The notes under the pieces are model-generated. The model was not told the DNA's origin and made no database searches. It saw only the letters and a list, made by a program, of their open reading frames with translations. The position numbers were made by a program, and so were the translations under genes. DNA of 64,000 nucleotides from Jannaschia seohaensis (GTDB lineage Bacteria; Pseudomonadota; Alphaproteobacteria; Rhodobacterales; Rhodobacteraceae): NCBI RefSeq assembly GCF_900116765.1, contig NZ_UETC01000001.1, positions 620,001 to 684,000 of the forward strand, read 5' to 3'. Within the stretch, counting starts at the first letter, position 1. The number at the start of each line of letters is the position of its first letter. Positions 1 to 64,000 of this stretch are shown piece after piece.

Positions 1-734
1 TCGGTGCGGGCCTTTCGTGGAAGCGGGAGCCAATAGGGAACGCGGGCGCGATAGGCGGTAAAGCGGTCCCCGTAGATCTTGGAGAAGCGCCGCTCCTTGT
101 GGAGGGGCGCGAGGACGCAATAGCCGGTCCAAAGCATCGCCAGGGCCAGCTGGTCGGGCGTGTAGGTCGGCATCGTCCAGAGCGTGAGGGCGAAGCCCAG
201 ATAGATGGGCTGCCGGATGACGCGGTAGAGCCCGGTCTCGGGCATGTCGGGAAAGACGGGGCTGCGGTCGCGCGCCATGGCGAGCCAGCCGAGCATCCCC
301 GATTGCAGTTGGAGCCCGCTTTGCAGGATGGCGAGGCTCAGAAGGCCCCAGGCGGCGGCGAAGAGGCCGCACATGAGCCAGTAGACGGCGCCCTCGGCCT
401 GCCACAGGACGATGCCCGTGGGCGTCCAGAAGGCAAAGACCAGGGCCAACTGCACGGAGGCGATCAGGGCGTAGCTCGTGGTCGCCAGCCGCGGGTCGGG
501 GCCGATCCGCGCGAGGAACCTGCGCCCCCTCCCGGTCAGCAGCAGCGAATGCGCCAGCGGAAACTGCGCCACAAGCGCGAGGTTGGCGAGCGCCGCCCAG
601 GGCCAGGGCGCCGCACCCCAGCTGCGGGTCAGGCCGTGGAACAGGTGGTAGATCATCAGCCCCACGCCGAGCGCGAAGAGCCCGTGACAGGCCGCGCCCC
701 AGGCCAGGGCGAGAAGGAGTCGTTTCGCATTCAT
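1..734 (-). CDS. Isoprenylcysteine methyltransferase-like integral membrane protein (3' end outside window)
   Basis: Reading leftward from an ATG at 734 gives about 244 codons with no stop before the window edge, so the C-terminus is missing. The protein starts MNAKRLLLALAWG and has several hydrophobic segments. Near the visible end it carries E-R-R-F-x-K-I-Y-G-D-R-F-x-x-Y-R-x-R-V-P, the pattern typical of the ICMT/PEMT/NnrU-like membrane methyltransferase fold, where the conserved Glu/Arg and the YG..F..Y stretch bind S-adenosylmethionine. The substrate cannot be inferred; bacterial members methylate lipids or unknown targets. The start is the first ATG after the intergenic region shared with the small gene at 907. 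Family assignment is from recalled motifs and is fairly good; function is uncertain. Confidence 0.7.
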   Translation of the reverse strand, partial: MNAKRLLLALAWGAACHGLFALGVGLMIYHLFHGLTRSWGAAPWPWAALANLALVAQFPLAHSLLLTGRGRRFLARIGPDPRLATTSYALIASVQLALVFAFWTPTGIVLWQAEGAVYWLMCGLFAAAWGLLSLAILQSGLQLQSGMLGWLAMARDRSPVFPDMPETGLYRVIRQPIYLGFALTLWTMPTYTPDQLALAMLWTGYCVLAPLHKERRFSKIYGDRFTAYRARVPYWLPLPRKART

Positions 735-906
735 GATGGCGCGGCAGATAGTGCGGTCGCGCCCCCCGGGAAGCGACGCGATGTCTCGGGCCCGGCACCG
801 TTTCCGGGGGCGGGGCGATCCTGTCACGGCGGCGTGATTTGCGCCGCGCGGCAATTCGCGCGATGCTAATGAACCGTTCCGTTCAGTTGCCCACGGGAGA
901 TGCGAG

Positions 907-1047
907 ATGACCGAACGTTTGTCCAACCTGCGTCTGTTGGCGCTGATCCTCGCGATCGCGGCCGGGCTGATCCTGGAGGCGAAGGCCGAGGACCGGCGCG
1001 CTTTGGCCGAGAAGGACTGCGCCGAGATGGCGGTGCTGGTGAGCTAG
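907..1047 (+). CDS. Small predicted membrane or secreted peptide, 46 aa
   Basis: A short frame begins at ATG 907, preceded by a GGGAGA purine stretch at 895-900, and ends at TAG 1045-1047, two bases before the yggT stop on the other strand. The peptide begins MTERLSNLRLLALILAIAAG: a basic N-terminus and one hydrophobic segment (about residues 8-24), then a charged tail with one Cys. This looks like a signal peptide or single-pass microprotein. No family is recognised. Support is positional (it fills the gap up to yggT) and compositional only. Confidence 0.4.
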   Translation: MTERLSNLRLLALILAIAAGLILEAKAEDRRALAEKDCAEMAVLVS

Positions 1048-1049
1048 GC

Positions 1050-1346
1050 TCAGAAGCCCATCGCCGCCTGCGCGCGCAGGTCCCCGAAGATCATCTGCAG
1101 GATGATGATGCCCAGGATGAACACCAGCGGCGCCAGGTCCAGGCCGCCGGTCGCGGGGAGGATGCCGCGGATCCGCGAATAGGCGGGTTCCAGGATGCGG
1201 TTCAGCCCGTCCCAAAGCTGGCCCACGATCGGCTGATGCAGGTTCAGCACCCCGAAGGTGATGAGCCACGACATGATAATGTGCGCGACGGCGAACCACC
1301 AAGCGACGTTCAGTAGAAGCAGGACAATGTCGATCAGGGTGCTCAT
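1050..1346 (-). CDS. YggT family membrane protein
   Basis: 98 aa from ATG 1346. Two hydrophobic blocks (about residues 3-35 and 70-92) flank the central stretch W-D-G-L-N-R-I-L-E-P-x-Y-x-x-I-R, the signature of the YggT family. YggT proteins are small inner-membrane proteins linked to osmotic-stress tolerance and to cell division or membrane organisation; the biochemical role is unsettled. A longer open frame exists upstream, but MSTLIDIVLLLL is the usual family start. Its 3' end nearly abuts the small gene on the opposite strand. Confident in the family. Confidence 0.9.
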   Translation of the reverse strand: MSTLIDIVLLLLNVAWWFAVAHIIMSWLITFGVLNLHQPIVGQLWDGLNRILEPAYSRIRGILPATGGLDLAPLVFILGIIILQMIFGDLRAQAAMGF

Positions 1347-1452
1347 GCGGGTCTCCGTTTGTCCGCTCTGAGGTAGGCGCGCTCCGGGGCGCTTGCAAGC
1401 CGGACGCGAGGTCGTGCTTGACGCGCCCCGGGCGCGGTCGCAGGCCCCCGGC

Positions 1453-1995
1453 ATGTATCCCGTCTTTCGCCTCGCCTTGCAGATCTGGCGCCAGCGCCGC
1501 GCGCCGCGCATGTCCCTCACCGACACCCATGTCAGCCATCACCTCTGTTGGCCCTGGGATCTGGACGGCTTCGCCGAACTCAACAACGGGCGGACCCTGA
1601 CGCTCTATGATCTGGGGCGGTTCGGCGCGGGGGCGCGGACCGGCCTGATGGAGGTGCTGCGGACGCGGCGCTGGGGTCTGGCGGTGGCGGGGGCGTCGGT
1701 GCGCTACCGCAAGCGGGTGACGGCGTTCCAGCGGATCGAGATGCGCACGCGCTGCGTGGGCTGGGACGCTCGCTTCGTCTACATCTTGCAGTCGATGTGG
1801 GTGAAGGGCGTCTGCACCAGCGAGGCGCTGCTGCGCACCGCCGTGACCTCGCCGGCGGGCACGCTCCCGCCCGCGCAGGTGGTCGAGGCTCTGGGCTGGC
1901 GCGGGGCCGCGCCGGACCTGCCCGGCTGGGTCGCGGCCTGGGTCGCGGCGGAGGCCAGGCGCCCCTGGCCGCCGGAGGATGCTCTCAGCGTCTGA
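1453..1995 (+). CDS. Acyl-CoA thioesterase-like protein (4HBT/THEM6 type)
   Basis: 180 aa from ATG 1453 (MYPVFRLALQIW); the frame is open further upstream, but the hydrophobic start followed by RRAP is the usual form. The stretch W-P-W-D-L-D-x-F-x-E-L-N-N-G-R-x-L-x-L-Y-D matches the single-domain hot-dog thioesterases related to THEM6/YbgC-like proteins, where D and N-N-G/A-R line the active site. Predicted to hydrolyse a thioester of unknown acyl group. It converges on the following minus-strand gene with only 22 bp between stops. Good family confidence, substrate unknown. Confidence 0.75.
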   Translation: MYPVFRLALQIWRQRRAPRMSLTDTHVSHHLCWPWDLDGFAELNNGRTLTLYDLGRFGAGARTGLMEVLRTRRWGLAVAGASVRYRKRVTAFQRIEMRTRCVGWDARFVYILQSMWVKGVCTSEALLRTAVTSPAGTLPPAQVVEALGWRGAAPDLPGWVAAWVAAEARRPWPPEDALSV

Positions 1996-2017
1996 TCCGC
2001 GTGGCCAGGGGCCGCGT

Positions 2018-2680
2018 TCACTCGGCGGCGACGTCCTGTCCGCTGCCGTTCGGCTTCGGGCTGCGCTTAGGCGCGGTCGCCTTGGCCGCCCCTTTCCGAG
2101 GGCTCTGCGGCGCCTTGGCAGCCGCCTTGCGCGGCGTCCGCACCTTGGGCTTCGAGACGGCATCCACCGCACCCGAGGGCTCCGCCGCGCTTTGCGGGGC
2201 CTTGGCCGGGGGCTTGGCCCGGGCCGCGGTCTTGCGGGCGGTCGTCTTGGGAGCCGTCTTGGCGGCGGTCTTTCGGCGCTTGGGCTGCGCCTTGGCGGCC
2301 GGTTTCTGCGGCGCTTGGGTGGCGGGCGCCTCCGCTTTCGCCGGGGCGGGCTCGGGCGCGACGGGCACGACGCTCTCCGCTGCGACGGGGGGCGTCGCCT
2401 CCGGTTGGGCCGGGCTTTGGGGCGCGGGCTTGGCGACCGGAGCGGCGGCCGTCTTGGCCGTCGCGGTCCGGCCCCGGGCGCTGTCGGCTTTCCGGGGAGC
2501 ATGGGGCCCCTTCGCGACGGTGTCCCAAAAATCGAGCGTGCCGCGGGTGAAGACCGTCGAGACCGCGAGCGTATCGCGGGTCTGGCGGGCCCAGGCGGCG
2601 GTCAGGCGGGCGGAAAACTCGATCGTGGCGATCGGCGGCAACAAGCTGGCGGCGGCGGCACGGTGGAGCATCGGGGTCAT
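2018..2680 (-). CDS. Hypothetical protein with long Lys/Ala/Pro-rich histone-H1-like tail
   Basis: 220 aa from ATG 2680. The first ~65 residues look globular/amphipathic (ARLTAAWARQTRDTLAV...FWDTVAKG) and loosely resemble the N-terminus of phasins. From about residue 65 the chain is almost entirely K, A, P, T and R (for example KRRKTAAKTAPKTTARKTAA), like histone H1 or the tails of alphaproteobacterial nucleoid and PHB-granule proteins. It could bind DNA or a polyhydroxyalkanoate granule surface; the sequence does not decide. The frame is real by codon pattern: the repetitive tail is coherent only in this frame. The frames on the other strand here are GC shadows. Confidence 0.65.
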   Translation of the reverse strand: MTPMLHRAAAASLLPPIATIEFSARLTAAWARQTRDTLAVSTVFTRGTLDFWDTVAKGPHAPRKADSARGRTATAKTAAAPVAKPAPQSPAQPEATPPVAAESVVPVAPEPAPAKAEAPATQAPQKPAAKAQPKRRKTAAKTAPKTTARKTAARAKPPAKAPQSAAEPSGAVDAVSKPKVRTPRKAAAKAPQSPRKGAAKATAPKRSPKPNGSGQDVAAE

Positions 2681-2761
2681 CGGGGGCCTCGTCTTGTTTC
2701 GATACGCGTGTCCTAGGCCCAGATGGTAAAGGCCCGGCCCGTTTGAAGCACCGTGCGCGCA

Positions 2762-2792
2762 AATTAAACGCCCGCGCCAAGCGGCGCGGGCG
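2762..2792 (-). terminator. Rho-independent terminator for azoR
   Basis: Perfect 10-bp stem CGCCCGCGCC (2769-2778) and GGCGCGGGCG (2783-2792) with a 4-nt loop. Read leftward it is followed by TTTAATT (2768-2762). It lies about 65 bp beyond the azoR stop, so it fits as that gene's terminator. Confidence 0.8.
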
Positions 2793-2857
2793 TGGATCGG
2801 GGACGATTTGCCACCGATGGCGGCGGGTTGCCCGTGGGGCAGGCAGCCCGAAAAGCG

Positions 2858-3436
2858 TCAGGCGGCCAGCTTCGCCAGCTGGGCCTCGGCCTTGCCCATG
2901 GCGGCTTCGGCGTCGATCATCAGCGTGTCGGCGGTGATGAAGGTCACGTCGGTGATGCCGAGGAAGCCCAGCATGTGCCGCAGATAGGGCGACGCGAAGT
3001 CGATGGGCGACCCCTCCTGGGTGCCGCCCGAGGCCATAGCGACGATCGCGCGCTTGCCCTTGAGCAGGCCTTCGGGGCCGTTCTCGGTATAGCGGAAAGT
3101 GACGCCGGCGCGGGCGACCAGATCGATCCAGGCCTTGAGCGCGGCGGGCACCGAGAAGTTATAGACCGGCAGCCCGATCACCACCGTGTCGGCGGCCTGA
3201 AGCTGCGCCACCAGCGCGTCGGACTGGGCCAGCGCCTCGCGCTGCGCCTCGCTGCGCTCCTCGGCGGGGGTGAAGTTGGAGTGCATCCAGGTCTCGGTGA
3301 TCTGCGGCAGCGGCGTGCGCGCCAGGTCGAGATGGGTCACCTCACCGTCGAGCATGTCGACGATACGGCCGGTGAGGTCGCGGCTGACGGAGCCGTCGAA
3401 GCGGGCGGAGCTGTCAATGCGGAGGATCTGGGTCAT
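2858..3436 (-). CDS. azoR: FMN-dependent NADH-azoreductase
   Basis: 192 aa from ATG 3436, the normal AzoR length. It has the flavodoxin-like pattern: MTQILRIDSSAR with Ser/Arg residues (9-20) for the FMN phosphate, and PVYNFSVPAALKAWID (90-105), the family's flavin and substrate loop. AzoR enzymes reduce quinones, azo and nitro compounds with NADH in the cytoplasm and protect against thiol or quinone stress. It is divergent from a LysR regulator with 154 bp between starts, the usual arrangement for a LysR-controlled azoR. A strong terminator follows. High confidence. Confidence 0.92.
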   Translation of the reverse strand: MTQILRIDSSARFDGSVSRDLTGRIVDMLDGEVTHLDLARTPLPQITETWMHSNFTPAEERSEAQREALAQSDALVAQLQAADTVVIGLPVYNFSVPAALKAWIDLVARAGVTFRYTENGPEGLLKGKRAIVAMASGGTQEGSPIDFASPYLRHMLGFLGITDVTFITADTLMIDAEAAMGKAEAQLAKLAA

Positions 3437-3499
3437 GGCGGGTCTCGCTGTTGGATGGTGCTGGGGGGAAGATTGGCGCGGCCCGGGCGCGGAACAATT

Positions 3500-3552
3500 C
3501 GCACATTTTCCGCATGACCTGTGCGTATGTGCGGGAAACCTTGCTATGTGCG
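3500..3552. promoter_or_regulatory. Candidate LysR operator region between azoR and lysR
   Basis: The shared intergenic region holds CGCACA (3500-3505) and TGTGCG (3520-3525) as an inverted pair 14 bp apart, plus two more TGTGCG copies at 3528-3533 and 3547-3552. Dyad plus extra half-sites in a divergent LysR/target spacer is what a LysR-type regulator normally binds. Binding itself is inferred. Confidence 0.4.
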
Positions 3553-3590
3553 CCGATGCGAGGTTACCTGCGCACGAACGGAGGGCTGCG

Positions 3591-4484
3591 ATGGCATTCG
3601 ACAATTGGGACGAGGTGCGCACCGCCTATCAGGTCGCGCGGCTGGGAACGGTCTCGGGCGCGGCGCAGGCGCTGGGCGTGCATCACGCCACGGTGATCCG
3701 CCATGTCGACAGCCTGGAGGCCAAGCTGGGCACCAAGCTGTTCCAGCGCCATGCCCGCGGCTACACGCCCACCGAGGCGGGGCAGGATCTGCTCAAGGTC
3801 GCGCAATCGACCGACGATCAGCTGCAACAGCTGGCCAACCGCATCCACGGCCGCGGCAACGAGGTGACGGGCGAACTGATCATCACCTCCCTCGCCGTGC
3901 TGGCCCCGCTGCTCTCGCCCGCGCTGGCCGCTTTTCGCGAGGAGCACCCGGATCTGACCATCAAGTTCCTGACCGACGAGCGGCTCTTCCGCCTCGAATA
4001 TGGCGAGGCCCATGTCGCCATCCGAGCGGGCAACCCGCCCGACCAGCCGGACAACGTGGTGCAGAAATTCTACCTTCAGGGTTTCGGTCTCTACGCCTCC
4101 AAGGATTACATCGCGCGCCACGGCCGCCCGGAGAGCCTGGAGGATGTGGGCGACCACGTGTTCATCGGGTCCGCCGACGAGGTGCCGCGCGCGCCTTTCT
4201 TCGCCTGGCTGAAGAAACACATCCCGGCCAGGAATATCGGCTATCAGATCAACCAGATCACTGCCGCGCGCCCGGCGGTGCAGGCGGGTCTCGGCATCGG
4301 CTTTTCGACGACTTGGGCAGAGGCGGATGAAGAGGATGTCGAGATGGTGTTCGCGCCGCGCCCGGAATGGAACTCGCAGCTCTGGCTCGTCACCCATGTC
4401 GACCTGCACCGCACGGCCAAGGTCCAGACCTTCGTGACCTTCCTCAAGGAGTGGGCAAAGCGATGGCCCGAGCTTGAGGACTGA
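3591..4484 (+). CDS. LysR family transcriptional regulator (probable azoR regulator)
   Basis: 297 aa from ATG 3591, preceded by GAGGG; the frame is open far upstream, but the family start MAFDNWDEVRTAYQVARLG fits here. N-terminal winged helix-turn-helix at about residues 5-62 (GTVSGAAQALGVHHATVIRHV, then L-G-T-K-L-F-Q-R), then a periplasmic-binding-protein-like effector domain (from about 90). Transcribed away from azoR, which it most likely controls. The ligand is unknown, probably a quinone or electrophile if it follows other AzoR regulators. Its 3' end overlaps the next gene's TTG start by 11 bp. Confidence 0.88.
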   Translation: MAFDNWDEVRTAYQVARLGTVSGAAQALGVHHATVIRHVDSLEAKLGTKLFQRHARGYTPTEAGQDLLKVAQSTDDQLQQLANRIHGRGNEVTGELIITSLAVLAPLLSPALAAFREEHPDLTIKFLTDERLFRLEYGEAHVAIRAGNPPDQPDNVVQKFYLQGFGLYASKDYIARHGRPESLEDVGDHVFIGSADEVPRAPFFAWLKKHIPARNIGYQINQITAARPAVQAGLGIGFSTTWAEADEEDVEMVFAPRPEWNSQLWLVTHVDLHRTAKVQTFVTFLKEWAKRWPELED

Positions 4485-5358
4485 CGCCATCCCCGAGGCC
4501 CTGCGCGGACATCTCGCGATGTTCCTGGCCTCGGCGCTGATCGCGGGCAGCTTTCCCATCGGCGCGGCCGCGGCCAACGACATTTCTCCCATGGCGCTCA
4601 ACGCGGTGCGGTTCGTCATCGCGGCGGGGGTGATCGGCGTAGCGGTCGTGCTGACCGGCGGCGTACCGCGCGCGGCGCTGGCGGCGCCCTGGCGCTACGG
4701 CGTCCTGGGCGGCGTGTTCGGCTGCTATTTCGTCCTCATGTTCGAGGGGCTCAAGACGGCCGCGCCGGTCTCGGCGGCGGCGGTCTTCACGCTGACGCCG
4801 GTGATGGCGGCGGGGTTCGGCTGGCTCTTGTTGCGGCAGATCTCGGGGGCGCGCATCCTGGGCGCGCTGGCGCTGGGGGCGGTGGGCGCGCTCTGGGTCA
4901 TCTTCGGCGGCGGCGACGCGGAGGGCGCGGCGCTGGGCCGGGGCGAGGCGATCTATTTCGCGGGCTGCGTCGCCCACGCGCTCTATACTCCGCTGGTGCG
5001 CCTGCTCAATCGTGGCGAGCGGGCGGTCGTCTTCACCTTCGGGACGCTGGTGGCGGGGGCGGTGCTGCTCTGCACGCTGGGCGCGCCGGCGCTGGCGGCG
5101 ACGGAGTGGACCACGTTGCCGTCCCGAGTCTGGGTCGCGATCCTATACACCGCCGTGGCGGCCAGCGCGGCGAGCTTCGTCTTGCTGCAATACGCGACCC
5201 TGCGCCTGCCGTCCTCCAAGGTGATGGCGTATACCTATCTGGTGCCGTCCTGGGTGATCGTCTGGACGTTGGCGCTGGGCGGGGGCGCCCCGCCGCTGGT
5301 GCAGTTGGGCGGGGTCGCCGTGACGGCGGCGGCGCTCGTCCTGCTGCTACGGGACTGA
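4474..5358 (+). CDS. EamA/DMT-superfamily transporter
   Basis: About 294 aa with ten hydrophobic segments in two EamA halves (L-A-M-F-L-A-S-A-L-I-A-G-S-F-P-I-G at the start; A-I-L-Y-T-A-V-A-A-S in the second half). Drug/metabolite exporters of this type export amino acids, metabolites or toxins with proton exchange. The start is uncertain: TTG 4474 overlaps the lysR end and keeps the full first helix; ATG 4519 is the first ATG. Co-directional overlap with lysR suggests co-transcription and possibly export of the compound sensed by that regulator (inference). Confidence 0.85.
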   Translation: MRTDAIPEALRGHLAMFLASALIAGSFPIGAAAANDISPMALNAVRFVIAAGVIGVAVVLTGGVPRAALAAPWRYGVLGGVFGCYFVLMFEGLKTAAPVSAAAVFTLTPVMAAGFGWLLLRQISGARILGALALGAVGALWVIFGGGDAEGAALGRGEAIYFAGCVAHALYTPLVRLLNRGERAVVFTFGTLVAGAVLLCTLGAPALAATEWTTLPSRVWVAILYTAVAASAASFVLLQYATLRLPSSKVMAYTYLVPSWVIVWTLALGGGAPPLVQLGGVAVTAAALVLLLRD

Positions 5359-5412
5359 GGCCGCCGATCCTTCGCCCTCAGGGCCCTTGGAAGGGTCGAG
5401 GCGCGTCTGCCC

Positions 5413-5459
5413 CTTCTTCCCTGCATAAATATCCCGGGGGTCCGGGGGCTGGCCCCCGG
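5413..5459 (-). repeat. Structured intergenic repeat, subfamily A, copy 1
   Basis: On the minus strand: hairpin CCGGGGGC-CA-GCCCCCGG (5442-5459), then the core GGATATTTATGCAGGGAAGAAG (5413-5434, given here as two joined blocks GGATATTTATG and CAGGGAAGAAG). The same core occurs at 13536-13557 and 56476-56497. It lies between the convergent EamA and peroxiredoxin genes and may end transcription from both sides. Confidence 0.75.
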
Positions 5460-5505
5460 TCCCGCCCGCACCGCCAGAGCGGCGATGCGGAGCGGAGGGC
5501 CGGCC

Positions 5506-5994
5506 TTACAGCGTCTTGAGCAGCGTCTCGGCGTCCGAGACCTCCATCACGCCCGGGCTCTCCTCGACGTTGAGCGCCTTGACCGTGCCGTCCTCGACCA
5601 GCATTCCGTAGCGCCGGGAGCGCCCGATCAGGCCGGCGGGCGGTGCGTCGAAATCGAGGCCCATGGCCTTGGTGAAGCTTCCGTCCGCATCGGCCAGCAT
5701 ATGAATGCCTGCCTCGGTGGCGCCGGTCGCCTCGCCCCAGGCCTTCAGGACGAAGGGGTCGTTGACCGAGATGCAAACGATCGCGTCCACGCCCTTCTCC
5801 GCAAGCTGGTCCTTGGCCTGGATATAGCTGGGCACATGCGCCGCCGAGCAGGTGGGCGTGAACGCCCCTGGCACGGCGAAGATGGCGACGGTCTTGCCGG
5901 CCGTCAGCTCCGACAGGCTGACGGTCTCGGGGCCCTCGCCGCCGATGCGGATGAGGTTGGCCTCGGGCAGCTTGTCGCCGGTGGAGATGGTCAT
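5506..5994 (-). CDS. Peroxiredoxin, Prx5/AhpE-like redoxin type
   Basis: 162 aa from ATG 5994. The motif P-G-A-F-T-P-T-C-S (42-50) has the peroxidatic Cys49 in the context typical of the Prx5 group (Type II peroxiredoxins). The length and the TISTGDKLPEANL start match. It reduces H2O2, alkyl hydroperoxides or peroxynitrite in the cytosol using glutaredoxin, glutathione or thioredoxin. It is divergent from the flavoprotein at 6071 with 76 bp between starts, and convergent with the EamA gene across a structured repeat. High confidence. Confidence 0.92.
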   Translation of the reverse strand: MTISTGDKLPEANLIRIGGEGPETVSLSELTAGKTVAIFAVPGAFTPTCSAAHVPSYIQAKDQLAEKGVDAIVCISVNDPFVLKAWGEATGATEAGIHMLADADGSFTKAMGLDFDAPPAGLIGRSRRYGMLVEDGTVKALNVEESPGVMEVSDAETLLKTL

Positions 5995-6070
5995 GTCGCG
6001 TCCCTCGCGTTTGTATTGTCCTGGCGGAGTATTATAGCTGCCCGCGACAGACCGACCAGGGAGCACCGCC

Positions 6071-7270
6071 ATGGATCACATCGCCGTCGTCGGCGCGGGA
6101 CAAGCCGGCGCCAGCGCCGTGGAGACGCTGCGAAAGGAGGGCTTCGCGGGCCGGCTCACCCTCTGGGGCGACGAGCCGCATCTGCCTTATCAGCGTCCGC
6201 CGCTCTCGAAGGCGTATCTGCTGGGCGAGATGGAGCGGGAGCGGCTGTATCTGCGGCCCCGGACCTTCTACGACGAACATGGGGTGGAGCTGCATCTGGG
6301 CGAGCGGGTGACGGCGCTCGACCCGGCCGCGCGGACCCTGACCCATGGGGGCGGGACGGAAGGCTGGGACGCGGCGATCCTGGCCACCGGCTCCGCCGCG
6401 AACACCTTGCCGGAGCGCTGCACCGCGGGCCTGCCCGGCACCCGGGTGATCCGGACCTTGGCCGATATCGACGCGCTCGCCCCCGAGATGGTGCCGGGGC
6501 GGCGGCTGCTGGTGGTCGGCGGCGGCTATATCGGGCTGGAGGCGGCGGCGGTCGCGCGCAAGATGGGCCTGGAGGTCGTTCTGGTGGAGTTGAGCGCCCG
6601 CCTGCTGTCGCGCGTCGCCTGCGAGGAGACGGCCGCCTGGTTCCGCGCGCTGCACCGCGATCACGGCGTGGACCTGCGCGAGGGGGTCGGGCTCGACACG
6701 CTGCTGGGCGGGGGCCGGATCGAGGGCGCGCGGCTGACCGACGGGACCGAGATCGCCGTCGACCTGGTGCTGGCCGGGATCGGCGCCCATGCGGTCACCG
6801 ACTTGGCCGAGGCGGCGGGGCTCACCTGCGCGAACGGCGTCGTGGTCGATGAGATGGGCCGGACCTCGGCGGCGGGTGTCTGGGCGGCGGGCGATTGCGC
6901 CGCCTTCCCGTGGAAGGGCGACCACGTCCGGCTCGAAAGCGTCCCGCACGCGATCGACCATGCCCAGGCCGTGGCCCGCAATGTGCTGGGGGCGGAGGCG
7001 CCCTATGTCGCCAAGCCCTGGTTCTGGTCGGACCAATATGAGGTCAAGCTCCAGATCGCGGGGCTCAATACCGGGTTCGACCGGGTGGTGGTGCGCGAGG
7101 ATGCGGGGCGGTCGCACTGGTATTATGCGGGCGACCGCTTGCTGGCGGTGGACGCGATGAACGACCCGCGCGCCTATATGGTCGGCAAACGCCTGATCGA
7201 AGCCGGCCGGTCGCCCGATCCGGCGGCGGTGGCCGATGGCTCGGTCCCGGTCAAGAACCTGATGGCGTGA
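6071..7270 (+). CDS. FAD-dependent NAD(P)H oxidoreductase (ferredoxin/rubredoxin-reductase type)
   Basis: 399 aa from ATG 6071. FAD-binding GAGQAG (8-13), the family loop P-Y-Q-R-P-P-L-S-K, NAD(P)-binding G-G-G-Y-I-G-L-E-A-A near residue 150, W-A-A-G-D-C-A near 275, L-E-S-V-P-H-A-I-D-H and P-W-F-W-S-D-Q-Y. These are the hallmarks of rhodocoxin/putidaredoxin reductase-type flavoproteins, which pass electrons from NAD(P)H to a small ferredoxin feeding a P450 or dioxygenase. No ferredoxin or oxygenase lies next to it here, so the partner is unknown. rsmD follows 10 bp downstream and is probably co-transcribed. Confidence 0.9.
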   Translation: MDHIAVVGAGQAGASAVETLRKEGFAGRLTLWGDEPHLPYQRPPLSKAYLLGEMERERLYLRPRTFYDEHGVELHLGERVTALDPAARTLTHGGGTEGWDAAILATGSAANTLPERCTAGLPGTRVIRTLADIDALAPEMVPGRRLLVVGGGYIGLEAAAVARKMGLEVVLVELSARLLSRVACEETAAWFRALHRDHGVDLREGVGLDTLLGGGRIEGARLTDGTEIAVDLVLAGIGAHAVTDLAEAAGLTCANGVVVDEMGRTSAAGVWAAGDCAAFPWKGDHVRLESVPHAIDHAQAVARNVLGAEAPYVAKPWFWSDQYEVKLQIAGLNTGFDRVVVREDAGRSHWYYAGDRLLAVDAMNDPRAYMVGKRLIEAGRSPDPAAVADGSVPVKNLMA

Positions 7271-7280
7271 GGCCCAACGT

Positions 7281-7829
7281 ATGAGGATCGTCGGAGGGCG
7301 TTGGCGCGGCCGCCGCCTGGCCTCGGTGGGCAAGGGCGACGCGGCCGCCCGGCTGCGCCCCACCACCGACCGGGTGCGGGAGGCGATCTTCAACCTGATC
7401 CAGAACGGCGGCTATGGCGCGGCTCTTGACGGGACGCGGGTGCTGGACGTCTTCGCGGGCACCGGCGCGCTGGGGCTGGAGGCGCTGAGCCGGGGCGCGG
7501 CGGAGGCCACCTTCATCGAGCAGGGGCGCGCCGCGCTGGCCTTGCTGCGGGAGAACGTGGCCCTGCTGGACGCGCCCGCGCGCATCCTGGCCCGCGATGC
7601 GCGCCGCCCCGGGCCGGGCACGCCCCACGACCTGATCCTGATGGATCCGCCCTATGGCCGGGGCCTGGGCGAGGCGGCGATGGCCGCTCTGCTGGCCCAG
7701 GGCTGGGTCGCGCCGGGGGCCCTGATCGTCTGGGAAGACGCCGCCGCTCCGGTCCTGCCCGAAGGCCTCGTCCAGCTCGACAGCCGAACCTATGGCGGGA
7801 CGGTCGTGACATTGGCGGAGCGATCCTGA
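7281..7829 (+). CDS. rsmD: 16S rRNA (guanine(966)-N(2))-methyltransferase RsmD
   Basis: 182 aa. Begins MRIVGGRWRGRRL, the conserved RsmD start, then L-R-P-T-T-D-R-V-R-E-A-I-F-N (26-39), SAM-binding V-L-D-V-F-A-G-T-G-A-L-G (54-65) and catalytic D-P-P-Y (122-125). It methylates N2 of G966 (E. coli numbering) in the 30S subunit. Ten bases after the preceding flavoprotein stop, probably the same transcript. High confidence. Confidence 0.95.
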   Translation: MRIVGGRWRGRRLASVGKGDAAARLRPTTDRVREAIFNLIQNGGYGAALDGTRVLDVFAGTGALGLEALSRGAAEATFIEQGRAALALLRENVALLDAPARILARDARRPGPGTPHDLILMDPPYGRGLGEAAMAALLAQGWVAPGALIVWEDAAAPVLPEGLVQLDSRTYGGTVVTLAERS

Positions 7830-7935
7830 TCAGCTTGCCAAAAAATTGCCTCAGTATTGCGGAAAAACGTCCACGTAGCGCGCCCGACTCGGACGCGCGG
7901 AAACCGAGATCAGGAAAAAGGAGGTCGTTCCGTCG

Positions 7936-8196
7936 ATGTCGCAGCTCGAACCCGTGATCTGGCAAGTCTCCTCTCCACCCGCGCGGATCCCGGTCAGCGA
8001 TCGGGAATTGCGCCAGGCCTACCGCGCCGCCGCGCAGCAGGCAGAGGGCGAGCGGGTGCGCGGCGCCCGTGAACGGCTGCACACGCTGGGGATCACCACG
8101 GCGGTCTGCTGTGGGCTGGTGCTGAACCTCTCGAACGTCACGACGGGCCTGGAGATCAGCATCGCCGCGTTGAAGGGCCTGAGCGGGCTTCTCTGA
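7936..8196 (+). CDS. Hypothetical small protein, 86 aa
   Basis: ATG 7936 is preceded by a strong AAAAAGGAGG (7915-7924), with 11 nt spacing. The protein MSQLEPVIWQVSSPPARIPVSDRELRQAYR... has an N-terminal polar half with an Arg/Gln/Ala-rich helix (about 22-48) and a hydrophobic C-terminal stretch (about 52-70, containing two Cys). It looks like a tail-anchored or peripheral membrane protein. No family is recognised. The strong Shine-Dalgarno and clean boundaries argue that it is expressed. Confidence 0.6.
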   Translation: MSQLEPVIWQVSSPPARIPVSDRELRQAYRAAAQQAEGERVRGARERLHTLGITTAVCCGLVLNLSNVTTGLEISIAALKGLSGLL

Positions 8197-8257
8197 CGGC
8201 GGCGCAAGGCGCCTCCGCGTCTTGCCTGCCGAATCGAGTTGTGGGACTCCTCGCCCC

Positions 8258-10330
8258 ATGACCGACATGCTCGACCCGGCGGCTCCGCCCGACCCGCACG
8301 CCCTGTTGGGCGCCGTCTTCGGCTTCGACGCCTTCCGCCCCGGCCAGGCCGAGATCGTGGAGGCCGTGACCGCCGGACGCGACGTGTTGGCCATCATGCC
8401 GACGGGCGGGGGCAAGTCGCTCTGCTTCCAGCTGCCCGCGCTCTGCCGCGACGGCCTGACCGTCGTGATCTCTCCGCTCATCGCGCTGATGCGCGACCAG
8501 GTGCGGGCCCTGCGCGAAGCGGGGGTGGAGGCGGGCGCGCTGACCTCCGGCAATACCGAGGAAGAGACCGAGGACGTCTGGCAGGCGATCGAGGCCGGGC
8601 GTCTCAAGCTGCTCTATATCGCGCCGGAACGGCTGGCTTCCGGCGGAACGGAGCGGATGCTTAGGCGGGCGAACTGCACCCTGATCGCCGTGGACGAGGC
8701 CCATTGCGTCAGCCAATGGGGCCACGACTTCCGGCCCGATTACCTGCGCATCGGCGATCTGCGCCGCGCCCTCGGCGTGCCGCTCGCCGCTTTCACCGCC
8801 ACCGCCGATGCCGAGACGCGCGAAGAGATGGTGCGCCGCCTCTTCGACGGGACGCCGCCGCAAACCTTCCTGCACGGCTTCGACCGCCCCAACCTGACCC
8901 TCGCCTTCGAGCCAAAGAACAAGCCCCGCGACCAGATCCTGAGCTTCGCCGAAGCCCGGCGCGGCCGGTCGGGAATCGTCTATTGCGGCACGCGCTCCAA
9001 GACCGAGGGTCTGGCCCAGGCCCTGCGCGAGGCGGGCCACGCCGCCTGTCATTACCATGCCGGGATGGAGGCGGAGGACCGCCGCCTGGTCGAGACCCGC
9101 TTCCAGCAGGAGGACGGGCTGATCGTCGTCGCCACGGTCGCTTTCGGCATGGGGATCGACAAGCCCGACATCCGCTGGGTGGCCCATGCCGACCTGCCCA
9201 AATCGGTCGAGAGCTACTACCAGGAGATCGGTCGTGCTGGCCGCGACGGCGCCCCCGCCGACACCATGACCCTGTTCGGCGCCGACGACATCCGCTTTCG
9301 CCGCCAGCAGATCGACGAGGGGCTCGCTCCGCCCGAGATGAAGGCCGCCGATCATGGCCGGCTCAACGCGCTCCTGGGGCTGGCCGAGGCGCAGGTCTGC
9401 CGCCGCGTGACGCTGCTGGCCTTCTTCGGAGAGACGGCCGAGCCCTGCGGCAATTGCGATCTCTGCGCCAATCCGCCCGACCTGTTCGACGGCACGACCG
9501 AGGTGCGCAAGGCGCTCTCGGCGATGCTGCGCACCGATGAGCGCTTCGGCATCGGCCATCTGATCGACATTCTCCGGGGGACCGAAACCGACAAGACCCG
9601 GCGCTTCGGCCATCACGATCTGCCGACCTGGGGCGTGGGCGCGGATCTGGCCAAACACCAATGGCAGGCGATCTTCCGCCAGATGATGGGGCTCGACCTT
9701 GTCCGCCCCGACCCGGAGCGCCACGGCGCCTTGCGCTTCATGGAGGCGGCGCGCCCCGTTCTGCGCGGCGAGGCCGAGGTCACGCTGCGCCGCGACACGA
9801 TCAAGCGGGCCGAGCGCCGCCCCGCCGTCAAGCAACTGGTGGCGGAGGAGGACGCGCCGTTGCTCTCGGCGCTCAAGGCCAAGCGCCGGGCGCTGGCCGA
9901 GGCGCAGGGCGTGCCGGCCTATGTCGTCTTCAACGATCGCACCCTGATCGAGATGGCCGAGCGGCGCCCCGCCACGCTCGACGCGATGGCTGGAATTTCG
10001 GGCGTCGGCGCCACCAAGCTGGAGCGCTACGGCGCGACCTTCCTCGCCGTCATCACCGGGGAGACGCCCGACGACGTCCACCCCGCCCGCCGCAAGCTGG
10101 CCGGACGGCAGGAGGGGGCGGTCTACGACCGGCTGCTCTCGGTCCAGGCCGATCTCGCCCGGGGCGAGAGCGGGATGGACAAGCCGATGTCCTGCTCGTC
10201 CTCGCAACTGGCCAAGGTCGCCCGCGCCCCGGCGGAGCGCAGCGCCGTGGACCGCATCCTGGGCGACCGCCACGCGGAACGCTTCGGCGACGCTTTTCTG
10301 GAGGTCTTGCGGGCGAGGGAGGCGAGCTGA
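8258..10330 (+). CDS. recQ: ATP-dependent DNA helicase RecQ
   Basis: 690 aa from ATG 8258. Walker A M-P-T-G-G-G-K-S (47-54), Walker B D-E-A-H (146-149) followed by C-V-S-Q-W-G-H-D-F-R-P-D-Y, the RecQ aromatic-rich loop. Helicase domain 2 has G-R-A-G-R-D-G. The RecQ-Ct zinc site C-G-N-C-D-L-C lies near residue 395, and an HRDC domain (V-F-N-D-R-T-L...I-S-G-V-G-x-x-K-L-E-R-Y-G) near 555-605. A further Ser/Cys-rich linker and short helical domain close the C-terminus, a common alphaproteobacterial extension. It unwinds 3'-5' in recombination and fork repair. High confidence; a 12-codon-longer start is possible. Confidence 0.95.
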   Translation: MTDMLDPAAPPDPHALLGAVFGFDAFRPGQAEIVEAVTAGRDVLAIMPTGGGKSLCFQLPALCRDGLTVVISPLIALMRDQVRALREAGVEAGALTSGNTEEETEDVWQAIEAGRLKLLYIAPERLASGGTERMLRRANCTLIAVDEAHCVSQWGHDFRPDYLRIGDLRRALGVPLAAFTATADAETREEMVRRLFDGTPPQTFLHGFDRPNLTLAFEPKNKPRDQILSFAEARRGRSGIVYCGTRSKTEGLAQALREAGHAACHYHAGMEAEDRRLVETRFQQEDGLIVVATVAFGMGIDKPDIRWVAHADLPKSVESYYQEIGRAGRDGAPADTMTLFGADDIRFRRQQIDEGLAPPEMKAADHGRLNALLGLAEAQVCRRVTLLAFFGETAEPCGNCDLCANPPDLFDGTTEVRKALSAMLRTDERFGIGHLIDILRGTETDKTRRFGHHDLPTWGVGADLAKHQWQAIFRQMMGLDLVRPDPERHGALRFMEAARPVLRGEAEVTLRRDTIKRAERRPAVKQLVAEEDAPLLSALKAKRRALAEAQGVPAYVVFNDRTLIEMAERRPATLDAMAGISGVGATKLERYGATFLAVITGETPDDVHPARRKLAGRQEGAVYDRLLSVQADLARGESGMDKPMSCSSSQLAKVARAPAERSAVDRILGDRHAERFGDAFLEVLRAREAS

Positions 10331-10478
10331 GGCGGCCCGCCCCCGGCCGTCCGAGCGGCGCGCGAGCTTCGTGCGCAACGGTCCGCGCATGAGCTGGCCC
10401 TGTTGACACGAGCCTCGGGTCTCCCGCAGAGGTTCCGAATGAGAGGGAGCAGTCCCGTGCCGGAACCGGAGCAGGCCG

Positions 10479-12269
10479 ATGACCGACGATCTCATTGAAC
10501 TCAACCGTCCGCCCCTGGTCCCGCGCACCCATCCCTTCTCCGATTTCGTGATCGCACAAGGCCCCCTGCGGTCGCGCCTGACCGAGATGGACGGCCTCCG
10601 CAAGATCGAGCTCGGCGCAGCGGACCTGCACCTGAGGGGGCGCATCCAAGCCATCGAGGACGGCCTCTTCATGGGGGTCGCGCCCATAGCGGGCGAGTTG
10701 CTCGTCGGCACCATGCCCTACAGCCGCAAAACGCCGCTCGGTGGGAAGATCCGCAACGGGTTGACGGGGCAATACGTGAACATGGCCCGTAAGGCGGGCG
10801 GCTCCCTCACGATCGGCGGCGACTGCTTCGGGATGGTGCCGCTGTTCCTGTGGCGGGGCGAGGCCGGGGCCCTCCTGTCGTCGCAGCTACACCTCATCGC
10901 CATCGCACTGAACGCGGCGGGCTTGCCGGTCCGGGTCGATCTGTCTTCGATGATCGGAGCGTGGTTCGTCGACAACTCGCTCGCAATCCAGCAATCGACC
11001 CGGGCGGCTTTGATCGAGGGGGCGGAAATGATCCGCGCCGACGAGGAAGTCGTCATTTCGAAGGACGGCCTGCACCTGCACGCATCCGAGCCCCAGACGC
11101 ACGAGCCGGTGACAAGGGACGAGTACAAGGACCTGATCAAGGTCGGGGCGCAGGAGATTCGGGACAACCTCTCGGCGGTGGTGAACAGCGGCCGGCATAC
11201 CGTCGCCACGCTGACCGGCGGCCGGGACAGCCGGATGATCTTCGCGGGCCTTGTCTCGCTGGGGCTGGAGCGCGAGGTGGCCTTCAGCACCCGGGACATT
11301 GACGACGGGGACATGCAGATCGCGACCGGCCTGGTCTCCCGCTACGGAGGCGCCTTCGAGGCACAGCGCGTGCCGTACAGCACGCTGCCAGTCGATCCGC
11401 GCCGGTCCTTCGACCGCCATCGCAGCACCTTTTTCGGCGCCTATCACGACTACAAGGGCGTGGGTGGCGCCGCCGTGGACGACAAGCACACGATCGCGCT
11501 GATCGGCGGCTGCGGCGAGGTCTATCGCGGCTTCCTAAGCCGGCGCTACGACGCCGATCTTGTGGCCAGGCCTTTCTCCCGGGAGAACTTCGAGGCCCTC
11601 GTCGCGGGCCACGCCAGCTGGAAGAAATTCTTTCCAGAGGAGGCCGGCGATCTCTGGCGCGAAGCGCTGTTCGAGACGATGGCGGGCCTGCCGGGCGAAA
11701 CGCTGGCCGACCGTCTGGAAGAGCATTACTTTCATTTTCGCAACCGGCTGCATTTCGGCGCATCCTCGACTGCGGCGCATCCCGGCCGCCTTCCGGTAAA
11801 TCCGCTTATGTCCCCGACTCTCAAGACGCTGGCCGCCCGGGTGCCCGCGTCCGTCCGCGCGAGCGGTGCCATCGTCTTCGACGTCACGCGAGAGCTGGAC
11901 GAGACGGTGGCCTACCTGCCCTATGCCAAGAGCGGACCCGAGGCCTTCTCTGCGCACGGCTTCCATACGCCGAGCCGCTACGATGGCGCGCCGCCTTCCC
12001 TGGAGCCGGATCTCGATCTTTGGCAGGCGGCCGCCCGGAAGCGGAGCGGTTTGCGGCTGAACAAACCGCCCTACCGCTCCCGCGAGGCCTATAACGCGGC
12101 GATGACGGCGGCGTTGTTCGAGCGGCTGGCCGACGACGCGCGTGTTGGGCCCTTCGTCACGCCCAAGCTGCAAAGACGCTTCTCGTGGCTGCAACGCGAC
12201 AAGAAGAAGTTCCGCACGGTCTGGCTGTCCCGCCTAGCGTCGGCGCATGACGTTCTGAGCTACAACTAG
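10479..12269 (+). CDS. Orphan asparagine-synthase-like (PP-loop/AANH) protein, glutaminase part degenerate
   Basis: 596 aa from ATG 10479. The PP-loop T-L-T-G-G-R-D-S-R (244-252) corresponds to the SGGxDS nucleotide-binding loop of asparagine synthases, in the TGGRDSR variant seen in polysaccharide and secondary-metabolite relatives. Upstream, G-G-D-C-F-G-M-V-P-L-F-L (113-124) and L-L-S-S-Q-L-H-L-I (132-140) resemble the class II glutamine amidotransferase fold, but Met1 is followed by Thr, so the catalytic Cys nucleophile is absent. It may therefore activate a carboxylate with ATP and use ammonia or another amine. It is not part of any biosynthetic cluster here: recQ is upstream and DUF3775 is downstream on the other strand. 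Substrate unknown. Confidence 0.72.
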   Translation: MTDDLIELNRPPLVPRTHPFSDFVIAQGPLRSRLTEMDGLRKIELGAADLHLRGRIQAIEDGLFMGVAPIAGELLVGTMPYSRKTPLGGKIRNGLTGQYVNMARKAGGSLTIGGDCFGMVPLFLWRGEAGALLSSQLHLIAIALNAAGLPVRVDLSSMIGAWFVDNSLAIQQSTRAALIEGAEMIRADEEVVISKDGLHLHASEPQTHEPVTRDEYKDLIKVGAQEIRDNLSAVVNSGRHTVATLTGGRDSRMIFAGLVSLGLEREVAFSTRDIDDGDMQIATGLVSRYGGAFEAQRVPYSTLPVDPRRSFDRHRSTFFGAYHDYKGVGGAAVDDKHTIALIGGCGEVYRGFLSRRYDADLVARPFSRENFEALVAGHASWKKFFPEEAGDLWREALFETMAGLPGETLADRLEEHYFHFRNRLHFGASSTAAHPGRLPVNPLMSPTLKTLAARVPASVRASGAIVFDVTRELDETVAYLPYAKSGPEAFSAHGFHTPSRYDGAPPSLEPDLDLWQAAARKRSGLRLNKPPYRSREAYNAAMTAALFERLADDARVGPFVTPKLQRRFSWLQRDKKKFRTVWLSRLASAHDVLSYN

Positions 12270-12318
12270 CCTCCGGTCGGCCCGGACCGTGCCCGGTCGC
12301 ACTCGCCGGTGGAGGCGC

Positions 12319-12621
12319 CTACTCGTCCACCGTCTCGACCCCTAGCGCCTCCAGCCCGGCTTCCAGATGGTCCGGGAAGTGCGGCGTGCCGATAAGATAG
12401 TCCGCGGTCGGCGTCGTCGCCTCCGCTTCGGCGGTCGCGCGGGCCTCGTCGAGCTCGTCGGGACCAAAGCTCTCGCGCCCGATCCAGAGCACGGCGATCA
12501 GGTCGATCGCCTCCTCGGTATCGAGCCCCTCGATCAGGCCCCGCAACTCGCCTTCGGCGCGTCCCAATTCGTGACCGTAGAGGATTACCTGTTCGACCTT
12601 GGTTCGTGAAATGCGCAGCAT
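12319..12621 (-). CDS. DUF3775 domain-containing protein
   Basis: 100 aa from ATG 12621. The pattern I-A-V-L-W-I-G-R-E-S-F (43-53) followed by T-A-D-Y-L-I-G-T-P-H-F-P-D-H-L-E-A-G-L-E-A-L-G matches DUF3775, a small acidic alphaproteobacterial family of unknown function. It is convergent with the asparagine-synthase-like gene (49 bp between stops) and divergent from yaaA. Family assignment is good; function unknown. Confidence 0.8.
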   Translation of the reverse strand: MLRISRTKVEQVILYGHELGRAEGELRGLIEGLDTEEAIDLIAVLWIGRESFGPDELDEARATAEAEATTPTADYLIGTPHFPDHLEAGLEALGVETVDE

Positions 12622-12724
12622 GACCGGCCCTCCTGGCGCCTTCCTGAGGGGATGACTAGGCCTCCGCCATGACCTGCATCAAGTGCGGCTTGCACCCGGC
12701 GCGCGGGCTCCTAAAACCATTGCC

Positions 12725-13489
12725 ATGCTGACCGTCATCTCGCCCGCCAAATCCCTCGATCTCGCTCCGGTGTCCGACCCGGCCACCGCCCCCCGGTTCC
12801 AGGAGGAGACCGCGACGCTGGTCACCCGCGCCCGGCGCCTGACGCTGAAGGACATGCGCGCGCTGATGTCGATCTCGGAGGACCTGGCCCGGCTCAATCG
12901 CGACCGCTACCGCGACTGGGACGACGCCGCCGAAAAACCCGCGATCCGCATGTTCGCGGGGGACACCTATACCGGCCTCGATGCGGCGACCCTGTCCGAG
13001 GACGCGCTGCGCCACGCCCAAGACACGCTCCGCATTCTCTCGGGGCTCTACGGCCTTCTGCGCCCGCTCGACGCGATCAAGCCCTACCGGCTGGAGATGG
13101 GCAGCCGCCTGAACACCCGGCGCGGCAAGGATCTCTACGCCTTCTGGGGACCGCGCCTCGCCGAGGCGCTCAACGCCGACGCAGAGGCGGTTGGCACCGA
13201 CCTGCTGCTCAATTGCGCGAGCCAGGAATATTTCGGCGCCGTGGATCGCAAGGCGCTGAAGCTGCGCGTGATCACGCCGACCTTCCTCGAAGACAAGCCC
13301 GGCGGGCCCAAGATCGTCAGCTTCGCCGCCAAGCGCGCCCGGGGCGCCATGGCCCGCTTCGTGGCCGAGCACCGCCTGACGGCCCCCACCGATCTGCGCG
13401 ACTTCCGCACCGGCGGCTACGAATGGCAGGAGAGCCCCGAGGACGCCCCTGTCTTCCTCCGCCGCGCCGAGACGGACCGCGCGGCCTGA
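12725..13489 (+). CDS. yaaA: Peroxide stress protein YaaA
   Basis: 254 aa from ATG 12725. It begins MLTVISPAKSLD, followed by the family blocks A-I-x-M-F-x-G-D-x-Y-x-G-L, L-S-G-L-Y-G-L-L-R-P-L-D and Y-R-L-E-M-G; these define YaaA (DUF328). In E. coli YaaA lowers intracellular iron during peroxide stress and has a DNA-binding helix-hairpin-helix-like fold. Typical family length. High confidence. Confidence 0.94.
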   Translation: MLTVISPAKSLDLAPVSDPATAPRFQEETATLVTRARRLTLKDMRALMSISEDLARLNRDRYRDWDDAAEKPAIRMFAGDTYTGLDAATLSEDALRHAQDTLRILSGLYGLLRPLDAIKPYRLEMGSRLNTRRGKDLYAFWGPRLAEALNADAEAVGTDLLLNCASQEYFGAVDRKALKLRVITPTFLEDKPGGPKIVSFAAKRARGAMARFVAEHRLTAPTDLRDFRTGGYEWQESPEDAPVFLRRAETDRAA

Positions 13490-13535
13490 CGCGTCTCGCG
13501 GCATCCCAGGCCAGGAACGAAGCGCCTCAGCCCCC

Positions 13536-13557
13536 CTTCTTCCCTGCATAAATATCC
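13536..13557 (-). repeat. Structured intergenic repeat, subfamily A, copy 2 (short)
   Basis: Identical core to the copies at 5413-5434 and 56476-56497, minus-strand orientation, but without the adjoining G/C hairpin. It sits between convergent yaaA and dapE. Possibly a decayed or minimal copy. Confidence 0.65.
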
Positions 13558-13626
13558 CCGCCGGAGGCACCCGCCCTCGGCCCGATGCGCCGCCCGTCCG
13601 GACGACGCACCACCTCGGCCGCAGGC

Positions 13627-13650
13627 GAAAATTCTTAATTAAGAATTTTC
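13627..13650 (-). terminator. 24-bp perfect AT-rich palindrome overlapping the dapE stop
   Basis: GAAAATTCTTAA followed by TTAAGAATTTTC is perfectly self-complementary. It includes the last codons (EENS) and the TAA stop of dapE (13639-13641). In a genome this GC-rich, 24 bp of AT-dominated palindrome stands out. As RNA it forms a hairpin ending in U residues, so it can act as a terminator; as DNA it could be a protein-binding site. Confidence 0.55.
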
Positions 13651-14793
13651 TTCAGCGGCGAACCAGCCGCGCAGGATCCGGGCGTAGATCGCCTTGAGCT
13701 GTCCGATCTGCTCCACGCGCACGCGCTCGTCCACCGCGTGCATCCGGTGGCCGACAAGGCCGAACTCAACCACCGGGCAATGGCTTTTGACGAAGCGGGC
13801 GTCCGAGGTCCCGCCCGAGGTCGACAGCACCGGTCTGCGCCCGGTCTCCGCCGCGACGGCCTCCGCGACGAGCTCCGATAGGGGGCCGGGCGGGGTGAGG
13901 AAGCTCTCGCCGGAGATTTTGACCTCCATGCCGATCTCGATCCCCGTCGCCTCGGAGACCCGCGCCGCCTCCCGTCGGAGCCAGGCGGTCAGCGTGGCGC
14001 CGCTATGGCTGTCGTTGAAGCGGATGTTGACGGTGGCGCGGGCCTCGGCCGGGATCACGTTGGTGGCTTGGTTGCCGGTGTCCATGGTGACGACGGCGAG
14101 GGTGGAGGGATCGAAATGGGCGGTGCCCCGGTCAAGCTCCGTCTCGGCGAGATCGGCCATCAGCCGGGCCATGGCGGGCAACGGGTTCTTAGCGCGATGC
14201 GGATAGGCCGCATGGCCCTGCTGGCCCCGGAAGGTGAACCAGGCGTTCATAGAACCACGCCGCCCGATCTTCATCATGTCGCCCATCTCTTCGGGGCAGG
14301 TCGGCTCGCCCACGAGGCAGACATCCATCCGCTCGCCCTCGGCATCCATCCAGTCGAGCAGCGCGCGAGTGCCGTCGCGGGACGGCCCCTCCTCGTCGCC
14401 GGTGATGGCCAGGATGACGGCGCCGTCGGGCGGGGTCTCGATCACGAAATCCACGGCGGCGGCGGCGAAGGCAGCCACGCCCGACTTCATGTCGGTGGCG
14501 CCGCGGCCATAGAGCCAGCCCTCGGCGATCTCCCCACCGAACGGATCGTGGGTCCAGGCAGCGGCGTCGCCCACCGGGACCACATCCGTATGGCCGTTGA
14601 AGCCGAAACTGGGCGCGCCCTTCCGCCCCCAGCGGGCAAAGAGATTGGGCACGCCGCCCCGGTCCACCCGCGTGCAGGAGAACCCCGCCGCCGACAGCAT
14701 CTCCTCCAGCAGGACCAGCGCGCCGCCTTCCTCGGGCGTGACCGAGGGGCAGCGGACGAGGTTCTGGGTCAGGGCGACGGGATCGGTGGTCAT
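13639..14793 (-). CDS. dapE: Succinyl-diaminopimelate desuccinylase DapE
   Basis: 384 aa from ATG 14793. M20-family zinc ligands: G-H-T-D-V-V (His68), G-R-G-A-T-D-M-K (Asp101), T-G-D-E-E-G (Glu134/135); near the end [10 protein letters not shown] and H-M-H-A-V-D-E-R. It removes succinate from N-succinyl-LL-diaminopimelate in lysine and peptidoglycan precursor synthesis. Its ATG overlaps the stop of the upstream 109-aa gene by 4 nt, so translation is probably coupled. The last codons form half of a perfect palindrome. High confidence. Confidence 0.95.
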
Positions 14794-15119
14794 TCGTCCT
14801 CCCGGAAGATGGTGGTCTGGGCGACGATGACGGAGTTCTCGGCCAGGGCGCGATCCATCAGCGCGCGCTCGTCGGCGTCGATGTCGTGGCCCTCGGCCTC
14901 GCGCTCCTCCAGGGTGCCGTAGCCGGTCACCTCCAGCACGTTCATGTCGGCCGTCTTCAGCACGGCCACGGTTTCGCGCACGGCTTCCTCTTCGTCGACA
15001 CCGGAGGCGTAGCACATCAGCGCGGCGCCCGAGGCGCCCTCGGGCAGGCCGTCGCCGGACTTGCGGCCGATTTCGACGAGCAGGGTGAAGACGTGGTGGG
15101 GGCGCTTCGGCTTTGACAT
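14790..15119 (-). CDS. Conserved hypothetical protein upstream of dapE, 109 aa
   Basis: Starts at ATG 15119 ([22 protein letters not shown]) and ends in a TCAT/ATGA overlap with dapE. The sequence is soluble and acidic toward the C-terminus ([25 protein letters not shown]) and has one Cys; no known domain is recognised. The very tight coupling with dapE suggests it belongs to that operon. The frame is open far upstream, but that part lies over the transposase fossil and lacks protein character. Confidence 0.75.
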
Positions 15120-15272
15120 GGGGCCGGGTGTGGGTGCCGGGGCGCCGTCTGTCAACCGGGGCCGGGCGGGGCCGGAGACCGTCCGCGGGCCCCCGTGCCG
15201 CGCTGGGGCTCGCATCCCAGGCAATTTGTTGGGGGCCATTTGCTGAGTGCGAGTGCGCCGGGGCTGGCGCGC

Positions 15273-15790
15273 GAGGTCTGGCTCAGCGACCGGCGATGGG
15301 CGGCGGGCGCCGCATCCGTCGGAGAACCGGTCCGGGGCACGACGGGTGGAGGACCGTCCCGTGATCCCCTGGACGGTGCATGTGCTTCGGTCGGGGGCGG
15401 CTCGCGGATTGCGTGGCCGCTTATGACCCGCCCAGGACGATCTCCGCCCGCTGGCGCCAATGGTCCCGGTGCGGCATCTGGGAGGGCTGTCCGAAGCGGT
15501 CCGCGAGGTCGCCCCCGCCGAGGCAGCCGCCCTCGTCTGCCGTTCCGTGACTGTCCAGCGCTCGGCCACTGGGGCAAAGCAGGGAGGCGGGCGGGCGGCG
15601 AAGACCCACCCGATTGCGGACGGGGCGGGACGCCTGTTCGTCCTCACGCCCGGCCAGTTCGGGGACAGTTGCGCGGCATGGCCTCTGATGTCGGCGCTGC
15701 CGTCCAGGCGGGGTCTGCTGGGGGATGCCGTCTCCGATGCCGAGCGGTCGCGCCGCATCGCCAACGCTCGGGACACGGTGGCTGCGTTTG
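15273..15790 (+). pseudogene. Decayed IS5-family transposase
   Basis: Three reading frames in succession carry recognisable pieces of an IS5/IS427-type transposase. (1) from 15273: E-V-W-L-S-D-R-R-W. (2) around 15407-15480, shifted +2: D-C-V-A-A-Y-D-P-P-R-T-I-S-A-R-W-R-Q-W, the RW.D.P..YGP..T.Y.RW..W region. (3) from 15547: V-T-V-Q-R-S-A-T-G-A-K-Q-G, T-H-P-I-A-D-G-A-G-R-L-F, L-T-P-G-Q-F-G-D, and L-P-S-R-R-G-L-L-G-D-A, matching the H.R.A.GAKGG / THA..D..GR.....TPGQ..D blocks. At least two frameshifts, an in-frame stop and substitutions of catalytic residues show it is dead. The C-terminal third is missing. Terminal inverted repeats were not found. Confidence 0.8.
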
Positions 15791-15815
15791 CAGTCGGAGC
15801 CTGGCGCGTCCGCGC

Positions 15816-16064
15816 TCAGTTGCGCACCGCCCGCACGACGAAGATCAGGATGCAGGCGCCGATGATGCCCACGACCATCTGTGCCAGCCACGTCCCCGTG
15901 GCGAAGATGCCCACCCAACGCAACAGCGCGTTGGCGACGAAAGCGCCGACGATGCCCAGGATGATGTTGAGGAAGAGGCCGGTATCGGCCTTCATGATCA
16001 TGCTCGCGATCCATCCCGCAAGGCCGCCGACGATGAGGGAGGCGAAAAACCCGAGTCCGGCCAT
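15816..16064 (-). CDS. GlsB/YeaQ/YmgE family stress-response membrane protein
   Basis: 82 aa from ATG 16064. Three hydrophobic segments with the pattern G-L-A-G-W-I-A-S-x-I-M and N-I-I-L-G-I-V-G-A-F-V-A-N, diagnostic for the GlsB/YeaQ/YmgE (transglycosylase-associated) family. These are small inner-membrane proteins induced by envelope, osmotic or acid stress; the mechanism is unknown. The IS5 remnant lies just past its stop and may have landed at its 3' side. High family confidence. Confidence 0.92.
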   Translation of the reverse strand: MAGLGFFASLIVGGLAGWIASMIMKADTGLFLNIILGIVGAFVANALLRWVGIFATGTWLAQMVVGIIGACILIFVVRAVRN

Positions 16065-16164
16065 GGCGTCACTCCTGTTATGCGTGCGACAGAAACGCGC
16101 GCTGCTGCGGCGCGGTTCCGGTCCCGGCCTCGACAGAACACCGGATGCGCCCCATTTTCCAGTC

Positions 16165-16461
16165 ATGCAGGGAAACCAGCGCACCAGGCTCGGTCTGTCG
16201 AAGGCGCAGCGGGACAACATGGCCGCGTATGACGCGCTGCCTGAACCGCTGCGCGTCTGGCTTGCGCAGGCGCGGCTGCCCTGGTCCCCGGCCTCGGCCA
16301 AGCGGGCCTGGCGCAAGGCGCTCTGGCGGAATTTCGGGCGCACTAAGGCCGCGCTGGCCGAGATGGACCGGCTGGAGGAAGAGCGCCTCGCCCAGGACGC
16401 GCTGACGCAGCAGCGGGCGGCGGAGGGGCTTAGGCCGCCGGTGGATCGTTCGGGACGGTAG
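16165..16461 (+). CDS. DUF6525-like conserved small protein
   Basis: 98 aa from ATG 16165; no clear Shine-Dalgarno, and the frame is open upstream. Core: N-M-A-A-Y-D-A-L-P-E-P-L-R-V-W-L-A-Q-A-x-L-P-W-S-P-x-S-A-K-R-A-W, followed by a charged helix ending E-E-E-R-L-A-Q-D-A. From memory this is the DUF6525 family widespread in Rhodobacterales; the name is less certain than the pattern. Function unknown. Divergent from the GlsB-like gene and convergent with the HlyD-family gene. Confidence 0.65.
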   Translation: MQGNQRTRLGLSKAQRDNMAAYDALPEPLRVWLAQARLPWSPASAKRAWRKALWRNFGRTKAALAEMDRLEEERLAQDALTQQRAAEGLRPPVDRSGR

Positions 16462-16463
16462 AG

Positions 16464-16507
16464 CTGGGGCTCTGCCCCAGACCCCGGAGTATTTCCGGCC
16501 AGAAGAA
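16464..16507 (+). repeat. Structured intergenic repeat, subfamily B, copy 1
   Basis: Hairpin CTGGGGC-TCT-GCCCCAG (16464-16480), then CCGGA-GTATT-TCCGG (16484-16498), then CCAGAAGAA. The same plan is seen at 24131-24198 and, diverged, at 45653-45716. It lies between convergent genes. Confidence 0.75.
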
Positions 16508-16554
16508 AGAGGGGCCTGGTTGGGGTGCCGGTTTGGGGCGCCCCCGTGGGCCGG

Positions 16555-17934
16555 TCACTCCCGGAAGGCGCGGTTGAAATAGTCGGTCAGCGGCTTGACG
16601 AGATAGGCCAGCGGGGTCCGGTCCTGGGTGCGGATATAGGCTTCGACCGGCATGCCGGGCAGCAGGACCAGTGACTCGTCCAGGCGGTCGAGTTCACCGT
16701 CGTTGGGCAGCACCTCGGCCTGGTAATAGGGCGCGCCGGTGACTTCGTCTGTGAAGGAGTCGGGCGAGACCCGGACGATGGAGCCGAAGAGTTCGGGCGT
16801 CGTCTTCATGTCGAAGCTGGACAGGCGCAGGGTCACGTCCTGGCCCGGATAGACCTGATCGATATGGATCGGGTCGACCTGGGTCTGGATCACCAGCGGC
16901 CGGTCCTGGGGCACGAGATAGAGCACCGGCTCGGCCGGGCGGATCACGGAGCGGGGCGTGAAGACCGTGAGGCCATAGACCACGCCCGAGACCGGCGCCT
17001 TGATCTCCATCCGGCTCAGCCGCTCCTGGACGGAGCGGTATTGCTCGGCCAGCTCGGTCTCGCGGAATTGCAGGTCGCGCAGGAGGCTGATCGCCTCCTC
17101 GCGCAGGCGGTTCTCCAGCTTGAGCACCTCAAGGTCGATCTCCGTGGCCCGGCCTTCCAGCTCGGCCACCGCCGCCTCGAACTCGCCGACCTGACCCAAG
17201 AGGCGGGCTTCCTCGCGGCGGAGCGCCAGAACCCGGGGCGCTTGGGCCAGCCCGCGATCGAGCAGGCTCTGCTGGGCGTCGAGCTCTTCGCGCAGGAACT
17301 CGAGCTGGAGCGCGAGCGCCTCGGACTGCGCGGCGATGCCGTCGACCTGGTTGCCGATCTGCGCTTTGCGGCGGATCAATTGCTCCGTTTCGCGCTCGAA
17401 CAGCTCGCGCCGTGCCGCAAACAGCCGCTCCTGTCCCGAGACCATGTCCGCGACTTCGGGATCGGTCTGGGTGGCCGCGGCCAGGTCGTCGGGAAAGGTC
17501 AGCGTGTCCAGCCCGTCGCGTTCCGCTTCCAGCCGGGCGGAGCGGGCGGCCAGCTCGAAGAGCTGGTTGCGCAGGATCTGCGCCTCCGAGTTCTGGAGCG
17601 TGCGGTCCAGGGTCAGCAGGGTCTGCCCGGCTTCGACCACGTCCCCCTCGCGCACCGAGATCTCGGCCACCACCCCGCCATCGGGATGCTGCACGACCTG
17701 CCGGTTGCTCTCGACGGCGATCTGGCCCGACGAGATGATCGCGCCCGAGATATTCGCCGTCACCGCCCAATAGCCGAACCCCCCGAGCAGCACGGCGAGA
17801 CCCAGGATGCCGATGATGAGCTGCCGCCGCGCGGTCCAGGTCGCGGCGGCCTGTTGCACGGCGGGGACGGGCTTGTTCGCCTGGTTGGCGGGAAGCTTGG
17901 CGGTGTCCGCTTTGACGGGGAGCTGCTTGTTCAC
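16555..17934 (-). CDS. HlyD-family type I secretion periplasmic adaptor (PrtE-like)
   Basis: 459 aa from GTG 17934, which overlaps the stop of the upstream ABC gene by 4 nt (GTGA). One N-terminal membrane helix (about 38-58), then the biotinyl-lipoyl half G-x-I-A-V-E-S-N-R-Q-V-V-Q-H-P-D-G-G-V-V, a long coiled-coil hairpin (about 110-300), and a beta-barrel with K-A-P-V-S-G-V-V. This layout is the membrane-fusion protein of type I secretion systems, bridging the inner-membrane ABC exporter to TolC. No tolC or substrate gene is adjacent. High confidence in class. Confidence 0.93.
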   Translation of the reverse strand: MNKQLPVKADTAKLPANQANKPVPAVQQAAATWTARRQLIIGILGLAVLLGGFGYWAVTANISGAIISSGQIAVESNRQVVQHPDGGVVAEISVREGDVVEAGQTLLTLDRTLQNSEAQILRNQLFELAARSARLEAERDGLDTLTFPDDLAAATQTDPEVADMVSGQERLFAARRELFERETEQLIRRKAQIGNQVDGIAAQSEALALQLEFLREELDAQQSLLDRGLAQAPRVLALRREEARLLGQVGEFEAAVAELEGRATEIDLEVLKLENRLREEAISLLRDLQFRETELAEQYRSVQERLSRMEIKAPVSGVVYGLTVFTPRSVIRPAEPVLYLVPQDRPLVIQTQVDPIHIDQVYPGQDVTLRLSSFDMKTTPELFGSIVRVSPDSFTDEVTGAPYYQAEVLPNDGELDRLDESLVLLPGMPVEAYIRTQDRTPLAYLVKPLTDYFNRAFRE

Positions 17935-19676
17935 GACACGCCTCCGGGTTGGGGGGATCGGGTGATCTCCGCATGGTTCTTGACCATCTTCTGCAGCACC
18001 TCCTCGCGGGGGCCGAAGGCGGTGCGTACGCCCTGGTCGAGCATCAGGAGCAGCTCGCATTCCTGGATCGCGGCGGGACGGTGGGCGATGATGATGACGG
18101 ACTTGCCCTCTTCCTTCATGCCGCGGATCGCCTTGTTGAGCGCGACCGTCCCCTGGTTGTCGAGGTTCGAGTTCGGCTCGTCCAGGACAAGGATCACCGG
18201 GTCGCCATACATCGCGCGCGCCAGGCCGATGCGCTGGATCTGCCCGCCCGAGAGGCGCCCGCCCACGGCTGAGACCGGCGTGTCGTAGCCCGCGGGCTGC
18301 TCCAGGATCATCTCATGGGCGGCGGCCTTCTTGGCGGCCTCGACGATGCGCTCGGGGTCGGGGTCGGGGGCGAGGCGGGCGATGTTCTCGGCGATGGTGC
18401 CGTCGAACAGGCTGACCGTCTGCGGCAGGTAGCCGATATAGCCGCCCAGCACGTCCGGGTCGTATTGGTCCAGCGTCGCGTTATCGAGGCGCATCTTGCC
18501 GCCGGCCGGTTGCCAGACACCGCAGATCGCCTTGGCCAGCGAGGTCTTGCCCGCGCCCGACGGCCCGATCACGCCCATCGCTTGTCCGGGCTTGAGCGTG
18601 AACGACACGGCGCGGAGCGAGGCCTGTTGCGCGCCCGGCGGCACCACGGTCACGTTCTCGGCCACCAGCAGGGCCTGGGGGCGAGGCAGGGGCGTGCGCG
18701 GGGTCTCGGGGGCGACGGTCTCCAGCAGTTCCAGAACGGCCTGGCGGCCCTTGCGGGCGGCGCCGACCAACTGCCACTGGCCGATCACCATCTCGATCGG
18801 CGCCAGCGCCCGGCCCAGCAGGATCGAGCCGGCGATCATCGCGCCGGCCGTCATCTCGTTCTGGAGCACGAGATAGGCGCCGAGGCCCAGCATCGCGGAT
18901 TGCAGGAACAGGCGCAGCGTCTTGGTCGTGACGGTGAAGAGGCCGGAGCGGTCCGAATGGGCCATCGCCTGCTTGAGCGACTTGCCCCGCGCGGCCATCC
19001 AGCGCTCATAGGCCGCACCGCGCATGCCCAGCGACTGGACCAGCTCCGCCTCGGAGGCGAGCTGCTGCGCGGTCAGTTCGGCCCGGGCGGTGGCCTGGTT
19101 GGCCTCGGCCATGGGGCCGGAGGTGGTCCACTGGTTGAGGATCGCGATGCAGATCAGCAGCACGCCGCCCGCCACCGCCAGCCATCCTAGCCAGGGATGG
19201 AAGATGAAGATCGCCGCCACGAAAAGCGGCGTCCAAGGGATGTCGAACAGCGCCAGGAAGACCGGCGAGGCCAGCAGCCGCTGCACCGCCTCCACGTCGC
19301 GGAGCGGATTGCGCGTGCCCGCGCCCCCGGGCACCACCGCCGCGCGCCGCAGATGCGCCTGGAAGACGCGGCCATCGAGCGCCGACTGGAACCGCGCGCC
19401 GACCCGCGCCATGACCCGGCCGCGCGCGTGGTCCAGAATGCCCATCATCAGGAACAGGAAGGTCACCAGCACCGAGAGCGCCAGCAGCGTCTCTTCGGAC
19501 CGGGAGCCGAGGACGCGGTCGTAGACCTGAAGCATATAGAGCGGCCCGGTCAGCATCAGCGCGTTCACCACCATCGAGAACACGAAGACCATCACCAGGA
19601 GCGATGTGGACTTGCGCCGGATCTCGGTCAGTTCCGGTTGGCCGAGATCCGGCCTCACTGTTTGCGGTCGTCTCAT
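17931..19676 (-). CDS. Type I secretion ABC transporter, permease/ATPase (PrtD-like)
   Basis: 581 aa from ATG 19676. N-terminal membrane domain (V-F-V-F-S-M-V-V-N-A-L-M-L-T-G-P-L-Y-M-L, then Q-V-Y-D-R-V-L-G-S-R) typical of the PrtD/RssD exporters; Walker A G-P-S-G-A-G-K-T-S, signature L-S-G-G-Q, Walker B I-L-V-L-D-E-P-N-S-N-L-D, and the H-loop A-H-R-P. No C39-like peptidase domain precedes the membrane part, so substrates carry C-terminal uncleaved signals. It forms an operon with the HlyD-like adaptor (4-nt overlap). A candidate substrate is the repeat protein at the right end of the window, 42 kb away (inference). Confidence 0.93.
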   Translation of the reverse strand: MRRPQTVRPDLGQPELTEIRRKSTSLLVMVFVFSMVVNALMLTGPLYMLQVYDRVLGSRSEETLLALSVLVTFLFLMMGILDHARGRVMARVGARFQSALDGRVFQAHLRRAAVVPGGAGTRNPLRDVEAVQRLLASPVFLALFDIPWTPLFVAAIFIFHPWLGWLAVAGGVLLICIAILNQWTTSGPMAEANQATARAELTAQQLASEAELVQSLGMRGAAYERWMAARGKSLKQAMAHSDRSGLFTVTTKTLRLFLQSAMLGLGAYLVLQNEMTAGAMIAGSILLGRALAPIEMVIGQWQLVGAARKGRQAVLELLETVAPETPRTPLPRPQALLVAENVTVVPPGAQQASLRAVSFTLKPGQAMGVIGPSGAGKTSLAKAICGVWQPAGGKMRLDNATLDQYDPDVLGGYIGYLPQTVSLFDGTIAENIARLAPDPDPERIVEAAKKAAAHEMILEQPAGYDTPVSAVGGRLSGGQIQRIGLARAMYGDPVILVLDEPNSNLDNQGTVALNKAIRGMKEEGKSVIIIAHRPAAIQECELLLMLDQGVRTAFGPREEVLQKMVKNHAEITRSPQPGGVS

Positions 19677-19876
19677 TGCCGTCCCTCATCCTCGATGGCG
19701 CGCGAGTCTGTCCGCGCGGAGGCCGCGCCAGTCTTTCCGATCTCGGGCCCGGTTGCCAGTGCGGTTGCGACGGTCGCCCCGTCGCATCCATCGGTTGGTC
19801 GGCGCGCGGGCAAATTTGGTTAATGGAATTGGCGACGCAATTGCCGAATAATCGAAACCTAGCCGGTCCGGGTTGC

Positions 19877-22054
19877 TCAATTCCTTCCGAAGACGGTGCC
19901 CAGCACGTCCCTCAGGATGCGCTCCGCCAGATCCGGCTCGCGCTCGGGCTGCGGCTGGGGGGCGGGGCGCGGGCTCTGTGCCTGGGGCGCGGGGCGGGCG
20001 GTGCGCGCCGGGTCGATCATCGGCAGCGGCGTGACCGGCGTGCCCGCATGGACCCGCTCCATTGTCTCGTGCCAGATCTCGGCGGGCAGGCCGCCGCCGG
20101 TGACACCCGTCAGCGGCGTGTTGTCGTCATAGCCCATCCAGACGCCGGCGACGTAATCGCCGGTGAAGCCCACGAACCACGCGTCCCGCGCCGCCTGGGT
20201 CGTCCCGGTCTTGCCCGCGGCCGGGCGGCCGTCCAGCTTGGCGCGGGTGCCGGTGCCTTCCTCGACGACACGGGACATCATGTAGACGAGCTGGCGCGCG
20301 GCATCGGTCTGGATCACCCGTTCGCCCAGCCCGCTGTCATGGTCGAGCAAGGGGGTGGTGTCGCCCCGCAGCGTCAGCGACTTCAGGCCATAGGGCGTGA
20401 CCGAGGTCCCGCCGTTCAAGATGCCCGCATAGGCGCCGGTCATCTCCAAGAGCGTCGCCTCGCTGACGCCGAGCGCCAGGGCGGGGCCGTCCGCCATTTC
20501 GCGGTCGAGGCCGAAATCGGCGGCGACCTTGCGGACGATGTCGCGGCCGACATTCTCCGACAGGCGCACGGCGGCGGTGTTGAGGGACCGCGCCAGCGCC
20601 TCGGTCAGCGTGACCTCGCCATAGAATTCGCGGGAGTAATTCTCGGGCGAATAGGTGCCCGATCCCGGGACCTGGATCGAGAGCGGGCCGTCATAGACGG
20701 TCGAATCGTAGGTCCAGCCCAGATCGAGCGCGGCGGCATAGACGAAGGGCTTGAAGGCCGAGCCGGTCTGCCGGATCGCCTGGGTGGCGCGGTTGAACTG
20801 GCCCGCCCCGCGGGTGTTGCGCCCGCCGACCATCGCGCGGACGGCGCCGTCCGCGCTCATCACGACGATAGCGGCCTGGGCTTCGGAGCCTTCGCGGACC
20901 TTGGTCTCGAACACATATTCCAGCGCTTCTTCGGCGGCGCGCTGGATGTCCTTGTCGAGGGTCGTCCGCATGAGGACGTCCTCGGTCGTGTCCTGGGTCA
21001 GGAAGTCGGGCCCGGTCTGCATCACCCAATCGGCGAAATAGCCGCCCGTGTCCTGCCGTGCGGCGGGCGAGAGCGTGGCGGGGTTGGCCAGTGCCTGCTG
21101 GTATTCGGCGCTGCTGAGATAGCCCTGCTCGTGCATCAGCCCGAGGACCAGCGCGCCCCGCTCCTGCGCGCGTTCCAGGTTGGCAGTGGGGGCGAAATAG
21201 CTGGGCGCGGGCAGCAGGCCCGAGAGCATGGCGGATTGCTGCGGGTTCAGCCGCGCCACCGAGGTGCCGAAATAGCGCTGCGCGGCGGCGGCGAAGCCGC
21301 GCGCGCCCGCGCCGAGATAGGCGCGGTTGAGATAGATCGCGAGGATCTCGTCCTTGGTGAACTTGAGCTCCAGCGCGAGCGCGTAGGGGATCTCCTTGAC
21401 CTTGCGCCAGACCGTGCCGCGGCGGCAATCGGCCTCGAACTCCGCCTCGGTCATGCCGAGGCTCGGATCCCAGTCGGTGCCGAGGCAGAGCAGCTTGGCG
21501 ACCTGCTGTGTGATCGTGGAGCCGCCCGAGCCCGAGAACGGCCCCCGTCCGGCCTGGATATTGGTGCGCATCGCGCCGGCGATGCCGCGGGGGCTGATGC
21601 CGAGATGGCGGTAGAATCGCTTGTCCTCGCTGGCGACGACGGCGTTCTTGAGATGCTCCGACACGCCTTCGGTCGTGACCAGCCCGCCGAAATTGTCGCC
21701 GCGCCAGGCGAAGACCTCGCCCGAGCGGTCGGCCATGGTGACCGAGCCGCGGGCGCGGCCATCGGCGAGCGAGGCCATGTCGGGGATGCGCGCGTAATTA
21801 TAGGCGACGGCACCGGCCACGATCAGCGCGACGATCACCGCGCCGCGCCAAGCCAGCGCCCAGATGAGGCGCAACAGCACCCGAAAGGGCCAGAGCACCC
21901 AGCCCAGCAGGCCGCGGCGCGGGCGCGCGGGCTTGGCCGCCGCCGTTTTGGCGCGTGTCTTTCGGCCCCGGGGTTCCGCCAGCGGGGCGCGGCGCTTCTC
22001 GGCCACGAGGCGGCCCTTGCCCCTGCGCGTTCCGGAAGAAGGTGTCTTGGCCAT
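19877..22054 (-). CDS. Class A penicillin-binding protein (PBP1A-type transglycosylase/transpeptidase)
   Basis: 725 aa from ATG 22054 (MAKTPSSGTRRGKGR); 43 further upstream codons are open but unlikely. A basic Lys/Arg/Ala cytoplasmic tail, one membrane helix (about 50-85), and a GT51 glycosyltransferase with E-D-K-R-F-Y-R-H and G-G-S-T-I-T-Q-Q-V-A-K. The transpeptidase has T-G-S-A-F-K-P-F (SxxK), S-L-N-T-A (SxN) and K-T-G-T-T (KTG). It polymerises and crosslinks peptidoglycan. The C-terminus is Pro/Gln-rich. Divergent from glnK across 292 bp. High confidence. Confidence 0.94.
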   Translation of the reverse strand: MAKTPSSGTRRGKGRLVAEKRRAPLAEPRGRKTRAKTAAAKPARPRRGLLGWVLWPFRVLLRLIWALAWRGAVIVALIVAGAVAYNYARIPDMASLADGRARGSVTMADRSGEVFAWRGDNFGGLVTTEGVSEHLKNAVVASEDKRFYRHLGISPRGIAGAMRTNIQAGRGPFSGSGGSTITQQVAKLLCLGTDWDPSLGMTEAEFEADCRRGTVWRKVKEIPYALALELKFTKDEILAIYLNRAYLGAGARGFAAAAQRYFGTSVARLNPQQSAMLSGLLPAPSYFAPTANLERAQERGALVLGLMHEQGYLSSAEYQQALANPATLSPAARQDTGGYFADWVMQTGPDFLTQDTTEDVLMRTTLDKDIQRAAEEALEYVFETKVREGSEAQAAIVVMSADGAVRAMVGGRNTRGAGQFNRATQAIRQTGSAFKPFVYAAALDLGWTYDSTVYDGPLSIQVPGSGTYSPENYSREFYGEVTLTEALARSLNTAAVRLSENVGRDIVRKVAADFGLDREMADGPALALGVSEATLLEMTGAYAGILNGGTSVTPYGLKSLTLRGDTTPLLDHDSGLGERVIQTDAARQLVYMMSRVVEEGTGTRAKLDGRPAAGKTGTTQAARDAWFVGFTGDYVAGVWMGYDDNTPLTGVTGGGLPAEIWHETMERVHAGTPVTPLPMIDPARTARPAPQAQSPRPAPQPQPEREPDLAERILRDVLGTVFGRN

Positions 22055-22193
22055 CTGCTCGTCCCTCTCGCTGGGGCCGCCCGCTTTGCGCAGGTCTCGT
22101 GCGTTCACGATAAGATAGGCGCGCGCGAGTCGGATGTGGAGCGCATCCGAGCCGAAACCTTCGCGATTGCAGCATATAGGCACTGCCTATTTT

Positions 22194-22273
22194 TTGTGCA
22201 ATGCCTCCGAATTGTGCAAGAATTATGCGAAACCGCCTGTTTGGCCGTCTGACTTGCCCGGTGGGAACGTTGC
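22194..22273 (+). promoter_or_regulatory. glnK-amtB upstream regulatory region with TTGTGCAA direct repeats
   Basis: Two identical octamers TTGTGCAA at 22194-22201 and 22212-22219, 18 bp apart start to start, lie about 130-150 bp upstream of glnK in an AT-richer stretch. A weak sigma-54-like pair GG-N10-GC (GG 22260-22261, GC 22272-22273) lies between them and the gene. NtrC control of glnK-amtB is the usual regime, but these repeats do not clearly match the NtrC consensus. Confidence 0.35.
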
Positions 22274-22346
22274 GCAGGCCCCCCCTCCTCCGTGATGTCG
22301 CCTCCATCCGGGCCCCCGCGAGGGGGGCGCAGAGAAGGGGAAGCGC

Positions 22347-22685
22347 GTGAAACTCATCATCGCAGCGATCAAGCCGTTCAAGCTCGAGGAGGTGCGCGAG
22401 GCGCTCACCGCCCTGGGTGTGCGCGGCATGATGGTCACCGAGATCAAGGGCTTCGGCAGCCAGTCGGGCCATACCGAAATCTATCGCGGCGCCGAATACG
22501 CCGTGAACTTCGTTCCGAAGGTCAAGCTGGAGATCGTGGTTCCGGCCGCGATGGCGGACCAAGTCGTCGAGACGATCTCGAAGACGGCGAAGACCGACAA
22601 GATCGGCGACGGCAAGATCTTCGTCCTCGACGTGCAGCAGGCCGTGCGGGTGCGCACCGGTGAGCTGAACGAAGACGCCATCTAA
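22347..22685 (+). CDS. glnK: Nitrogen regulatory protein P-II (GlnK)
   Basis: 112 aa, standard P-II length. MKLIIAAIKPFKLEEVREAL, T-loop G-H-T-E-I-Y-R-G-A-E-Y with uridylylation Tyr51, and the C-terminal V-R-T-G-E-L-N-E-D-A-I. GlnK senses 2-oxoglutarate and ATP/ADP and plugs the AmtB channel when ammonium is plentiful. Adjacent to amtB (18 bp), so glnK rather than glnB. The T-loop has GSQSG in place of the usual GQKKG-type residues. High confidence. Confidence 0.96.
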   Translation: MKLIIAAIKPFKLEEVREALTALGVRGMMVTEIKGFGSQSGHTEIYRGAEYAVNFVPKVKLEIVVPAAMADQVVETISKTAKTDKIGDGKIFVLDVQQAVRVRTGELNEDAI

Positions 22686-22703
22686 CGAATACGCCAGGGG
22701 AAA

Positions 22704-24038
<1,335 letters not shown>

Positions 24039-24071
24039 CTCTCCCTCCCTCGACCCGAGGAGAATGACGAC

Positions 24072-24105
24072 CCCCCGGGCGCGACGGCGCCCGGGGGTTT
24101 TCGTT
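24072..24105 (+). terminator. Rho-independent terminator after amtB
   Basis: 11-bp perfect stem CCCCCGGGCGC (24072-24082) / GCGCCCGGGGG (24087-24097), loop GACG, followed by TTTTCGTT. It ends the glnK-amtB transcript. Confidence 0.88.
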
Positions 24106-24130
24106 CGGGCATTGGGAACGGGAGGAGAAC

Positions 24131-24198
24131 GGGGAGGGGGGCTCTGCCCCCCGTCGGCCCATGGCCGACTCCCCCCGGAGTATTTCCGGCCAGAAGAA
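24131..24198 (+). repeat. Structured intergenic repeat, subfamily B, copy 2
   Basis: Outer pairing GGGGAG (24131-24136) with CTCCCC (24169-24174). Inside are hairpin 1 GGGGGGC-TCT-GCCCCCC (24136-24152) and hairpin 2 GTCGGCC-CAT-GGCCGAC (24153-24169). Then CCGGA-GTATT-TCCGG (24175-24189) and CCAGAAGAA. It lies between convergent amtB and dddP. The rest of this 302-bp gap (to 24340) shows nothing gene-like beyond the amtB terminator. Confidence 0.78.
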
Positions 24199-24340
24199 GG
24201 CGGCCCGGGAAAAGATCGGACGCTCGGCCAAAACCTTTCGCCTTTGACCTGCGCCAGCCGCGAAAGGCAAAGCGCACGCAACGGCCCAGCGGCGCACCGC
24301 GTTTCGAGAAGGCGGAGACTCAGGTCTTGCGCGAAGCGCT

Positions 24341-25678
24341 TTAGAGCAGTCTCGGATCGAACGGATAACGGCTGAGGTTCTCGGGGCCGGTCTCGGTCAC
24401 CAGCACCTGATCCTCGAGCTTGATCGAAAAGTCGCCCCCGTCCTCGGCCGTCAGCACCTCGACACAGAGGACCATTCCCGGCTCCAGTACGGCGCCGCCG
24501 GCATAGCCCGGATCGGCTTGGTCGGGATAGGCGATCATGGGCCACTCGTCGCATAGCCCCACCCCATGGAACGCGCAGCCATACTTAAGGGCCTGGAACT
24601 CGGGCCGCAGCGTGTGAAGCATACGTGGCAGGTCATCGAGCGGCGTGCCGGCTATCAGGAGCGTCTCGTTATATCGGATATGGTCCAGCGAGTGCCGCAT
24701 GGCGTCGACGATATCGGGCCGCGCGGGACCGTCGCCGATCCACCATGTCCGGCTCATGTCGCAGCAGAAGCCATACGGCCCCACGAGGTCGGTGTCGAAA
24801 GCCAGGATCTCGTTCTCGGAGATCTCGCGCGGGCCGCATTCCTGGAACCACGGGTTGGTGCGCGGACCGGAGGCCAACAGCCGCGTCTCGATCCATTCGC
24901 CGCCACGGCGGATGTTGGAGGCGTGAAGCTCCGCCCAGACGTCGTTCTCGGTGACGCCGCCGCGGGGGATCTCGGTGCGGGCGAAGGTCTCCATTTCCTG
25001 CATCGCGACCTCGCAGGTATGGATGGCGCAGCGCATGGCCGCGATCTCGTCGGGGCTTTTCACGGACCGTGCCCGCTCCGTTAGGGCTTCGCCTGGCAGG
25101 ACGGCGATCCCGGAGGCTTCCAGCGCGCGCAGCCCGTGGATCGTGGGCTTGTCGCAGGCCAGACGCAGGAGCCCGCCGCCATGCTCCCGCAGCAGGTCGC
25201 GGACCTCACCGGCAAAGATGCGGGCGCCGCGGTCGATGCCTTCGCCACGGGTGAAATAAAACAGGTCCGCGCCCGCCCGGCGCTCGGCCACCAGGGGATT
25301 GTACTCCGACAGGAAGGTCGCGATCCGGTAGTCCCAGAGGACCATGTAGCCATCGGCGCAGACCAGCGCCGCGCGGAACGGGTTGTGGGCGTTCCAGAGC
25401 TGCATGTTGGTCGTGTCGGTCGCATAGCGGATGTTGAGCGGGTCGAAGACCAGAAGCCCACCGAGGCCACGCGCCACCACCTGATCCCGCAGCCGGTCTA
25501 GGCGATAGCGGCGCATGGCCGCGAGGTCCGGAAGGGCGAGGCCCCGTGCCTCCCACTCGGCGAAGGCCAGCGGTGTGGGGCCGATCTCCACACGGTCGGC
25601 GTCGTTGGGTGTGCCGTCGCCCAGATGCGTGCCGCGGCTGGGGTCGATCTTTCGGGGGAACGGGGCGTGATCCTTCAT
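24341..25678 (-). CDS. dddP: DMSP lyase DddP (M24 metallopeptidase fold)
   Basis: 445 aa from ATG 25678, the known DddP length. It carries the DddP-specific N-terminal R-K-I-D-P-S-R-G-x-x-L-G-D-G-T-P-N-D, then M-Q-L-W-N-A-H-N-P-F-R and W-I-E-T-R-L-L-x-S-G-P-R-T-N-P-W. The metal ligands are in place: Asp295, Asp297 (F-D-T-D-L), Asp307 (C-D-M-S-R-T-W-W), His371 (H-G-V-G-L-C-D-E-W-P), Glu407 and Glu422, one-to-one with those reported for Roseobacter DddP. It cleaves dimethylsulfoniopropionate to dimethyl sulfide and acrylate. No DMSP transporter or acrylate genes are adjacent. High confidence; points to a marine, algae-associated life. Confidence 0.93.
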   Translation of the reverse strand: MKDHAPFPRKIDPSRGTHLGDGTPNDADRVEIGPTPLAFAEWEARGLALPDLAAMRRYRLDRLRDQVVARGLGGLLVFDPLNIRYATDTTNMQLWNAHNPFRAALVCADGYMVLWDYRIATFLSEYNPLVAERRAGADLFYFTRGEGIDRGARIFAGEVRDLLREHGGGLLRLACDKPTIHGLRALEASGIAVLPGEALTERARSVKSPDEIAAMRCAIHTCEVAMQEMETFARTEIPRGGVTENDVWAELHASNIRRGGEWIETRLLASGPRTNPWFQECGPREISENEILAFDTDLVGPYGFCCDMSRTWWIGDGPARPDIVDAMRHSLDHIRYNETLLIAGTPLDDLPRMLHTLRPEFQALKYGCAFHGVGLCDEWPMIAYPDQADPGYAGGAVLEPGMVLCVEVLTAEDGGDFSIKLEDQVLVTETGPENLSRYPFDPRLL

Positions 25679-25781
25679 GGACCCACGGTTGGAGAGATCC
25701 CCCGCCGGGTCGCGCCCAGAGGCGACATCACGCCGGTCGGTTTCGCGCGGAGTCCGGCGACCGGAAGCGTCCTGCCACGCG

Positions 25782-26729
25782 TCAGCCCATGTCGCGCGCG
25801 ACCACGCCGGTCAGGCAGCCGACCGCGCCCGCGGCTTTACGCAGCTCGAAGCAGGGCGTCTCGACCACCTCGACGCCCAGCCCTTCGTAGAAGGCGCGCA
25901 TGGCGTCGTTGCCCGCCGGCATCAGCACCCGCCGGGGGCCGAGCGCCACGACATTGAGCCCGCGATTGGCCTGCACCTCGTCGGCATCCGGCAGGAAGGC
26001 CACGGTATGGCCCCTCTCCCGCAGAAGCGTGACGGCGCGGTGGGGCGTGCGGCGCGGCCAGGCGATGGCGAGATCGGCGTCGAGCATGCGCAGCATGCCC
26101 ATCAGGTGCATCGTCCCGAAGGGCATATCGACCGGGATGGCCTCGATCCCGATCTCCGCCAGGGTCTGGGCGATCTGGCGCGCGGCCTCGGCGTTGGTCC
26201 GCAGGCCGAGGCCGATCAGGCAGGTCCGGGCGTCGACCCAGATCAGGTCGGCGCCCTCGAAGGTGGCGCCGCCGGTGAGCGTGCGCAGGATCGGCACGCG
26301 GGCGGCGGCGAGCGCGGCGGCCACCGCGACCTCCTCGCCCGCGCGCACGGTCGAGGCGGGGCGGGCCAGGATCGCGCCTTGGGGCGTCATCACGAAGGTA
26401 TCGGCGCAGAACATCCGGTTGGGCGTCGGCGCGGGCACGTCCCCGACCGAGAGCACCTCCACCCCGGCCTCCACATAGGCCGCGGCCAGGGCGTCATGCT
26501 CCGCCTGCGCCCGGCCCAGATCGAGCGGTTCGAGATATTGGGCGGCGTCCACGTCCTCGGCGGCCAGTTCGGCGCCCGGTCGACGCAGCAGAACCTGCCG
26601 CAGCGGGCGCCACTCGCTGTCGATCCCGCCTTGCCAGATCGGCCCCATCTCGGCGCCGTGCTCCGCGGTCCGGGGCGACCAGCCGGCGCCGCCATAGGCC
26701 GCCGTTCCGAACCCGTCAGATGCCGTCAT
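25782..26729 (-). CDS. Amidinotransferase/dimethylarginine-dimethylaminohydrolase-fold enzyme
   Basis: 315 aa from ATG 26729, preceded by GGGAGAACG. Guanidino-group-modifying fold signatures: G-G-A-T-F-E-G-A-D and N-R-M-F-C-A-D-T-F around the substrate carboxylates, M-H-L-M-G-M-L (catalytic His) and a C-terminal G-C-L-T (Cys305, the nucleophile). Family members hydrolyse arginine, methylarginines or related guanidines, or transfer amidino groups. DDAH-like hydrolase is my best guess; the substrate is not decidable. It is transcribed toward dddP, 103 bp upstream of that gene, and may share its transcript. Confidence 0.78.
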   Translation of the reverse strand: MTASDGFGTAAYGGAGWSPRTAEHGAEMGPIWQGGIDSEWRPLRQVLLRRPGAELAAEDVDAAQYLEPLDLGRAQAEHDALAAAYVEAGVEVLSVGDVPAPTPNRMFCADTFVMTPQGAILARPASTVRAGEEVAVAAALAAARVPILRTLTGGATFEGADLIWVDARTCLIGLGLRTNAEAARQIAQTLAEIGIEAIPVDMPFGTMHLMGMLRMLDADLAIAWPRRTPHRAVTLLRERGHTVAFLPDADEVQANRGLNVVALGPRRVLMPAGNDAMRAFYEGLGVEVVETPCFELRKAAGAVGCLTGVVARDMG

Positions 26730-26780
26730 CGCGTTCTCCCTGTTCGCGCGGCAAAATCGCGCGGGCGGGGGAGGCATGCA

Positions 26781-26816
26781 AACGAAAAGCGCCCGCGCTC
26801 AGGGAAGCGCGGGCGC
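26781..26816 (-). terminator. Rho-independent terminator after trxA
   Basis: 11-bp stem GCGCCCGCGCT (26789-26799) / AGCGCGGGCGC (26806-26816) with a 6-nt loop; read leftward it is followed by TTTTCGTT. It ends the long regB-to-trxA gene series. Confidence 0.85.
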
Positions 26817-26839
26817 CTTTGCAGGCGATCGGGGACACG

Positions 26840-27160
26840 TCAGACGGCGCGGTCGATCCAGTCCTTGAGCGCGGCCTTGGGGGCGGCGCCGATCTTCTGG
26901 TCGACGGCCTCGCCGCCCTTGAACATGAACAGCGCCGGGATGCCGCGCACGCCCATCGCACCGGGCGATTGCGGGTTCTCGTCCACGTTGACCTTCACGA
27001 TCTTGACCCTGCCCGCATATTCCTCGGACAGCTCTTCCAGGGCCGGGCCGATCTGCTTACAGGGGCCGCACCACTCCGCCCAGAAGTCGACGATGACCGG
27101 GATGTCGGACTGCTTGACCACCTCATCGAAGGTGGCGTCGGTGGCGGCTACGGTGGCCAT
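26840..27160 (-). CDS. trxA: Thioredoxin TrxA
   Basis: 106 aa from ATG 27160. [12 protein letters not shown] with the redox CGPC at 31-34, cis-Pro region [10 protein letters not shown]. Cytosolic disulfide reductase. It lies 36 bp downstream of addA on the same strand and is followed by a strong terminator. High confidence. Confidence 0.96.
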
Positions 27161-27196
27161 GGCGTGTCTCCTGGCTGGCTTGGGTGGACACCCTAG

Positions 27197-30100
27197 CTAA
27201 GGAGCGCCGCGTCCCGCGTCAACTGCGTCCCAGGCCGCGATCACGGCCGCGTGCGGAAGCTCCATCAGCCGGCGCGTTCGCGTCCAGAGCAGCGCCAGGC
27301 GGATGCGGCGGTCCGGCCAGATGGCCGTGGCGGCGGCATGGTAGGCGCCCATCTGCGCCAGCAGTCCCCCGGGCACCGCTTCGGGCGTGGGGGGGACCTG
27401 GGCGTTGGACTTGAAGTCGACGATCAGCGCCTCGCCCGGGGTCAGGAGGATGCGGTCCATCGTGCCCGCCACGCCGGGATGGGTGCCGGTCGCGGGCAGG
27501 ACAAAGGGCACCTCGGCCAGGGTGCCGTCGGCGAAGAGATGAGCCAGCGCCGGGTCGTCGAGGACGGCCAGGGCCTCGGCCACGGCCTCCGCGTCGGCGG
27601 TGAGGCGGGCGGCCAAGGCCTCCCGTTGGTGGCGTGGGACCGTGGGCAGATGTTCGAGCAGGCTGTGGATGGCCGTGCCGCGGGCCATCGCGGCGTCGGT
27701 GTCCTGGCCCTCGCCGGGCAGAGCCTTGGGGCCGGGCAGCGCCGAGGGCGCGACCGGCTTGCGCGAGAGGCCGGGGCGGGGGACCGGCGCCCGGCACCAC
27801 GCCGGAAGAGGCGGCGCGCGCGGCGCCTCGGGGGCGGCGTCCCGCGCCTCCACCGGCGACCAGTCGCCCCATTCGAGCCGCCGGTCCACGCCCGCCGGCG
27901 CGCCCAGCGCGTCCATCCCGGCCTCGACCGCTCGCCACCAGCTGTCCTCTGGCCCATTGCCCACCTCGCCCGCGGCGCAGACGATCAGCCAGCTTTCGGC
28001 CCGGGTCAGCGCGACATAGAGCAGCCGGTCCCGCTCCGCCGCTTGGGCGGCGGCATGGGCCTCGGCTCGCGCGGCGATGGCCGGGGACCAGCCCGGTTTG
28101 GAGGGCAGCCAGACCGGCGTGCCGTCGTCGAGCACCTGCACGCCGGTGAGGCCCTTGGGCGCGCGCTTCTGCGTCTCGGGCAGGATGACGACCGGTGCTT
28201 CCAGCCCCTTGGCCCCATGCACCGACATCACGCGGATCGCGCCGGTTCCGGGCTGGCGCTTGAGTTCGATGTCAGCCGCCTCCAGCCAGCCGAGGAAGCC
28301 CGTCAGGCTGGGCACCTCCAATTGCTCATAGGCCAGCGCCTGGCCCAGTAGCGCGTCGATGGCCTCCGCCCGCTCGGACCCGAGCCGCGCCAGCAGGCGG
28401 CGGCGGCCGTCATGGCGGATCAGCACCCGTTGCAGGATCTCGTAGGGGCGCAGGATGTCCGCGACCGAGAGCACCGACTCGAACAGCGACGTGTCGTGGC
28501 GGCTGTCGCGCAGCACGTCCCAGAGAGGGCGCTTGCCGCGGTCATGGGCCAGTTCGAACAGGTCCTCTTCGCTCAGGCCCCCCAGGGGCGAGCGCAGCAC
28601 CGCCGCCAGCGCCAGGTCGTCGCCGGGCGATGCCGCCCAGGTCAGCAGCGCGACCAAGTCCTTCACCGCCAGATCGTCCGACAGCATCAGCCGATCGGCC
28701 CCGGCGAGGTCCAGCCCGGCGGCCTTGCAGGCCGCGATCACGTGGTAGAACAGCGCCGCGCGCCGCTGGAGCAGGATCAGGATGTCGCCCGCCTGCACCG
28801 CGCGGCGCTCGCCCTTGTGGACGATGGGGGTGCGGGCCGCGATCATTTCCTTGATCTCGGCGGCGATGCGGCGGGCCAGCACGACCTCGGCATCGTCGGG
28901 GGCGGGCTTGTCGACCGGGTCGAACCAGCGCCGGTCGGAATTGTCCTCATCGGCCTTGGGGATCGGCGCCCAGAGGTCGATCCGGCCGGGCAGGGTGGGC
29001 TGAAAGGCGATATGCTCGGGCGGAGCGCCGACGCCGCTCTCGCGGGCGAAAACGGAATCGACCAGTGCCAGGATCGTCGAGGACGACCGGAAGGAATGGA
29101 GCAGAGCGTGGTCGCGCAACGCCGCCGCCTCCGTGGGCAGGATTCGGTCGAACTCGGCGCGCATCCGGTCGAAGGCGTCCGGGTCCGCGCCCTGGAAGGA
29201 ATAGATCGACTGCTTGCGGTCGCCGACGACGAAGAGCGTGCGCAGAGTGTCGGGCCGCGCGCCCTGGCCCGCGCCGAACTCGGCGGCGAGGGCCCGGATC
29301 ACGTCCCATTGAGCCGGCGCGGTGTCCTGCGCCTCGTCCACCAGGATGTGGTCCAGCCCGCCATCGAGCTTGAAGAGGACCCATTGCGCCATGTCCGAGG
29401 TCGACAGCAGGTGCCGCGCCCGGTCGATCTGATCGTCGAAATCGAGCCAGCCCCGCGCGCGCTTGGCCGCGTCGAGCCGGGCGGTGAAAGCGGGGGCGAA
29501 CGCGTGGAGCGTCTGCGCGTAGTCGAGCGAGGCGAGCGCGGCGAGGCGGCGGCGAGCATCGGCGGCCCGTCCCGCCATCGCGGCGAAGAGCTCGGGAAGG
29601 GGGCCATGATCGCCCGCGAGGACCGCTTTCGGCCAGCGACCGGTGCTGCGTGGCTCCCCCTTGGCGGTCAGGAGCAGCCCCGACAGCATGTCCCACCGGT
29701 CTTCCGGCGCGGCCTGCACGACGGTCTTGAGGCCCGCGACCAACTCGCTCAGGGTTTTGCCGGGGGCGCCCTCGGCATCGCCAAGGAAGTCATCGACCAT
29801 GTCGAGCATGTCGGCGCCGATAACGCCGTCGCGGATCGTCTCCTCGGTATCGTCGCCCACGCCCAACGCCATGCGCAGCGCCGCCTCGCTGAGCGCCGGT
29901 CGTCCCGGCGGCCAGTGCTTGGCCACAGCGGCGAGGAAGGCGCTGGGCTCCGCGTCGCTCAGCCGCTTGGCCATGGCGTCGACCAGAGGGGCCTCGGGCC
30001 CGTCGCTCATCGCGTCGAGGATCTCGGCATGGAGGCGCGTGGCCGCCGCGTCGTCCATCTCCTGAAAGAGCGGCGACACCCCGGCCTCCAGCGGGAAGCG

Positions 30101-30502
30101 GCGCAGGAGCGACGCGCAGAAGGCGTGGATCGTCTGGATCTTCAGCCCGCCCGGCGTCTCGATGGCGCGGGCGAAGAGCGTGCGCGCCCGGCGCATCTGG
30201 TCGCTCGTGACCTCACCCGGCCGGACGCCCAGCGCATAGAGACGGGCGCGCAGATCCTCGTCGGGGATCATCGCCCATTCGCCGAGCTGTTTGTAGAGCC
30301 GGTTCTGCATCTCGCCCGCGGCGGCCTTGGTGAAGGTCAGGCAGAGGATGCGCTCGGGCGGGGTGCCGGTCAGCAGCAGCCACGCCACCCGCTGCGTCAG
30401 AACCCGGGTCTTGCCGGAGCCTGCATTCGCCGCCAGCCAGACCGAGCCCGACGGGTCGGCGGCGGCGATCTGCGCCCTCGTGGCGGCGTCGGTCGCGGTC
30501 AT
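27197..30502 (-). CDS. addA: Double-strand break repair helicase-nuclease AddA
   Basis: 1101 aa from ATG 30502, which overlaps the addB stop by 4 nt. UvrD-type motifs in order: A-N-A-G-S-G-K-T-R-V-L (Walker A), I-Q-T-I-H-A-F-C, V-D-E-A-Q-D-T (Walker B), V-V-G-D-R-K-Q-S-I-Y-S-F-Q-G-A, V-M-S-V-H-G-A-K-G-L-E-A-P-V-V, L-Y-V-A-L-T-R-A-E. The C-terminal RecB-like nuclease has G-T-M-D-R and L-I-V-D-F-K-S-N, then Q-M-G-A-Y. With AddB it resects double-strand ends up to a recombination hotspot for RecA loading. Length and motifs are those of the alphaproteobacterial type. High confidence. Confidence 0.96.
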   Translation of the reverse strand: MTATDAATRAQIAAADPSGSVWLAANAGSGKTRVLTQRVAWLLLTGTPPERILCLTFTKAAAGEMQNRLYKQLGEWAMIPDEDLRARLYALGVRPGEVTSDQMRRARTLFARAIETPGGLKIQTIHAFCASLLRRFPLEAGVSPLFQEMDDAAATRLHAEILDAMSDGPEAPLVDAMAKRLSDAEPSAFLAAVAKHWPPGRPALSEAALRMALGVGDDTEETIRDGVIGADMLDMVDDFLGDAEGAPGKTLSELVAGLKTVVQAAPEDRWDMLSGLLLTAKGEPRSTGRWPKAVLAGDHGPLPELFAAMAGRAADARRRLAALASLDYAQTLHAFAPAFTARLDAAKRARGWLDFDDQIDRARHLLSTSDMAQWVLFKLDGGLDHILVDEAQDTAPAQWDVIRALAAEFGAGQGARPDTLRTLFVVGDRKQSIYSFQGADPDAFDRMRAEFDRILPTEAAALRDHALLHSFRSSSTILALVDSVFARESGVGAPPEHIAFQPTLPGRIDLWAPIPKADEDNSDRRWFDPVDKPAPDDAEVVLARRIAAEIKEMIAARTPIVHKGERRAVQAGDILILLQRRAALFYHVIAACKAAGLDLAGADRLMLSDDLAVKDLVALLTWAASPGDDLALAAVLRSPLGGLSEEDLFELAHDRGKRPLWDVLRDSRHDTSLFESVLSVADILRPYEILQRVLIRHDGRRRLLARLGSERAEAIDALLGQALAYEQLEVPSLTGFLGWLEAADIELKRQPGTGAIRVMSVHGAKGLEAPVVILPETQKRAPKGLTGVQVLDDGTPVWLPSKPGWSPAIAARAEAHAAAQAAERDRLLYVALTRAESWLIVCAAGEVGNGPEDSWWRAVEAGMDALGAPAGVDRRLEWGDWSPVEARDAAPEAPRAPPLPAWCRAPVPRPGLSRKPVAPSALPGPKALPGEGQDTDAAMARGTAIHSLLEHLPTVPRHQREALAARLTADAEAVAEALAVLDDPALAHLFADGTLAEVPFVLPATGTHPGVAGTMDRILLTPGEALIVDFKSNAQVPPTPEAVPGGLLAQMGAYHAAATAIWPDRRIRLALLWTRTRRLMELPHAAVIAAWDAVDAGRGAP

Positions 30503-33420
30503 CGGCCCACCGGGATCTTCGTGGAGGGCAAGGTGTCGTCCCACTCTCCGTAGCGCGACAGGTGGTCGTAATCGCTGGCATATTTGATCGCGTCGGGCGC
30601 GAGCCGGGCGACGAAGGGGCGGCCCTGCCGGTAGGCCGCGATCAGGTCGCGCAGGCCCGCGCGGGTCTCGGCCAGCAGGTCGGGCGTGATCTTGACGCAT
30701 CGCTCGTCATAAGCGGAGCCGATCTTGAGATAGGCGACCTCGGTCACCTGCCGCTGGGGGATGTCGCTAAAGCCGCCATCGGCGACCATCACCGCCTCCA
30801 GGAGCAGCTGCTTGTCGAAATGCTCGATCTGCTTTTCGGAGGGGATCTGGCCGGTCTTGTAATCGTAGATCGCCACCGCATCGCCGCAGATGTCCAAGCG
30901 GTCGGCGCGGGCAATCAGGTCGAAGTCGAGTTCGGGCAGGGGCAGCCGGCCGGAGGCCTCCAGATAGGCGGGGGTGCCCTGGGCACGGCGCTCGGCCTCG
31001 GCAGCGAGCAGATCGTCGATCACCCGCTCGAACTTCCCCTGCCAGATATGGCGGATCGCGGGCCAGGGAGATTCGTCTTGCAGCGTCTCCGCCAGGATGG
31101 CCCGCAACCGCGCGTCCGCATCCGGCGGCAGCGGACCGGGCAGATCGCGGGCGAACCGCTCCATCGCGCGGTGGACGACGGTGCCGCGCAGGCGCGCGTC
31201 GGGGCTCTGGCGCAAGGGGTTGGCGGCGCGGAGGCCGAGAACATGGCGGGCATAGACCGCGTAAGGATCGCGGATCAGGGTCTCGATCGCGGTGACCGAG
31301 AGGCGCTTGGGCTGCGCCTCGGGGGGCATGATGGGGGCCGGACGCGGGGCGGGGCGGACGGACGTCTCGGGCAGGTCCAGCGCGGCGGCTTGGGTGAGCC
31401 ACGCGTCGCCGCGCGCTTGCATCGCCGCCAGCGCGGCCTCGCCCTGGGGGCCGATGCCCCGCAGCAGCCCCTCGATCCGGTTCAGCCAGCGGGACGGCAC
31501 CGTTTCGGCCTCCGCGTCGCGGGCGGCGCGGGCCAGCCAGATCTCGGGCGCGGCGGCGGCCAGCTGAAAATCATGGGCGCTCAGCCCCACCACCCGCTCG
31601 GGCACGCGCAGGCCAGCCGCCACGCGCATGGCGCGGTTGAGCCAGGGTTCGGCGGTCTGGCGGTCGGGCCAGATGCCATCGGTCAGCCCGCCCAGGATCA
31701 CTAGATCCGCGCTGCGCACCCGCGCCTCCAGCGCGCCCCAGATCATGATGTCGGGATGGGGCGCGTAGCTCTCGCGGACCTCCTCGCCCGAGAGGCAGCT
31801 TTGCAGGAGACGGGCATATTCGGCCCCGCTCATCGGCGTGGCCTCGGCCTCCGGGGCGGCGGCGGCGAGATCTTCGAGCACACGCCGCGCCAGCCGTCCG
31901 GCCTCGCCCGCCCAGGGGTCGCCGGTGCCGTCCGGCCCGCCCGCGACCCGCTCCACCAGGGCCAGATGGGCGGCGAGGCGATCGGGCAGGGGCGCGGTGT
32001 TCGGCACCGCCGTAATGGCGTCGAGCAGATCGCAGAGCCAAGCCGTCCAGGCCTGGTCCGCCTGGGCCGTCGCGCCCCAGGCGGTGACCGCCGCGCGGTC
32101 GGGGAAGGGGCAGGGGCCGTCGCGCAGCAGCTGCGTTTCCAACTGCCGTGCCAGCCGCAGATGCGGGGTGCGGGCGGCCCCGGCGGTCAATGGGTGGGCC
32201 AGAAGGATCGCCAGGGCCTCGGCCTCGATCGGGCGGCCCAGCATCGCGGCCAGGTGCAGGATCAGGCGGCCGGGGGCCGATTGCCCCAGCGGGCGTCCGG
32301 CTGAATCGTCGGGTTCGATCCCCCAGCGGTCGAGATGCGCGGCCACCTGGCGCGAGAGCGTCCGGTCGGGCGTGATGAGGGCGGCGCGCCGCCCCTCCTC
32401 CAACGCGGCGCGCAGGCCCAGGGCGATGGCGGCGGCCTCGGCCCCGGGGCTGGGCGCGGCGAGCAGGGTGATCGGCGCGCAGGCCGCGTCTATGCCGGTA
32501 AGCTCTGGCCCCTCCCTGCGCCAGGCATCGGTGGCGGGCGCGGGGCGCAGCGCGAGGGAGATCAGACGGTTGCGTTCGGGCGCGGCGGGACGGGCGTCGC
32601 TCCATTGCGGGCAGGCGTCACGGGTCAGGCCACGGCTTGCGAGCAGGGCGGCATGGCGGAATTGCGAGTGGTCCTGCGGGCCCTTGGGCGGCTCGGGGGC
32701 GGTGAGCAGCCCGTCCCAGGCATCGTCCGGCATATCGGTGTCGAGCCCGGGCAGGATCACCGCGCCCCGCGGCAGCGCCAGCACCCCGTCGATCAGCCGC
32801 GCCGTCGGCGCGCGCGAGGCGGTGGAGCCCGCGACGATCACTGGATCGGCCGGCGGCGCCTTGGCCCAGGCGACCAGCAGCCGGTCGAGCGCGCGGGCCT
32901 GCAGGTCGGCGGGCGTCGGGCTGCCGTCATGCTCGGCCCAGTGGGTGACGATCCGCAAGAAATCGAGGCTGCGCTGCCAATGCTCCGACAGCCCGCTGAC
33001 ATCGATCGCGTCCAGCGCGGCGGGGTCCATCCCCTCCTCGCGCATCTCCTCCATCAGTGTCAGCAAGGTGCCCGCGAGGTCGAAGGCGGCTTCGGGTGGG
33101 GAGAGGTCGGGCCGCGTCTCCAGCAAGGCCCGCACCAGCCGCGTCAGGCGCAGGCGCAGGGCGAGCGGGCGCATCGGCGGCGGCGCGTCGCCGCGGGGCG
33201 GCAGCAGTCCGTCGAGCTGCGAGACAAGGCCGATGCGCGGCAGCAGCGTCGGACCCTCCTCGGCAAGGGCGGCGTGGATGCGGGTGGCCATGCGGTTGGT
33301 GTTGGTCAGCAGCGTGACACGGGCCAGCGCTTCTGGCGCTGGGTCGAGCCGCGCGCGCAGGCCGCGAGCGACGGCGCGGGCGAAATCGACGCCGACCGGC
33401 TCGTGCCAGAGGCCCCTCAC
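30499..33420 (-). CDS. addB: Double-strand break repair protein AddB
   Basis: 973 aa from GTG 33420, a GTGA overlap with the murU stop; a longer frame upstream is not protein-like. The N-terminal inactivated helicase part begins RGLWHEPVGVDFARAVARGL and contains T-L-L-T-N-T-N-R-M. The C-terminal PD-(D/E)xK nuclease has R-A-D-R-L-D and A-I-Y-D-Y-K-T-G, then L-L-L-E-A-V. AddB scans for Chi-like sequences and cuts the opposite strand to AddA. High confidence; start codon good because of the overlap. Confidence 0.94.
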   Translation of the reverse strand: MRGLWHEPVGVDFARAVARGLRARLDPAPEALARVTLLTNTNRMATRIHAALAEEGPTLLPRIGLVSQLDGLLPPRGDAPPPMRPLALRLRLTRLVRALLETRPDLSPPEAAFDLAGTLLTLMEEMREEGMDPAALDAIDVSGLSEHWQRSLDFLRIVTHWAEHDGSPTPADLQARALDRLLVAWAKAPPADPVIVAGSTASRAPTARLIDGVLALPRGAVILPGLDTDMPDDAWDGLLTAPEPPKGPQDHSQFRHAALLASRGLTRDACPQWSDARPAAPERNRLISLALRPAPATDAWRREGPELTGIDAACAPITLLAAPSPGAEAAAIALGLRAALEEGRRAALITPDRTLSRQVAAHLDRWGIEPDDSAGRPLGQSAPGRLILHLAAMLGRPIEAEALAILLAHPLTAGAARTPHLRLARQLETQLLRDGPCPFPDRAAVTAWGATAQADQAWTAWLCDLLDAITAVPNTAPLPDRLAAHLALVERVAGGPDGTGDPWAGEAGRLARRVLEDLAAAAPEAEATPMSGAEYARLLQSCLSGEEVRESYAPHPDIMIWGALEARVRSADLVILGGLTDGIWPDRQTAEPWLNRAMRVAAGLRVPERVVGLSAHDFQLAAAAPEIWLARAARDAEAETVPSRWLNRIEGLLRGIGPQGEAALAAMQARGDAWLTQAAALDLPETSVRPAPRPAPIMPPEAQPKRLSVTAIETLIRDPYAVYARHVLGLRAANPLRQSPDARLRGTVVHRAMERFARDLPGPLPPDADARLRAILAETLQDESPWPAIRHIWQGKFERVIDDLLAAEAERRAQGTPAYLEASGRLPLPELDFDLIARADRLDICGDAVAIYDYKTGQIPSEKQIEHFDKQLLLEAVMVADGGFSDIPQRQVTEVAYLKIGSAYDERCVKITPDLLAETRAGLRDLIAAYRQGRPFVARLAPDAIKYASDYDHLSRYGEWDDTLPSTKIPVGR

Positions 33421-34088
33421 GCCGCTCGGTCCAGCATCGCCTCGGCCAGGGCGATGCCGTCGGGCGTGCCGACATCGGCCCATTGGCCCGGATGGACACA
33501 GCCCGAAAGCCGCCCCTCGGCCAGCATGGCGAACCACAGCTCGCGCAGCGAGAAAACGGGGTCGGCAAAGGCGGCGAGCCCCTCGGTCTTGACGATCCCC
33601 GCGCCGGTATAGACCAGCCCCGCCCGGTCGCGGACCAGCCGCCCGTCGGGGTCCAGGCTGAACGATCCGCCGGCCTGGCCCAGCGCCCGGTCGGGCGGGA
33701 TCATCAGTAACAGCCCGTCCATCCGCGCCGGATCCCAGTGCGCCAGCAGGGTGTCTCGGGCGCGAGGGCCGGTCCAGACGGCATCCGCGTTCATGGTCAG
33801 GACTGGCCCGTCGCCCAGCACGGGCAGCGCGTTGCGCAGGCCCCCTCCGGTTTCGAGCAGCACCGGTTCCTCGATGAAAGTCAGGCCAGGCCGGTCCGCC
33901 AAATGCGCCCGGAGCAGCGCAGCGTGGGCATGGGCGTTGACCGCACGCGGGCCGGGCCCGGCGACTTGCTCCAGCGCGTGCTCGATCAGGGGGCGGCCCG
34001 CGACCTCGATCAGCGCCTTGGGGCGCGTGTCGGTGAGGGGCCGCATCCGGGTGCCGTGGCCTGCGGCAAAGACCATGGTGGCGATCAT
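33417..34088 (-). CDS. murU: N-acetylmuramate-1-phosphate uridylyltransferase (MurU-like nucleotidyltransferase)
   Basis: 223 aa from ATG 34088 (ATGA overlap with the kinase gene). M-V-F-A-A-G-H-G-T-R-M-R-P-L-T (5-19) is the nucleotide-binding loop, P-K-A-L-I-E-V the Lys motif, and T-M-N-A-D-A-V-W the metal-binding Asp. Next to an AmgK-like kinase this is the known MurU: MurNAc-1-P plus UTP gives UDP-MurNAc, a fosfomycin-insensitive recycling route. The gene name rests on that pairing; high class confidence. Confidence 0.88.
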   Translation of the reverse strand: MIATMVFAAGHGTRMRPLTDTRPKALIEVAGRPLIEHALEQVAGPGPRAVNAHAHAALLRAHLADRPGLTFIEEPVLLETGGGLRNALPVLGDGPVLTMNADAVWTGPRARDTLLAHWDPARMDGLLLMIPPDRALGQAGGSFSLDPDGRLVRDRAGLVYTGAGIVKTEGLAAFADPVFSLRELWFAMLAEGRLSGCVHPGQWADVGTPDGIALAEAMLDRAA

Positions 34089-35101
34089 GGCGCCGCGCGC
34101 TCCTGCCCGGCCAACGTGCCCGCGCGCGCCCGGATGGCGTCGAGCCGGTCGGGCGATGGTGGCGGCAGCGCCGCCTCGACCACCGCGCGCAGGCCGGTCA
34201 GCGCGGAGTGGGTCAGGTCGGTCTGCAACGCGGCCCAGGTGGCGGGGATGAAGTCGGGATAGCGGGGCTTACCGTCGCGCAGGCAAAGCCGGGCGAAAAC
34301 CCCGAGGATGCGGAGGCAGCGCTGGGCCGAGCAGATCGCGACACCGGCGGCGGTGGTCTCGGCGTCACGCCCGGTCGCCGCCTGCCAGGCCGCCAGCGCG
34401 GCGCTGCGAGCGGCTGGGGTGACGACTCGGCGCGGATCGTGGATGAGCGAAGCGAGATCGTAGTCCCGCGGACCCCGCATCGCGTCCTGGAAATCCAGCA
34501 TCCCGACCCGGGCAAGGCCCGCGCGGTCGGGCAGCCAGATCAGATTGTCGGCGTGATAGTCGCGATGGACCAGCACCTCCTCAGTGACGGCCGGGTGGGT
34601 GAGAGCCTCGGCCATGGCGTCCGTCAGGGCCGTTCGGTGTGCGGCGGCCTCCGGCGCGTACCAGTCGATGGCGAGGGCCGCGAGGCCGGGCATCTGGTCG
34701 GTATAGCGGGGCAGGTCCGGCGGCGGGTCCGCCTGCATCCGCGCCAGCGCCTCGGCCGCGGCGGCGTAGAGCGCCGGCTCTGAGGCCGGGTCCGCGGCGG
34801 TGACGCGGGCGTAGGTGTCGTCGCCCAGATCCTCCAGCAGGAGGAATCCCTGCTCTAGATCCTGGGCGAGGATGTCGGGGACAGAGAGACCGCGGGCCGC
34901 CAGGTCCGCGGCCATGGCAACGAAGGGGCGCACGTCCTGTTCCGCATCCGGCGGCGCATCCATCAGGATGGCGCGGTCCGCGCCGCGGGCGAGGCGCGTA
35001 TAGGAGCGCCGGGACGCATCGCCGGCGAGCGGGTCGCGCGCCGCCTCGGCCCAGCCGGCGCGGGCCAGGAAGGTTGCGGCGTGGTCCGTCCGCGCGCTCA
35101 T
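34085..35101 (-). CDS. amgK: Anomeric N-acetylmuramate/N-acetylglucosamine kinase (AmgK-like)
   Basis: 338 aa from ATG 35101. Aminoglycoside-phosphotransferase fold: A-G-D-A-S-x-R-x-Y (27-35), L-L-E-D-L-G-D, catalytic H-R-D-Y-H-A-D-N-L (179-187), metal motif M-L-D-F-Q-D-A. AmgK phosphorylates C1 of MurNAc/GlcNAc for MurU, whose gene overlaps it by 4 nt. The placement between tsaE and murU is the common order in Rhodobacterales. High confidence from context. Confidence 0.88.
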   Translation of the reverse strand: MSARTDHAATFLARAGWAEAARDPLAGDASRRSYTRLARGADRAILMDAPPDAEQDVRPFVAMAADLAARGLSVPDILAQDLEQGFLLLEDLGDDTYARVTAADPASEPALYAAAAEALARMQADPPPDLPRYTDQMPGLAALAIDWYAPEAAAHRTALTDAMAEALTHPAVTEEVLVHRDYHADNLIWLPDRAGLARVGMLDFQDAMRGPRDYDLASLIHDPRRVVTPAARSAALAAWQAATGRDAETTAAGVAICSAQRCLRILGVFARLCLRDGKPRYPDFIPATWAALQTDLTHSALTGLRAVVEAALPPPSPDRLDAIRARAGTLAGQERAAP

Positions 35102-35589
35102 GCCGGCGCCTTGGCCAGGGCGGCGGCCAGCCGGTCCGCAAGCTCTCCGCTGCCCGACAGCTCCAATCGCCGCGCGTCCGGGCCGTCATGGGACAGGCGC
35201 AGAGTGACCGCGCCGCCGGGCCGGTCCGGGCCCAGCCGGTCGGGCCATTCGATGAGACACAGCGCGGTGTCGAAGGCCTCGGAGAGGCCCAACTCCATGA
35301 CTTCGTCGGGCGAGGTCAGGCGGTAGAGATCCGCGTGCCAGATCTCGAAGCGGTGGGCGTTGTAGGTTTGTACTAACGTGAAGGTCGGGGAGGGCACGTC
35401 TTCGGGCGGCAGACCCTCGGCGGCGAGGATGGCCTGGATCGTGGCCCGGGCGAACGCGGTCTTTCCGGCGCCGACCGGCCCGTCGAGCAGTAGGACGTCG
35501 CCCGGCCGTAAAATCCCCGCCAGGCGGCGGGCCAGGCGGTCGGTCGCGGCGGGACCGGGCAGGGACAGGGTCGCGAGGGTGTCGGCCAT
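35098..35589 (-). CDS. tsaE: tRNA t6A biosynthesis ATPase TsaE
   Basis: 163 aa from ATG 35589; a 12-codon-longer start exists. Walker A G-P-V-G-A-G-K-T-A-F-A-R, then P-S-P-T-F-T-L-V-Q-T-Y and H-A-D-L-Y-R-L, the fixed TsaE pattern. TsaE powers the TsaBD complex making N6-threonylcarbamoyladenosine at tRNA position 37. Its stop overlaps the amgK start by 4 nt. High confidence. Confidence 0.94.
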   Translation of the reverse strand: MADTLATLSLPGPAATDRLARRLAGILRPGDVLLLDGPVGAGKTAFARATIQAILAAEGLPPEDVPSPTFTLVQTYNAHRFEIWHADLYRLTSPDEVMELGLSEAFDTALCLIEWPDRLGPDRPGGAVTLRLSHDGPDARRLELSGSGELADRLAAALAKAPA

Positions 35590-35636
35590 GGAAAGCGGAG
35601 TGACAGCCCGCCGGGCCGGATTCAAGCCTGCGCCCG

Positions 35637-37211
35637 CTATTCCGCCGCAACGGAGGCGGGCCTGACCTCCTCTGCCATGGTCGTGCAGCAGAAGCCCAGC
35701 GCCAGGCCGCCCCCGCGTTTGGGCACGACGCGCATCGTCACGTCCGTGCCGGCCGTTCGGTGCAGGGTCTCGGTCCAGTCCGACAATTGCGCGGTCGGGC
35801 CGCTGCCCCGCGCGGCATCGCGGATCTCCGCCCAGGCGGAACTTGGGCTGAAGGCGGAGCGCCAGATCAGAATGGCATCGTCCAGCGTCTCGGGCAGGGT
35901 GCCGTCCCGGCCGGGCGGCAGCAACGATTGCGCCATGGGATTGGCCGCGACGCGGCGCCCTTCGGCGTCGAAGACGACCAGCGCGTCCTCACTGGCCGAG
36001 AGCGCGTGGGCCAACGCGTCCCGTTCCTCCCGATGGGCGCGGTCGGCGTAGATGTCGGCCGACACGTCCTCAAACATCAGTGCGATGGCGCCGTCGGCAT
36101 AGGGGCGCCCGGTGACGCGGTAGATCTGGCCGGTCGGCAGGCTCCAGGTCTCCCGGTAGGTGCCGCCCTCGCCGACGCGCCCGAGATCGCTGAGCCGCTC
36201 GCGCCAGGCTTTGTAGTCCCGGGGTTCCGGCAGTCTGCGACGCTCGCGCAGGGCGTCGAAGAACGCTTCCAGCGTCGGGCGGCGGGACAGCCAGCCCCCT
36301 TCGAGCCCCGCCATGTCCATGAGCGCCGGGTTGAACATGGCCAGCCTCCGGTCCCGGTCGAAGATCGCGAGCCCCGTCGGCAGGTAGGCGAAGGTCTTGG
36401 TGAGGGTCTGCATGAAGATCCGCAGGCTTTCCTCGGCGGCGACGACCGAGTCCAATGCCACCGCATGAAGATGGCGCATGCCATGCGCGTCGCGGCCCCC
36501 CGCGACGATCTCGAACCAGTGGTCCTCGCCCTCCAAGCCGGTGAGCTGCCGCCTCGAGCGCCCGGTCGATACGGCTGTCGTGCTCTCGAACAGGTCGGTG
36601 AGCGGCCAGCCCCGGCTGGCATCCTCGCCCCGGTACCGGGCCACGAGGTCCTGATAGGCGGCGTTGGCCCAGACGACGCGGCCCTCGGTGTCCAGTCGCC
36701 AACTCGCGGTCGGGCTGGAATCGGCGGCCCGGGTCAGAAGCGCGTTCTCATCCTCGAGCGCGCGCAGATTGTCGATCTCGATCCGCATCGCCGTCTCCGC
36801 GCCTTCGGCGGAGGTCACGGAGATGCGCAGGTCGGATCCCTCGCGCAGCCCCAGGATATGAAGCCGGTCGGTCCCGAGCCGCCCCTCCAGCCGAAAGGAG
36901 CGGCCGTCCTGTTCCAGCGCCTCGAATGCGGCGAAGGTCCCATCGACCATCTGTCCCAGATTGTCGATCAGGCTGTCCCAGGCCCGAAGGTGGTCGATCG
37001 GCTCCGGCAAGAGGAAGCCGACATTGTCCGAATGCGCGACCAGATAGCCGTCGCGAAACACGAAGCTGCGTGGCTCCGACAGGGTGCCCAGGATGACCGG
37101 GGGCACCCGCCGCGGCTTGGCTCGGATCAGCCAGAGCGTGACCGAGAGCGCCAGCGCCCCCGCCAGCGCCCCCGGGAGGAGAAACAAGAACAGGATCGAA
37201 CCCCAAGTCAT
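35637..37211 (-). CDS. Membrane-anchored PAS-domain signalling protein without kinase domain
   Basis: 524 aa from ATG 37211 (MTWGSILFLFLLPGALAG); 12 more codons are open upstream. One N-terminal membrane helix (about 5-27), then three PAS-like repeats: the block with W-R-L-D-T-E-G-R-V-V-W-A-N-A-A-Y, the block with G-L-A-I-F-D-R-D-R-R-L-A-M-F-N-P-A-L, and the block with A-L-V-V-F-D-A-E-G-R-R-V-A-A-N. No H-box, HATPase, GGDEF or EAL domain follows. It lies between regB and tsaE, in the RegBA neighbourhood, so it may feed a redox or light signal to another protein (inference). Function unknown. Confidence 0.8.
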   Translation of the reverse strand: MTWGSILFLFLLPGALAGALALSVTLWLIRAKPRRVPPVILGTLSEPRSFVFRDGYLVAHSDNVGFLLPEPIDHLRAWDSLIDNLGQMVDGTFAAFEALEQDGRSFRLEGRLGTDRLHILGLREGSDLRISVTSAEGAETAMRIEIDNLRALEDENALLTRAADSSPTASWRLDTEGRVVWANAAYQDLVARYRGEDASRGWPLTDLFESTTAVSTGRSRRQLTGLEGEDHWFEIVAGGRDAHGMRHLHAVALDSVVAAEESLRIFMQTLTKTFAYLPTGLAIFDRDRRLAMFNPALMDMAGLEGGWLSRRPTLEAFFDALRERRRLPEPRDYKAWRERLSDLGRVGEGGTYRETWSLPTGQIYRVTGRPYADGAIALMFEDVSADIYADRAHREERDALAHALSASEDALVVFDAEGRRVAANPMAQSLLPPGRDGTLPETLDDAILIWRSAFSPSSAWAEIRDAARGSGPTAQLSDWTETLHRTAGTDVTMRVVPKRGGGLALGFCCTTMAEEVRPASVAAE

Positions 37212-37280
37212 ACATCGCCCCTGGCGCTTATGTTGCTGCGCCAGCATGACTCGCGATTGGTTAATGAGATGTTAAATTTG

Positions 37281-37293
37281 ATTGACAGTCAAT
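37281..37293. promoter_or_regulatory. Palindrome ATTGAC-A-GTCAAT upstream of the PAS gene
   Basis: Perfect 6+1+6 inverted repeat in the AT-rich 132-bp gap between regB's stop and the PAS gene's start. Read leftward, TTGGCA and TTTAAC hexamers about 18 bp apart flank it, a possible sigma-70 promoter. An operator is plausible but unproven. Confidence 0.35.
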
Positions 37294-37343
37294 TTGCCAA
37301 TCTGGCGCGTCAATTCGCTCGGCGGTCCGGGTCTGATGCTCGG

Positions 37344-38708
37344 TCATTCGAGCGGTCTGTTGGGGTCGAGCGGACCGGAGGCCGGCGCGGCGATGGCGTC
37401 GCGCGGCCAGGTCACCTCTGCGATGGCGCCGCCCCGATTGCCGGTCCCGGCGCGGCCCGAGGGGGCACCGTTGGCGAAGGACATATGTCCGCCGGTCCGC
37501 TCCAACAGCGTCTTGGAGATGAACAGGCCCAGCCCCATCCCGTCATAGCCCCGGCGCCCGTCGCGCCGCCGCAGGAAGGGATCGCCCAAGCGGCTCAGCA
37601 CTTCGGGAGGGTAGCCGTAGCCGTCGTCGATTACCCGGATCACCACGTCCTCGGCGGACCAGCGCACATCGACCCAGACCCGCTCCCGCGCGAAGTCGAC
37701 CGCGTTCTGGATCATGTTGCGCAGGCCGTGGATGATCTCGGGTTTGCGGTGGATGACGGGGGCGGGGTCGTCGTGATCCGCCACGCCGGCGAAGTCGTAG
37801 AGGATGGTCACCCCACGGTCGCTATGGGGCTCCGCCGCTTGGCGCACGACGCTTTCGATGGGGGCGGTCAGCAGATGCGTATCGCTCTTGCCGGCCCGGC
37901 CCATCGAGCGGAGGATGTCGCGGCAGCGGTCGGCCTGCTGACGGATGAGTTCGGCGTCCTCGCGCAACTCGGGGCGGTCGCCCAGCTCTTCGATCAACTC
38001 GGCCGAGACCAGTTTGATGGTGGCCAGCGGCGTGCCGAGCTCATGGGCGGCCGCGGCGACGACTCCGCCCAGGTCTTGCAGCTTCTGCTCGCGGGCGAGT
38101 GCCGTCTGGGTCGCCAGCAGCGCCTGAGACATCTCTTCGGTCTCGTGGCTGAGGCGATAGGCGAAGCCCGACAAGAACAGCGTGCCGATGGTGATCGCCG
38201 CCAGGAACCCCGCCAGGTGGAGCGGCGGCAGCGCCAGCACCTCGCCCGCATCGGTCCGCAGCGGCACGTGGAACCCGCCCAGAAGCGAGATCACCGCCAG
38301 CGCGATCGCTCCGATGATCAGCGTCGCCCGGAGTTGCAGCACCGTGGCCGAGATCGTCACCGGCGCCAGGAACAGGAGCGCGAAGGGGTTGTGCAGCCCC
38401 CCGGTCAGCGCCAGCAGCGCGGCCAATTGCAGCAGGTCGAAGAGCACGAAGCTGAACGCCTCCCGCCCCGAGAGGCGGTGGTTGGGCGGAAAGATCGTCA
38501 GCACGACCAGGTTGGCGACGATGGCCGCGGCGATGACCAGAAGGCACAGGCCCAGATGAAGCTGCACCCCGAGCCAGAGTTCGGCCACGACCACGGTCAC
38601 CGTCTGCCCGAGGACGGCCAGCCAGCGCAGATTCACGAGCGTATTGAGCCTTACGCGCGGCTCGCGCGTTTCGGGCGGCAGGAGAGTGCGGGTCGACTGG
38701 ACGGACAT
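37344..38708 (-). CDS. regB: Redox sensor histidine kinase RegB/PrrB
   Basis: 454 aa from ATG 38708. Six membrane segments (about 28-182) with the quinone-site motif G-G-L-H-N-P-F (103-109). The phosphorylated His222 is in A-A-A-A-H-E-L-G-T-P-L-A-T-I. The redox-active Cys262 is in Q-A-D-R-C-R-D-I-L-R-S-M-G, matching Cys265 of Rhodobacter RegB. The ATPase domain has G-L-R-N-M-I-Q-N-A-V-D-F, D-D-G-Y-G-Y and G-M-G-L-G-L-F-I-S. It phosphorylates RegA under reducing conditions, controlling respiration, CO2 and N2 fixation and photosynthesis genes where present. High confidence. Confidence 0.96.
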   Translation of the reverse strand: MSVQSTRTLLPPETREPRVRLNTLVNLRWLAVLGQTVTVVVAELWLGVQLHLGLCLLVIAAAIVANLVVLTIFPPNHRLSGREAFSFVLFDLLQLAALLALTGGLHNPFALLFLAPVTISATVLQLRATLIIGAIALAVISLLGGFHVPLRTDAGEVLALPPLHLAGFLAAITIGTLFLSGFAYRLSHETEEMSQALLATQTALAREQKLQDLGGVVAAAAHELGTPLATIKLVSAELIEELGDRPELREDAELIRQQADRCRDILRSMGRAGKSDTHLLTAPIESVVRQAAEPHSDRGVTILYDFAGVADHDDPAPVIHRKPEIIHGLRNMIQNAVDFARERVWVDVRWSAEDVVIRVIDDGYGYPPEVLSRLGDPFLRRRDGRRGYDGMGLGLFISKTLLERTGGHMSFANGAPSGRAGTGNRGGAIAEVTWPRDAIAAPASGPLDPNRPLE

Positions 38709-38792
38709 TGGGTCTAAATGACCGACAACGTCAAAAAACGCGAGTGCCGCGATCGGAGGCTAGACCGCCGCGCGGCAAGAGGAGAAGATCGG

Positions 38793-39362
38793 ATGACCAT
38801 GACCGAAGACGCTCTGCAAGCCGGTCCGGAGATCGGACCCGACAAGACCCTCCTGCTGGTCGATGACGACGAGCCGTTCCTGCGCCGGCTGGAGCGGGCG
38901 ATGGAAAAGCGCGGCTTCGAGGTGGAGGCCGCGTCTTCGGTCGCCGAAGGGATCGCCAAGGCGACGATGCGACCCTCCGCCTATGCCGTGGTGGATCTTC
39001 GCCTGGAGGATGGCAACGGCCTGGACGTGGTCGAGTGCCTCCGGGGGAAACGTCCCGACAGCAAGATCGTCGTTCTGACCGGATACGGGGCCATCGCGAC
39101 CGCGGTGGCGGCGGTCAAGATCGGGGCGACGGACTATCTGTCGAAGCCGGCGGATGCCAATGACATCACGAATGCGCTGCTCTGCGCCGAGGACGACCTG
39201 CCGCCGCCCCCGGAAAACCCCATGAGCGCCGACCGGGTCCGCTGGGAGCATATCCAGAGGGTCTACGAGCTATGCGACAGGAATGTCTCCGAGACCGCGC
39301 GGCGGCTGAACATGCATCGTCGGACGCTCCAGCGCATCCTCGCCAAGCGCAGCCCGCGCTGA
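38793..39362 (+). CDS. regA: Redox response regulator RegA/PrrA
   Basis: 189 aa from ATG 38793, with AGAGGAG about 9 nt upstream; 25 more codons are open upstream. Receiver domain with D-D-D (24-26), phospho-acceptor Asp68 (V-V-D-L-R-L-E-D-G-N-G-L), Thr96 and Lys118; a Pro-rich linker; and a Fis-type helix-turn-helix N-V-S-E-T-A-R-R-L-N-M-H-R-R-T-L-Q-R-I-L at the end. DNA-binding partner of RegB, divergent from it with 84 bp between starts. The usual senC between the two is absent. High confidence. Confidence 0.96.
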   Translation: MTMTEDALQAGPEIGPDKTLLLVDDDEPFLRRLERAMEKRGFEVEAASSVAEGIAKATMRPSAYAVVDLRLEDGNGLDVVECLRGKRPDSKIVVLTGYGAIATAVAAVKIGATDYLSKPADANDITNALLCAEDDLPPPPENPMSADRVRWEHIQRVYELCDRNVSETARRLNMHRRTLQRILAKRSPR

Positions 39363-39648
39363 GGTTGGCGGCATCCGCGCGCGGCCCGGCGAACCGGACC
39401 GGCCCGACCTTGCGAGGGGGCGAGGGCGGCGTGCGGCTGACCCAGGAGAGGGGTGACCGGGCAAGGATCTCCGGGGCGCTGCCTGCCAAGACGCGGAGCG
39501 TCGGGGGCGCGCCGCGATGCATTCCCGGCGCGGTCTCGGGGCGCGGTGCCGCCATCACGGCCCGGGGCAGGCTGGCGACCCACGAAGCCCAGATCTCGGT
39601 CGGCGGGCGCAAGAGCCGGGAGGCCGGCGTGGCGCGCTGCGGGGCCGC

Positions 39649-39990
39649 GTGAGGGGCTTGGTTGTCCTTTTCCTGACCGTGCTGACGGGCTGCGTCGCGG
39701 CCCCGCCGCCGGGGTCGCCTGCGCCCTCCGAGCCCGCGCTTTCGCTGGTGCCTTATGAGGGCGGGCTTGTGGTCGTCGGGTCGGGCGGGCGCGAGATCGG
39801 GTTCGGGCGGGACCGGCCGGGGGCGCTGGCCTCGGTCGCGCGGGTCGAAGGCGTCGCGCCGCGGCCCATCCCCTGCGCGGCGCTGGGGCGCGACGGGTTC
39901 GTCACCCGCGAGGGCGTGACGTTGATCTTTACGGAGCATAGCTTCGTGGGCTGGGCGCAGGACGGGCGGCGCGCCGGGCGGACGTGCTGA
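39649..39990 (+). CDS. Small predicted lipoprotein
   Basis: 113 aa from GTG 39649. V-R-G-L-V-V-L-F-L-T-V-L-T-G-C is a short lipoprotein signal with lipobox L-T-G-C. The mature part begins with a Pro/Ala/Ser linker, then a small domain with two more Cys (P-I-P-C-A-A-L-G and the C-terminal Cys). No family is recognised. The 286 bp between regA and this start holds no supported gene. Confidence 0.6.
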   Translation: MRGLVVLFLTVLTGCVAAPPPGSPAPSEPALSLVPYEGGLVVVGSGGREIGFGRDRPGALASVARVEGVAPRPIPCAALGRDGFVTREGVTLIFTEHSFVGWAQDGRRAGRTC

Positions 39991-40058
39991 GGCGAGGCGG
40001 ACGGTGGGGCTGGGCGGTCTGACCCGCGACCGATGGCAGGGGCGCTCAGGGAGGCGTG

Positions 40059-40460
40059 TCAGGCCAGAAAGCTCCGCGCGACCCAGACGCCGAACGCCGC
40101 CGTGGCGCCTGTCAGCACCGTTCCCCAACTCGTGTCGACGATCACCATGGTCCAGTCCCACCCCTTGAGTGTCGCCTTATTGGTGAACTCGTAGGTGCCG
40201 TAGCACATCGCCCCGAGGATCGCTCCGTTGAGCGCGGCCATCCCGACCGATCCCTCCCGGAAGGCCGGCAGCGAGACGAAATAGACCAGCGCCCCGATAT
40301 AGAAGAGATAGAAGATCGCGGCGGGCGCCAAGTCGATCGGCGAGCGCAGCATCTCACCAATATAGCGGGTGAAGAGCGGTTTGAGCACCAGATTGAGGGC
40401 GATCGCATCGACGATCAGGAAGAAGACGACGGAGGCTCCGTAAAGGGTGATCAGCTGCAT
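40059..40460 (-). CDS. DUF2177 family membrane protein
   Basis: 133 aa from ATG 40460. Four hydrophobic segments with the DUF2177 blocks I-V-D-A-I-A-L-N-L-V, F-Y-L-F-Y-I-G-A-L-V-Y-F, G-A-M-C-Y-G-T-Y-E-F-T-N-K-A-T-L-K-G-W and V-D-T-S-W-G-T. A small inner-membrane family of unknown function. High family confidence. Confidence 0.88.
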   Translation of the reverse strand: MQLITLYGASVVFFLIVDAIALNLVLKPLFTRYIGEMLRSPIDLAPAAIFYLFYIGALVYFVSLPAFREGSVGMAALNGAILGAMCYGTYEFTNKATLKGWDWTMVIVDTSWGTVLTGATAAFGVWVARSFLA

Positions 40461-40520
40461 GGGGTCCGGCTCCAGAGGGTATGACTTTGTTACGGGTGGA
40501 CGCCGGAATTGGATGCGCCG

Positions 40521-41441
40521 TCATCCGCTCCAACCGAATTGCGTGCGCTCGGGCCGGCTGCGCATCCAGGCCATGAACCGCTCCAGCGCCTCGGAATGCA
40601 CGCCGGGGCGGGTGACCAGCCAATAACCGACGCCCTCCAGCGGTATCTCGCAGACCGTGGCGAGGTGGCCCTCGTCCAGTTCGGGCTGCGCCAGCACCGC
40701 GTTTTGCAGGCCCAGCCCCATCCCGGCCCGCAGCGCCGACAGGACCATGCCGTTGGTGGCCAGGGTGTAGACCCGCAGGTCGGCCTCCTCCACGCCCAGG
40801 GCGCGGGCCAGATGCGGGGCCTCGGCGCGGTTCTCGCTCATCAGCCAGGTCTGTCGGGCGAGCGTCTCTCGGTCGGCCGATTTGAGCCGGGCGGCGAGCT
40901 CGGGCGACGCCACGACGAGAAAGCTGTCGGTCAGGAAGGGCTCGGCCTCCAGCCCGGGCCAGTCGCCCTCGCCGAAACGGACGGCGAGATCATAGCCGTC
41001 CCGGCGCAAGTCGGCGATGTCGGCCGTCGGGGCGATGGTTACGCTAACATCCGGGTGAGCCGCCCAGAAGCCGGACAGGCGTGGCATCAGCCAATGCTCG
41101 GCGAAGGTGGGCGTGGTCGTGACCGCGATGGGCCGGGCGCGGCCGCGGTCGCTCAGATCGCGGCACGCGGCCGTCAGCAGGCTGAACCCCTCGGAGAGGC
41201 CGCGCGCCAGAAGCGCGCCCTCCGGCGTGGGGTCCATGCCCTTGCCCGCGCGGGTCAGCAGCGTGACGCCGAAGAAGGCTTCGAGCGCACGAACATGGCC
41301 CGCGATTGCGGCATGGGTGACGTTGAGCTCCCGCGCGGCGGCGGAGAGCGAGCCGCAGCGGACCGCGGCCTCGAAGGCGCGGAGGGCGGAGAGAGAGGGA
41401 ATATCGCGCCAATCGGTCATACCTGTAAGTTTGGCTGACAT
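40521..41441 (-). CDS. LysR family transcriptional regulator (GcvA-like)
   Basis: 306 aa from ATG 41441, or 299 aa from ATG 41420 (MTDWRDIPSLSALRAFEAAV, the more usual family start). HTH in C-G-S-L-S-A-A-A-R-E-L-N-V-T-H-A-A-I-A-G-H; effector domain with T-T-T-P-T-F-A-E-H-W-L-M-P-R-L typical of the GcvA/AmpR branch. Divergent from the small gene at 41532 and upstream of hyuAB, which it may control (inference). Confidence 0.88.
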   Translation of the reverse strand: MSAKLTGMTDWRDIPSLSALRAFEAAVRCGSLSAAARELNVTHAAIAGHVRALEAFFGVTLLTRAGKGMDPTPEGALLARGLSEGFSLLTAACRDLSDRGRARPIAVTTTPTFAEHWLMPRLSGFWAAHPDVSVTIAPTADIADLRRDGYDLAVRFGEGDWPGLEAEPFLTDSFLVVASPELAARLKSADRETLARQTWLMSENRAEAPHLARALGVEEADLRVYTLATNGMVLSALRAGMGLGLQNAVLAQPELDEGHLATVCEIPLEGVGYWLVTRPGVHSEALERFMAWMRSRPERTQFGWSG

Positions 41442-41531
41442 ATTGGAAGAATTCCAGAGTGGATCGGCGGCGTGTTCGGGGGCATTTGCCCCTCAAACAC
41501 CGATTCACCCCTTGCCCGAAAGGTGACCCCA

Positions 41532-41681
41532 ATGCTGACCACGTTCGCCGACTTCCTCCTGGGCGCCGCTCTCTCCCGCCGTCCTGCCTTTGGCCGCCGC
41601 ATGATGCGCACCCCCTCCCGCGACTACGGCGCCGAGCGCGCCGAGGCCCTCGGTTGGATGTCGCGCGTCGGCACCTGGTGA
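41532..41681 (+). CDS. Small hypothetical protein, 49 aa
   Basis: ATG 41532 follows AAAGGTG (41519-41525). MLTTFADFLLGAALSRRPAF... is a short amphipathic/hydrophobic N-terminus, then a basic middle (GRRMMRTPSRDYGAERAEAL) and an aromatic end. No family is recognised. Its own terminator follows at 41731, which supports an independent transcript. A longer start at 41472 is possible but lacks an obvious ribosome site. Confidence 0.6.
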   Translation: MLTTFADFLLGAALSRRPAFGRRMMRTPSRDYGAERAEALGWMSRVGTW

Positions 41682-41730
41682 TCGCTCTCCGGCGACCGGA
41701 TGCGGTTGCCGGACCGGATCGCTCCCCCCG

Positions 41731-41766
41731 GACGGGGCTGCCCCAGCGGTAGCCCCGTCTTCGTTT
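41731..41766 (+). terminator. Rho-independent terminator after the 49-aa gene
   Basis: Stem GACGGGGCTGCC (41731-41742) / GGTAGCCCCGTC (41748-41759), one G-U pair, loop CCAGC, followed by TTCGTTT. It separates the small gene from hyuA. Confidence 0.82.
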
Positions 41767-41845
41767 GCGGACCGCCCCGCTGGGGGTTCCGGCCCCCCGC
41801 AGGATGCCGTAGCGAAGGGGCGGAAAGCAGCAAGGAGCGCGGATC

Positions 41846-43921
41846 GTGGGAACACGTCTGGGGGTCGATATCGGCGGCACGTTTACGGATGTCGTGCTGG
41901 AGCGGGACGGCACCCGCCACTCGACCAAGGTTCTGACCACCTATGCCGCCCCCGAGGACGCGATCGTCGAAGGGATGCGCCGGGTCTGCGGCGCGGCGGG
42001 CATCGCGCCCGCGGAGATCGACCAGATCATCCATGGCACGACGCTGGCCACCAATGCGCTGATCGAGCGGCGCGGCGCCAAGACGGCGCTGATCACGACC
42101 GAGGGCTTCCGCGACGTGATCGAGATGCGCACCGAGTCGCGCTTCGAGCAATATGACCTCAACCTCGCCCTGCCGGAGCCGCTGCTGCCGCGTCAGGCGC
42201 GCTTCACGGTTCCCGAACGGGTCGACGCGACCGGCGCCGTGCTGGTCCCGCTGGAGCGCGCCGCGGTGGAGGCCGTGGCCGACCGGATCGCCGCGGCGGG
42301 CTATGACAGCGTCGCGGTGGGACTGCTGCATAGCTACCTCGCCCCGGCCCATGAGCGGCTGATCCGTGACGTCCTGGCCGAGCGCCTGCCCGAGGTCTCG
42401 GTCTCGATCTCCTCCGAGGTCAGCCCTCAGATGCGGGAATACGAGCGGTTCAACACCACCGTGGCGAATGCCTATATCAAGCCGCTCATGGCCTCCTATC
42501 TGGGCCGGCTGGAGGCGCGGCTGGCGGCGGAAGGCGTGGGTTGCCGCATCTTTCTGATGCATTCGGGCGGAGGGATCCTGTCGATCAAGGACGCCTCCGA
42601 CTTCCCGGTCCGCCTGGTCGAGTCGGGGCCGGCCGGGGGCGCCGTCTTCGCCGCGCATATCGCGGCGCGCTATGGGCTGGACCGGGTGCTGAGTTTCGAC
42701 ATGGGCGGGACGACGGCAAAGATCTGCCTCATCAAGGACGGCACGCCCAAGACCTCGCGGGTCTTCGAGGTCGCGCGCAGCTACCGGTTCAAGAAGGGGT
42801 CGGGCATGCCGATCTCGATCCCGGTGATCGACATGGTGGAGATCGGGGCGGGGGGCGGCTCGCTCGCCCATGTGGACGCGCTGCGCCAGATCCGGGTGGG
42901 CCCCGAGAGCGCGGGGTCGGAGCCGGGCCCCGCCTGTTACGGGCGCGGGGGCGCGCGGCCCGCCGTGACCGACGCGGACCTCATGCTGGGTAAGCTGGAT
43001 CCGGCTGCCTTCGCGGGCGGCTCCATCACGCTCGACCCGGGGGCCGCCTCTTCCGCCCTGTCGGACGTCATCGGCGCGGGCCTCGGGATGGATGCCGAGG
43101 AGGCCGCCCATGGCGTGGCCGAGGTGGTGGACGAGAACATGGCCAACGCCGCCCGCGTCCATGCCGTCGAGAACGGGGAGGACTTATCGGGCTACACCAT
43201 GATCGCCTTCGGTGGCGCCGCCCCTCTGCATGCGGGGCGGCTTTGCGAAAAGCTGGGGATCGCGCGCTGTCTCGTGCCGCCCGGGGCGGGGGTGGGCAGC
43301 GCCATCGGCTTCCTGCGCGCGCCCTTCAGCTTCGAGGCCAACCGCTCGGTCTACATGCGGCTGGGAGACTTCGACGCGGATGCGATCCGCGTGCTGCTGG
43401 AGGAGTTGCGCGCGGAGGCGACCGGCTTCGTGCGGGAATGCGACGCGGAGGCGGAGATCTTGGCGGAGGTGCGCGTCTATATGCGCTATGTCGGCCAGGG
43501 CTGGGAGATCCCGATCCCGCTGACGGCGGCGGAGGCGGCGGCGCCCGACGCGGCCACCTTCCAGGCGCGATTCGAGGAGGAATATACCCGGCTCTTCGGC
43601 CGTCCGGTGGCGGGGCTGGATGTGGAGATCACCGTCTGGTCGGTGAACGCGACCACGCCGCCCGCGCCCATCGCGCCGGTCCAGCCGGCCGCCCCCGGCC
43701 CTGACGCGCCGCGGAGCGGCGACCGCACTCTGTTCGACCCGGCCCTGGGCGCGTTCCAGGACGCCGCCGTGGTGGCGCGCGACGCCCTGACCGAAGGCGC
43801 CCGCGTCCCGGGCCCCGCCGCCATCGTCGAGGCCGAGACCACCATCATCGTTCCCGCCAGCCGCGCCGCGCTCCGCCAGCCGGACGGCTGCATCGACCTG
43901 ACCGTGAAGGAGACCCCATGA
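41846..43921 (+). CDS. hyuA: Hydantoinase/oxoprolinase family subunit A (HyuA)
   Basis: 691 aa from GTG 41846 with AAGGAG 9 nt upstream. ATP-binding actin-like motifs G-V-D-I-G-G-T-F-T-D-V-V (6-17), G-T-T-L-A-T-N-A-L-I-E-R and F-D-M-G-G-T-T-A-K-I-C-L-I; V-G-P-E-S-A-G-S-E-P-G-P-A-C-Y-G-R-G-G. The family includes N-methylhydantoinase, 5-oxoprolinase and acetone/acetophenone carboxylase subunits; ATP-dependent ring opening of a hydantoin-like or oxoproline substrate is most likely. Substrate not determined. Overlaps hyuB by 4 nt (ATGA). Confidence 0.9.
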   Translation: MGTRLGVDIGGTFTDVVLERDGTRHSTKVLTTYAAPEDAIVEGMRRVCGAAGIAPAEIDQIIHGTTLATNALIERRGAKTALITTEGFRDVIEMRTESRFEQYDLNLALPEPLLPRQARFTVPERVDATGAVLVPLERAAVEAVADRIAAAGYDSVAVGLLHSYLAPAHERLIRDVLAERLPEVSVSISSEVSPQMREYERFNTTVANAYIKPLMASYLGRLEARLAAEGVGCRIFLMHSGGGILSIKDASDFPVRLVESGPAGGAVFAAHIAARYGLDRVLSFDMGGTTAKICLIKDGTPKTSRVFEVARSYRFKKGSGMPISIPVIDMVEIGAGGGSLAHVDALRQIRVGPESAGSEPGPACYGRGGARPAVTDADLMLGKLDPAAFAGGSITLDPGAASSALSDVIGAGLGMDAEEAAHGVAEVVDENMANAARVHAVENGEDLSGYTMIAFGGAAPLHAGRLCEKLGIARCLVPPGAGVGSAIGFLRAPFSFEANRSVYMRLGDFDADAIRVLLEELRAEATGFVRECDAEAEILAEVRVYMRYVGQGWEIPIPLTAAEAAAPDAATFQARFEEEYTRLFGRPVAGLDVEITVWSVNATTPPAPIAPVQPAAPGPDAPRSGDRTLFDPALGAFQDAAVVARDALTEGARVPGPAAIVEAETTIIVPASRAALRQPDGCIDLTVKETP

Positions 43922-45612
43922 GCCAGGAGCCCAGCGCCGTCGCCTATCAGGTGATGTGGACCCGCCTGATCTCGGTCGTGGAGGAGCAGGCCCAGGCCCT
44001 GGTGCGGACCGCCTTTTCGACGAGCGTGCGGGAGGCGGGGGATCTCTCGGCCGGGGTCTATGACGACCGGGGGCGGATGCTGGCCCAAGCGGTTACCGGA
44101 ACCCCGGGCCATGTCAACGCCATGGCCGATGCCGTCGCCCATTTCATCCGCCGCATCGGGCGGGAGACGATGGCGCCGGGCGATGTCTACATCACCAACG
44201 ACCCCTGGGAGGGGACGGGCCACCTGCACGACTTCACCATGGTGACGCCCGCGTTCCATGGCGGGCGGCTGGTCGGCTTCTTCGCCTGCACGGCGCATGT
44301 GGTCGATATCGGCGGGCGCGGCTTTGGCGCGGACGGGGCCAGCGTCTACGAGGAGGGGCTTTACATCCCGATCATGCGCTTCGCCGACCGGGGCCGGGTG
44401 GACGAGACGCTGATCCGCATCGTCCGCGGCAATGTGCGCGAGCCCGATCAGCTGGTGGGCGACCTCTATGCCCTGGCCACCTGCAACGAGATAGGCCATC
44501 GCCGCCTGACCGAGATGATGGAGGAGTTCGGGCTGGACGATCTGAGCGGGATCGCGGGCTTCATCCTGGAGAACTCCCGCCGCGCCACCCTGGAGCGGAT
44601 CGCCGCGCTTCCGCGCGAAAGCGCCGTGGGCGAGATGGTCGTCGACGGGTTCGACACGCCGATCACGCTGCGCGCCCGGGTGACGGTGGAGCAGGACCGG
44701 ATCGTCACCGATTTCGAGGGCACCTCGGGGATCGACGCCAAGGGCATCAACTGCCCATTGGTCTATACCAAGGCCTATGCGTGCTATGCGCTGAAGGTGG
44801 CCATCGCGCCCGAGATCCCGAACAACCACGCCTCGCTCGCCCCGTTCGAGGTGACGGCGCCCGAGGACACGATCGTCAACGCCCGCCACCCGGCGCCGGT
44901 CGCGCTGCGGCATATCGTCGGGCATTTCGTGCCCGACACGGTGTTCGCGGCCTTTGACCAGATCGTGCCCGGCGTTGTCCCGGCCGAGGGCGCGGGCTGT
45001 CTGTGCAACTTCCAGGTCTCGCTCAGGCCCACGGGTCCCGGCGGGCGGCGGGCGGAGGTGCTGACCTTCAACTCCGGCGGCTCCGGCGCGCGGCCCGCGC
45101 GGGACGGGCTGAACGCGACGGCTTTCCCGTCGGGCGTGATGACGATGCCGGTGGAGGCGACCGAGCATGCCGGTCCCGTCGTGATCTGGCGCAAGGAGCT
45201 GCGCCCGGATTCGGGCGGCGCGGGCCGGACGCGCGGAGGCTTGGGGCAATATATGGTCGTTGGCGCGCGCGAGGGCCACGTGTTCGACATTCAGGCGATG
45301 CTCGACCGCGTCGACCATCCCGCGCGCGGGCGGCGCGGCGGGCAGGCGGGCGGGGCGACCTCGATCGCCCGCTCCGACGGGGTGGCGATGCGCGGCAAGG
45401 GCAAGCAGGCCGTCCCCGAGGGCGCCCGGGTGGAGATGGCCTTCCCCGGGGGGGGCGGCTATGGCCCCGCCTCCGACCGCGACCCCGCCCTGCTGCGCCG
45501 CGACCTTGCGCGCGGTTACATCACGGCGGAGGCCGCCGCGCGCGATTATGGGATGACGGCGGAAGAGATCGCGGAGGTCGAGGCGGCGGTGGCCCGGGGC
45601 GAGGACGTCTGA
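43918..45612 (+). CDS. hyuB: Hydantoinase/oxoprolinase family subunit B (HyuB)
   Basis: 564 aa from ATG 43918. Conserved T-A-F-S-T-S-V-R-E-A-G-D-L-S, T-G-T-P-G-H-V-N, I-T-N-D-P-W-E-G-T-G-H-L-H-D, and G-G-G-G-Y-G near the C-terminus. Partner of the HyuA subunit, with which its start overlaps. The two together form a cytosolic ATP-dependent amidohydrolase. A structured repeat follows. Confidence 0.9.
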   Translation: MSQEPSAVAYQVMWTRLISVVEEQAQALVRTAFSTSVREAGDLSAGVYDDRGRMLAQAVTGTPGHVNAMADAVAHFIRRIGRETMAPGDVYITNDPWEGTGHLHDFTMVTPAFHGGRLVGFFACTAHVVDIGGRGFGADGASVYEEGLYIPIMRFADRGRVDETLIRIVRGNVREPDQLVGDLYALATCNEIGHRRLTEMMEEFGLDDLSGIAGFILENSRRATLERIAALPRESAVGEMVVDGFDTPITLRARVTVEQDRIVTDFEGTSGIDAKGINCPLVYTKAYACYALKVAIAPEIPNNHASLAPFEVTAPEDTIVNARHPAPVALRHIVGHFVPDTVFAAFDQIVPGVVPAEGAGCLCNFQVSLRPTGPGGRRAEVLTFNSGGSGARPARDGLNATAFPSGVMTMPVEATEHAGPVVIWRKELRPDSGGAGRTRGGLGQYMVVGAREGHVFDIQAMLDRVDHPARGRRGGQAGGATSIARSDGVAMRGKGKQAVPEGARVEMAFPGGGGYGPASDRDPALLRRDLARGYITAEAAARDYGMTAEEIAEVEAAVARGEDV

Positions 45613-45652
45613 GCGGCCGCGCTCCGATCCGGCTGCCGGCGCGTCCGCCGGC

Positions 45653-45716
45653 GGGGGAGGGGGCTCTGCCCCCGTCCGGCAAGCCGGACTCCCCCGAGGT
45701 ATTTCCGGCAAGATGA
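45653..45716 (+). repeat. Structured intergenic repeat, subfamily B, copy 3 (diverged)
   Basis: Hairpin 1 GGGGGC-TCT-GCCCCC (45659-45673) and hairpin 2 GTCCGGC-AA-GCCGGAC (45674-45689), enclosed by GGGGGAG (45653-45659) and CTCCCCC (45689-45695). Then GTATTTCCGG followed by CAAGATGAG instead of CCAGAAGAA. Hairpin 2 has a different sequence from that at 24153 but the same pairing. Between convergent hyuB and DUF1285. Confidence 0.72.
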
Positions 45717-45750
45717 GGGAGGCGGCGCGGCACCTCCTGCCCGAGCCGGT

Positions 45751-46308
45751 CTATTCCAGCGCCGCAGCCTCGATCATCGGGAAGAAGGCGCCCCCGGAGC
45801 GGACGCCGAAAACGTCTCCCTCGGTCTCGCCGATCTCCACCAGCCGGTAGAAGGATTTGCGGTCGATCAGCGCCTCCAGCCCACGGCGGACCTCGATATA
45901 GGGGGACGGCTCGCCATCCGGTCCCAGTTCCACCCGGATCGGGTGGTCGGGGCCAGCGGTGACGAGATCGCCGACATTGGTGGAAAAGGTGATGTCCCCG
46001 TCCGCGACTTCGAAATCGACGGCCACGAAAGGCGCGTCCTCGACCTGCAGGCCCAGCTTCTCGACCGGCGTCACGAGGAAGTAGCGGTCCCCCTCGCGCT
46101 TGAGCACGGAGGCGAACAGCCGCACCAGCCCGAGCCGTCCGATCGGCGTGCCCTCGTGGATCCAGGTGCCGTCGCGCTTGATGACGATATCGATCTCGCC
46201 GCAATAGGGCGGATCCCACAGATGTACGGGCGGTGGGCCCTTGCCGCCGCTTTTGGCGGCCGCGATCAGGGATGCTGTCGAGCCGTTCACATTCACTTGT
46301 TCGGCCAT
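45751..46308 (-). CDS. DUF1285 domain-containing protein
   Basis: 185 aa from ATG 46308. P-V-H-L-W-D-P-P-Y-C-G-E-I-D-I-V-I-K-R-D and G-T-P-I-G-R-L-G-L-V-R-L-F-A-S-V-L are the DUF1285 hallmarks, followed by Y-F-L-V-T-P-V-E-K-L-G. Cytosolic, function unknown. Divergent from moxR, an arrangement I recall as common in alphaproteobacteria. Good confidence. Confidence 0.9.
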   Translation of the reverse strand: MAEQVNVNGSTASLIAAAKSGGKGPPPVHLWDPPYCGEIDIVIKRDGTWIHEGTPIGRLGLVRLFASVLKREGDRYFLVTPVEKLGLQVEDAPFVAVDFEVADGDITFSTNVGDLVTAGPDHPIRVELGPDGEPSPYIEVRRGLEALIDRKSFYRLVEIGETEGDVFGVRSGGAFFPMIEAAALE

Positions 46309-46333
46309 TGCGTTTGCACTCCGCGTCCGTCGC

Positions 46334-46349
46334 CATACCTATGGGTATG
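46334..46349. promoter_or_regulatory. Inverted repeat CATACC-TATG-GGTATG in the DUF1285/moxR promoter region
   Basis: Perfect 6-bp arms around a 4-bp spacer inside the 71-bp divergent gap. Size and position suit an operator or an overlapping -10 element. Only structural evidence. Confidence 0.35.
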
Positions 46350-46379
46350 AGGATAACGCAAAGGACGGCGAGGGCGAGC

Positions 46380-47393
46380 ATGGACCAGCGGGACGCGGAC
46401 GCGCTTCTGGAGGAAATCGAGGCGCTCGGGAGCAAGCTCGGCGATGCGCGGAGCGCCATTGCCACCCGCATCATCGGCCAGGACCGGGTGGTCGAATTGG
46501 CCCTGGCGGCGATGCTGTCGGGGGGCCACGCGCTGCTGATGGGCCTGCCGGGACTGGGCAAGACGCTGCTGGTCGAGACGCTGTCCTCCGTCATGGGCCT
46601 GACCGGCAACCGCATCCAGTTCACCCCCGATCTGATGCCGTCGGACATTTTGGGTTCCGAGGTGCTGGAGACGGCGGCGGATGGCGGCCGGGCCTTCCGC
46701 TATATTGAGGGGCCGATCTTTTCGCAGCTCCTGATGGCCGACGAGATCAACCGCGCCTCGCCCCGCACGCAATCGGCCCTGCTCCAGGCCATGCAGGAGC
46801 GGGAGGTGACCATCGCGGGCCAGACCCGGCCCCTGCCGCGCCCGTTCCACGTGCTCGCCACCCAGAACCCCATCGAGCAGGAGGGAACCTATCCCCTGCC
46901 CGAAGCTCAGCTAGACCGGTTCCTGGTCAAGATCGACGTCGAATATCCGGACCGAGAGACCGAGCGCGGGATCATCCTGGCCACCACCGGGACCGCGCAG
47001 GAAGAGGTGCGGCAAGTCTTCGACGCCGAGGCGCTGATCGCGGCGCAGGATGTGGTGCGGCGGATGCCCGTGGGCGACGGCGTGGTCGATGCGATCCTGG
47101 ACTTGGTGCGCGCCTGCCGGCCGTCCGGGGAGGATGCGCCCGAGGCGGTGCGCAAGCATGTCGCCTGGGGCCCCGGCCCGCGGGCGGCGCAGGCGCTGAT
47201 GCTGCTGGCGCGCGCGCAGGCCCTGCTGGAGGGGCGGCTCGCCCCCGACCTGGACGATGTGGCTCGCCTCGCGGAGCCGGTACTGTCCCACCGCATGGCG
47301 CTGAGCTTTGCCGCGCGGGCCGAGGGTGTCGTGCTGAGCGACATCATCGCCGAGGTCGCGAGCCGCGTCACGCATACGGCGCGGGCGGCCTGA
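46380..47393 (+). CDS. moxR: MoxR-type AAA+ ATPase
   Basis: 337 aa from ATG 46380 (GAGGG upstream); ATG 46341 is a longer alternative. Walker A G-L-P-G-L-G-K-T (55-62), Q-F-T-P-D-L-M-P-S-D, Walker B L-M-A-D-E-I-N-R-A, and A-T-Q-N-P-I-E-Q-E-G-T-Y-P-L-P-E-A-Q-L-D-R-F. MoxR ATPases act as chaperones that mature envelope or metal-enzyme complexes, typically with DUF58 and BatA-like partners, as here. First gene of a four-gene operon. Confidence 0.94.
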   Translation: MDQRDADALLEEIEALGSKLGDARSAIATRIIGQDRVVELALAAMLSGGHALLMGLPGLGKTLLVETLSSVMGLTGNRIQFTPDLMPSDILGSEVLETAADGGRAFRYIEGPIFSQLLMADEINRASPRTQSALLQAMQEREVTIAGQTRPLPRPFHVLATQNPIEQEGTYPLPEAQLDRFLVKIDVEYPDRETERGIILATTGTAQEEVRQVFDAEALIAAQDVVRRMPVGDGVVDAILDLVRACRPSGEDAPEAVRKHVAWGPGPRAAQALMLLARAQALLEGRLAPDLDDVARLAEPVLSHRMALSFAARAEGVVLSDIIAEVASRVTHTARAA

Positions 47394-48283
47394 CCCTGGC
47401 CTTCGAGACGCTCCATAGCCCCGCCTCGCTGCGGGCCCGCTCCGAGGCGGTCACTGAGGGGCTGCCGGCGCTGCTGCTCGGTGCCGAACGGCTGGCCGCG
47501 ACCATCCTGCTGGGCGAGCATGGGCGCAAGCGGGCGGGCGCGGGCGACAATTTCTGGCAGTATCGTCCGGCTCAGCCCGGCGATGCGCGCCGCGCCATCG
47601 ACTGGCGGCAATCGGCGCGCGGCGACGACCATTTCGTCCGCGAGACGGAGTGGCAGGCCGCGCAGACAGTCATGCTCTGGGTCGACGACGCGGCCTCGAT
47701 GCGCTTTTCGGGCGGGAAACGGCCCTCCAAGCTGCGCCGGGCGCAGACGCTGGCTCTGGCGCTGGCCGTGCTGGCGGTGAAGGGGGGCGAGCGCGCTGGC
47801 TTGGCCCAATTGGCCGAGCCGCCCAAGGGCGGGCGCGGGCAGCTGATCCGCATCGCCGACGCGCTGATGGAGGGGGGCGACGTGCCGGAATACGGCGCGC
47901 CCCGGCCGCAAGTCATGCCGATGGGCTCCCGCGCCGTGTTTCTGTCCGACTTCCTGGGCGATCCCGGCCCGCTGACGGACGCGCTGACATCCGCCGCCGA
48001 CCGCGGCGTGACCGGCACGCTGTTGCAGGTGCTGGACCCGGATGAGGAGGCGTTCCCCTATGACGGCCGCACCGTGTTCGAGAGCATGTCGGGCGCCGTC
48101 CGTTTCGAGACGTTGAAGGCGGATCGTCTGCGCGAGGATTACCTGGAGCGCCTGCACGCCCGGCGCGCGCAGCTGCGTGACCTGTGCGCGCGCACGGGCT
48201 GGCGGTTTCAGCTGCACCATACGGACGCCTCGCCCGAGGCGGCGTTGCTCGCACTCTATACTGCATTGGAGAAGCGGCGATGA
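47390..48283 (+). CDS. DUF58 domain-containing protein
   Basis: About 297 aa. Good DUF58 signature: G-D-x-F-W-Q-Y-R-P-A-Q-P-G-D-x-R-R-A-I-D-W-R-Q-S-A-R and V-R-E-T-E-W-Q-A-A-Q-T, then a vWA-like fold with V-D-D-A-A-S-M-R-F-S (the DxSxS-like position reads DDAAS). No ATG, GTG or TTG is available in frame near the start. The first reasonable codon is CTG 47390 overlapping the moxR stop as CTGA, in the style of the ATGA overlaps around it; CTG 47396 is next. Partner of MoxR; likely membrane-associated. Function certain only at family level. Confidence 0.82.
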   Translation: MTLAFETLHSPASLRARSEAVTEGLPALLLGAERLAATILLGEHGRKRAGAGDNFWQYRPAQPGDARRAIDWRQSARGDDHFVRETEWQAAQTVMLWVDDAASMRFSGGKRPSKLRRAQTLALALAVLAVKGGERAGLAQLAEPPKGGRGQLIRIADALMEGGDVPEYGAPRPQVMPMGSRAVFLSDFLGDPGPLTDALTSAADRGVTGTLLQVLDPDEEAFPYDGRTVFESMSGAVRFETLKADRLREDYLERLHARRAQLRDLCARTGWRFQLHHTDASPEAALLALYTALEKRR

Positions 48284-50985
48284 TCGGCGCGCTGGCCTTC
48301 ACCACGCCCCTGCTGCTGTTCGCGCTGGTGTTGCTGCCGATCCTGTGGTGGCTCCTGCGCGCGGTGCCGCCCGCGCCGATCAAGCGGCGGTTTCCGGGCA
48401 TCGTGCTGCTGCTTGGGCTGCGCGACGACGAGAGCGAGACGGCCACCACGCCCTGGTGGCTGCTGCTGCTGCGTCTGGTCGCCTTGGCTGCGGTGATCGT
48501 GGGCTTCGCCGGTCCCGTGCTGAACCCGCGTCAGGCGGGGACAGGGACGGGTCCGCTGCTGATCGTGATGGATGCGTCCTGGGCCTCGGCGCGCGACTGG
48601 CCCGACCGGATGGCGCGCACCGAGGAATTGCTGCGCGACGCCGCGCGCCAGGGCCGGGTGGCGGCGGTGCTGCCGCTGACCGATCCCTTGCCCGAAGAGA
48701 TCCCCTACCAGTCCGCCAATGCCTGGATCGAGCGGCTGCCGGGCCTCGCGCCTCGTGCTTGGGCCCCTTCCTACGAGGGTCTCGCTGATCTCGATACCGG
48801 AGGCGCCGAGGTGATCTGGTTCTCCGACGGGCTGGCTCGGCCGGGGCGCGATGTGCTGACGGCGCGTGTCATCGAAGGGGAGCGGCCGATCCTGGGGCTG
48901 ACGCCTGCCACCTACGCCGATGGCGAGATCACGCTGCGGGCCCTCCGCCTGGGCGACGAGGGCGCCCGCAGCCATGAGATCAGCGTCATCGGTCCGGCAC
49001 CCAATGGCGCGTTGGCCCAGCTCGCCATGGCGACGGTCGCGTTTGAGCCGGGCGCGGAGGAAGCCGAGGTCGCCCTGATCCTCCCGCCCGAGTTGCGCAA
49101 CCGCGTGTCCCGCTTCGAGATCGCGGGCATCCGTTCCGCCGGGGCCGTCAGCCTGACCGATGACAGCCTGTCGCGCCGTCAGGTCGCGCTGCTGACGGAT
49201 GCGGGCGACGAGGCGCAAGATCTGCTCAGCCCGCTCTATTACCTGCGCCGCGCGCTGGAGACGACCACCGACCTGATCGAGGGCGATCTGGAGACGATCC
49301 TGCCCGCCTCGCCCGACGTGCTGGTCTTCGCCGATGTCGCCCGTCTGTCCCCCGCCGAGGCCGAGGCCGTGACTGAATGGGTGGAGGAGGGCGGCCTGCT
49401 CCTGCGCTTCGCGGGCCCGCAGCTGGCCGCCTCCGACATCGCCCGGGACGCCGAGGATCCGCTGATGCCGGTGCGACTGCGCTCGGGCGGGCGCACGGTC
49501 GGGGGCGCGCTGAGTTGGGGGGAGCCCAAGACGCTCCGGCCCTTCGGCTCCGATTCACCCTTTTTCGGACTCTCGGTCGCCGATGAGGTCAACGTGACCT
49601 CGCAGGTGATGGCGCAGCCCGACCCGACGCTGGCCGAACGCTCCATCGCGGCGCTGGCGGATGGCACGCCGCTGGTGACGCGCAAGCCGCTGGGACAGGG
49701 GCAGGTCGTGCTGTTCCATGTGACCGCCAATGCCGAATGGTCGTCGCTGCCGCTGTCGGGGCTGTTCGTGCAGATGCTGGAGCGGCTCGCCGTGTCCACC
49801 CGTCCCGCCGCCCCGTCCGAGGAGGATCTTGCCGGCACGACTTGGGTGCCGCGCGCGGTGCTGGACGGGTTCGGGACCGTGCGGGACGCTGGCATCATGC
49901 CCGGCGTGCCGGGCGAGGCGCTGGTCGAGCCGATCCCCTCCGCCGAGCTGCCGCCCGGCCTCTATCAGGGGCCGACCTCGTCCCTTGCCGTCAACGTGCT
50001 TGGCCCCGACGGGGAACTCGCCCCCGCCGCCTGGCCGCCCGGCACCACCGTCGAAACGCTGGCCCGCCAACCGGAGACGAATCTGATGCCTTGGCTTCTC
50101 GCCGCCGCCATGACCCTGCTCACGATCGACATTGTCGCTTCGCTCTGGCTCGGCGGGCGACTCAGGCGCGGCGTGACGGCGGCGCTGTTCCTCGCCTCTG
50201 CCGCGGCGCTCGCGCCGTCCTTCCCGGCACAGGCCCAAGATAACCCGGTCGTCCCGTCGGAGGTGTCGCTGGCCTATGTCATCACCGGCGACATCCGGCT
50301 CGACGAGACCTCCGAGGCGGGGCTGCGCGGCCTGTCCGAAGTGCTGACCCGCCGCACCTCCGTCGAACCCATCGCGCCGACCGGCGTCAATCTGGAGACG
50401 GACGAGCTGGCCTTTCTGCCGCTGCTCTACTGGCCCGTGACCGCCGATCAGCCCCTGCCGTCGTCTGACGCCTACGCCAAGCTCAACCGCTATCTGCGCG
50501 GCGGCGGCATGATCGTGTTCGACACGCGCGACGCCAATCTGGGGGGCTTCGGCTCCTCCTCCCCGGCCTCGGTGCGGCTGCGCGATCTGGCCGCGCCGCT
50601 CGACATTCCGCCATTGGAGCCGCTGCCCGCCGACCACGTCATGACCCGCAGTTTTTACCTGATCCAGGACTTCCCAGGGCGATTCGCCTCTCGCGATGTC
50701 TGGGTCGAGGCCAGCCCGGAGGTCGAGCAGATCGAGGGCATGCCCTTCCGCAACCTCAATGACGGCGTGACTCCGGTGGTGATCGGCGCGAATGACTGGG
50801 CCGCCGCCTGGGCCATCGACAGTCAGGGCCGCGCGCTCCTGCCCGTGGGCCGGGGCTATGCGGGAGAGCAGCAGCGCGAGATCGCTTATCGCTGGGGCGT
50901 GAACCTGGTGATGCATGTGCTGTCGGGCAATTACAAATCCGATCAGGTCCACGTGCCCGCCCTGCTGGACCGGCTGGGGAACTGA
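48280..50985 (+). CDS. BatA/DUF4159 domain membrane protein
   Basis: 901 aa from ATG 48280 (ATGA overlap with the DUF58 gene). N-terminal BatA-like pair of membrane helices (F-T-T-P-L-L-L-F-A-L-V-L-L-P-I-L-W-W and about 58-80), a large extracytoplasmic region, further helices near 610-650 ending with A-Q-A-Q-D, and a C-terminal DUF4159 domain (about 670-900: A-K-L-N-R-Y-L-R-G-G-G-M-I-V-F-D-T-R, L-P-V-G-R-G-Y-A-G-E-Q-Q-R-E, R-W-G-V-N-L-V-M-H-V-L-S-G-N-Y-K). Function in this operon type unknown; probably envelope-located partner of MoxR/DUF58. Confidence 0.88.
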   Translation: MIGALAFTTPLLLFALVLLPILWWLLRAVPPAPIKRRFPGIVLLLGLRDDESETATTPWWLLLLRLVALAAVIVGFAGPVLNPRQAGTGTGPLLIVMDASWASARDWPDRMARTEELLRDAARQGRVAAVLPLTDPLPEEIPYQSANAWIERLPGLAPRAWAPSYEGLADLDTGGAEVIWFSDGLARPGRDVLTARVIEGERPILGLTPATYADGEITLRALRLGDEGARSHEISVIGPAPNGALAQLAMATVAFEPGAEEAEVALILPPELRNRVSRFEIAGIRSAGAVSLTDDSLSRRQVALLTDAGDEAQDLLSPLYYLRRALETTTDLIEGDLETILPASPDVLVFADVARLSPAEAEAVTEWVEEGGLLLRFAGPQLAASDIARDAEDPLMPVRLRSGGRTVGGALSWGEPKTLRPFGSDSPFFGLSVADEVNVTSQVMAQPDPTLAERSIAALADGTPLVTRKPLGQGQVVLFHVTANAEWSSLPLSGLFVQMLERLAVSTRPAAPSEEDLAGTTWVPRAVLDGFGTVRDAGIMPGVPGEALVEPIPSAELPPGLYQGPTSSLAVNVLGPDGELAPAAWPPGTTVETLARQPETNLMPWLLAAAMTLLTIDIVASLWLGGRLRRGVTAALFLASAAALAPSFPAQAQDNPVVPSEVSLAYVITGDIRLDETSEAGLRGLSEVLTRRTSVEPIAPTGVNLETDELAFLPLLYWPVTADQPLPSSDAYAKLNRYLRGGGMIVFDTRDANLGGFGSSSPASVRLRDLAAPLDIPPLEPLPADHVMTRSFYLIQDFPGRFASRDVWVEASPEVEQIEGMPFRNLNDGVTPVVIGANDWAAAWAIDSQGRALLPVGRGYAGEQQREIAYRWGVNLVMHVLSGNYKSDQVHVPALLDRLGN

Positions 50986-50988
50986 ACC

Positions 50989-53049
50989 ATGGCGCGCGAG
51001 ATCATCTTCGACCCGATGTTTCCGCTGTGGCTGGTCGCCACGCTCGCTGTGGTGGCGCTGGCGCTTTGCCTGTTCGCCGCGCTTCGGGGCCTGCCGGGCT
51101 GGTGGCTGCGGGCGGCGTCGGTGGTGGCGCTGACGCTCGCGCTGCTGAACCCGAGCCTCCAGACCGAGGAGCGAGAGCCGCTTTCGGACATCCTGCTGGT
51201 CGCCGTCGACGAGAGCGCGTCGCAGGCGCTCTCCGATCGGGCCGCGCAGTCGGCGGAGGCGCTGGAGGCGCTGCTGGCGGAGGCCGAGCGCGCGGGGCTC
51301 GACACCCGCCTCACCCGTGTCGGCGACGGGGAGGGCGACGAGGGCACGCTTGTCATGACCGCTCTGGCGGAACTGCTCGCCGAAGTGCCGCGCGACCGTG
51401 TGGCTGGCGCCGTCGTCGTCTCGGACGGCCAGGTTCACGATGCCGACCTCGCGCCCGACCTGCCCGCGCCGCTGCACCTGCTGCGCACCGGGCGCGGCGA
51501 CGACTGGGACCGGCGGCTGATCGTGTCGAACGCGCCCGCCTTCGCGATCCTGGACGAAGAGGTCTCGATCACGCTCAGGATCGAGGATCAGGGCAATGTG
51601 CCCGCCGACCTGCCCGACGAGGCGGAGATCGTGATCTCCATCGATGGCGGCCAGCCACGCGCCTATGTGATCCCCACCGGCGAAGACCTGCAACTGCCGC
51701 TGACTCTGGCCCATGGCGGGCTCAACGTGATCGAGTTCACCGTGCCCGAGGCCGAGGGCGAGTTGACGACCCGCAACAACGCTGCGGTCGTCCAGATCAA
51801 CGGCGTGCGCGACCGCCTGCGCGTGCTGCTGGTCAGCGGGGAGCCGCATCCGGGTCAGCGCACCTGGCGCAACCTGCTCAAGGCGGACAGCTCGGTCGAT
51901 CTCGTCCACTTCACCATCCTGCGCCCGCCCGGCAAGCAGGACGGCGTGCCGGTGACGGAACTGTCGCTGATCGCCTTCCCCACGCGGGAGCTGTTCTTCG
52001 ACAAGATCGACGAATTCGACCTCATCATCTTCGATCGCTACCAGCGGCGCGGCATCCTGCCCTCGATCTATCTGGAGAACGTGCGCAGCTATGTGGAACG
52101 CGGGGGGGCCCTTCTGGTCGCCGCCGGGCCCGATTTCGCGACGGCCGACTCGATTTTCCGCTCGCCGTTGGCGCCCATCCTGCCCGGTTCGCCGACGGCG
52201 ATCGTGCTGGAGGATGGATTCACGCCGGCCATCTCCGAGATCGGAGAGAAGCATCCGGTCACGACCGGTCTGCCGGACGATTACGGCCTGGACGGCGCGC
52301 CCTGGGGGCGTTGGTTCCGTCAGGTGCAGCTGGCCGCGCTGCCCGAGACTGAGGTGGTGATGACCGGGCTAGAGGATGAGCCGCTCCTGCTGCTCGACCG
52401 GGTCAAGGCGGGGCGCGTGGCGCTGCTCGGCTCGGACCATGTCTGGCTGTGGGATCGCGGCTACGAGGGGGGCGGACCGCAGGCCGAGCTGCTGCGCCGT
52501 CTGGCCCACTGGCTGATGGGAGAGCCGGAGCTGGAGGAAGAGGCACTGACCGCCTCCGCCGTCGGCCAGGAAGTGACGGTCACGCGCCGGACCTTGGGCG
52601 ACGCGCCCGAAGAGGTCACGGTGACCGCGCCCGACGGCACGATTCAGGTTCTGCCTCTGGAGGAAGAGGCCCCGGGCCGCTTCACCGCGCGCTTCGTGGG
52701 TGAGATGCAGGGACTTTACCGCCTGGAGCAGGGGGAGCAGACCGCCGTCATCGGGCTGGGCCCCGCCGCGCCCCGCGAGTTCGTGGAGACCATCGCGACC
52801 GGCGCGCCTTTGGCGGAGGCCGTGGCGGCCCGGCGCGGCGGATCTCTGGCGCTGGAGGACGGGATGCCCGACCTGCGCGCCGTGAGCGAGGGGCGCGCGG
52901 CCTCGGGACGCGGCTGGATCGGCTGGACCCCGCGCGAGGCTTATCTGACGGCGGATGTGCGGGTGCAGTCGCTGGTCCCGGCCTGGCTGTTCCTGCTCCT
53001 GGCAGCGGGGCTCGCGACTTGGGCCTGGCTGCGCGAGGGGCGGACCTGA
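50989..53049 (+). CDS. Large membrane protein with glutamine-amidotransferase-like domain, end of moxR operon
   Basis: 686 aa from ATG 50989, 3 bp after the previous stop. Two N-terminal membrane helices (about 12-58), then vWA-like D-I-L-L-V-A-V-D-E-S-A-S-Q and G-A-V-V-V-S-D-G-Q-V-H; the middle region has L-R-V-L-L-V-S-G-E-P-H-P-G-Q-R-T-W-R and I-I-F-D-R-Y-Q-R-R-G-I-L-P, resembling class I glutamine amidotransferase-like DUF1355 proteins without an evident catalytic Cys; one C-terminal membrane helix (about 662-682). Completes a MoxR-associated set. Exact function unknown. Confidence 0.85.
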   Translation: MAREIIFDPMFPLWLVATLAVVALALCLFAALRGLPGWWLRAASVVALTLALLNPSLQTEEREPLSDILLVAVDESASQALSDRAAQSAEALEALLAEAERAGLDTRLTRVGDGEGDEGTLVMTALAELLAEVPRDRVAGAVVVSDGQVHDADLAPDLPAPLHLLRTGRGDDWDRRLIVSNAPAFAILDEEVSITLRIEDQGNVPADLPDEAEIVISIDGGQPRAYVIPTGEDLQLPLTLAHGGLNVIEFTVPEAEGELTTRNNAAVVQINGVRDRLRVLLVSGEPHPGQRTWRNLLKADSSVDLVHFTILRPPGKQDGVPVTELSLIAFPTRELFFDKIDEFDLIIFDRYQRRGILPSIYLENVRSYVERGGALLVAAGPDFATADSIFRSPLAPILPGSPTAIVLEDGFTPAISEIGEKHPVTTGLPDDYGLDGAPWGRWFRQVQLAALPETEVVMTGLEDEPLLLLDRVKAGRVALLGSDHVWLWDRGYEGGGPQAELLRRLAHWLMGEPELEEEALTASAVGQEVTVTRRTLGDAPEEVTVTAPDGTIQVLPLEEEAPGRFTARFVGEMQGLYRLEQGEQTAVIGLGPAAPREFVETIATGAPLAEAVAARRGGSLALEDGMPDLRAVSEGRAASGRGWIGWTPREAYLTADVRVQSLVPAWLFLLLAAGLATWAWLREGRT

Positions 53050-53188
53050 CCCCGACGGGACCGCTCATCATAGACAAAGCCGACCGCGCGGACGGCTAAT
53101 TCCCTTTGCATCGTCTGTCCGGTTGTGCTTCGCTTCCCCTGGAGGAGGGGGCGCGAGACCCCGCCCGTCATTCAGGGAGGATGACCAC

Positions 53189-54223
53189 ATGACGACCCGC
53201 AGAACCTTCGCGGCCCTTCTGGGCGCGACGGCCCTTGCCGTGACCGCGCTGCCCGCCGCGGCGCAGGAGGTCACGCTCAAGCTGCACCAATTCCTGCCCG
53301 CGCAGGCGAATGTGCCGAAGCTGATCCTCGACGTCTGGGCGGACAATGTGGAGGAAAGCTCCGGCGGCCGCATCGAGGTGGAGCGGTATCCGTCCATGCA
53401 GCTTGGCGGCTCCCCGCCGCAGCTGATCGACCAAGCCATCGATGGCGTCGCGGATGTGGTCTGGACGGTGGTCGGCTACACGCCCGGCCGTTTCCCCTCG
53501 ACCGAAGTGTTCGAACTGCCCTTCATGGTGACCGATGCCCGCGCTGGCTCCGCCGCCTATTGGCAGATGTTCGAAGAGCATATGCAGGACGAGTTCGCGG
53601 ACGTGAAGATCCTGGGCACCTGGATCCACGGGCCGGGTATGATCCATTCCGACGTGCCGGTCTCGACCCCCGACGACATGAAGGGCCTCAAGATCCGCGG
53701 CGCGACCCGGCAGGTGAACGCGCTGCTCCAGGCGCTGGGCGCGGAGCCCGTGGGCATGCCCGTCCCCGCGATCCCCGAGGCGCTTAGCAAGGGCGTGATC
53801 GACGGCACGACCATCCCCTGGGAGGTGACGCCGGCGCTAAAGCTTACGGAGCTGGTCGAGAACCATACCGAGTTCGAGGGCGCACATCTCTATAACGTGA
53901 CCTTCGTGCTGGCGATGAACAAGGACCGCTACGAGAGCCTGCCCGACGACCTGAAGGCGGCCATCGACGAGAATTCCGGTCTGGAGTTCAGCATCTTCGC
54001 CGGCGGCACGCAGTCCGATGCGGACGGTCCCTCGCGCGAGGTGGCGCTGGATGCGGGCAACACCATCATCACCGTCAGTGAGGAAGAGGCCGAAGCCTGG
54101 CGCGAAGCCGCGCAGCCGGTCTACGACACCTGGCTCGCCGAGATGGAGGAGCGCGGGATCGACGGCCAGGCCCTCATCGACCAGGCGCGCCAGCTGATGG
54201 CGGATTACGAAGGCGGAAGCTGA
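53189..54223 (+). CDS. TRAP transporter substrate-binding protein (DctP family)
   Basis: 344 aa from ATG 53189, with GGGAGG 8 nt upstream (an earlier ATG 53181 runs into a stop). Sec signal peptide ending P-A-A-A-Q, then L-K-L-H-Q-F-L-P, G-R-I-E-V-E-R-Y-P-S-M-Q-L-G-G, D-D-M-K-G-L-K-I-R and N-A-L-L-Q-A-L-G-A-E-P-V-G-M-P, the DctP fold. Periplasmic receptor for an organic acid. The carboxylate-binding Arg lies in K-I-R-G. A strong hairpin follows before the permease genes. Substrate unknown. Confidence 0.93.
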   Translation: MTTRRTFAALLGATALAVTALPAAAQEVTLKLHQFLPAQANVPKLILDVWADNVEESSGGRIEVERYPSMQLGGSPPQLIDQAIDGVADVVWTVVGYTPGRFPSTEVFELPFMVTDARAGSAAYWQMFEEHMQDEFADVKILGTWIHGPGMIHSDVPVSTPDDMKGLKIRGATRQVNALLQALGAEPVGMPVPAIPEALSKGVIDGTTIPWEVTPALKLTELVENHTEFEGAHLYNVTFVLAMNKDRYESLPDDLKAAIDENSGLEFSIFAGGTQSDADGPSREVALDAGNTIITVSEEEAEAWREAAQPVYDTWLAEMEERGIDGQALIDQARQLMADYEGGS

Positions 54224-54248
54224 GGCTCGGCCTTCGGGGAAGCACGAA

Positions 54249-54279
54249 CGGGGCCGATCTCGACCCGAGGTCGGCCCCG
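54249..54279 (+). terminator. Stem-loop between dctP and dctQ (partial terminator/attenuator)
   Basis: CGGGGCCGA (54249-54257) pairs with TCGGCCCCG (54271-54279); the inside CTCG/CGAG (54259-54262/54266-54269) extends it. A weak T content (ATT) follows. Such hairpins keep the binding protein more abundant than the permeases; this role is inferred. Confidence 0.55.
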
Positions 54280-54382
54280 ATTGCGTCCGGTGGGACATGA
54301 GTATTTGTGAACCCGTGATGGAGGCAGGGGCGTCCATCCGGATGGGGCGGCCCCGATCCGCCCCCGAGCAGGGGAGCCCGGC

Positions 54383-54958
54383 ATGCTGGGACGGATCGTC
54401 GAGGCGCTCGCACGGTTGATGGCGGTGCTGGGGGGGCTGGTGCTGACCGGCCTGATCCTGATGACATGCCTGTCGATCCTGGGGCGGTCGGCGAGCGGCG
54501 TGCTGAACGCCGACTGGATGCCGGAGGGGCTCGGCGCGGCCTTGCTGGGGCTGGGGATCGGGCCGATCCGCGGAGATTTCGAACTGGTCGAGGCGGGCAT
54601 GGCCTTTGTCATCTTCGCTTTCCTGCCGATCACCCAGTTGAAGGGCGGCCATGCCTCGGTCGATATTTTCACCAATATGCTGGGGCTTCGGGCCAACCGC
54701 GTGCTGACCTTGCTCTGGGCGCTGCTTTTCGCGGCCGCGATGGTGCTGATCGCGTGGCAGCTTTGGCAGGGCACCCAGGACAAGATGCGCAACGGGGAGA
54801 CGTCGTTCCTGATCCAATTCCCGATCTGGTGGGCCTATGCGGCCTCGCTGGTGGGGGCGGTGGCGGCGGCGGCGACCTCCGTCTACATCGCGCTGGTGCG
54901 GCTGGCGGAGTTGGCCACCGGCGACGCGATCCTGACCGGTGAGGGGGCGGAGCATTGA
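54383..54958 (+). CDS. TRAP transporter small permease (DctQ)
   Basis: 191 aa from ATG 54383. Four hydrophobic segments with M-T-C-L-S-I-L-G-R-S and L-P-I-T-Q-L-K-G-G-H-A-S-V-D-I-F, the standard DctQ topology. Its stop overlaps the dctM start (TTGA). Membrane partner of DctM. High class confidence. Confidence 0.92.
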   Translation: MLGRIVEALARLMAVLGGLVLTGLILMTCLSILGRSASGVLNADWMPEGLGAALLGLGIGPIRGDFELVEAGMAFVIFAFLPITQLKGGHASVDIFTNMLGLRANRVLTLLWALLFAAAMVLIAWQLWQGTQDKMRNGETSFLIQFPIWWAYAASLVGAVAAAATSVYIALVRLAELATGDAILTGEGAEH

Positions 54959-56442
54959 GCGATCTGGCCATCGGGCTCGTCTCCTTCCCGGCGCTGCTGG
55001 TCCTGATCTTTCTGCGCGTGCCCATCGGGCTGGCGATGTTCACGACCGGCTTCGTCGGGCTCTGGCTGGTGACCGACGGGACGCTGGTGGGGCTGAGCCG
55101 GCTCAAGAACGAGACCTATTCGACCTTTTCCTCCTACTCGCTATCCATCGTGCCGATGTTCCTTCTGATGGGGCATTGCGCGACGCTGGGGGGCATGAGC
55201 CAGGCGCTGTTCCGGGCGTCCGAAGGGTTTCTGGGGCACCGCAAGGGCGGCGTGGCCATGGCCGCGATCGGCGCCTGCGCGGGGTTCGGGGCGATCTGCG
55301 GCTCGTCGCTGGCCACGGCGGCCACGATGGGGCGCGTCGCCCTGCCGGAGCTGCGCCGCTATGGCTACGATGGCGGGTTCTCGACGGCGACGCTGGCCGC
55401 CGGGGGGACGCTGGGCATCCTGATCCCGCCCTCGGTCGTCCTGGTGATCTATGCGATCCTGACCGAGCAGAACATCGCCAAGCTGTTCCTGGCGGCCTTC
55501 ATTCCGGGCGTGCTGGCGGCGCTGGGCTATATCATAGCCGTGCGCATCTATGTCTGGCGGAACCCCGATCTGGCCGGCACGCGGGAGGCGATCCCGATGG
55601 GGCAGCGGTTCCGGCAACTCGGGGCGGTCTGGCCGGTGCTGGTCGTGTTCCTGGCCGTGGTCGGTGGGATCTATGGCGGCATCTTCACGCCCACCGAGGC
55701 GGCGGCGGTGGGGGCGCTGGGCACGGGACTGATCGCGCTGGTGAATGGCGGGCTGACCGGAAAGACCCTGATCGAGAGCTTTCTGGTCACCGCGAAATCC
55801 TCGGCGATGATCTTCTTCATCGTGCTGGGCGCGGCCTTCTATAACGGGTTTCTGGCGCTGACCCAGGTGCCGCAGGAGATGGCGGACTGGGTCGTGACCC
55901 AAGGCTTCGCGCCGATCACGGTGCTGATCGTGATCCTGGCCTTCTATCTGATCTTCGGCTGCCTGATGGATTCGCTGTCGATGATCCTCCTGACGATCCC
56001 GATCTTCTTTCCGGTGATCTCGGCGCTCGATTTCGGGCTGGTCGACCTGATCGCGATGCAGCACGAGGCGGCGCTGGCCGCTTTGGCCTCGGGCGCGGAG
56101 ATCGCGGCGGAGGTGCGCGCGGAGGTCGAGGCGCTGATCGCCGCCGGGCTGGAGATCCCACGGGAGTTGCAGCGCGAGATCGACATCCGGGTGACTCAGG
56201 GGATGGCGGACCGCATCGCGGCGGAGCGCACGGCGATCTGGTTCGGCATTCTGGTGCTGATCGTGGTCGAGGTCGGGCTGATCACGCCGCCGGTGGGGAT
56301 GAACCTGTTCGTGCTGAACGCGATGGACAGGGCGACGCCGATCCTGCGGACCTATCGGGCGGTGGTCTATTTCGTGGGGACCGATCTGGTGCGCGTGGCG
56401 ATCCTGGTGGCATTCCCTGCGATTACGTTGTTCCTGATCTGA
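54955..56442 (+). CDS. TRAP transporter large permease (DctM) with a ~65-aa inserted segment
   Basis: 495 aa from TTG 54955 overlapping the dctQ stop. About 12 membrane segments; R-V-P-I-G-L-A-M, F-G-A-I-C-G-S-S-L-A-T-A-A-T-M-G, G-T-L-G-I-L-I-P-P-S, F-T-P-T-E-A-A-A-V-G and V-G-L-I-T-P-P-V-G-M-N-L-F are all present. Usual DctM proteins are about 425-440 aa. Here a polar, Ala/Glu-rich, helical stretch (about 56041-56235, D-L-I-A-M-Q-H-E-A-A to A-D-R-I-A-A-E-R-T-A) interrupts the normally direct join between the F-F-P-V-I helix and I-W-F-G-I. The transporter should be functional, with an extra soluble loop. Confidence 0.93.
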   Translation: MSDLAIGLVSFPALLVLIFLRVPIGLAMFTTGFVGLWLVTDGTLVGLSRLKNETYSTFSSYSLSIVPMFLLMGHCATLGGMSQALFRASEGFLGHRKGGVAMAAIGACAGFGAICGSSLATAATMGRVALPELRRYGYDGGFSTATLAAGGTLGILIPPSVVLVIYAILTEQNIAKLFLAAFIPGVLAALGYIIAVRIYVWRNPDLAGTREAIPMGQRFRQLGAVWPVLVVFLAVVGGIYGGIFTPTEAAAVGALGTGLIALVNGGLTGKTLIESFLVTAKSSAMIFFIVLGAAFYNGFLALTQVPQEMADWVVTQGFAPITVLIVILAFYLIFGCLMDSLSMILLTIPIFFPVISALDFGLVDLIAMQHEAALAALASGAEIAAEVRAEVEALIAAGLEIPRELQREIDIRVTQGMADRIAAERTAIWFGILVLIVVEVGLITPPVGMNLFVLNAMDRATPILRTYRAVVYFVGTDLVRVAILVAFPAITLFLI

Positions 56443-56447
56443 GGGCG

Positions 56448-56497
56448 CCGGGGGGCCAGCCCCCCGGACCCCCCGGGATATTTATGCAGGGAAGAAG
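56448..56497 (+). repeat. Structured intergenic repeat, subfamily A, copy 3
   Basis: Hairpin CCGGGGGGC-CA-GCCCCCCGG (56448-56467), then the core from GGATATTTATG to CAGGGAAGAAG (56476-56497), plus-strand orientation. The only copy between co-directional genes. Its purine tail GAAGAAGGAGGGG forms the ribosome-binding site of the next gene. Confidence 0.78.
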
Positions 56498-56507
56498 GAG
56501 GGGCCCG

Positions 56508-57476
56508 ATGTTTTCATCCGACGAGTTGGAAGCCGCCGCCGCGCTGGTCCACAACCAGGTACCGCCGTCGCCGCAGCTGCGTTGGCCGCTGCTGGACGAG
56601 GCGACGGGGGCGCGGGTGGTGGTCAAGCACGAGAACCACAACCCCACCGGCGCGTTCAAGGTGCGGGGCGGGGTGACCTTCGTCGACTGGTTGCGGCGGA
56701 CGCAGCCCGAGTCGCGTGGGATCATCACCGCAACGCGGGGCAATCACGGGCAGAGCCAGGCGCGCGCCGCCGTGGCCGCGGGGCTGCGCGCAGTTGTCTA
56801 TGTGCCCGAGGGGAACTCGCCCGAGAAGAACGACGCCATGCGCGCCTGGGGGGCGGAGTTGCGCGTCCATGGGCAGGATTTCGACACCGCCCGGGAGGAG
56901 GCCTTTCGCGTGGCCGAGGCCGAGGGCTTGACCATCGTTCCGCCCTTCCACCGGGAACTGGTGCGCGGCGTTGCGACCTATGCCTGGGAGCTATTGAGCG
57001 CAGAGCCGGGGATCGAGACGCTTTACGTCCCGATCGGCTGCGGCTCGGGCATCTGCGGCTGCATCGCGGCGCGGGACGCGCTGGGCCACCGGGCGGAGAT
57101 CGTGGGCGTCGTGTCCGAGAACGCCCGCTGTGCCCAACTCTCGGTCGAGGCGGGGCGGCTGGTCGAGACGAACTCCGCGGCGACCTTCGCCGATGGGATG
57201 GCGGTGCGGGTGCCGGTGCAGGCGGCGCTCGACATCTATGGGCCCGGGGCCGCGCGGATCATCGATGTTTCCGACGATCTGATCGCCGAGGCGATTCGTC
57301 TGTTCTGGACCGCGACTCATAATGCCGCGGAGGGGGCCGGGGCCGCGCCGCTGGCGGGGCTCCTGAAGGAAAAGGAGCGGATGGCCGGGCGCGAGGTGGC
57401 CGTGATCCTGTGCGGTGGAAACATTGACGCGGGCAGGATGGTCACTGTGCTCAAGGGCGGGACGCCCCGGCCCTGA
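56508..57476 (+). CDS. Threonine dehydratase-like PLP enzyme (fold type II)
   Basis: 322 aa from ATG 56508, with GGAGGGG 5-11 nt upstream supplied by the preceding repeat. N-P-T-G-A-F-K-V-R-G-G carries PLP Lys51; R-G-N-H-G-Q-S binds the cofactor ring; G-C-G-S-G-I-C-G is the phosphate loop. It resembles biosynthetic/catabolic threonine dehydratase and the related hydroxyectoine-degradation EutB enzymes, without the ACT domain. It deaminates threonine/serine or a beta-hydroxy amino acid. It may be co-transcribed with dctPQM, in which case the transporter could bring in its substrate (inference). Confidence 0.85.
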   Translation: MFSSDELEAAAALVHNQVPPSPQLRWPLLDEATGARVVVKHENHNPTGAFKVRGGVTFVDWLRRTQPESRGIITATRGNHGQSQARAAVAAGLRAVVYVPEGNSPEKNDAMRAWGAELRVHGQDFDTAREEAFRVAEAEGLTIVPPFHRELVRGVATYAWELLSAEPGIETLYVPIGCGSGICGCIAARDALGHRAEIVGVVSENARCAQLSVEAGRLVETNSAATFADGMAVRVPVQAALDIYGPGAARIIDVSDDLIAEAIRLFWTATHNAAEGAGAAPLAGLLKEKERMAGREVAVILCGGNIDAGRMVTVLKGGTPRP

Positions 57477-57659
57477 TCCCGCGCATTCTCGTCGAATGCT
57501 CCGCGAGCGCCCGGCCTTCGGTCCGGTGCGGGCCGGGATTTCGCCATCATCCTTCGAACCTGTGCCTGGAACTATCCTGACCGCTCCGCACTCTCGCCCC
57601 GTTCCCTTGATCAGAAGGAGGGGCGGCGCCGAGGCCGCGAGACGGGACGGGAATCGCCG

Positions 57660-58289
57660 ATGGAGCCTTCGAGCAAACATCTTCCTTTGCTGGGTCTGGC
57701 TCTGGTGGCTGCGTGGACGACAATTGGCGCGGGCGTCGAAGCGAACCAGCCGCAGGTCGATCGCGGCTTCCTGCCCCAGCGCGCGGTGGATGCCTTTGCC
57801 GATTACAGCCTGACTGCGGTCTTCGGTGCCATCCTGACGCTCACCGCGGTCACCCTGATCGTGCTGCGCCTGACCCGGGCGCAGCGGCGGGAATTGCGGC
57901 GCGAGGTGTTGGGCCTGCCCGAGGGGCCGCGGTTCAACGTGGTGGACGCGATGGTGCACTGCGTCTGGCGTGGCAACGAGATCGATGAAAAGCGGTTGGA
58001 GCGGGCGCTGCAAATCGCCCGGGCGACCACCGAGATGGACTATAGCGAGGCCCATATCCGCGAGGCGGCGCTGCGCGCCGACCGGCTGATCGGCCCGGGA
58101 TCGTTCTGGCATCTGCGGGACGGCATGACCCGGGGCGAGCGGATGGTCGTGTTCAACGCCGCGCTGTCGGTGTTGCTGGAGGACGGGCCGCTCACGCCGG
58201 GCGACCGGTCCATGCTGAAGTCGCTGTCGCGCGGATTGCGGCTGGGCCGGGAAGACCTGCGCTATCTTGGAAAGTTGATCCCGCAATGA
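57660..58289 (+). CDS. Membrane-anchored TerB-like protein, first of a tandem pair
   Basis: 209 aa from ATG 57660. A signal-anchor (about 8-26) and a second hydrophobic helix (about 48-68), then R-R-E-L-R-R-E-V-L-G-L-P-E-G-P and a C-terminal seven-helix-like domain with E-R-M-V-V-F-N-A-A-L-S-V-L-L-E-D-G-P-L-T-P-G-D (TerB/tellurite-resistance-like D-G-x-x-x-x-x-E/D). The four-base overlap ATGA with the next gene and the shared layout mark them as paralogues acting together. Function unknown. Confidence 0.72.
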   Translation: MEPSSKHLPLLGLALVAAWTTIGAGVEANQPQVDRGFLPQRAVDAFADYSLTAVFGAILTLTAVTLIVLRLTRAQRRELRREVLGLPEGPRFNVVDAMVHCVWRGNEIDEKRLERALQIARATTEMDYSEAHIREAALRADRLIGPGSFWHLRDGMTRGERMVVFNAALSVLLEDGPLTPGDRSMLKSLSRGLRLGREDLRYLGKLIPQ

Positions 58290-59128
58290 TGCAGACGAAC
58301 CCGTTTGCCGCGATGGCCGCGGCTCTGCTGCTGCTTCCGACCTCGCCCGCGCCGACGCTCCTGTCCGACCGGGTCACGACCGAGCTGCGCGAGGTGGTGC
58401 ATCTATCGGAGGTGCCTGACCTGTCGCTGTGCCGGGTCGTCGAGACGCGGCGGATCGGCCTGGTGCCCTACCGCAGGGCGGCGCTTGGCTATGCTCTGTC
58501 GGATACGCGCTGCGAAGGCGGGCAGAGCTGGGCCCTGACCGTGCCCGTGGCAACTCTGCGAGCCGAGGGGCATGTGGAGGCCTGGGTGCCCGATGCGCCC
58601 CGGCTCTCGCTCGGCGAGACGGTTCGGGGTCATCTGGGCCTGTTGGCCCTGTTGGCCGTCTGTCTCGCCTCGGTGGGGCTCGCCGTGATGCGCTGGCGAA
58701 TCCGGCTGGTGCGGATGGAGATCCTGGGGCTGCGCGACGGCCCGGTCTTTCGGATGATCGACGCGATGTGCCATGCCGCGGCCGCGAGCGACAGGTCCGG
58801 CCCCGATGCCGTGGAGCATATCCGCGACCTCGCGTGCGAGTTGACGGGGATGGACTATACGACGGCTCATATCGAGGCCGTGATCGCGCGCGCGGACCGG
58901 CTGCAAAAGGCGGGGGATCACCACCGATTCGGCGTCGGGCTCTCGGCGCGGCAGAAGACGATGCTGCTGGAGGGCGTCTTGAGCGTCGTGATGGCCGACG
59001 GGCGGCTCAGCATGGCGGAGAGCCGGTTTTGTGCCGATCTGGCGCGGGGGCTCGGTCTGGCGCGGGCCGAGGCCTGGGCCGCGCGGTCCCGTGTGCTCAG
59101 GCGGCGAGCAGGCGTAGCCCCTGCGTGA
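58286..59128 (+). CDS. Membrane-anchored TerB-like protein, second of the pair
   Basis: 280 aa from ATG 58286. Signal peptide, an extracytoplasmic domain of about 90 residues with two Cys (L-C-R-V-V-E and T-R-C-E-G-G, possible disulfide), a membrane helix (about 113-133), then R-M-E-I-L-G-L-R-D-G-P-V-F-R-M-I-D-A-M-C-H and a TerB-like domain with L-S-V-V-M-A-D-G-R-L-S-M-A-E-S-R-F. The block around M-D-Y-T-T-A-H-I-E matches M-D-Y-S-E-A-H-I-R in the first copy. Its end overlaps the GntR gene on the other strand by 32 bp. Confidence 0.72.
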   Translation: MMQTNPFAAMAAALLLLPTSPAPTLLSDRVTTELREVVHLSEVPDLSLCRVVETRRIGLVPYRRAALGYALSDTRCEGGQSWALTVPVATLRAEGHVEAWVPDAPRLSLGETVRGHLGLLALLAVCLASVGLAVMRWRIRLVRMEILGLRDGPVFRMIDAMCHAAAASDRSGPDAVEHIRDLACELTGMDYTTAHIEAVIARADRLQKAGDHHRFGVGLSARQKTMLLEGVLSVVMADGRLSMAESRFCADLARGLGLARAEAWAARSRVLRRRAGVAPA

Positions 59129-59744
59129 CATCCGCGCGCAGCGCGACCCGCAGCCCCGGCTCGTCCCCGGCCCGCAGCGCGGCGACGATCAAGCGATGGT
59201 TGCGGGGGACGCCGGTGCGCCCCAGCCGGCCGTAGAGGCTGCGCATGGTGGGACCGAGTTGAAGCCAGACCGTCTCGGCCATCGCCAGCATCGCCGGAGC
59301 CTGGGCGCGCAGGTAGAGCGTGCGGTGGAACTCCAGATTGGTGCGGATGTAGCCGGAGGCGTCCTGCTTGGCGACCTGCTCGGCGATGGCGATGTTGATC
59401 TTCTCCATCCGTTCGATCAGCGCGAAATGGGCGCGGGGCAGGGCACGCACGGCAAGTTCCGGCTCCAGCAGGGAGCGGAGCGCGGCCAGTTCCTCGATGC
59501 GCTCATTGGAGAGCAGCGGCGTGGTGATGCGCCCCGACGCCGAGAGGGAGAGCGCGCCTTCGGCGACCAGCCGCCGCAGCGCCTCGCGCACGGGCGTGAC
59601 CGAGACGCCGTAGTCGCGGCCGATGCCGCGGAGGGTCAGCGGCGTGCCGGGCGGCAGCTCCCCGTGCATGATGCGGGTCCGGAGCGAGCGGTAGAGCCGG
59701 TCATGGGCGGCGCCGGCGCCGTCAGGGAGGGGGTTGAGCAACAT
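59097..59744 (-). CDS. GntR family transcriptional regulator (FCD subgroup)
   Basis: 215 aa from ATG 59744. Winged HTH (about 15-75: L-R-G-I-G-R-D-Y-G-V-S-V-T-P-V-R-E-A-L-R-R-L) and an all-helical FCD effector domain (L-R-S-L-L-E-P-E-L-A; N-L-E-F-H-R-T-L-Y; R-N-H-R-L-I-V-A-A-L-R-A-G-D) with the His residues that bind a metal or acid ligand. It could control the nearby TRAP/dehydratase genes, but that is a guess. Tail-to-tail overlap with the preceding gene. Confidence 0.9.
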   Translation of the reverse strand: MLLNPLPDGAGAAHDRLYRSLRTRIMHGELPPGTPLTLRGIGRDYGVSVTPVREALRRLVAEGALSLSASGRITTPLLSNERIEELAALRSLLEPELAVRALPRAHFALIERMEKINIAIAEQVAKQDASGYIRTNLEFHRTLYLRAQAPAMLAMAETVWLQLGPTMRSLYGRLGRTGVPRNHRLIVAALRAGDEPGLRVALRADVTQGLRLLAA

Positions 59745-59774
59745 GGACGCAGTTTGGCCGGCGCGGAGGCGGGG

Positions 59775-60506
59775 TCAAGCGGGGGCGTCGTCGGCCCGAC
59801 TCGGGCCTGCTCCGCCCGGCCCCGCATCGAAGCGAATCGCGTGCAGCGCCGCCCCCTCGCGCCGTAGCCAGTCGCGCCGCGGCTTCCAGTCGGGGAAGAG
59901 GATAGAGACCTGCGCCCAGAAGCGCGGCGAGTGGTCCATATGCGCGAGATGCGCGACCTCATGGGCGGCGACGTAATCAAGCACATCCGGTGGCGCCATG
60001 ATCAGCCGCCAGGAAAACATCAGATCCCCGCGCGACGTGCAGGAGCCCCAGCGGGAGCGGGTGTCGCGCAGCGTAATACGGCCCGGCGCCCGGCCTAGGG
60101 CGGAGGCATGGCGATCGACCGCCTCGGTCAGGTGGGTGCGCGCCATCTCGCGCAGCAGGGCCTGGATCCGGATGCCGGCGCGCGCATCGTCGGGCACTCG
60201 GACCCCTGCCCCGGTCCAGCGCGCGGCGCGGCCCGGCCCCGCCTCGACTGGAACCTCGCGCCCCATCACCGGCAGCGTCGCGCCCACGCGCGCCCGGCGC
60301 GCCGTGGGGGCGGCGGCGACCTGGCGGGCGATCCAGCCGGCTTGGGTCTCGGCGAAGGCCCGCCCCTCCGCCATCGGCGTGCGCGCGGGCAGGGTCAATG
60401 TCACCGCCCCATCCGTGCGTCCGACCTTCAGCGACAGCCGCCGCGCCCGGGCCGAACGGCGCACGGCGATGGCGGGCAGACCGGGCAGGTCGATGGAGTG
60501 GGTCAT
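59775..60506 (-). CDS. YgjP-like zinc metallopeptidase (M48/DUF45)
   Basis: 243 aa from ATG 60506. S-R-W-G-S-C (151-156) and the zinc motif H-E-V-A-H (182-186) followed by H-x-D-H-S-P-R-F-W are the DUF45/YgjP signature. In many alphaproteobacteria it is a single-copy gene of unknown physiological role. It ends 31 bp before the GntR start region, same strand, possibly one transcript. High family confidence. Confidence 0.9.
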   Translation of the reverse strand: MTHSIDLPGLPAIAVRRSARARRLSLKVGRTDGAVTLTLPARTPMAEGRAFAETQAGWIARQVAAAPTARRARVGATLPVMGREVPVEAGPGRAARWTGAGVRVPDDARAGIRIQALLREMARTHLTEAVDRHASALGRAPGRITLRDTRSRWGSCTSRGDLMFSWRLIMAPPDVLDYVAAHEVAHLAHMDHSPRFWAQVSILFPDWKPRRDWLRREGAALHAIRFDAGPGGAGPSRADDAPA

Positions 60507-60621
60507 GGACGGGTCTCCGCCGTGGCTGCACGCGCCGGGGTTGCCAGGGCCAGGGGGCTGTGGCATGGCAGCCTATTCCCCCGACCGGCGTAGTCCGCCG
60601 GACCGATACGAAGGATGCGAC

Positions 60622-60951
60622 ATGCCCAAGGAAGAATGGGGCGTCAAGCGGGTCTGTCCGACGACCGGCAAGCGCTTCTACGACCTCAACCGAGATCCCA
60701 TCATCAGCCCCTATACCGGGGAGGTCGTCACCGTCGACACGGGTGCCAAGACCCGCGTTCTGGTGGCCGATAAGGACGACGTGGACGCTAAGAAGGCCGA
60801 TGCCGACGAGGACGATCTGCTGCTCGACGACGACGACATCGATGACGATGACGCCGCCGATACCGATGACGACGTGCTCGACGATGACGAGGACGACACC
60901 GTCTCGCTGGAAGACATCGCCGATGTCGATGGCGAGAAAGACGACGACTGA
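60622..60951 (+). CDS. FYDLN-acid (TIGR02300) family protein
   Basis: 109 aa from ATG 60622. The N-terminal half has W-G-V-K-R-V-C-P-T-T-G-K-R-F-Y-D-L-N-R-D-P-I, a one-Cys zinc-ribbon-like piece; the second half is almost pure Asp/Glu. Typical TIGR02300, found only in alphaproteobacteria; function unknown. Positioned before a tRNA gene. Confidence 0.94.
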   Translation: MPKEEWGVKRVCPTTGKRFYDLNRDPIISPYTGEVVTVDTGAKTRVLVADKDDVDAKKADADEDDLLLDDDDIDDDDAADTDDDVLDDDEDDTVSLEDIADVDGEKDDD

Positions 60952-61023
60952 TTTCCAGGGCGCGCGGGCGGGTTTTTCCGCTTGCGCCCCCTCGGTTGCC
61001 GGATTAGGAGGCAGCCCACGGAA

Positions 61024-61099
<76 letters not shown>

Positions 61100-61588
61100 A
61101 ATTTCCCTCATTTCGATTAGTGAACGCGAGTCGCGGGTCGTAACGCGAAGGGCAGTGGCTGTTGTCCCAAGGCGTCGCGCGGGTGCCCGATAGCCGTCCC
61201 AGGTAACTGACGCCGGAGCCGGCCGACGCGATCAACACACGCAAAATCCCGTAGTTTTTCGTAAAACCGAGGGGGAGGGGAGCCACCTACGCTCCGGAGA
61301 ACGCGCTGGCCATGACCGAGATCCGGTCCTGGTGTCGTGAAAAAAGATCGGCCGTCGTGCGACCTTCGACCGGAGCCTCGTCGAGGACAAAGGCCAGCAA
61401 ACGCGCCTGAAATGGGGAGGCAAGTCAGGCCCGCTCAACCTCTCTGAGCCAGCGAAGATGCGCCGCGGGAAAGGATCGACTGGAGCTGCCCTCCATCGGT
61501 CCGGCGCGGGCCGCGAATCGTCTCGGCCCAGGAGGCAGGGGTCCGGGCCGCCCCTTGGAACGGCCCGGACGGTTCTCATGGCGTCGGG
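61100..61588. other. Intergenic region after tRNA-Ala, no supported gene
   Basis: About 490 bp between the tRNA and the end of the repeat protein. It holds a short AT-rich spot (61243-61267, including the small inverted pair GTTTT/AAAAC) and a 46-codon open stretch on the minus strand (61287-61424) whose translation, L-A-F-V-L-D-E-A-P-V-E-G-R-T-T and on to a stop, looks like a real C-terminus without a start. That may be a gene remnant. The 3' side of a tRNA is a frequent integration site, but no repeated tRNA end is visible inside the window. Confidence 0.4.
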
Positions 61589-64000
61589 TCAGACGAAGTC
61601 GAAGCTGTCCGCGTCGGTCGCCCAGGTGGTCGTGATCCCGTTGCAGGTCAGCCCACCCGTGTTGTTGTACTCGTCGAGCCAGTCATGAAGCTGCGCGGCG
61701 GCATGCTCGATTCCGGGCTGAGGCGCCTGCCACTCATCCGAGGACATCGCGACCGGCGCGTGCATGAGGGCCTTGGCATCCTGCTTGCTGACAATGCCGT
61801 CCCCGTCGAACGCGCCCACGGCATCCAGATTGTTGAAGAGCCAAGTGACTGCCTCGTCGAGGATGTCGACCGGCTCGTCGTCACAGGGATCGTTCGGATC
61901 GTCGTCGTTCGTCAGCGACCCGCCTGGGTTTCCAGCCAGGAAGTTGAGCGTAGTGGCGACCGCGTCCCGGCCGAGCAGCCAGTTGCCGTCCTGAACCTGC
62001 TTGTTGTTCGCGTCGATCAGCAGCTTGGCGAGCTCCAGTTCGAGTGCGATCTGGGTGCCGCCCGGTACGCCGAGCACGAGGATCTCTTCGCTGAGAAGCT
62101 CGCCATCGGGGGTGTTTTCCTTGTCGGCATGCCGCTCGTTGTCCTGGATAGCGTCCCAGAACTGCGAGCCCCATTTCGATCCCCAGTAGCCCGGTGTGCG
62201 AACGCCCGGCGCATCGCCGTCCCAGTTGCCGAAGTTCAGCACCTCGGTCTGCTCGAAGCGGCCCTCGAAGCTTGCCCCGCTCTCGCCGACGACGGTCGTG
62301 CTGCCGTCATAGGTGTTGGTCCAGCCCTCCCGCTGCACCTCCTCGATGGTATAGGTGCCCGGCATCAGGTCGGTGAAGCTGTAGGAGCCGTCAGCGCCGG
62401 TCTGCTGCGAAACGGTGTTGCCGTCCTCGTCGGTGAGCGTGATCGTCCAGCCCAGGATCCCCGGTTCACCGCCGTTCCAGACCCCGTCTCCGTTGAGATC
62501 GTTCCACTTATGGCCCGAGATGTCGAAGAGCTCAAAATTGGCGAAGTCGAGGTTGGCATTGTCGTTGCCGGAGGTCGGATCGATCACGTAGCCGTCCAGA
62601 CCGCCGGTCTGGAGCCAGCCTCCCTCTGACACTTCCTGGACATAGTACTTCTCGCCCGCATCCAGCGGACCGACCGCGGCCGACCAGTTTCCGTTGGCCG
62701 GGTCGGTGGACGCCTCGGCAACCGCGGTCAACTCGCCCGCGTCCACCAAGCCGTCCCCGTTGCCGGACGCGTCGTCCCAAGCATAGATCCCGATGGAGAA
62801 GCTCTGGCTCGATCCGGCCGTCCAGTCGGCCATGTCGCCATTGCCGTAGCGGTCGGTGAACTTGATGCCCGACAGGTTGAGGAGCCGGAAGTTGGCGAAG
62901 TCGTTGTTGGTATCCTCGCCGCCGGAGCCGGGGTTGTCGACGGTGTTGACGGTTCCGGTTGTCTCGGTGGTGCCGTCGGGTAGGATTTCCAGAATGTCGG
63001 CGTCCACGGCGTCGAGGCCGACCCCGGAGATCGACCAGCTGCCGTCATTGCCGACCGTGGTCGAGTAACCGTCGTCATTATCGCCGTTGCCGTTGACGTC
63101 GATGAAGATAGTGACCGCGCCGAGCGCGGAGGCGTCCCAGGCCACATCGTCGCCGCCGCCGAGGCCGTCGCCGTTCACGTCGTCATACTTGGTGCCCGAG
63201 ATCGAGAAGTCGCGGAAGTTGGCGAAGTCGTTGCCGCTGTCGGTGCCGCCGGAGCCGGGGTTGTCGACGGTGTTGACGAGGCCGGTGGTCTCGGTGGTGC
63301 CGTCGGGCAAGATCTCGAAGATCTCGGCGCCCACGGCGTCGAGGCCGAGGCCGGAGATGGACCAGGTGCCGTCATTGCCCACATCGGCGCTGACGTCGCC
63401 CGCGGTGAGCCCCTCCACGTCGTCGAGTTCGACGTAGATAGTGACCGCGCCGAGCGCGGAGGCGTCCCAGGCCACATCGTCGCCGCCGAGGCCGTCGCCG
63501 TCGATGTCCTCGTACTTGGTGCCGGAGATCGAGAACTCCTGGAAGTTCTCGAAATCGTTGCCCGTGCTGGACCCGCCGCTGGTGGCGGCGATGGGTCCGG
63601 AGACCGGGCCGGTCACGACCTCCCAGCCGTCCTTGTCCTCTTCGGTCACGAAATAGGTGCCCGGCCCGAGGTTCTCGAAGCTGTAGGCGCCGCCGGCGAC
63701 CGTCAGGGTCGAGCCCTCGTTCGAGTCCTCGTTGGCCTCGAAGACGCCGTCGCCGTCATCCTTCCACAGCGTCATGCTCCAGCCCGCGACGCCGTCGGTA
63801 TAGTTGCCGTCCCCGTCCAGATCCGTGAACTTCGCCCCCGAGATCGAGAAGTCGCGGAAGTTGGCGAAGTCGTTGCCGCTGTCGGTGCCGCCGGAGCCGG
63901 GGTTGTCGACGGTGTTGACGAGGCCGGTGGTCTCGGTGGTGCCGTCGGGCAAGATCTCGAAGATCTCGGCGCCCACGGCGTCGAGGCCGAGGCCGGAGAT
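61589..64000 (-). CDS. Large repeat-built surface/secreted protein (SdrD B-like domains), N-terminal part outside window
   Basis: Continuous from the right edge to TGA 61589: about 803 residues of the C-terminal part. At least five visible domains of 105-118 aa (63835-63521, 63520-63194, 63193-62867, 62866-62513, 62512-62213), each opening S-G-[T/I/H/A]-K-[Y/F/W]-x-D-x-x-G-[D/N]-G, the Ca-binding start of SdrD-type B domains, with D-x-D-G-D-G loops and ends of the type N-D-F-A-N-F. After them a ~207-aa unique domain (V-R-T-P-G-Y-W-G-S-K-W-G..., N-E-R-H-A-D-K). The C-terminus D-S-F-D-F-V is acidic/hydrophobic like type I secretion signals. No LPXTG or RTX nonapeptides are visible. Confidence 0.88.
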   Translation of the reverse strand: MSGLGLDAVGAEIFEILPDGTTETTGLVNTVDNPGSGGTDSGNDFANFRDFSISGAKFTDLDGDGNYTDGVAGWSMTLWKDDGDGVFEANEDSNEGSTLTVAGGAYSFENLGPGTYFVTEEDKDGWEVVTGPVSGPIAATSGGSSTGNDFENFQEFSISGTKYEDIDGDGLGGDDVAWDASALGAVTIYVELDDVEGLTAGDVSADVGNDGTWSISGLGLDAVGAEIFEILPDGTTETTGLVNTVDNPGSGGTDSGNDFANFRDFSISGTKYDDVNGDGLGGGDDVAWDASALGAVTIFIDVNGNGDNDDGYSTTVGNDGSWSISGVGLDAVDADILEILPDGTTETTGTVNTVDNPGSGGEDTNNDFANFRLLNLSGIKFTDRYGNGDMADWTAGSSQSFSIGIYAWDDASGNGDGLVDAGELTAVAEASTDPANGNWSAAVGPLDAGEKYYVQEVSEGGWLQTGGLDGYVIDPTSGNDNANLDFANFELFDISGHKWNDLNGDGVWNGGEPGILGWTITLTDEDGNTVSQQTGADGSYSFTDLMPGTYTIEEVQREGWTNTYDGSTTVVGESGASFEGRFEQTEVLNFGNWDGDAPGVRTPGYWGSKWGSQFWDAIQDNERHADKENTPDGELLSEEILVLGVPGGTQIALELELAKLLIDANNKQVQDGNWLLGRDAVATTLNFLAGNPGGSLTNDDDPNDPCDDEPVDILDEAVTWLFNNLDAVGAFDGDGIVSKQDAKALMHAPVAMSSDEWQAPQPGIEHAAAQLHDWLDEYNNTGGLTCNGITTTWATDADSFDFV

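Follow-up and report, generated by a model that had tools for sequence, protein, structure and literature searches.

A dispersed hairpin-and-tail element of the Rhodobacter family, probably a REP-like DNA repeat

The short hairpin-bearing repeats found in a 64-kb stretch of the Jannaschia seohaensis genome (hereafter the window) are probably copies of a REP-like DNA element that is dispersed through genomes of the Rhodobacter family, in the GTDB sense of that name. We put at about even the chance that this element acts together with a lineage-specific trans factor, whose existence we infer. More tentatively, we propose a family-wide repeat system that is free of REP transposase, in which each genome would have rewritten the tails at orthologous sites that themselves stay in place, including those in coding sequence, in step with the putative factor, and in which loss of the factor would bring joint decay. 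The six window copies are all present where the first-pass annotation had placed them, and are as follows.

5413..5459, minus strand: B-tail copy with a single CCGGGGGC/GCCCCCGG hairpin, between an EamA transporter gene (4519-5358, plus) and a redoxin gene (5506-5994, minus)
13536..13581, minus strand: B-tail copy with a GCCTCCGGCGGGG-type hairpin, between yaaA (12725-13489, plus) and dapE (13639-14793, minus); orthologous gap compared
16464..16507, plus strand: A-tail copy with a CTGGGGC/GCCCCAG hairpin, between a DUF6525 gene (15460-16461, plus) and an hlyD-like gene (16555-17934, minus)
24131..24198, plus strand: A-tail copy with an outer stem closing two hairpins, between amt (22704-24038, plus) and dddP (24341-25678, minus)
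45653..45716, plus strand: diverged A-like copy with an outer stem closing two hairpins, between a hydantoinase B gene (43918-45612, plus) and a DUF1285 gene (45751-46308, minus)
56448..56497, plus strand: B-tail copy in sense orientation with codirectional flanks, a TRAP permease gene (54955-56442, plus) and a threonine dehydratase gene (56508-57476, plus)

The strands of the flanking genes agree with Pfam or NCBIfam matches, and five of the six copies do lie between convergent genes as first described, the exception being the copy at 56448 in its codirectional gap. Two of the initial descriptions needed correction. The copy given as 13536-13557 does not lack a hairpin: its core is preceded by a GCCTCCGGCGGGG stretch, and the hairpin is predicted to extend to about position 13581. 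The copy at 45653 is a diverged one (GAGGTATTT, with the tail GCAAGATGA). The A and B tails each match the window three times, where shuffled sequences gave 0.04 and 0.00 matches on average. These copies are real, yet they are a small sample of a genome-wide set, as the pattern matches the same genome 180 times at up to one mismatch and the reversed-pattern control only once. Most copies are intergenic, with 3 of 97 in this genome lying within called genes. Across the order, 114 of 149 genomes, all of one GTDB family, have matches, which confirms the earlier statement that similar strings occur in other Rhodobacterales; in 113 other alphaproteobacterial families matches are near background. 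Copy number differs strongly among congeners, with G000 far above the others.

The element is built of a G+C hairpin, RRTATTT, three variable bases and an 11-base tail. Among 66 copies of the window's own genome, GGRRTATTT and the tail form the invariant part, and both tails are found on each of five hairpin types. That pairing is kept while stem bases change was borne out in the window copies. At two stem-extending positions, each with three pair types, 78 and 90 of 115 copies have a Watson-Crick pair (shuffle maxima 64 and 62); the count took in 54 two-hairpin candidates, 20 of them with arms no longer than a single pair. This covariation, which was counted by script because MAFFT misaligned hairpins of unequal length, supports the suggested selection for structure. 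As for folding energy, the six window copies have z values against shuffles of -0.93, 0.76, -2.20, -3.71, -1.92 and -0.59, and the single-hairpin copies among them fold scarcely better than shuffles. The element resembles Rfam RNA families in its structured, covarying hairpins, but none of the window copies had a family match, whether the cut-off was the gathering score or an E value of 1. The three bases after RRTATTT read YYG in 35 of 46 A copies and could pair with the upstream CCGG, a pairing that RNA folding predicts for two of the window copies; it hints at RNA and was counted against the REP-like reading.

The link with convergent genes is mostly a feature of the 64-kb window. According to the gene calls, the initial claim that all convergent gaps above 100 bp in the window hold a copy does not stand: 39363-40058 and 60952-61588 are empty, the latter containing a tRNA. 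The window gap 1996-2857 is also without a copy, and a gene was probably missed there by the caller. In a larger sample of 1.19 Mb (C16 plus C17:1-200000), copies are present in 9 of 61 convergent gaps longer than 100 bp and, with the limit set at 60 bp, in 12 of 75 convergent, 28 of 319 codirectional and 5 of 133 divergent gaps. Beyond the window the preference for convergent gaps is weak (Fisher P 0.086 against codirectional gaps). In codirectional gaps, 47 copies are in sense and 45 in antisense orientation (13 and 16 in C16 and C17, 34 and 29 in the other sets), the gene calls at high-GC named loci having been made with the own-genome model. Copies lie within operons in both orientations, with antisense copies of this genome in hisZ-like/hisG, Aminotran_3/OTCace and molybdopterin oxidoreductase/Fer4 gaps. 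The annotated plasmid sample is sense-biased, with 11 loci against 1 (two-sided binomial about 0.006, by hand); its sense copies separate linked genes such as nrdE-nrdF, gap-fba, hypD-hypE, bchX-bchY, hmgA-fahA and rfbB-rfbD. We counted this bias against the REP-like reading. Within Rhodobacterales, genes with internal copies include xdhA and bchB, the XdhA copy being antisense within the coding sequence. Most copies are single; 17 of 19 close pairs are tail-to-tail, one is tandem and one, in L137, is head-to-head. Tail-to-tail pairing is also consistent with insulation of transcription, and it too was counted against the REP-like reading. No recurrently flanked gene was seen at the few places examined in this genome.

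Many element positions are inherited between related species. The near-perfect sites of G156 leave a relic in its relative G162 in 18 of 21 cases, with mean mismatches of 0.22 and 3.9 of 19, respectively; this site-by-site contrast is biased because the G156 sites were chosen as near-perfect, a bias from which the whole-genome counts of 24 and 7 matches are free. Tails are near-uniform inside a genome and different from genome to genome, and at shared sites the tail is that of the local genome. In the xdhA linker, for example, one site carries different tails across congeners, and its stem shows a compensatory change between G000 and G157. As for the G000 sites, 24 were queried and 7 had no retrieved orthologous locus; for 11 of the remaining 17, no convincing copy was found in G163 or G157 up to 450 bp away.

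Like REP, BIME and REPIN sequences, the element is a short, palindromic, high-copy repeat that is mostly extragenic, lineage-specific in sequence, found in both orientations and present in inverted pairs; the 180 matches, the 3 in-gene copies out of 97 and the covarying stems all agree with this description. According to PMC3733652, one end of REP and REPIN sequences bears a GTAG or CGTC tag, in contrast to the conserved end here, RRTATTT-N3-tail. Our copies also differ in being mostly singlets, and in that several hairpin types share one tail. A REP transposase was rejected as the mobiliser, Y1_Tnp being absent from the window's genome and present in just 2 of 15 copy-rich genomes. Rickettsia palindromic elements are alphaproteobacterial palindromic repeats able to sit in frame inside genes; host group and presence in genes are shared, whereas sequence and hairpin plan probably differ, and in-gene copies are few here. 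No Rhodobacterales title was among the listed literature matches to the core strings, and no title on REP or other repeats in Rhodobacter, Rhodobacterales or Rhodobacteraceae describes the element, in a search with most subscription journals outside its scope. Of two REP papers searched for genus names, PMC3733652 has none of the six looked for, and PMC12306157 has one passage, which concerns another alphaproteobacterium.

The repeats might instead be a miniature mobile element, selfish or neutral, that spread recently in bursts from a small number of masters and then drifted without host function. The high copy number in G000, its many sites without a counterpart in G163 or G157 and the resemblance of in-gene copies to those in Rickettsia genes would fit, and we regard this as a minority possibility. 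Each tail occurs on all five hairpin types, which is not expected from a burst of few masters, and the sites common to G156 and G162, the local tail at shared sites and the fact that no mobilising gene was found, Y1_Tnp being absent, also speak against it. A phage origin was rejected after a phage search with one query copy gave no match. It is rather improbable that the repeats are in general RNA elements, in which an intercistronic or 3' hairpin with an endonuclease-like UAUUU site would shape mRNA processing and stability. The covarying stems and the sense copies between functionally linked plasmid genes are in line with such a role, as is GUAUUU, which is compatible with the preference of RNase E. 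Antisense copies are equally common overall, as exemplified by those near hisG, OTCace and Fer4 genes and within XdhA, and an antisense copy would leave the asymmetric tail without a role. Nevertheless, some copies may have an RNA role, since the plasmid sample is sense-biased. In Rhodobacter sphaeroides, according to PMC7866481, the sequence upstream of PNPase-dependent 3' ends showed no motif.

With its G+C hairpin and the few T after it, the element also resembles an intrinsic terminator, and tail-to-tail pairs might block transcription from both sides as an insulator, a reading that we consider improbable. The convergent window copies, the predominance of tail-to-tail pairs, the scarcity of copies in divergent gaps and a terminator scan that flags two of the six window copies, with five-pair stems, agree with it, although the scan found 10 and 6 sites against shuffle means of 7.9 and 4.6. 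The amt copy comes after a canonical terminator-like hairpin at 24072-24097, and the conserved tail beyond the T-rich stretch is left unexplained. Replacement of canonical terminators by the element was rejected, as these are not depleted next to the element (1 of 13 and 1 of 15, against 27 of 291 elsewhere). Terminator function is unlikely because orientation is balanced, copies lie in operons both ways and three are in coding sequence. As a general rule, then, neither of two earlier suggestions, bidirectional terminator and RNA-stabilising 3' end, is supported; a protein-binding site, the third function offered, survives best, as a candidate.

In the REP-like reading, the sites would be recognised by a sequence-specific factor, most likely a DNA-binding or DNA-processing protein that contacts both the hairpin and the asymmetric, bipartite RRTATTT-N3-tail. 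This factor would either maintain the sites through selection or copy them and make them uniform. As its specificity drifted in each lineage, the tails would follow; where the factor was lost or changed, as we propose for G162, the sites would drift at about the neutral rate.

We advise against calling such hairpins terminators in Rhodobacterales genomes, because copies lie in operons and in genes such as xdhA and bchB. If the tails do track a trans factor, the Rhodobacter family would offer a natural series of recognition dialects, together with matched relatives, the sites being intact in G156 and drifting in G162. The spread and upkeep of REP-like DNA would then be open to experiment in a group that lacks the usual transposase.

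The element represented by the six copies in this window (starting at 5413, 13536, 16464, 24131, 45653 and 56448) consists of a G+C hairpin, an RRTATTT core, three variable bases (N3) and an 11-base tail. It is restricted to one family, structured and dispersed; its orientation is balanced overall, many of its positions are inherited and its tails form genome-wide dialects. All six positions reported in the first-pass annotation proved correct; the copy at 13536 has a hairpin and that at 45653 is diverged. The window has three matches each for tail A (GGAGTATTT-N3-GCCAGAAGAA) and tail B (GGGATATTT-N3-CAGGGAAGAAG); shuffled sequence averages 0.04 and 0.00. The genome-wide core search which that annotation had proposed returned 180 matches in the J. 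seohaensis genome (4.84 Mb, 37 contigs; joint A/B pattern, at most one mismatch), and the reversed control one. Within this genome, labelled G000, the window corresponds to G000:C16:620001-684000.

Core and tail are almost invariant among 66 copies of this genome (46 A, 20 B), partly because the search pattern demands both. N3 is YYG in 35 of the 46 A copies and mixed in B copies. Five kinds of hairpin lie upstream of the core, and each tail is found on all of them.

Hairpin kinds in the 66 copies
Kind 1: single GGGGC/GCCCC hairpin
Kind 2: two-hairpin form
Kind 3: GCGAGGGG/CCCCTCGC
Kind 4: GCCTCCGGC
Kind 5: GGGGG-TTTCACA-CCCCC form

The earlier proposal that stem pairing is kept while bases change was borne out in 115 copies pooled from all genomes sampled: outward positions 1 and 2 are Watson-Crick in 78 and 90 copies (shuffle maxima 64 and 62) and position 3 in 38 (maximum 36), while position 4 has no excess (49 against a shuffle mean of 54.2). 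Second hairpins have a mean arm length of 3.19 in 54 candidates, the shuffle maximum being 1.98. Searching Rfam with the window copies gave no family matches.

At least one match occurs in 114 of 149 genomes of the order, all from the window's own GTDB family, with 0 to over 100 per genome (control, 0 to 2 per strand); single matches may be chance. The class sample of 115 genomes includes 113 outside that family. One to three matches occur in 28 of the 113 and a single control match in 11, which places the element near background there. Several of these outside matches are one recurring string resembling coding sequence. Phage records gave no match for one window copy used as query. As the first-pass annotation stated, similar strings exist in other Rhodobacterales: named loci and plasmids carry the same cores with tails differing from those of the window, such as CCAAGATGAAG. 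Congeners also have private tails (for example AAGCAGAGAAGG and CCGAGAAGAAAG in G080, CCAAGAAGAAG in G156). In several congeners the same core is followed by a third, less common tail, ACCCGTGATGG or ACCAGTGATGG, with no obvious G+C hairpin (G000:C17:177138 and G000:C17:421393 in J. seohaensis; XdhA linkers of G159 and G163, loci L358 and L361).

Our main reading is a REP-like dispersed DNA element, its rivals including an RNA element and a terminator or insulator. In contig C16 and C17:1-200000, with genes from a purpose-made simple Markov caller, 3 of 50 copies lie outside any gap. Among gaps of at least 60 bp, copies occupy 12/75 convergent, 28/319 codirectional and 5/133 divergent ones (convergent versus codirectional, P 0.086; codirectional versus divergent, P 0.074), so that the convergent preference noted in the window carries over only weakly. 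Codirectional gaps hold 13 sense and 16 antisense copies in this sample, and 34 and 29 in further sets (own genome 4/7, G156 2/1, other congeners 12/7, named loci 8/11, plasmids 8/3). All J. seohaensis sequence sampled gives 21 sense and 31 antisense, a set partly picked for containing copies and overlapping the others. Strand calls agreed with Pfam matches for 19/20 proteins adjoining antisense copies and 10/10 adjoining sense copies. Antisense copies separate HisZ-like and HisG, Aminotran_3 and OTCace, and molybdopterin oxidoreductase and Fer4 genes. The annotated plasmid sample speaks against the REP-like DNA reading by its sense bias: in 22 regions, 13 matches at 11 distinct loci are sense between codirectional genes and one is antisense, six at five loci are convergent and two have no annotated upstream neighbour. 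Plasmid sense copies lie within nrdE-nrdF, gap-fba, hypD-hypE and bchX-bchY; in two Cereibacter species (L291, L295) a sense copy separates gap and fba in a Calvin-cycle gene cluster. As for termination, canonical terminators occur at 1/13 codirectional gene ends with a sense copy, 1/15 with an antisense copy and 27/291 with none; at convergent ends the figures are 2/12, 2/12 and 14/126.

Three features of the window were observed beside the copies.

22704-25678: marine-type ammonium transporter gene amt (TIGR03644), whose convergent neighbour fits the DMSP lyase DddP model
24072-24097: canonical terminator-like hairpin with TTTT, after amt and before the element at 24131, so that amt seems to own a separate terminator
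61024-61096: tRNA gene inside a convergent gap lacking a copy

Inside called genes lie 3 of 97 J. seohaensis copies. One is in frame in a variable linker of BchB, reading GGPAPQTPRDISAGKKE, and another forms a C-terminal extension past the aligned end of BchN; in Sulfitobacter S190 the equivalent bchN-bchB junction carries an antisense copy. The presence of both genes (G000:C16:116973-119785, L036), each containing a copy, indicates that J. seohaensis is probably of photosynthetic lineage. The third copy fills the interdomain linker of XdhA, but is not established as a fresh insertion since the Rhodobacter capsulatus-type linker is about equally long. Antisense RRTATTT occurs in this linker in 7 of 20 congeners (G000, G159, G163, G157, G153, G158, G160), although individual cases may be chance because the pattern takes any tail. 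The J. seohaensis (G000) and G157 linkers have a common hairpin with compensatory changes (GAGGGGG/CCCCCTC versus GAGAGGG/CCCTCTC); that of G065 has kept the hairpin and its core has decayed.

Tails in XdhA linkers
G000: GACCAGAAGAAG-like
G157 and G153: GCAGGATGAGG
G160: CCAAGAAAGG
G159: GACCCGTGATG
G163: GACCAGTGATG

The element resembles the REP family, but neither a RAYT gene nor the end tag was found in J. seohaensis. No Y1_Tnp gene was found in J. seohaensis, and only 2 of 15 copy-rich genomes have one. Copies are mostly single, unlike the REPINs of PMC3116915. Among all sequence sampled, 19 pairs of copies are no more than 250 bp apart (17 tail-to-tail, one tandem, one head-to-head), some mixing hairpin kinds or A with B tails. 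A search of largely non-subscription literature on REPs or repeats in Rhodobacter, Rhodobacterales and Rhodobacteraceae gave no published description of the element.

Of 24 J. seohaensis sites sought in G163 and G157 (about 78% identity), 17 have an orthologous locus; in 6 of these, inspection by eye found a convincing copy or core no more than 450 bp away. At one of the six, C16:794524, position, strand and hairpin type are alike in all three genomes, each with its local tail. Across 20 congeners, the dapE region holds a copy in J. seohaensis and G149, a tail-to-tail pair in G157, and relics in G156 and G162; the pattern finds nothing in the remaining 15. Over 4.1 kb of this region, G156 and G162 share 88.7% identity. 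Loci were available for 23 of the 24 G156 sites; with two facing partners removed, all remaining 21 mapped to G162, which has a relic at 18. Mean mismatches to the 19-position consensus are 0.22 in G156 and 3.9 in G162; as the G156 sites were picked for near-perfection, the fair comparison is the whole-genome count at up to one mismatch, 24 versus 7. The common sites are older than the split of the two genomes. Sites in G162 look unconstrained; the core is 0.76 identical to that of G156, the tail 0.82, N3 0.65 and a flank of 12 bases 0.74. We infer a candidate sequence-specific factor that would maintain or homogenise element sites, and that may be absent or changed in G162.
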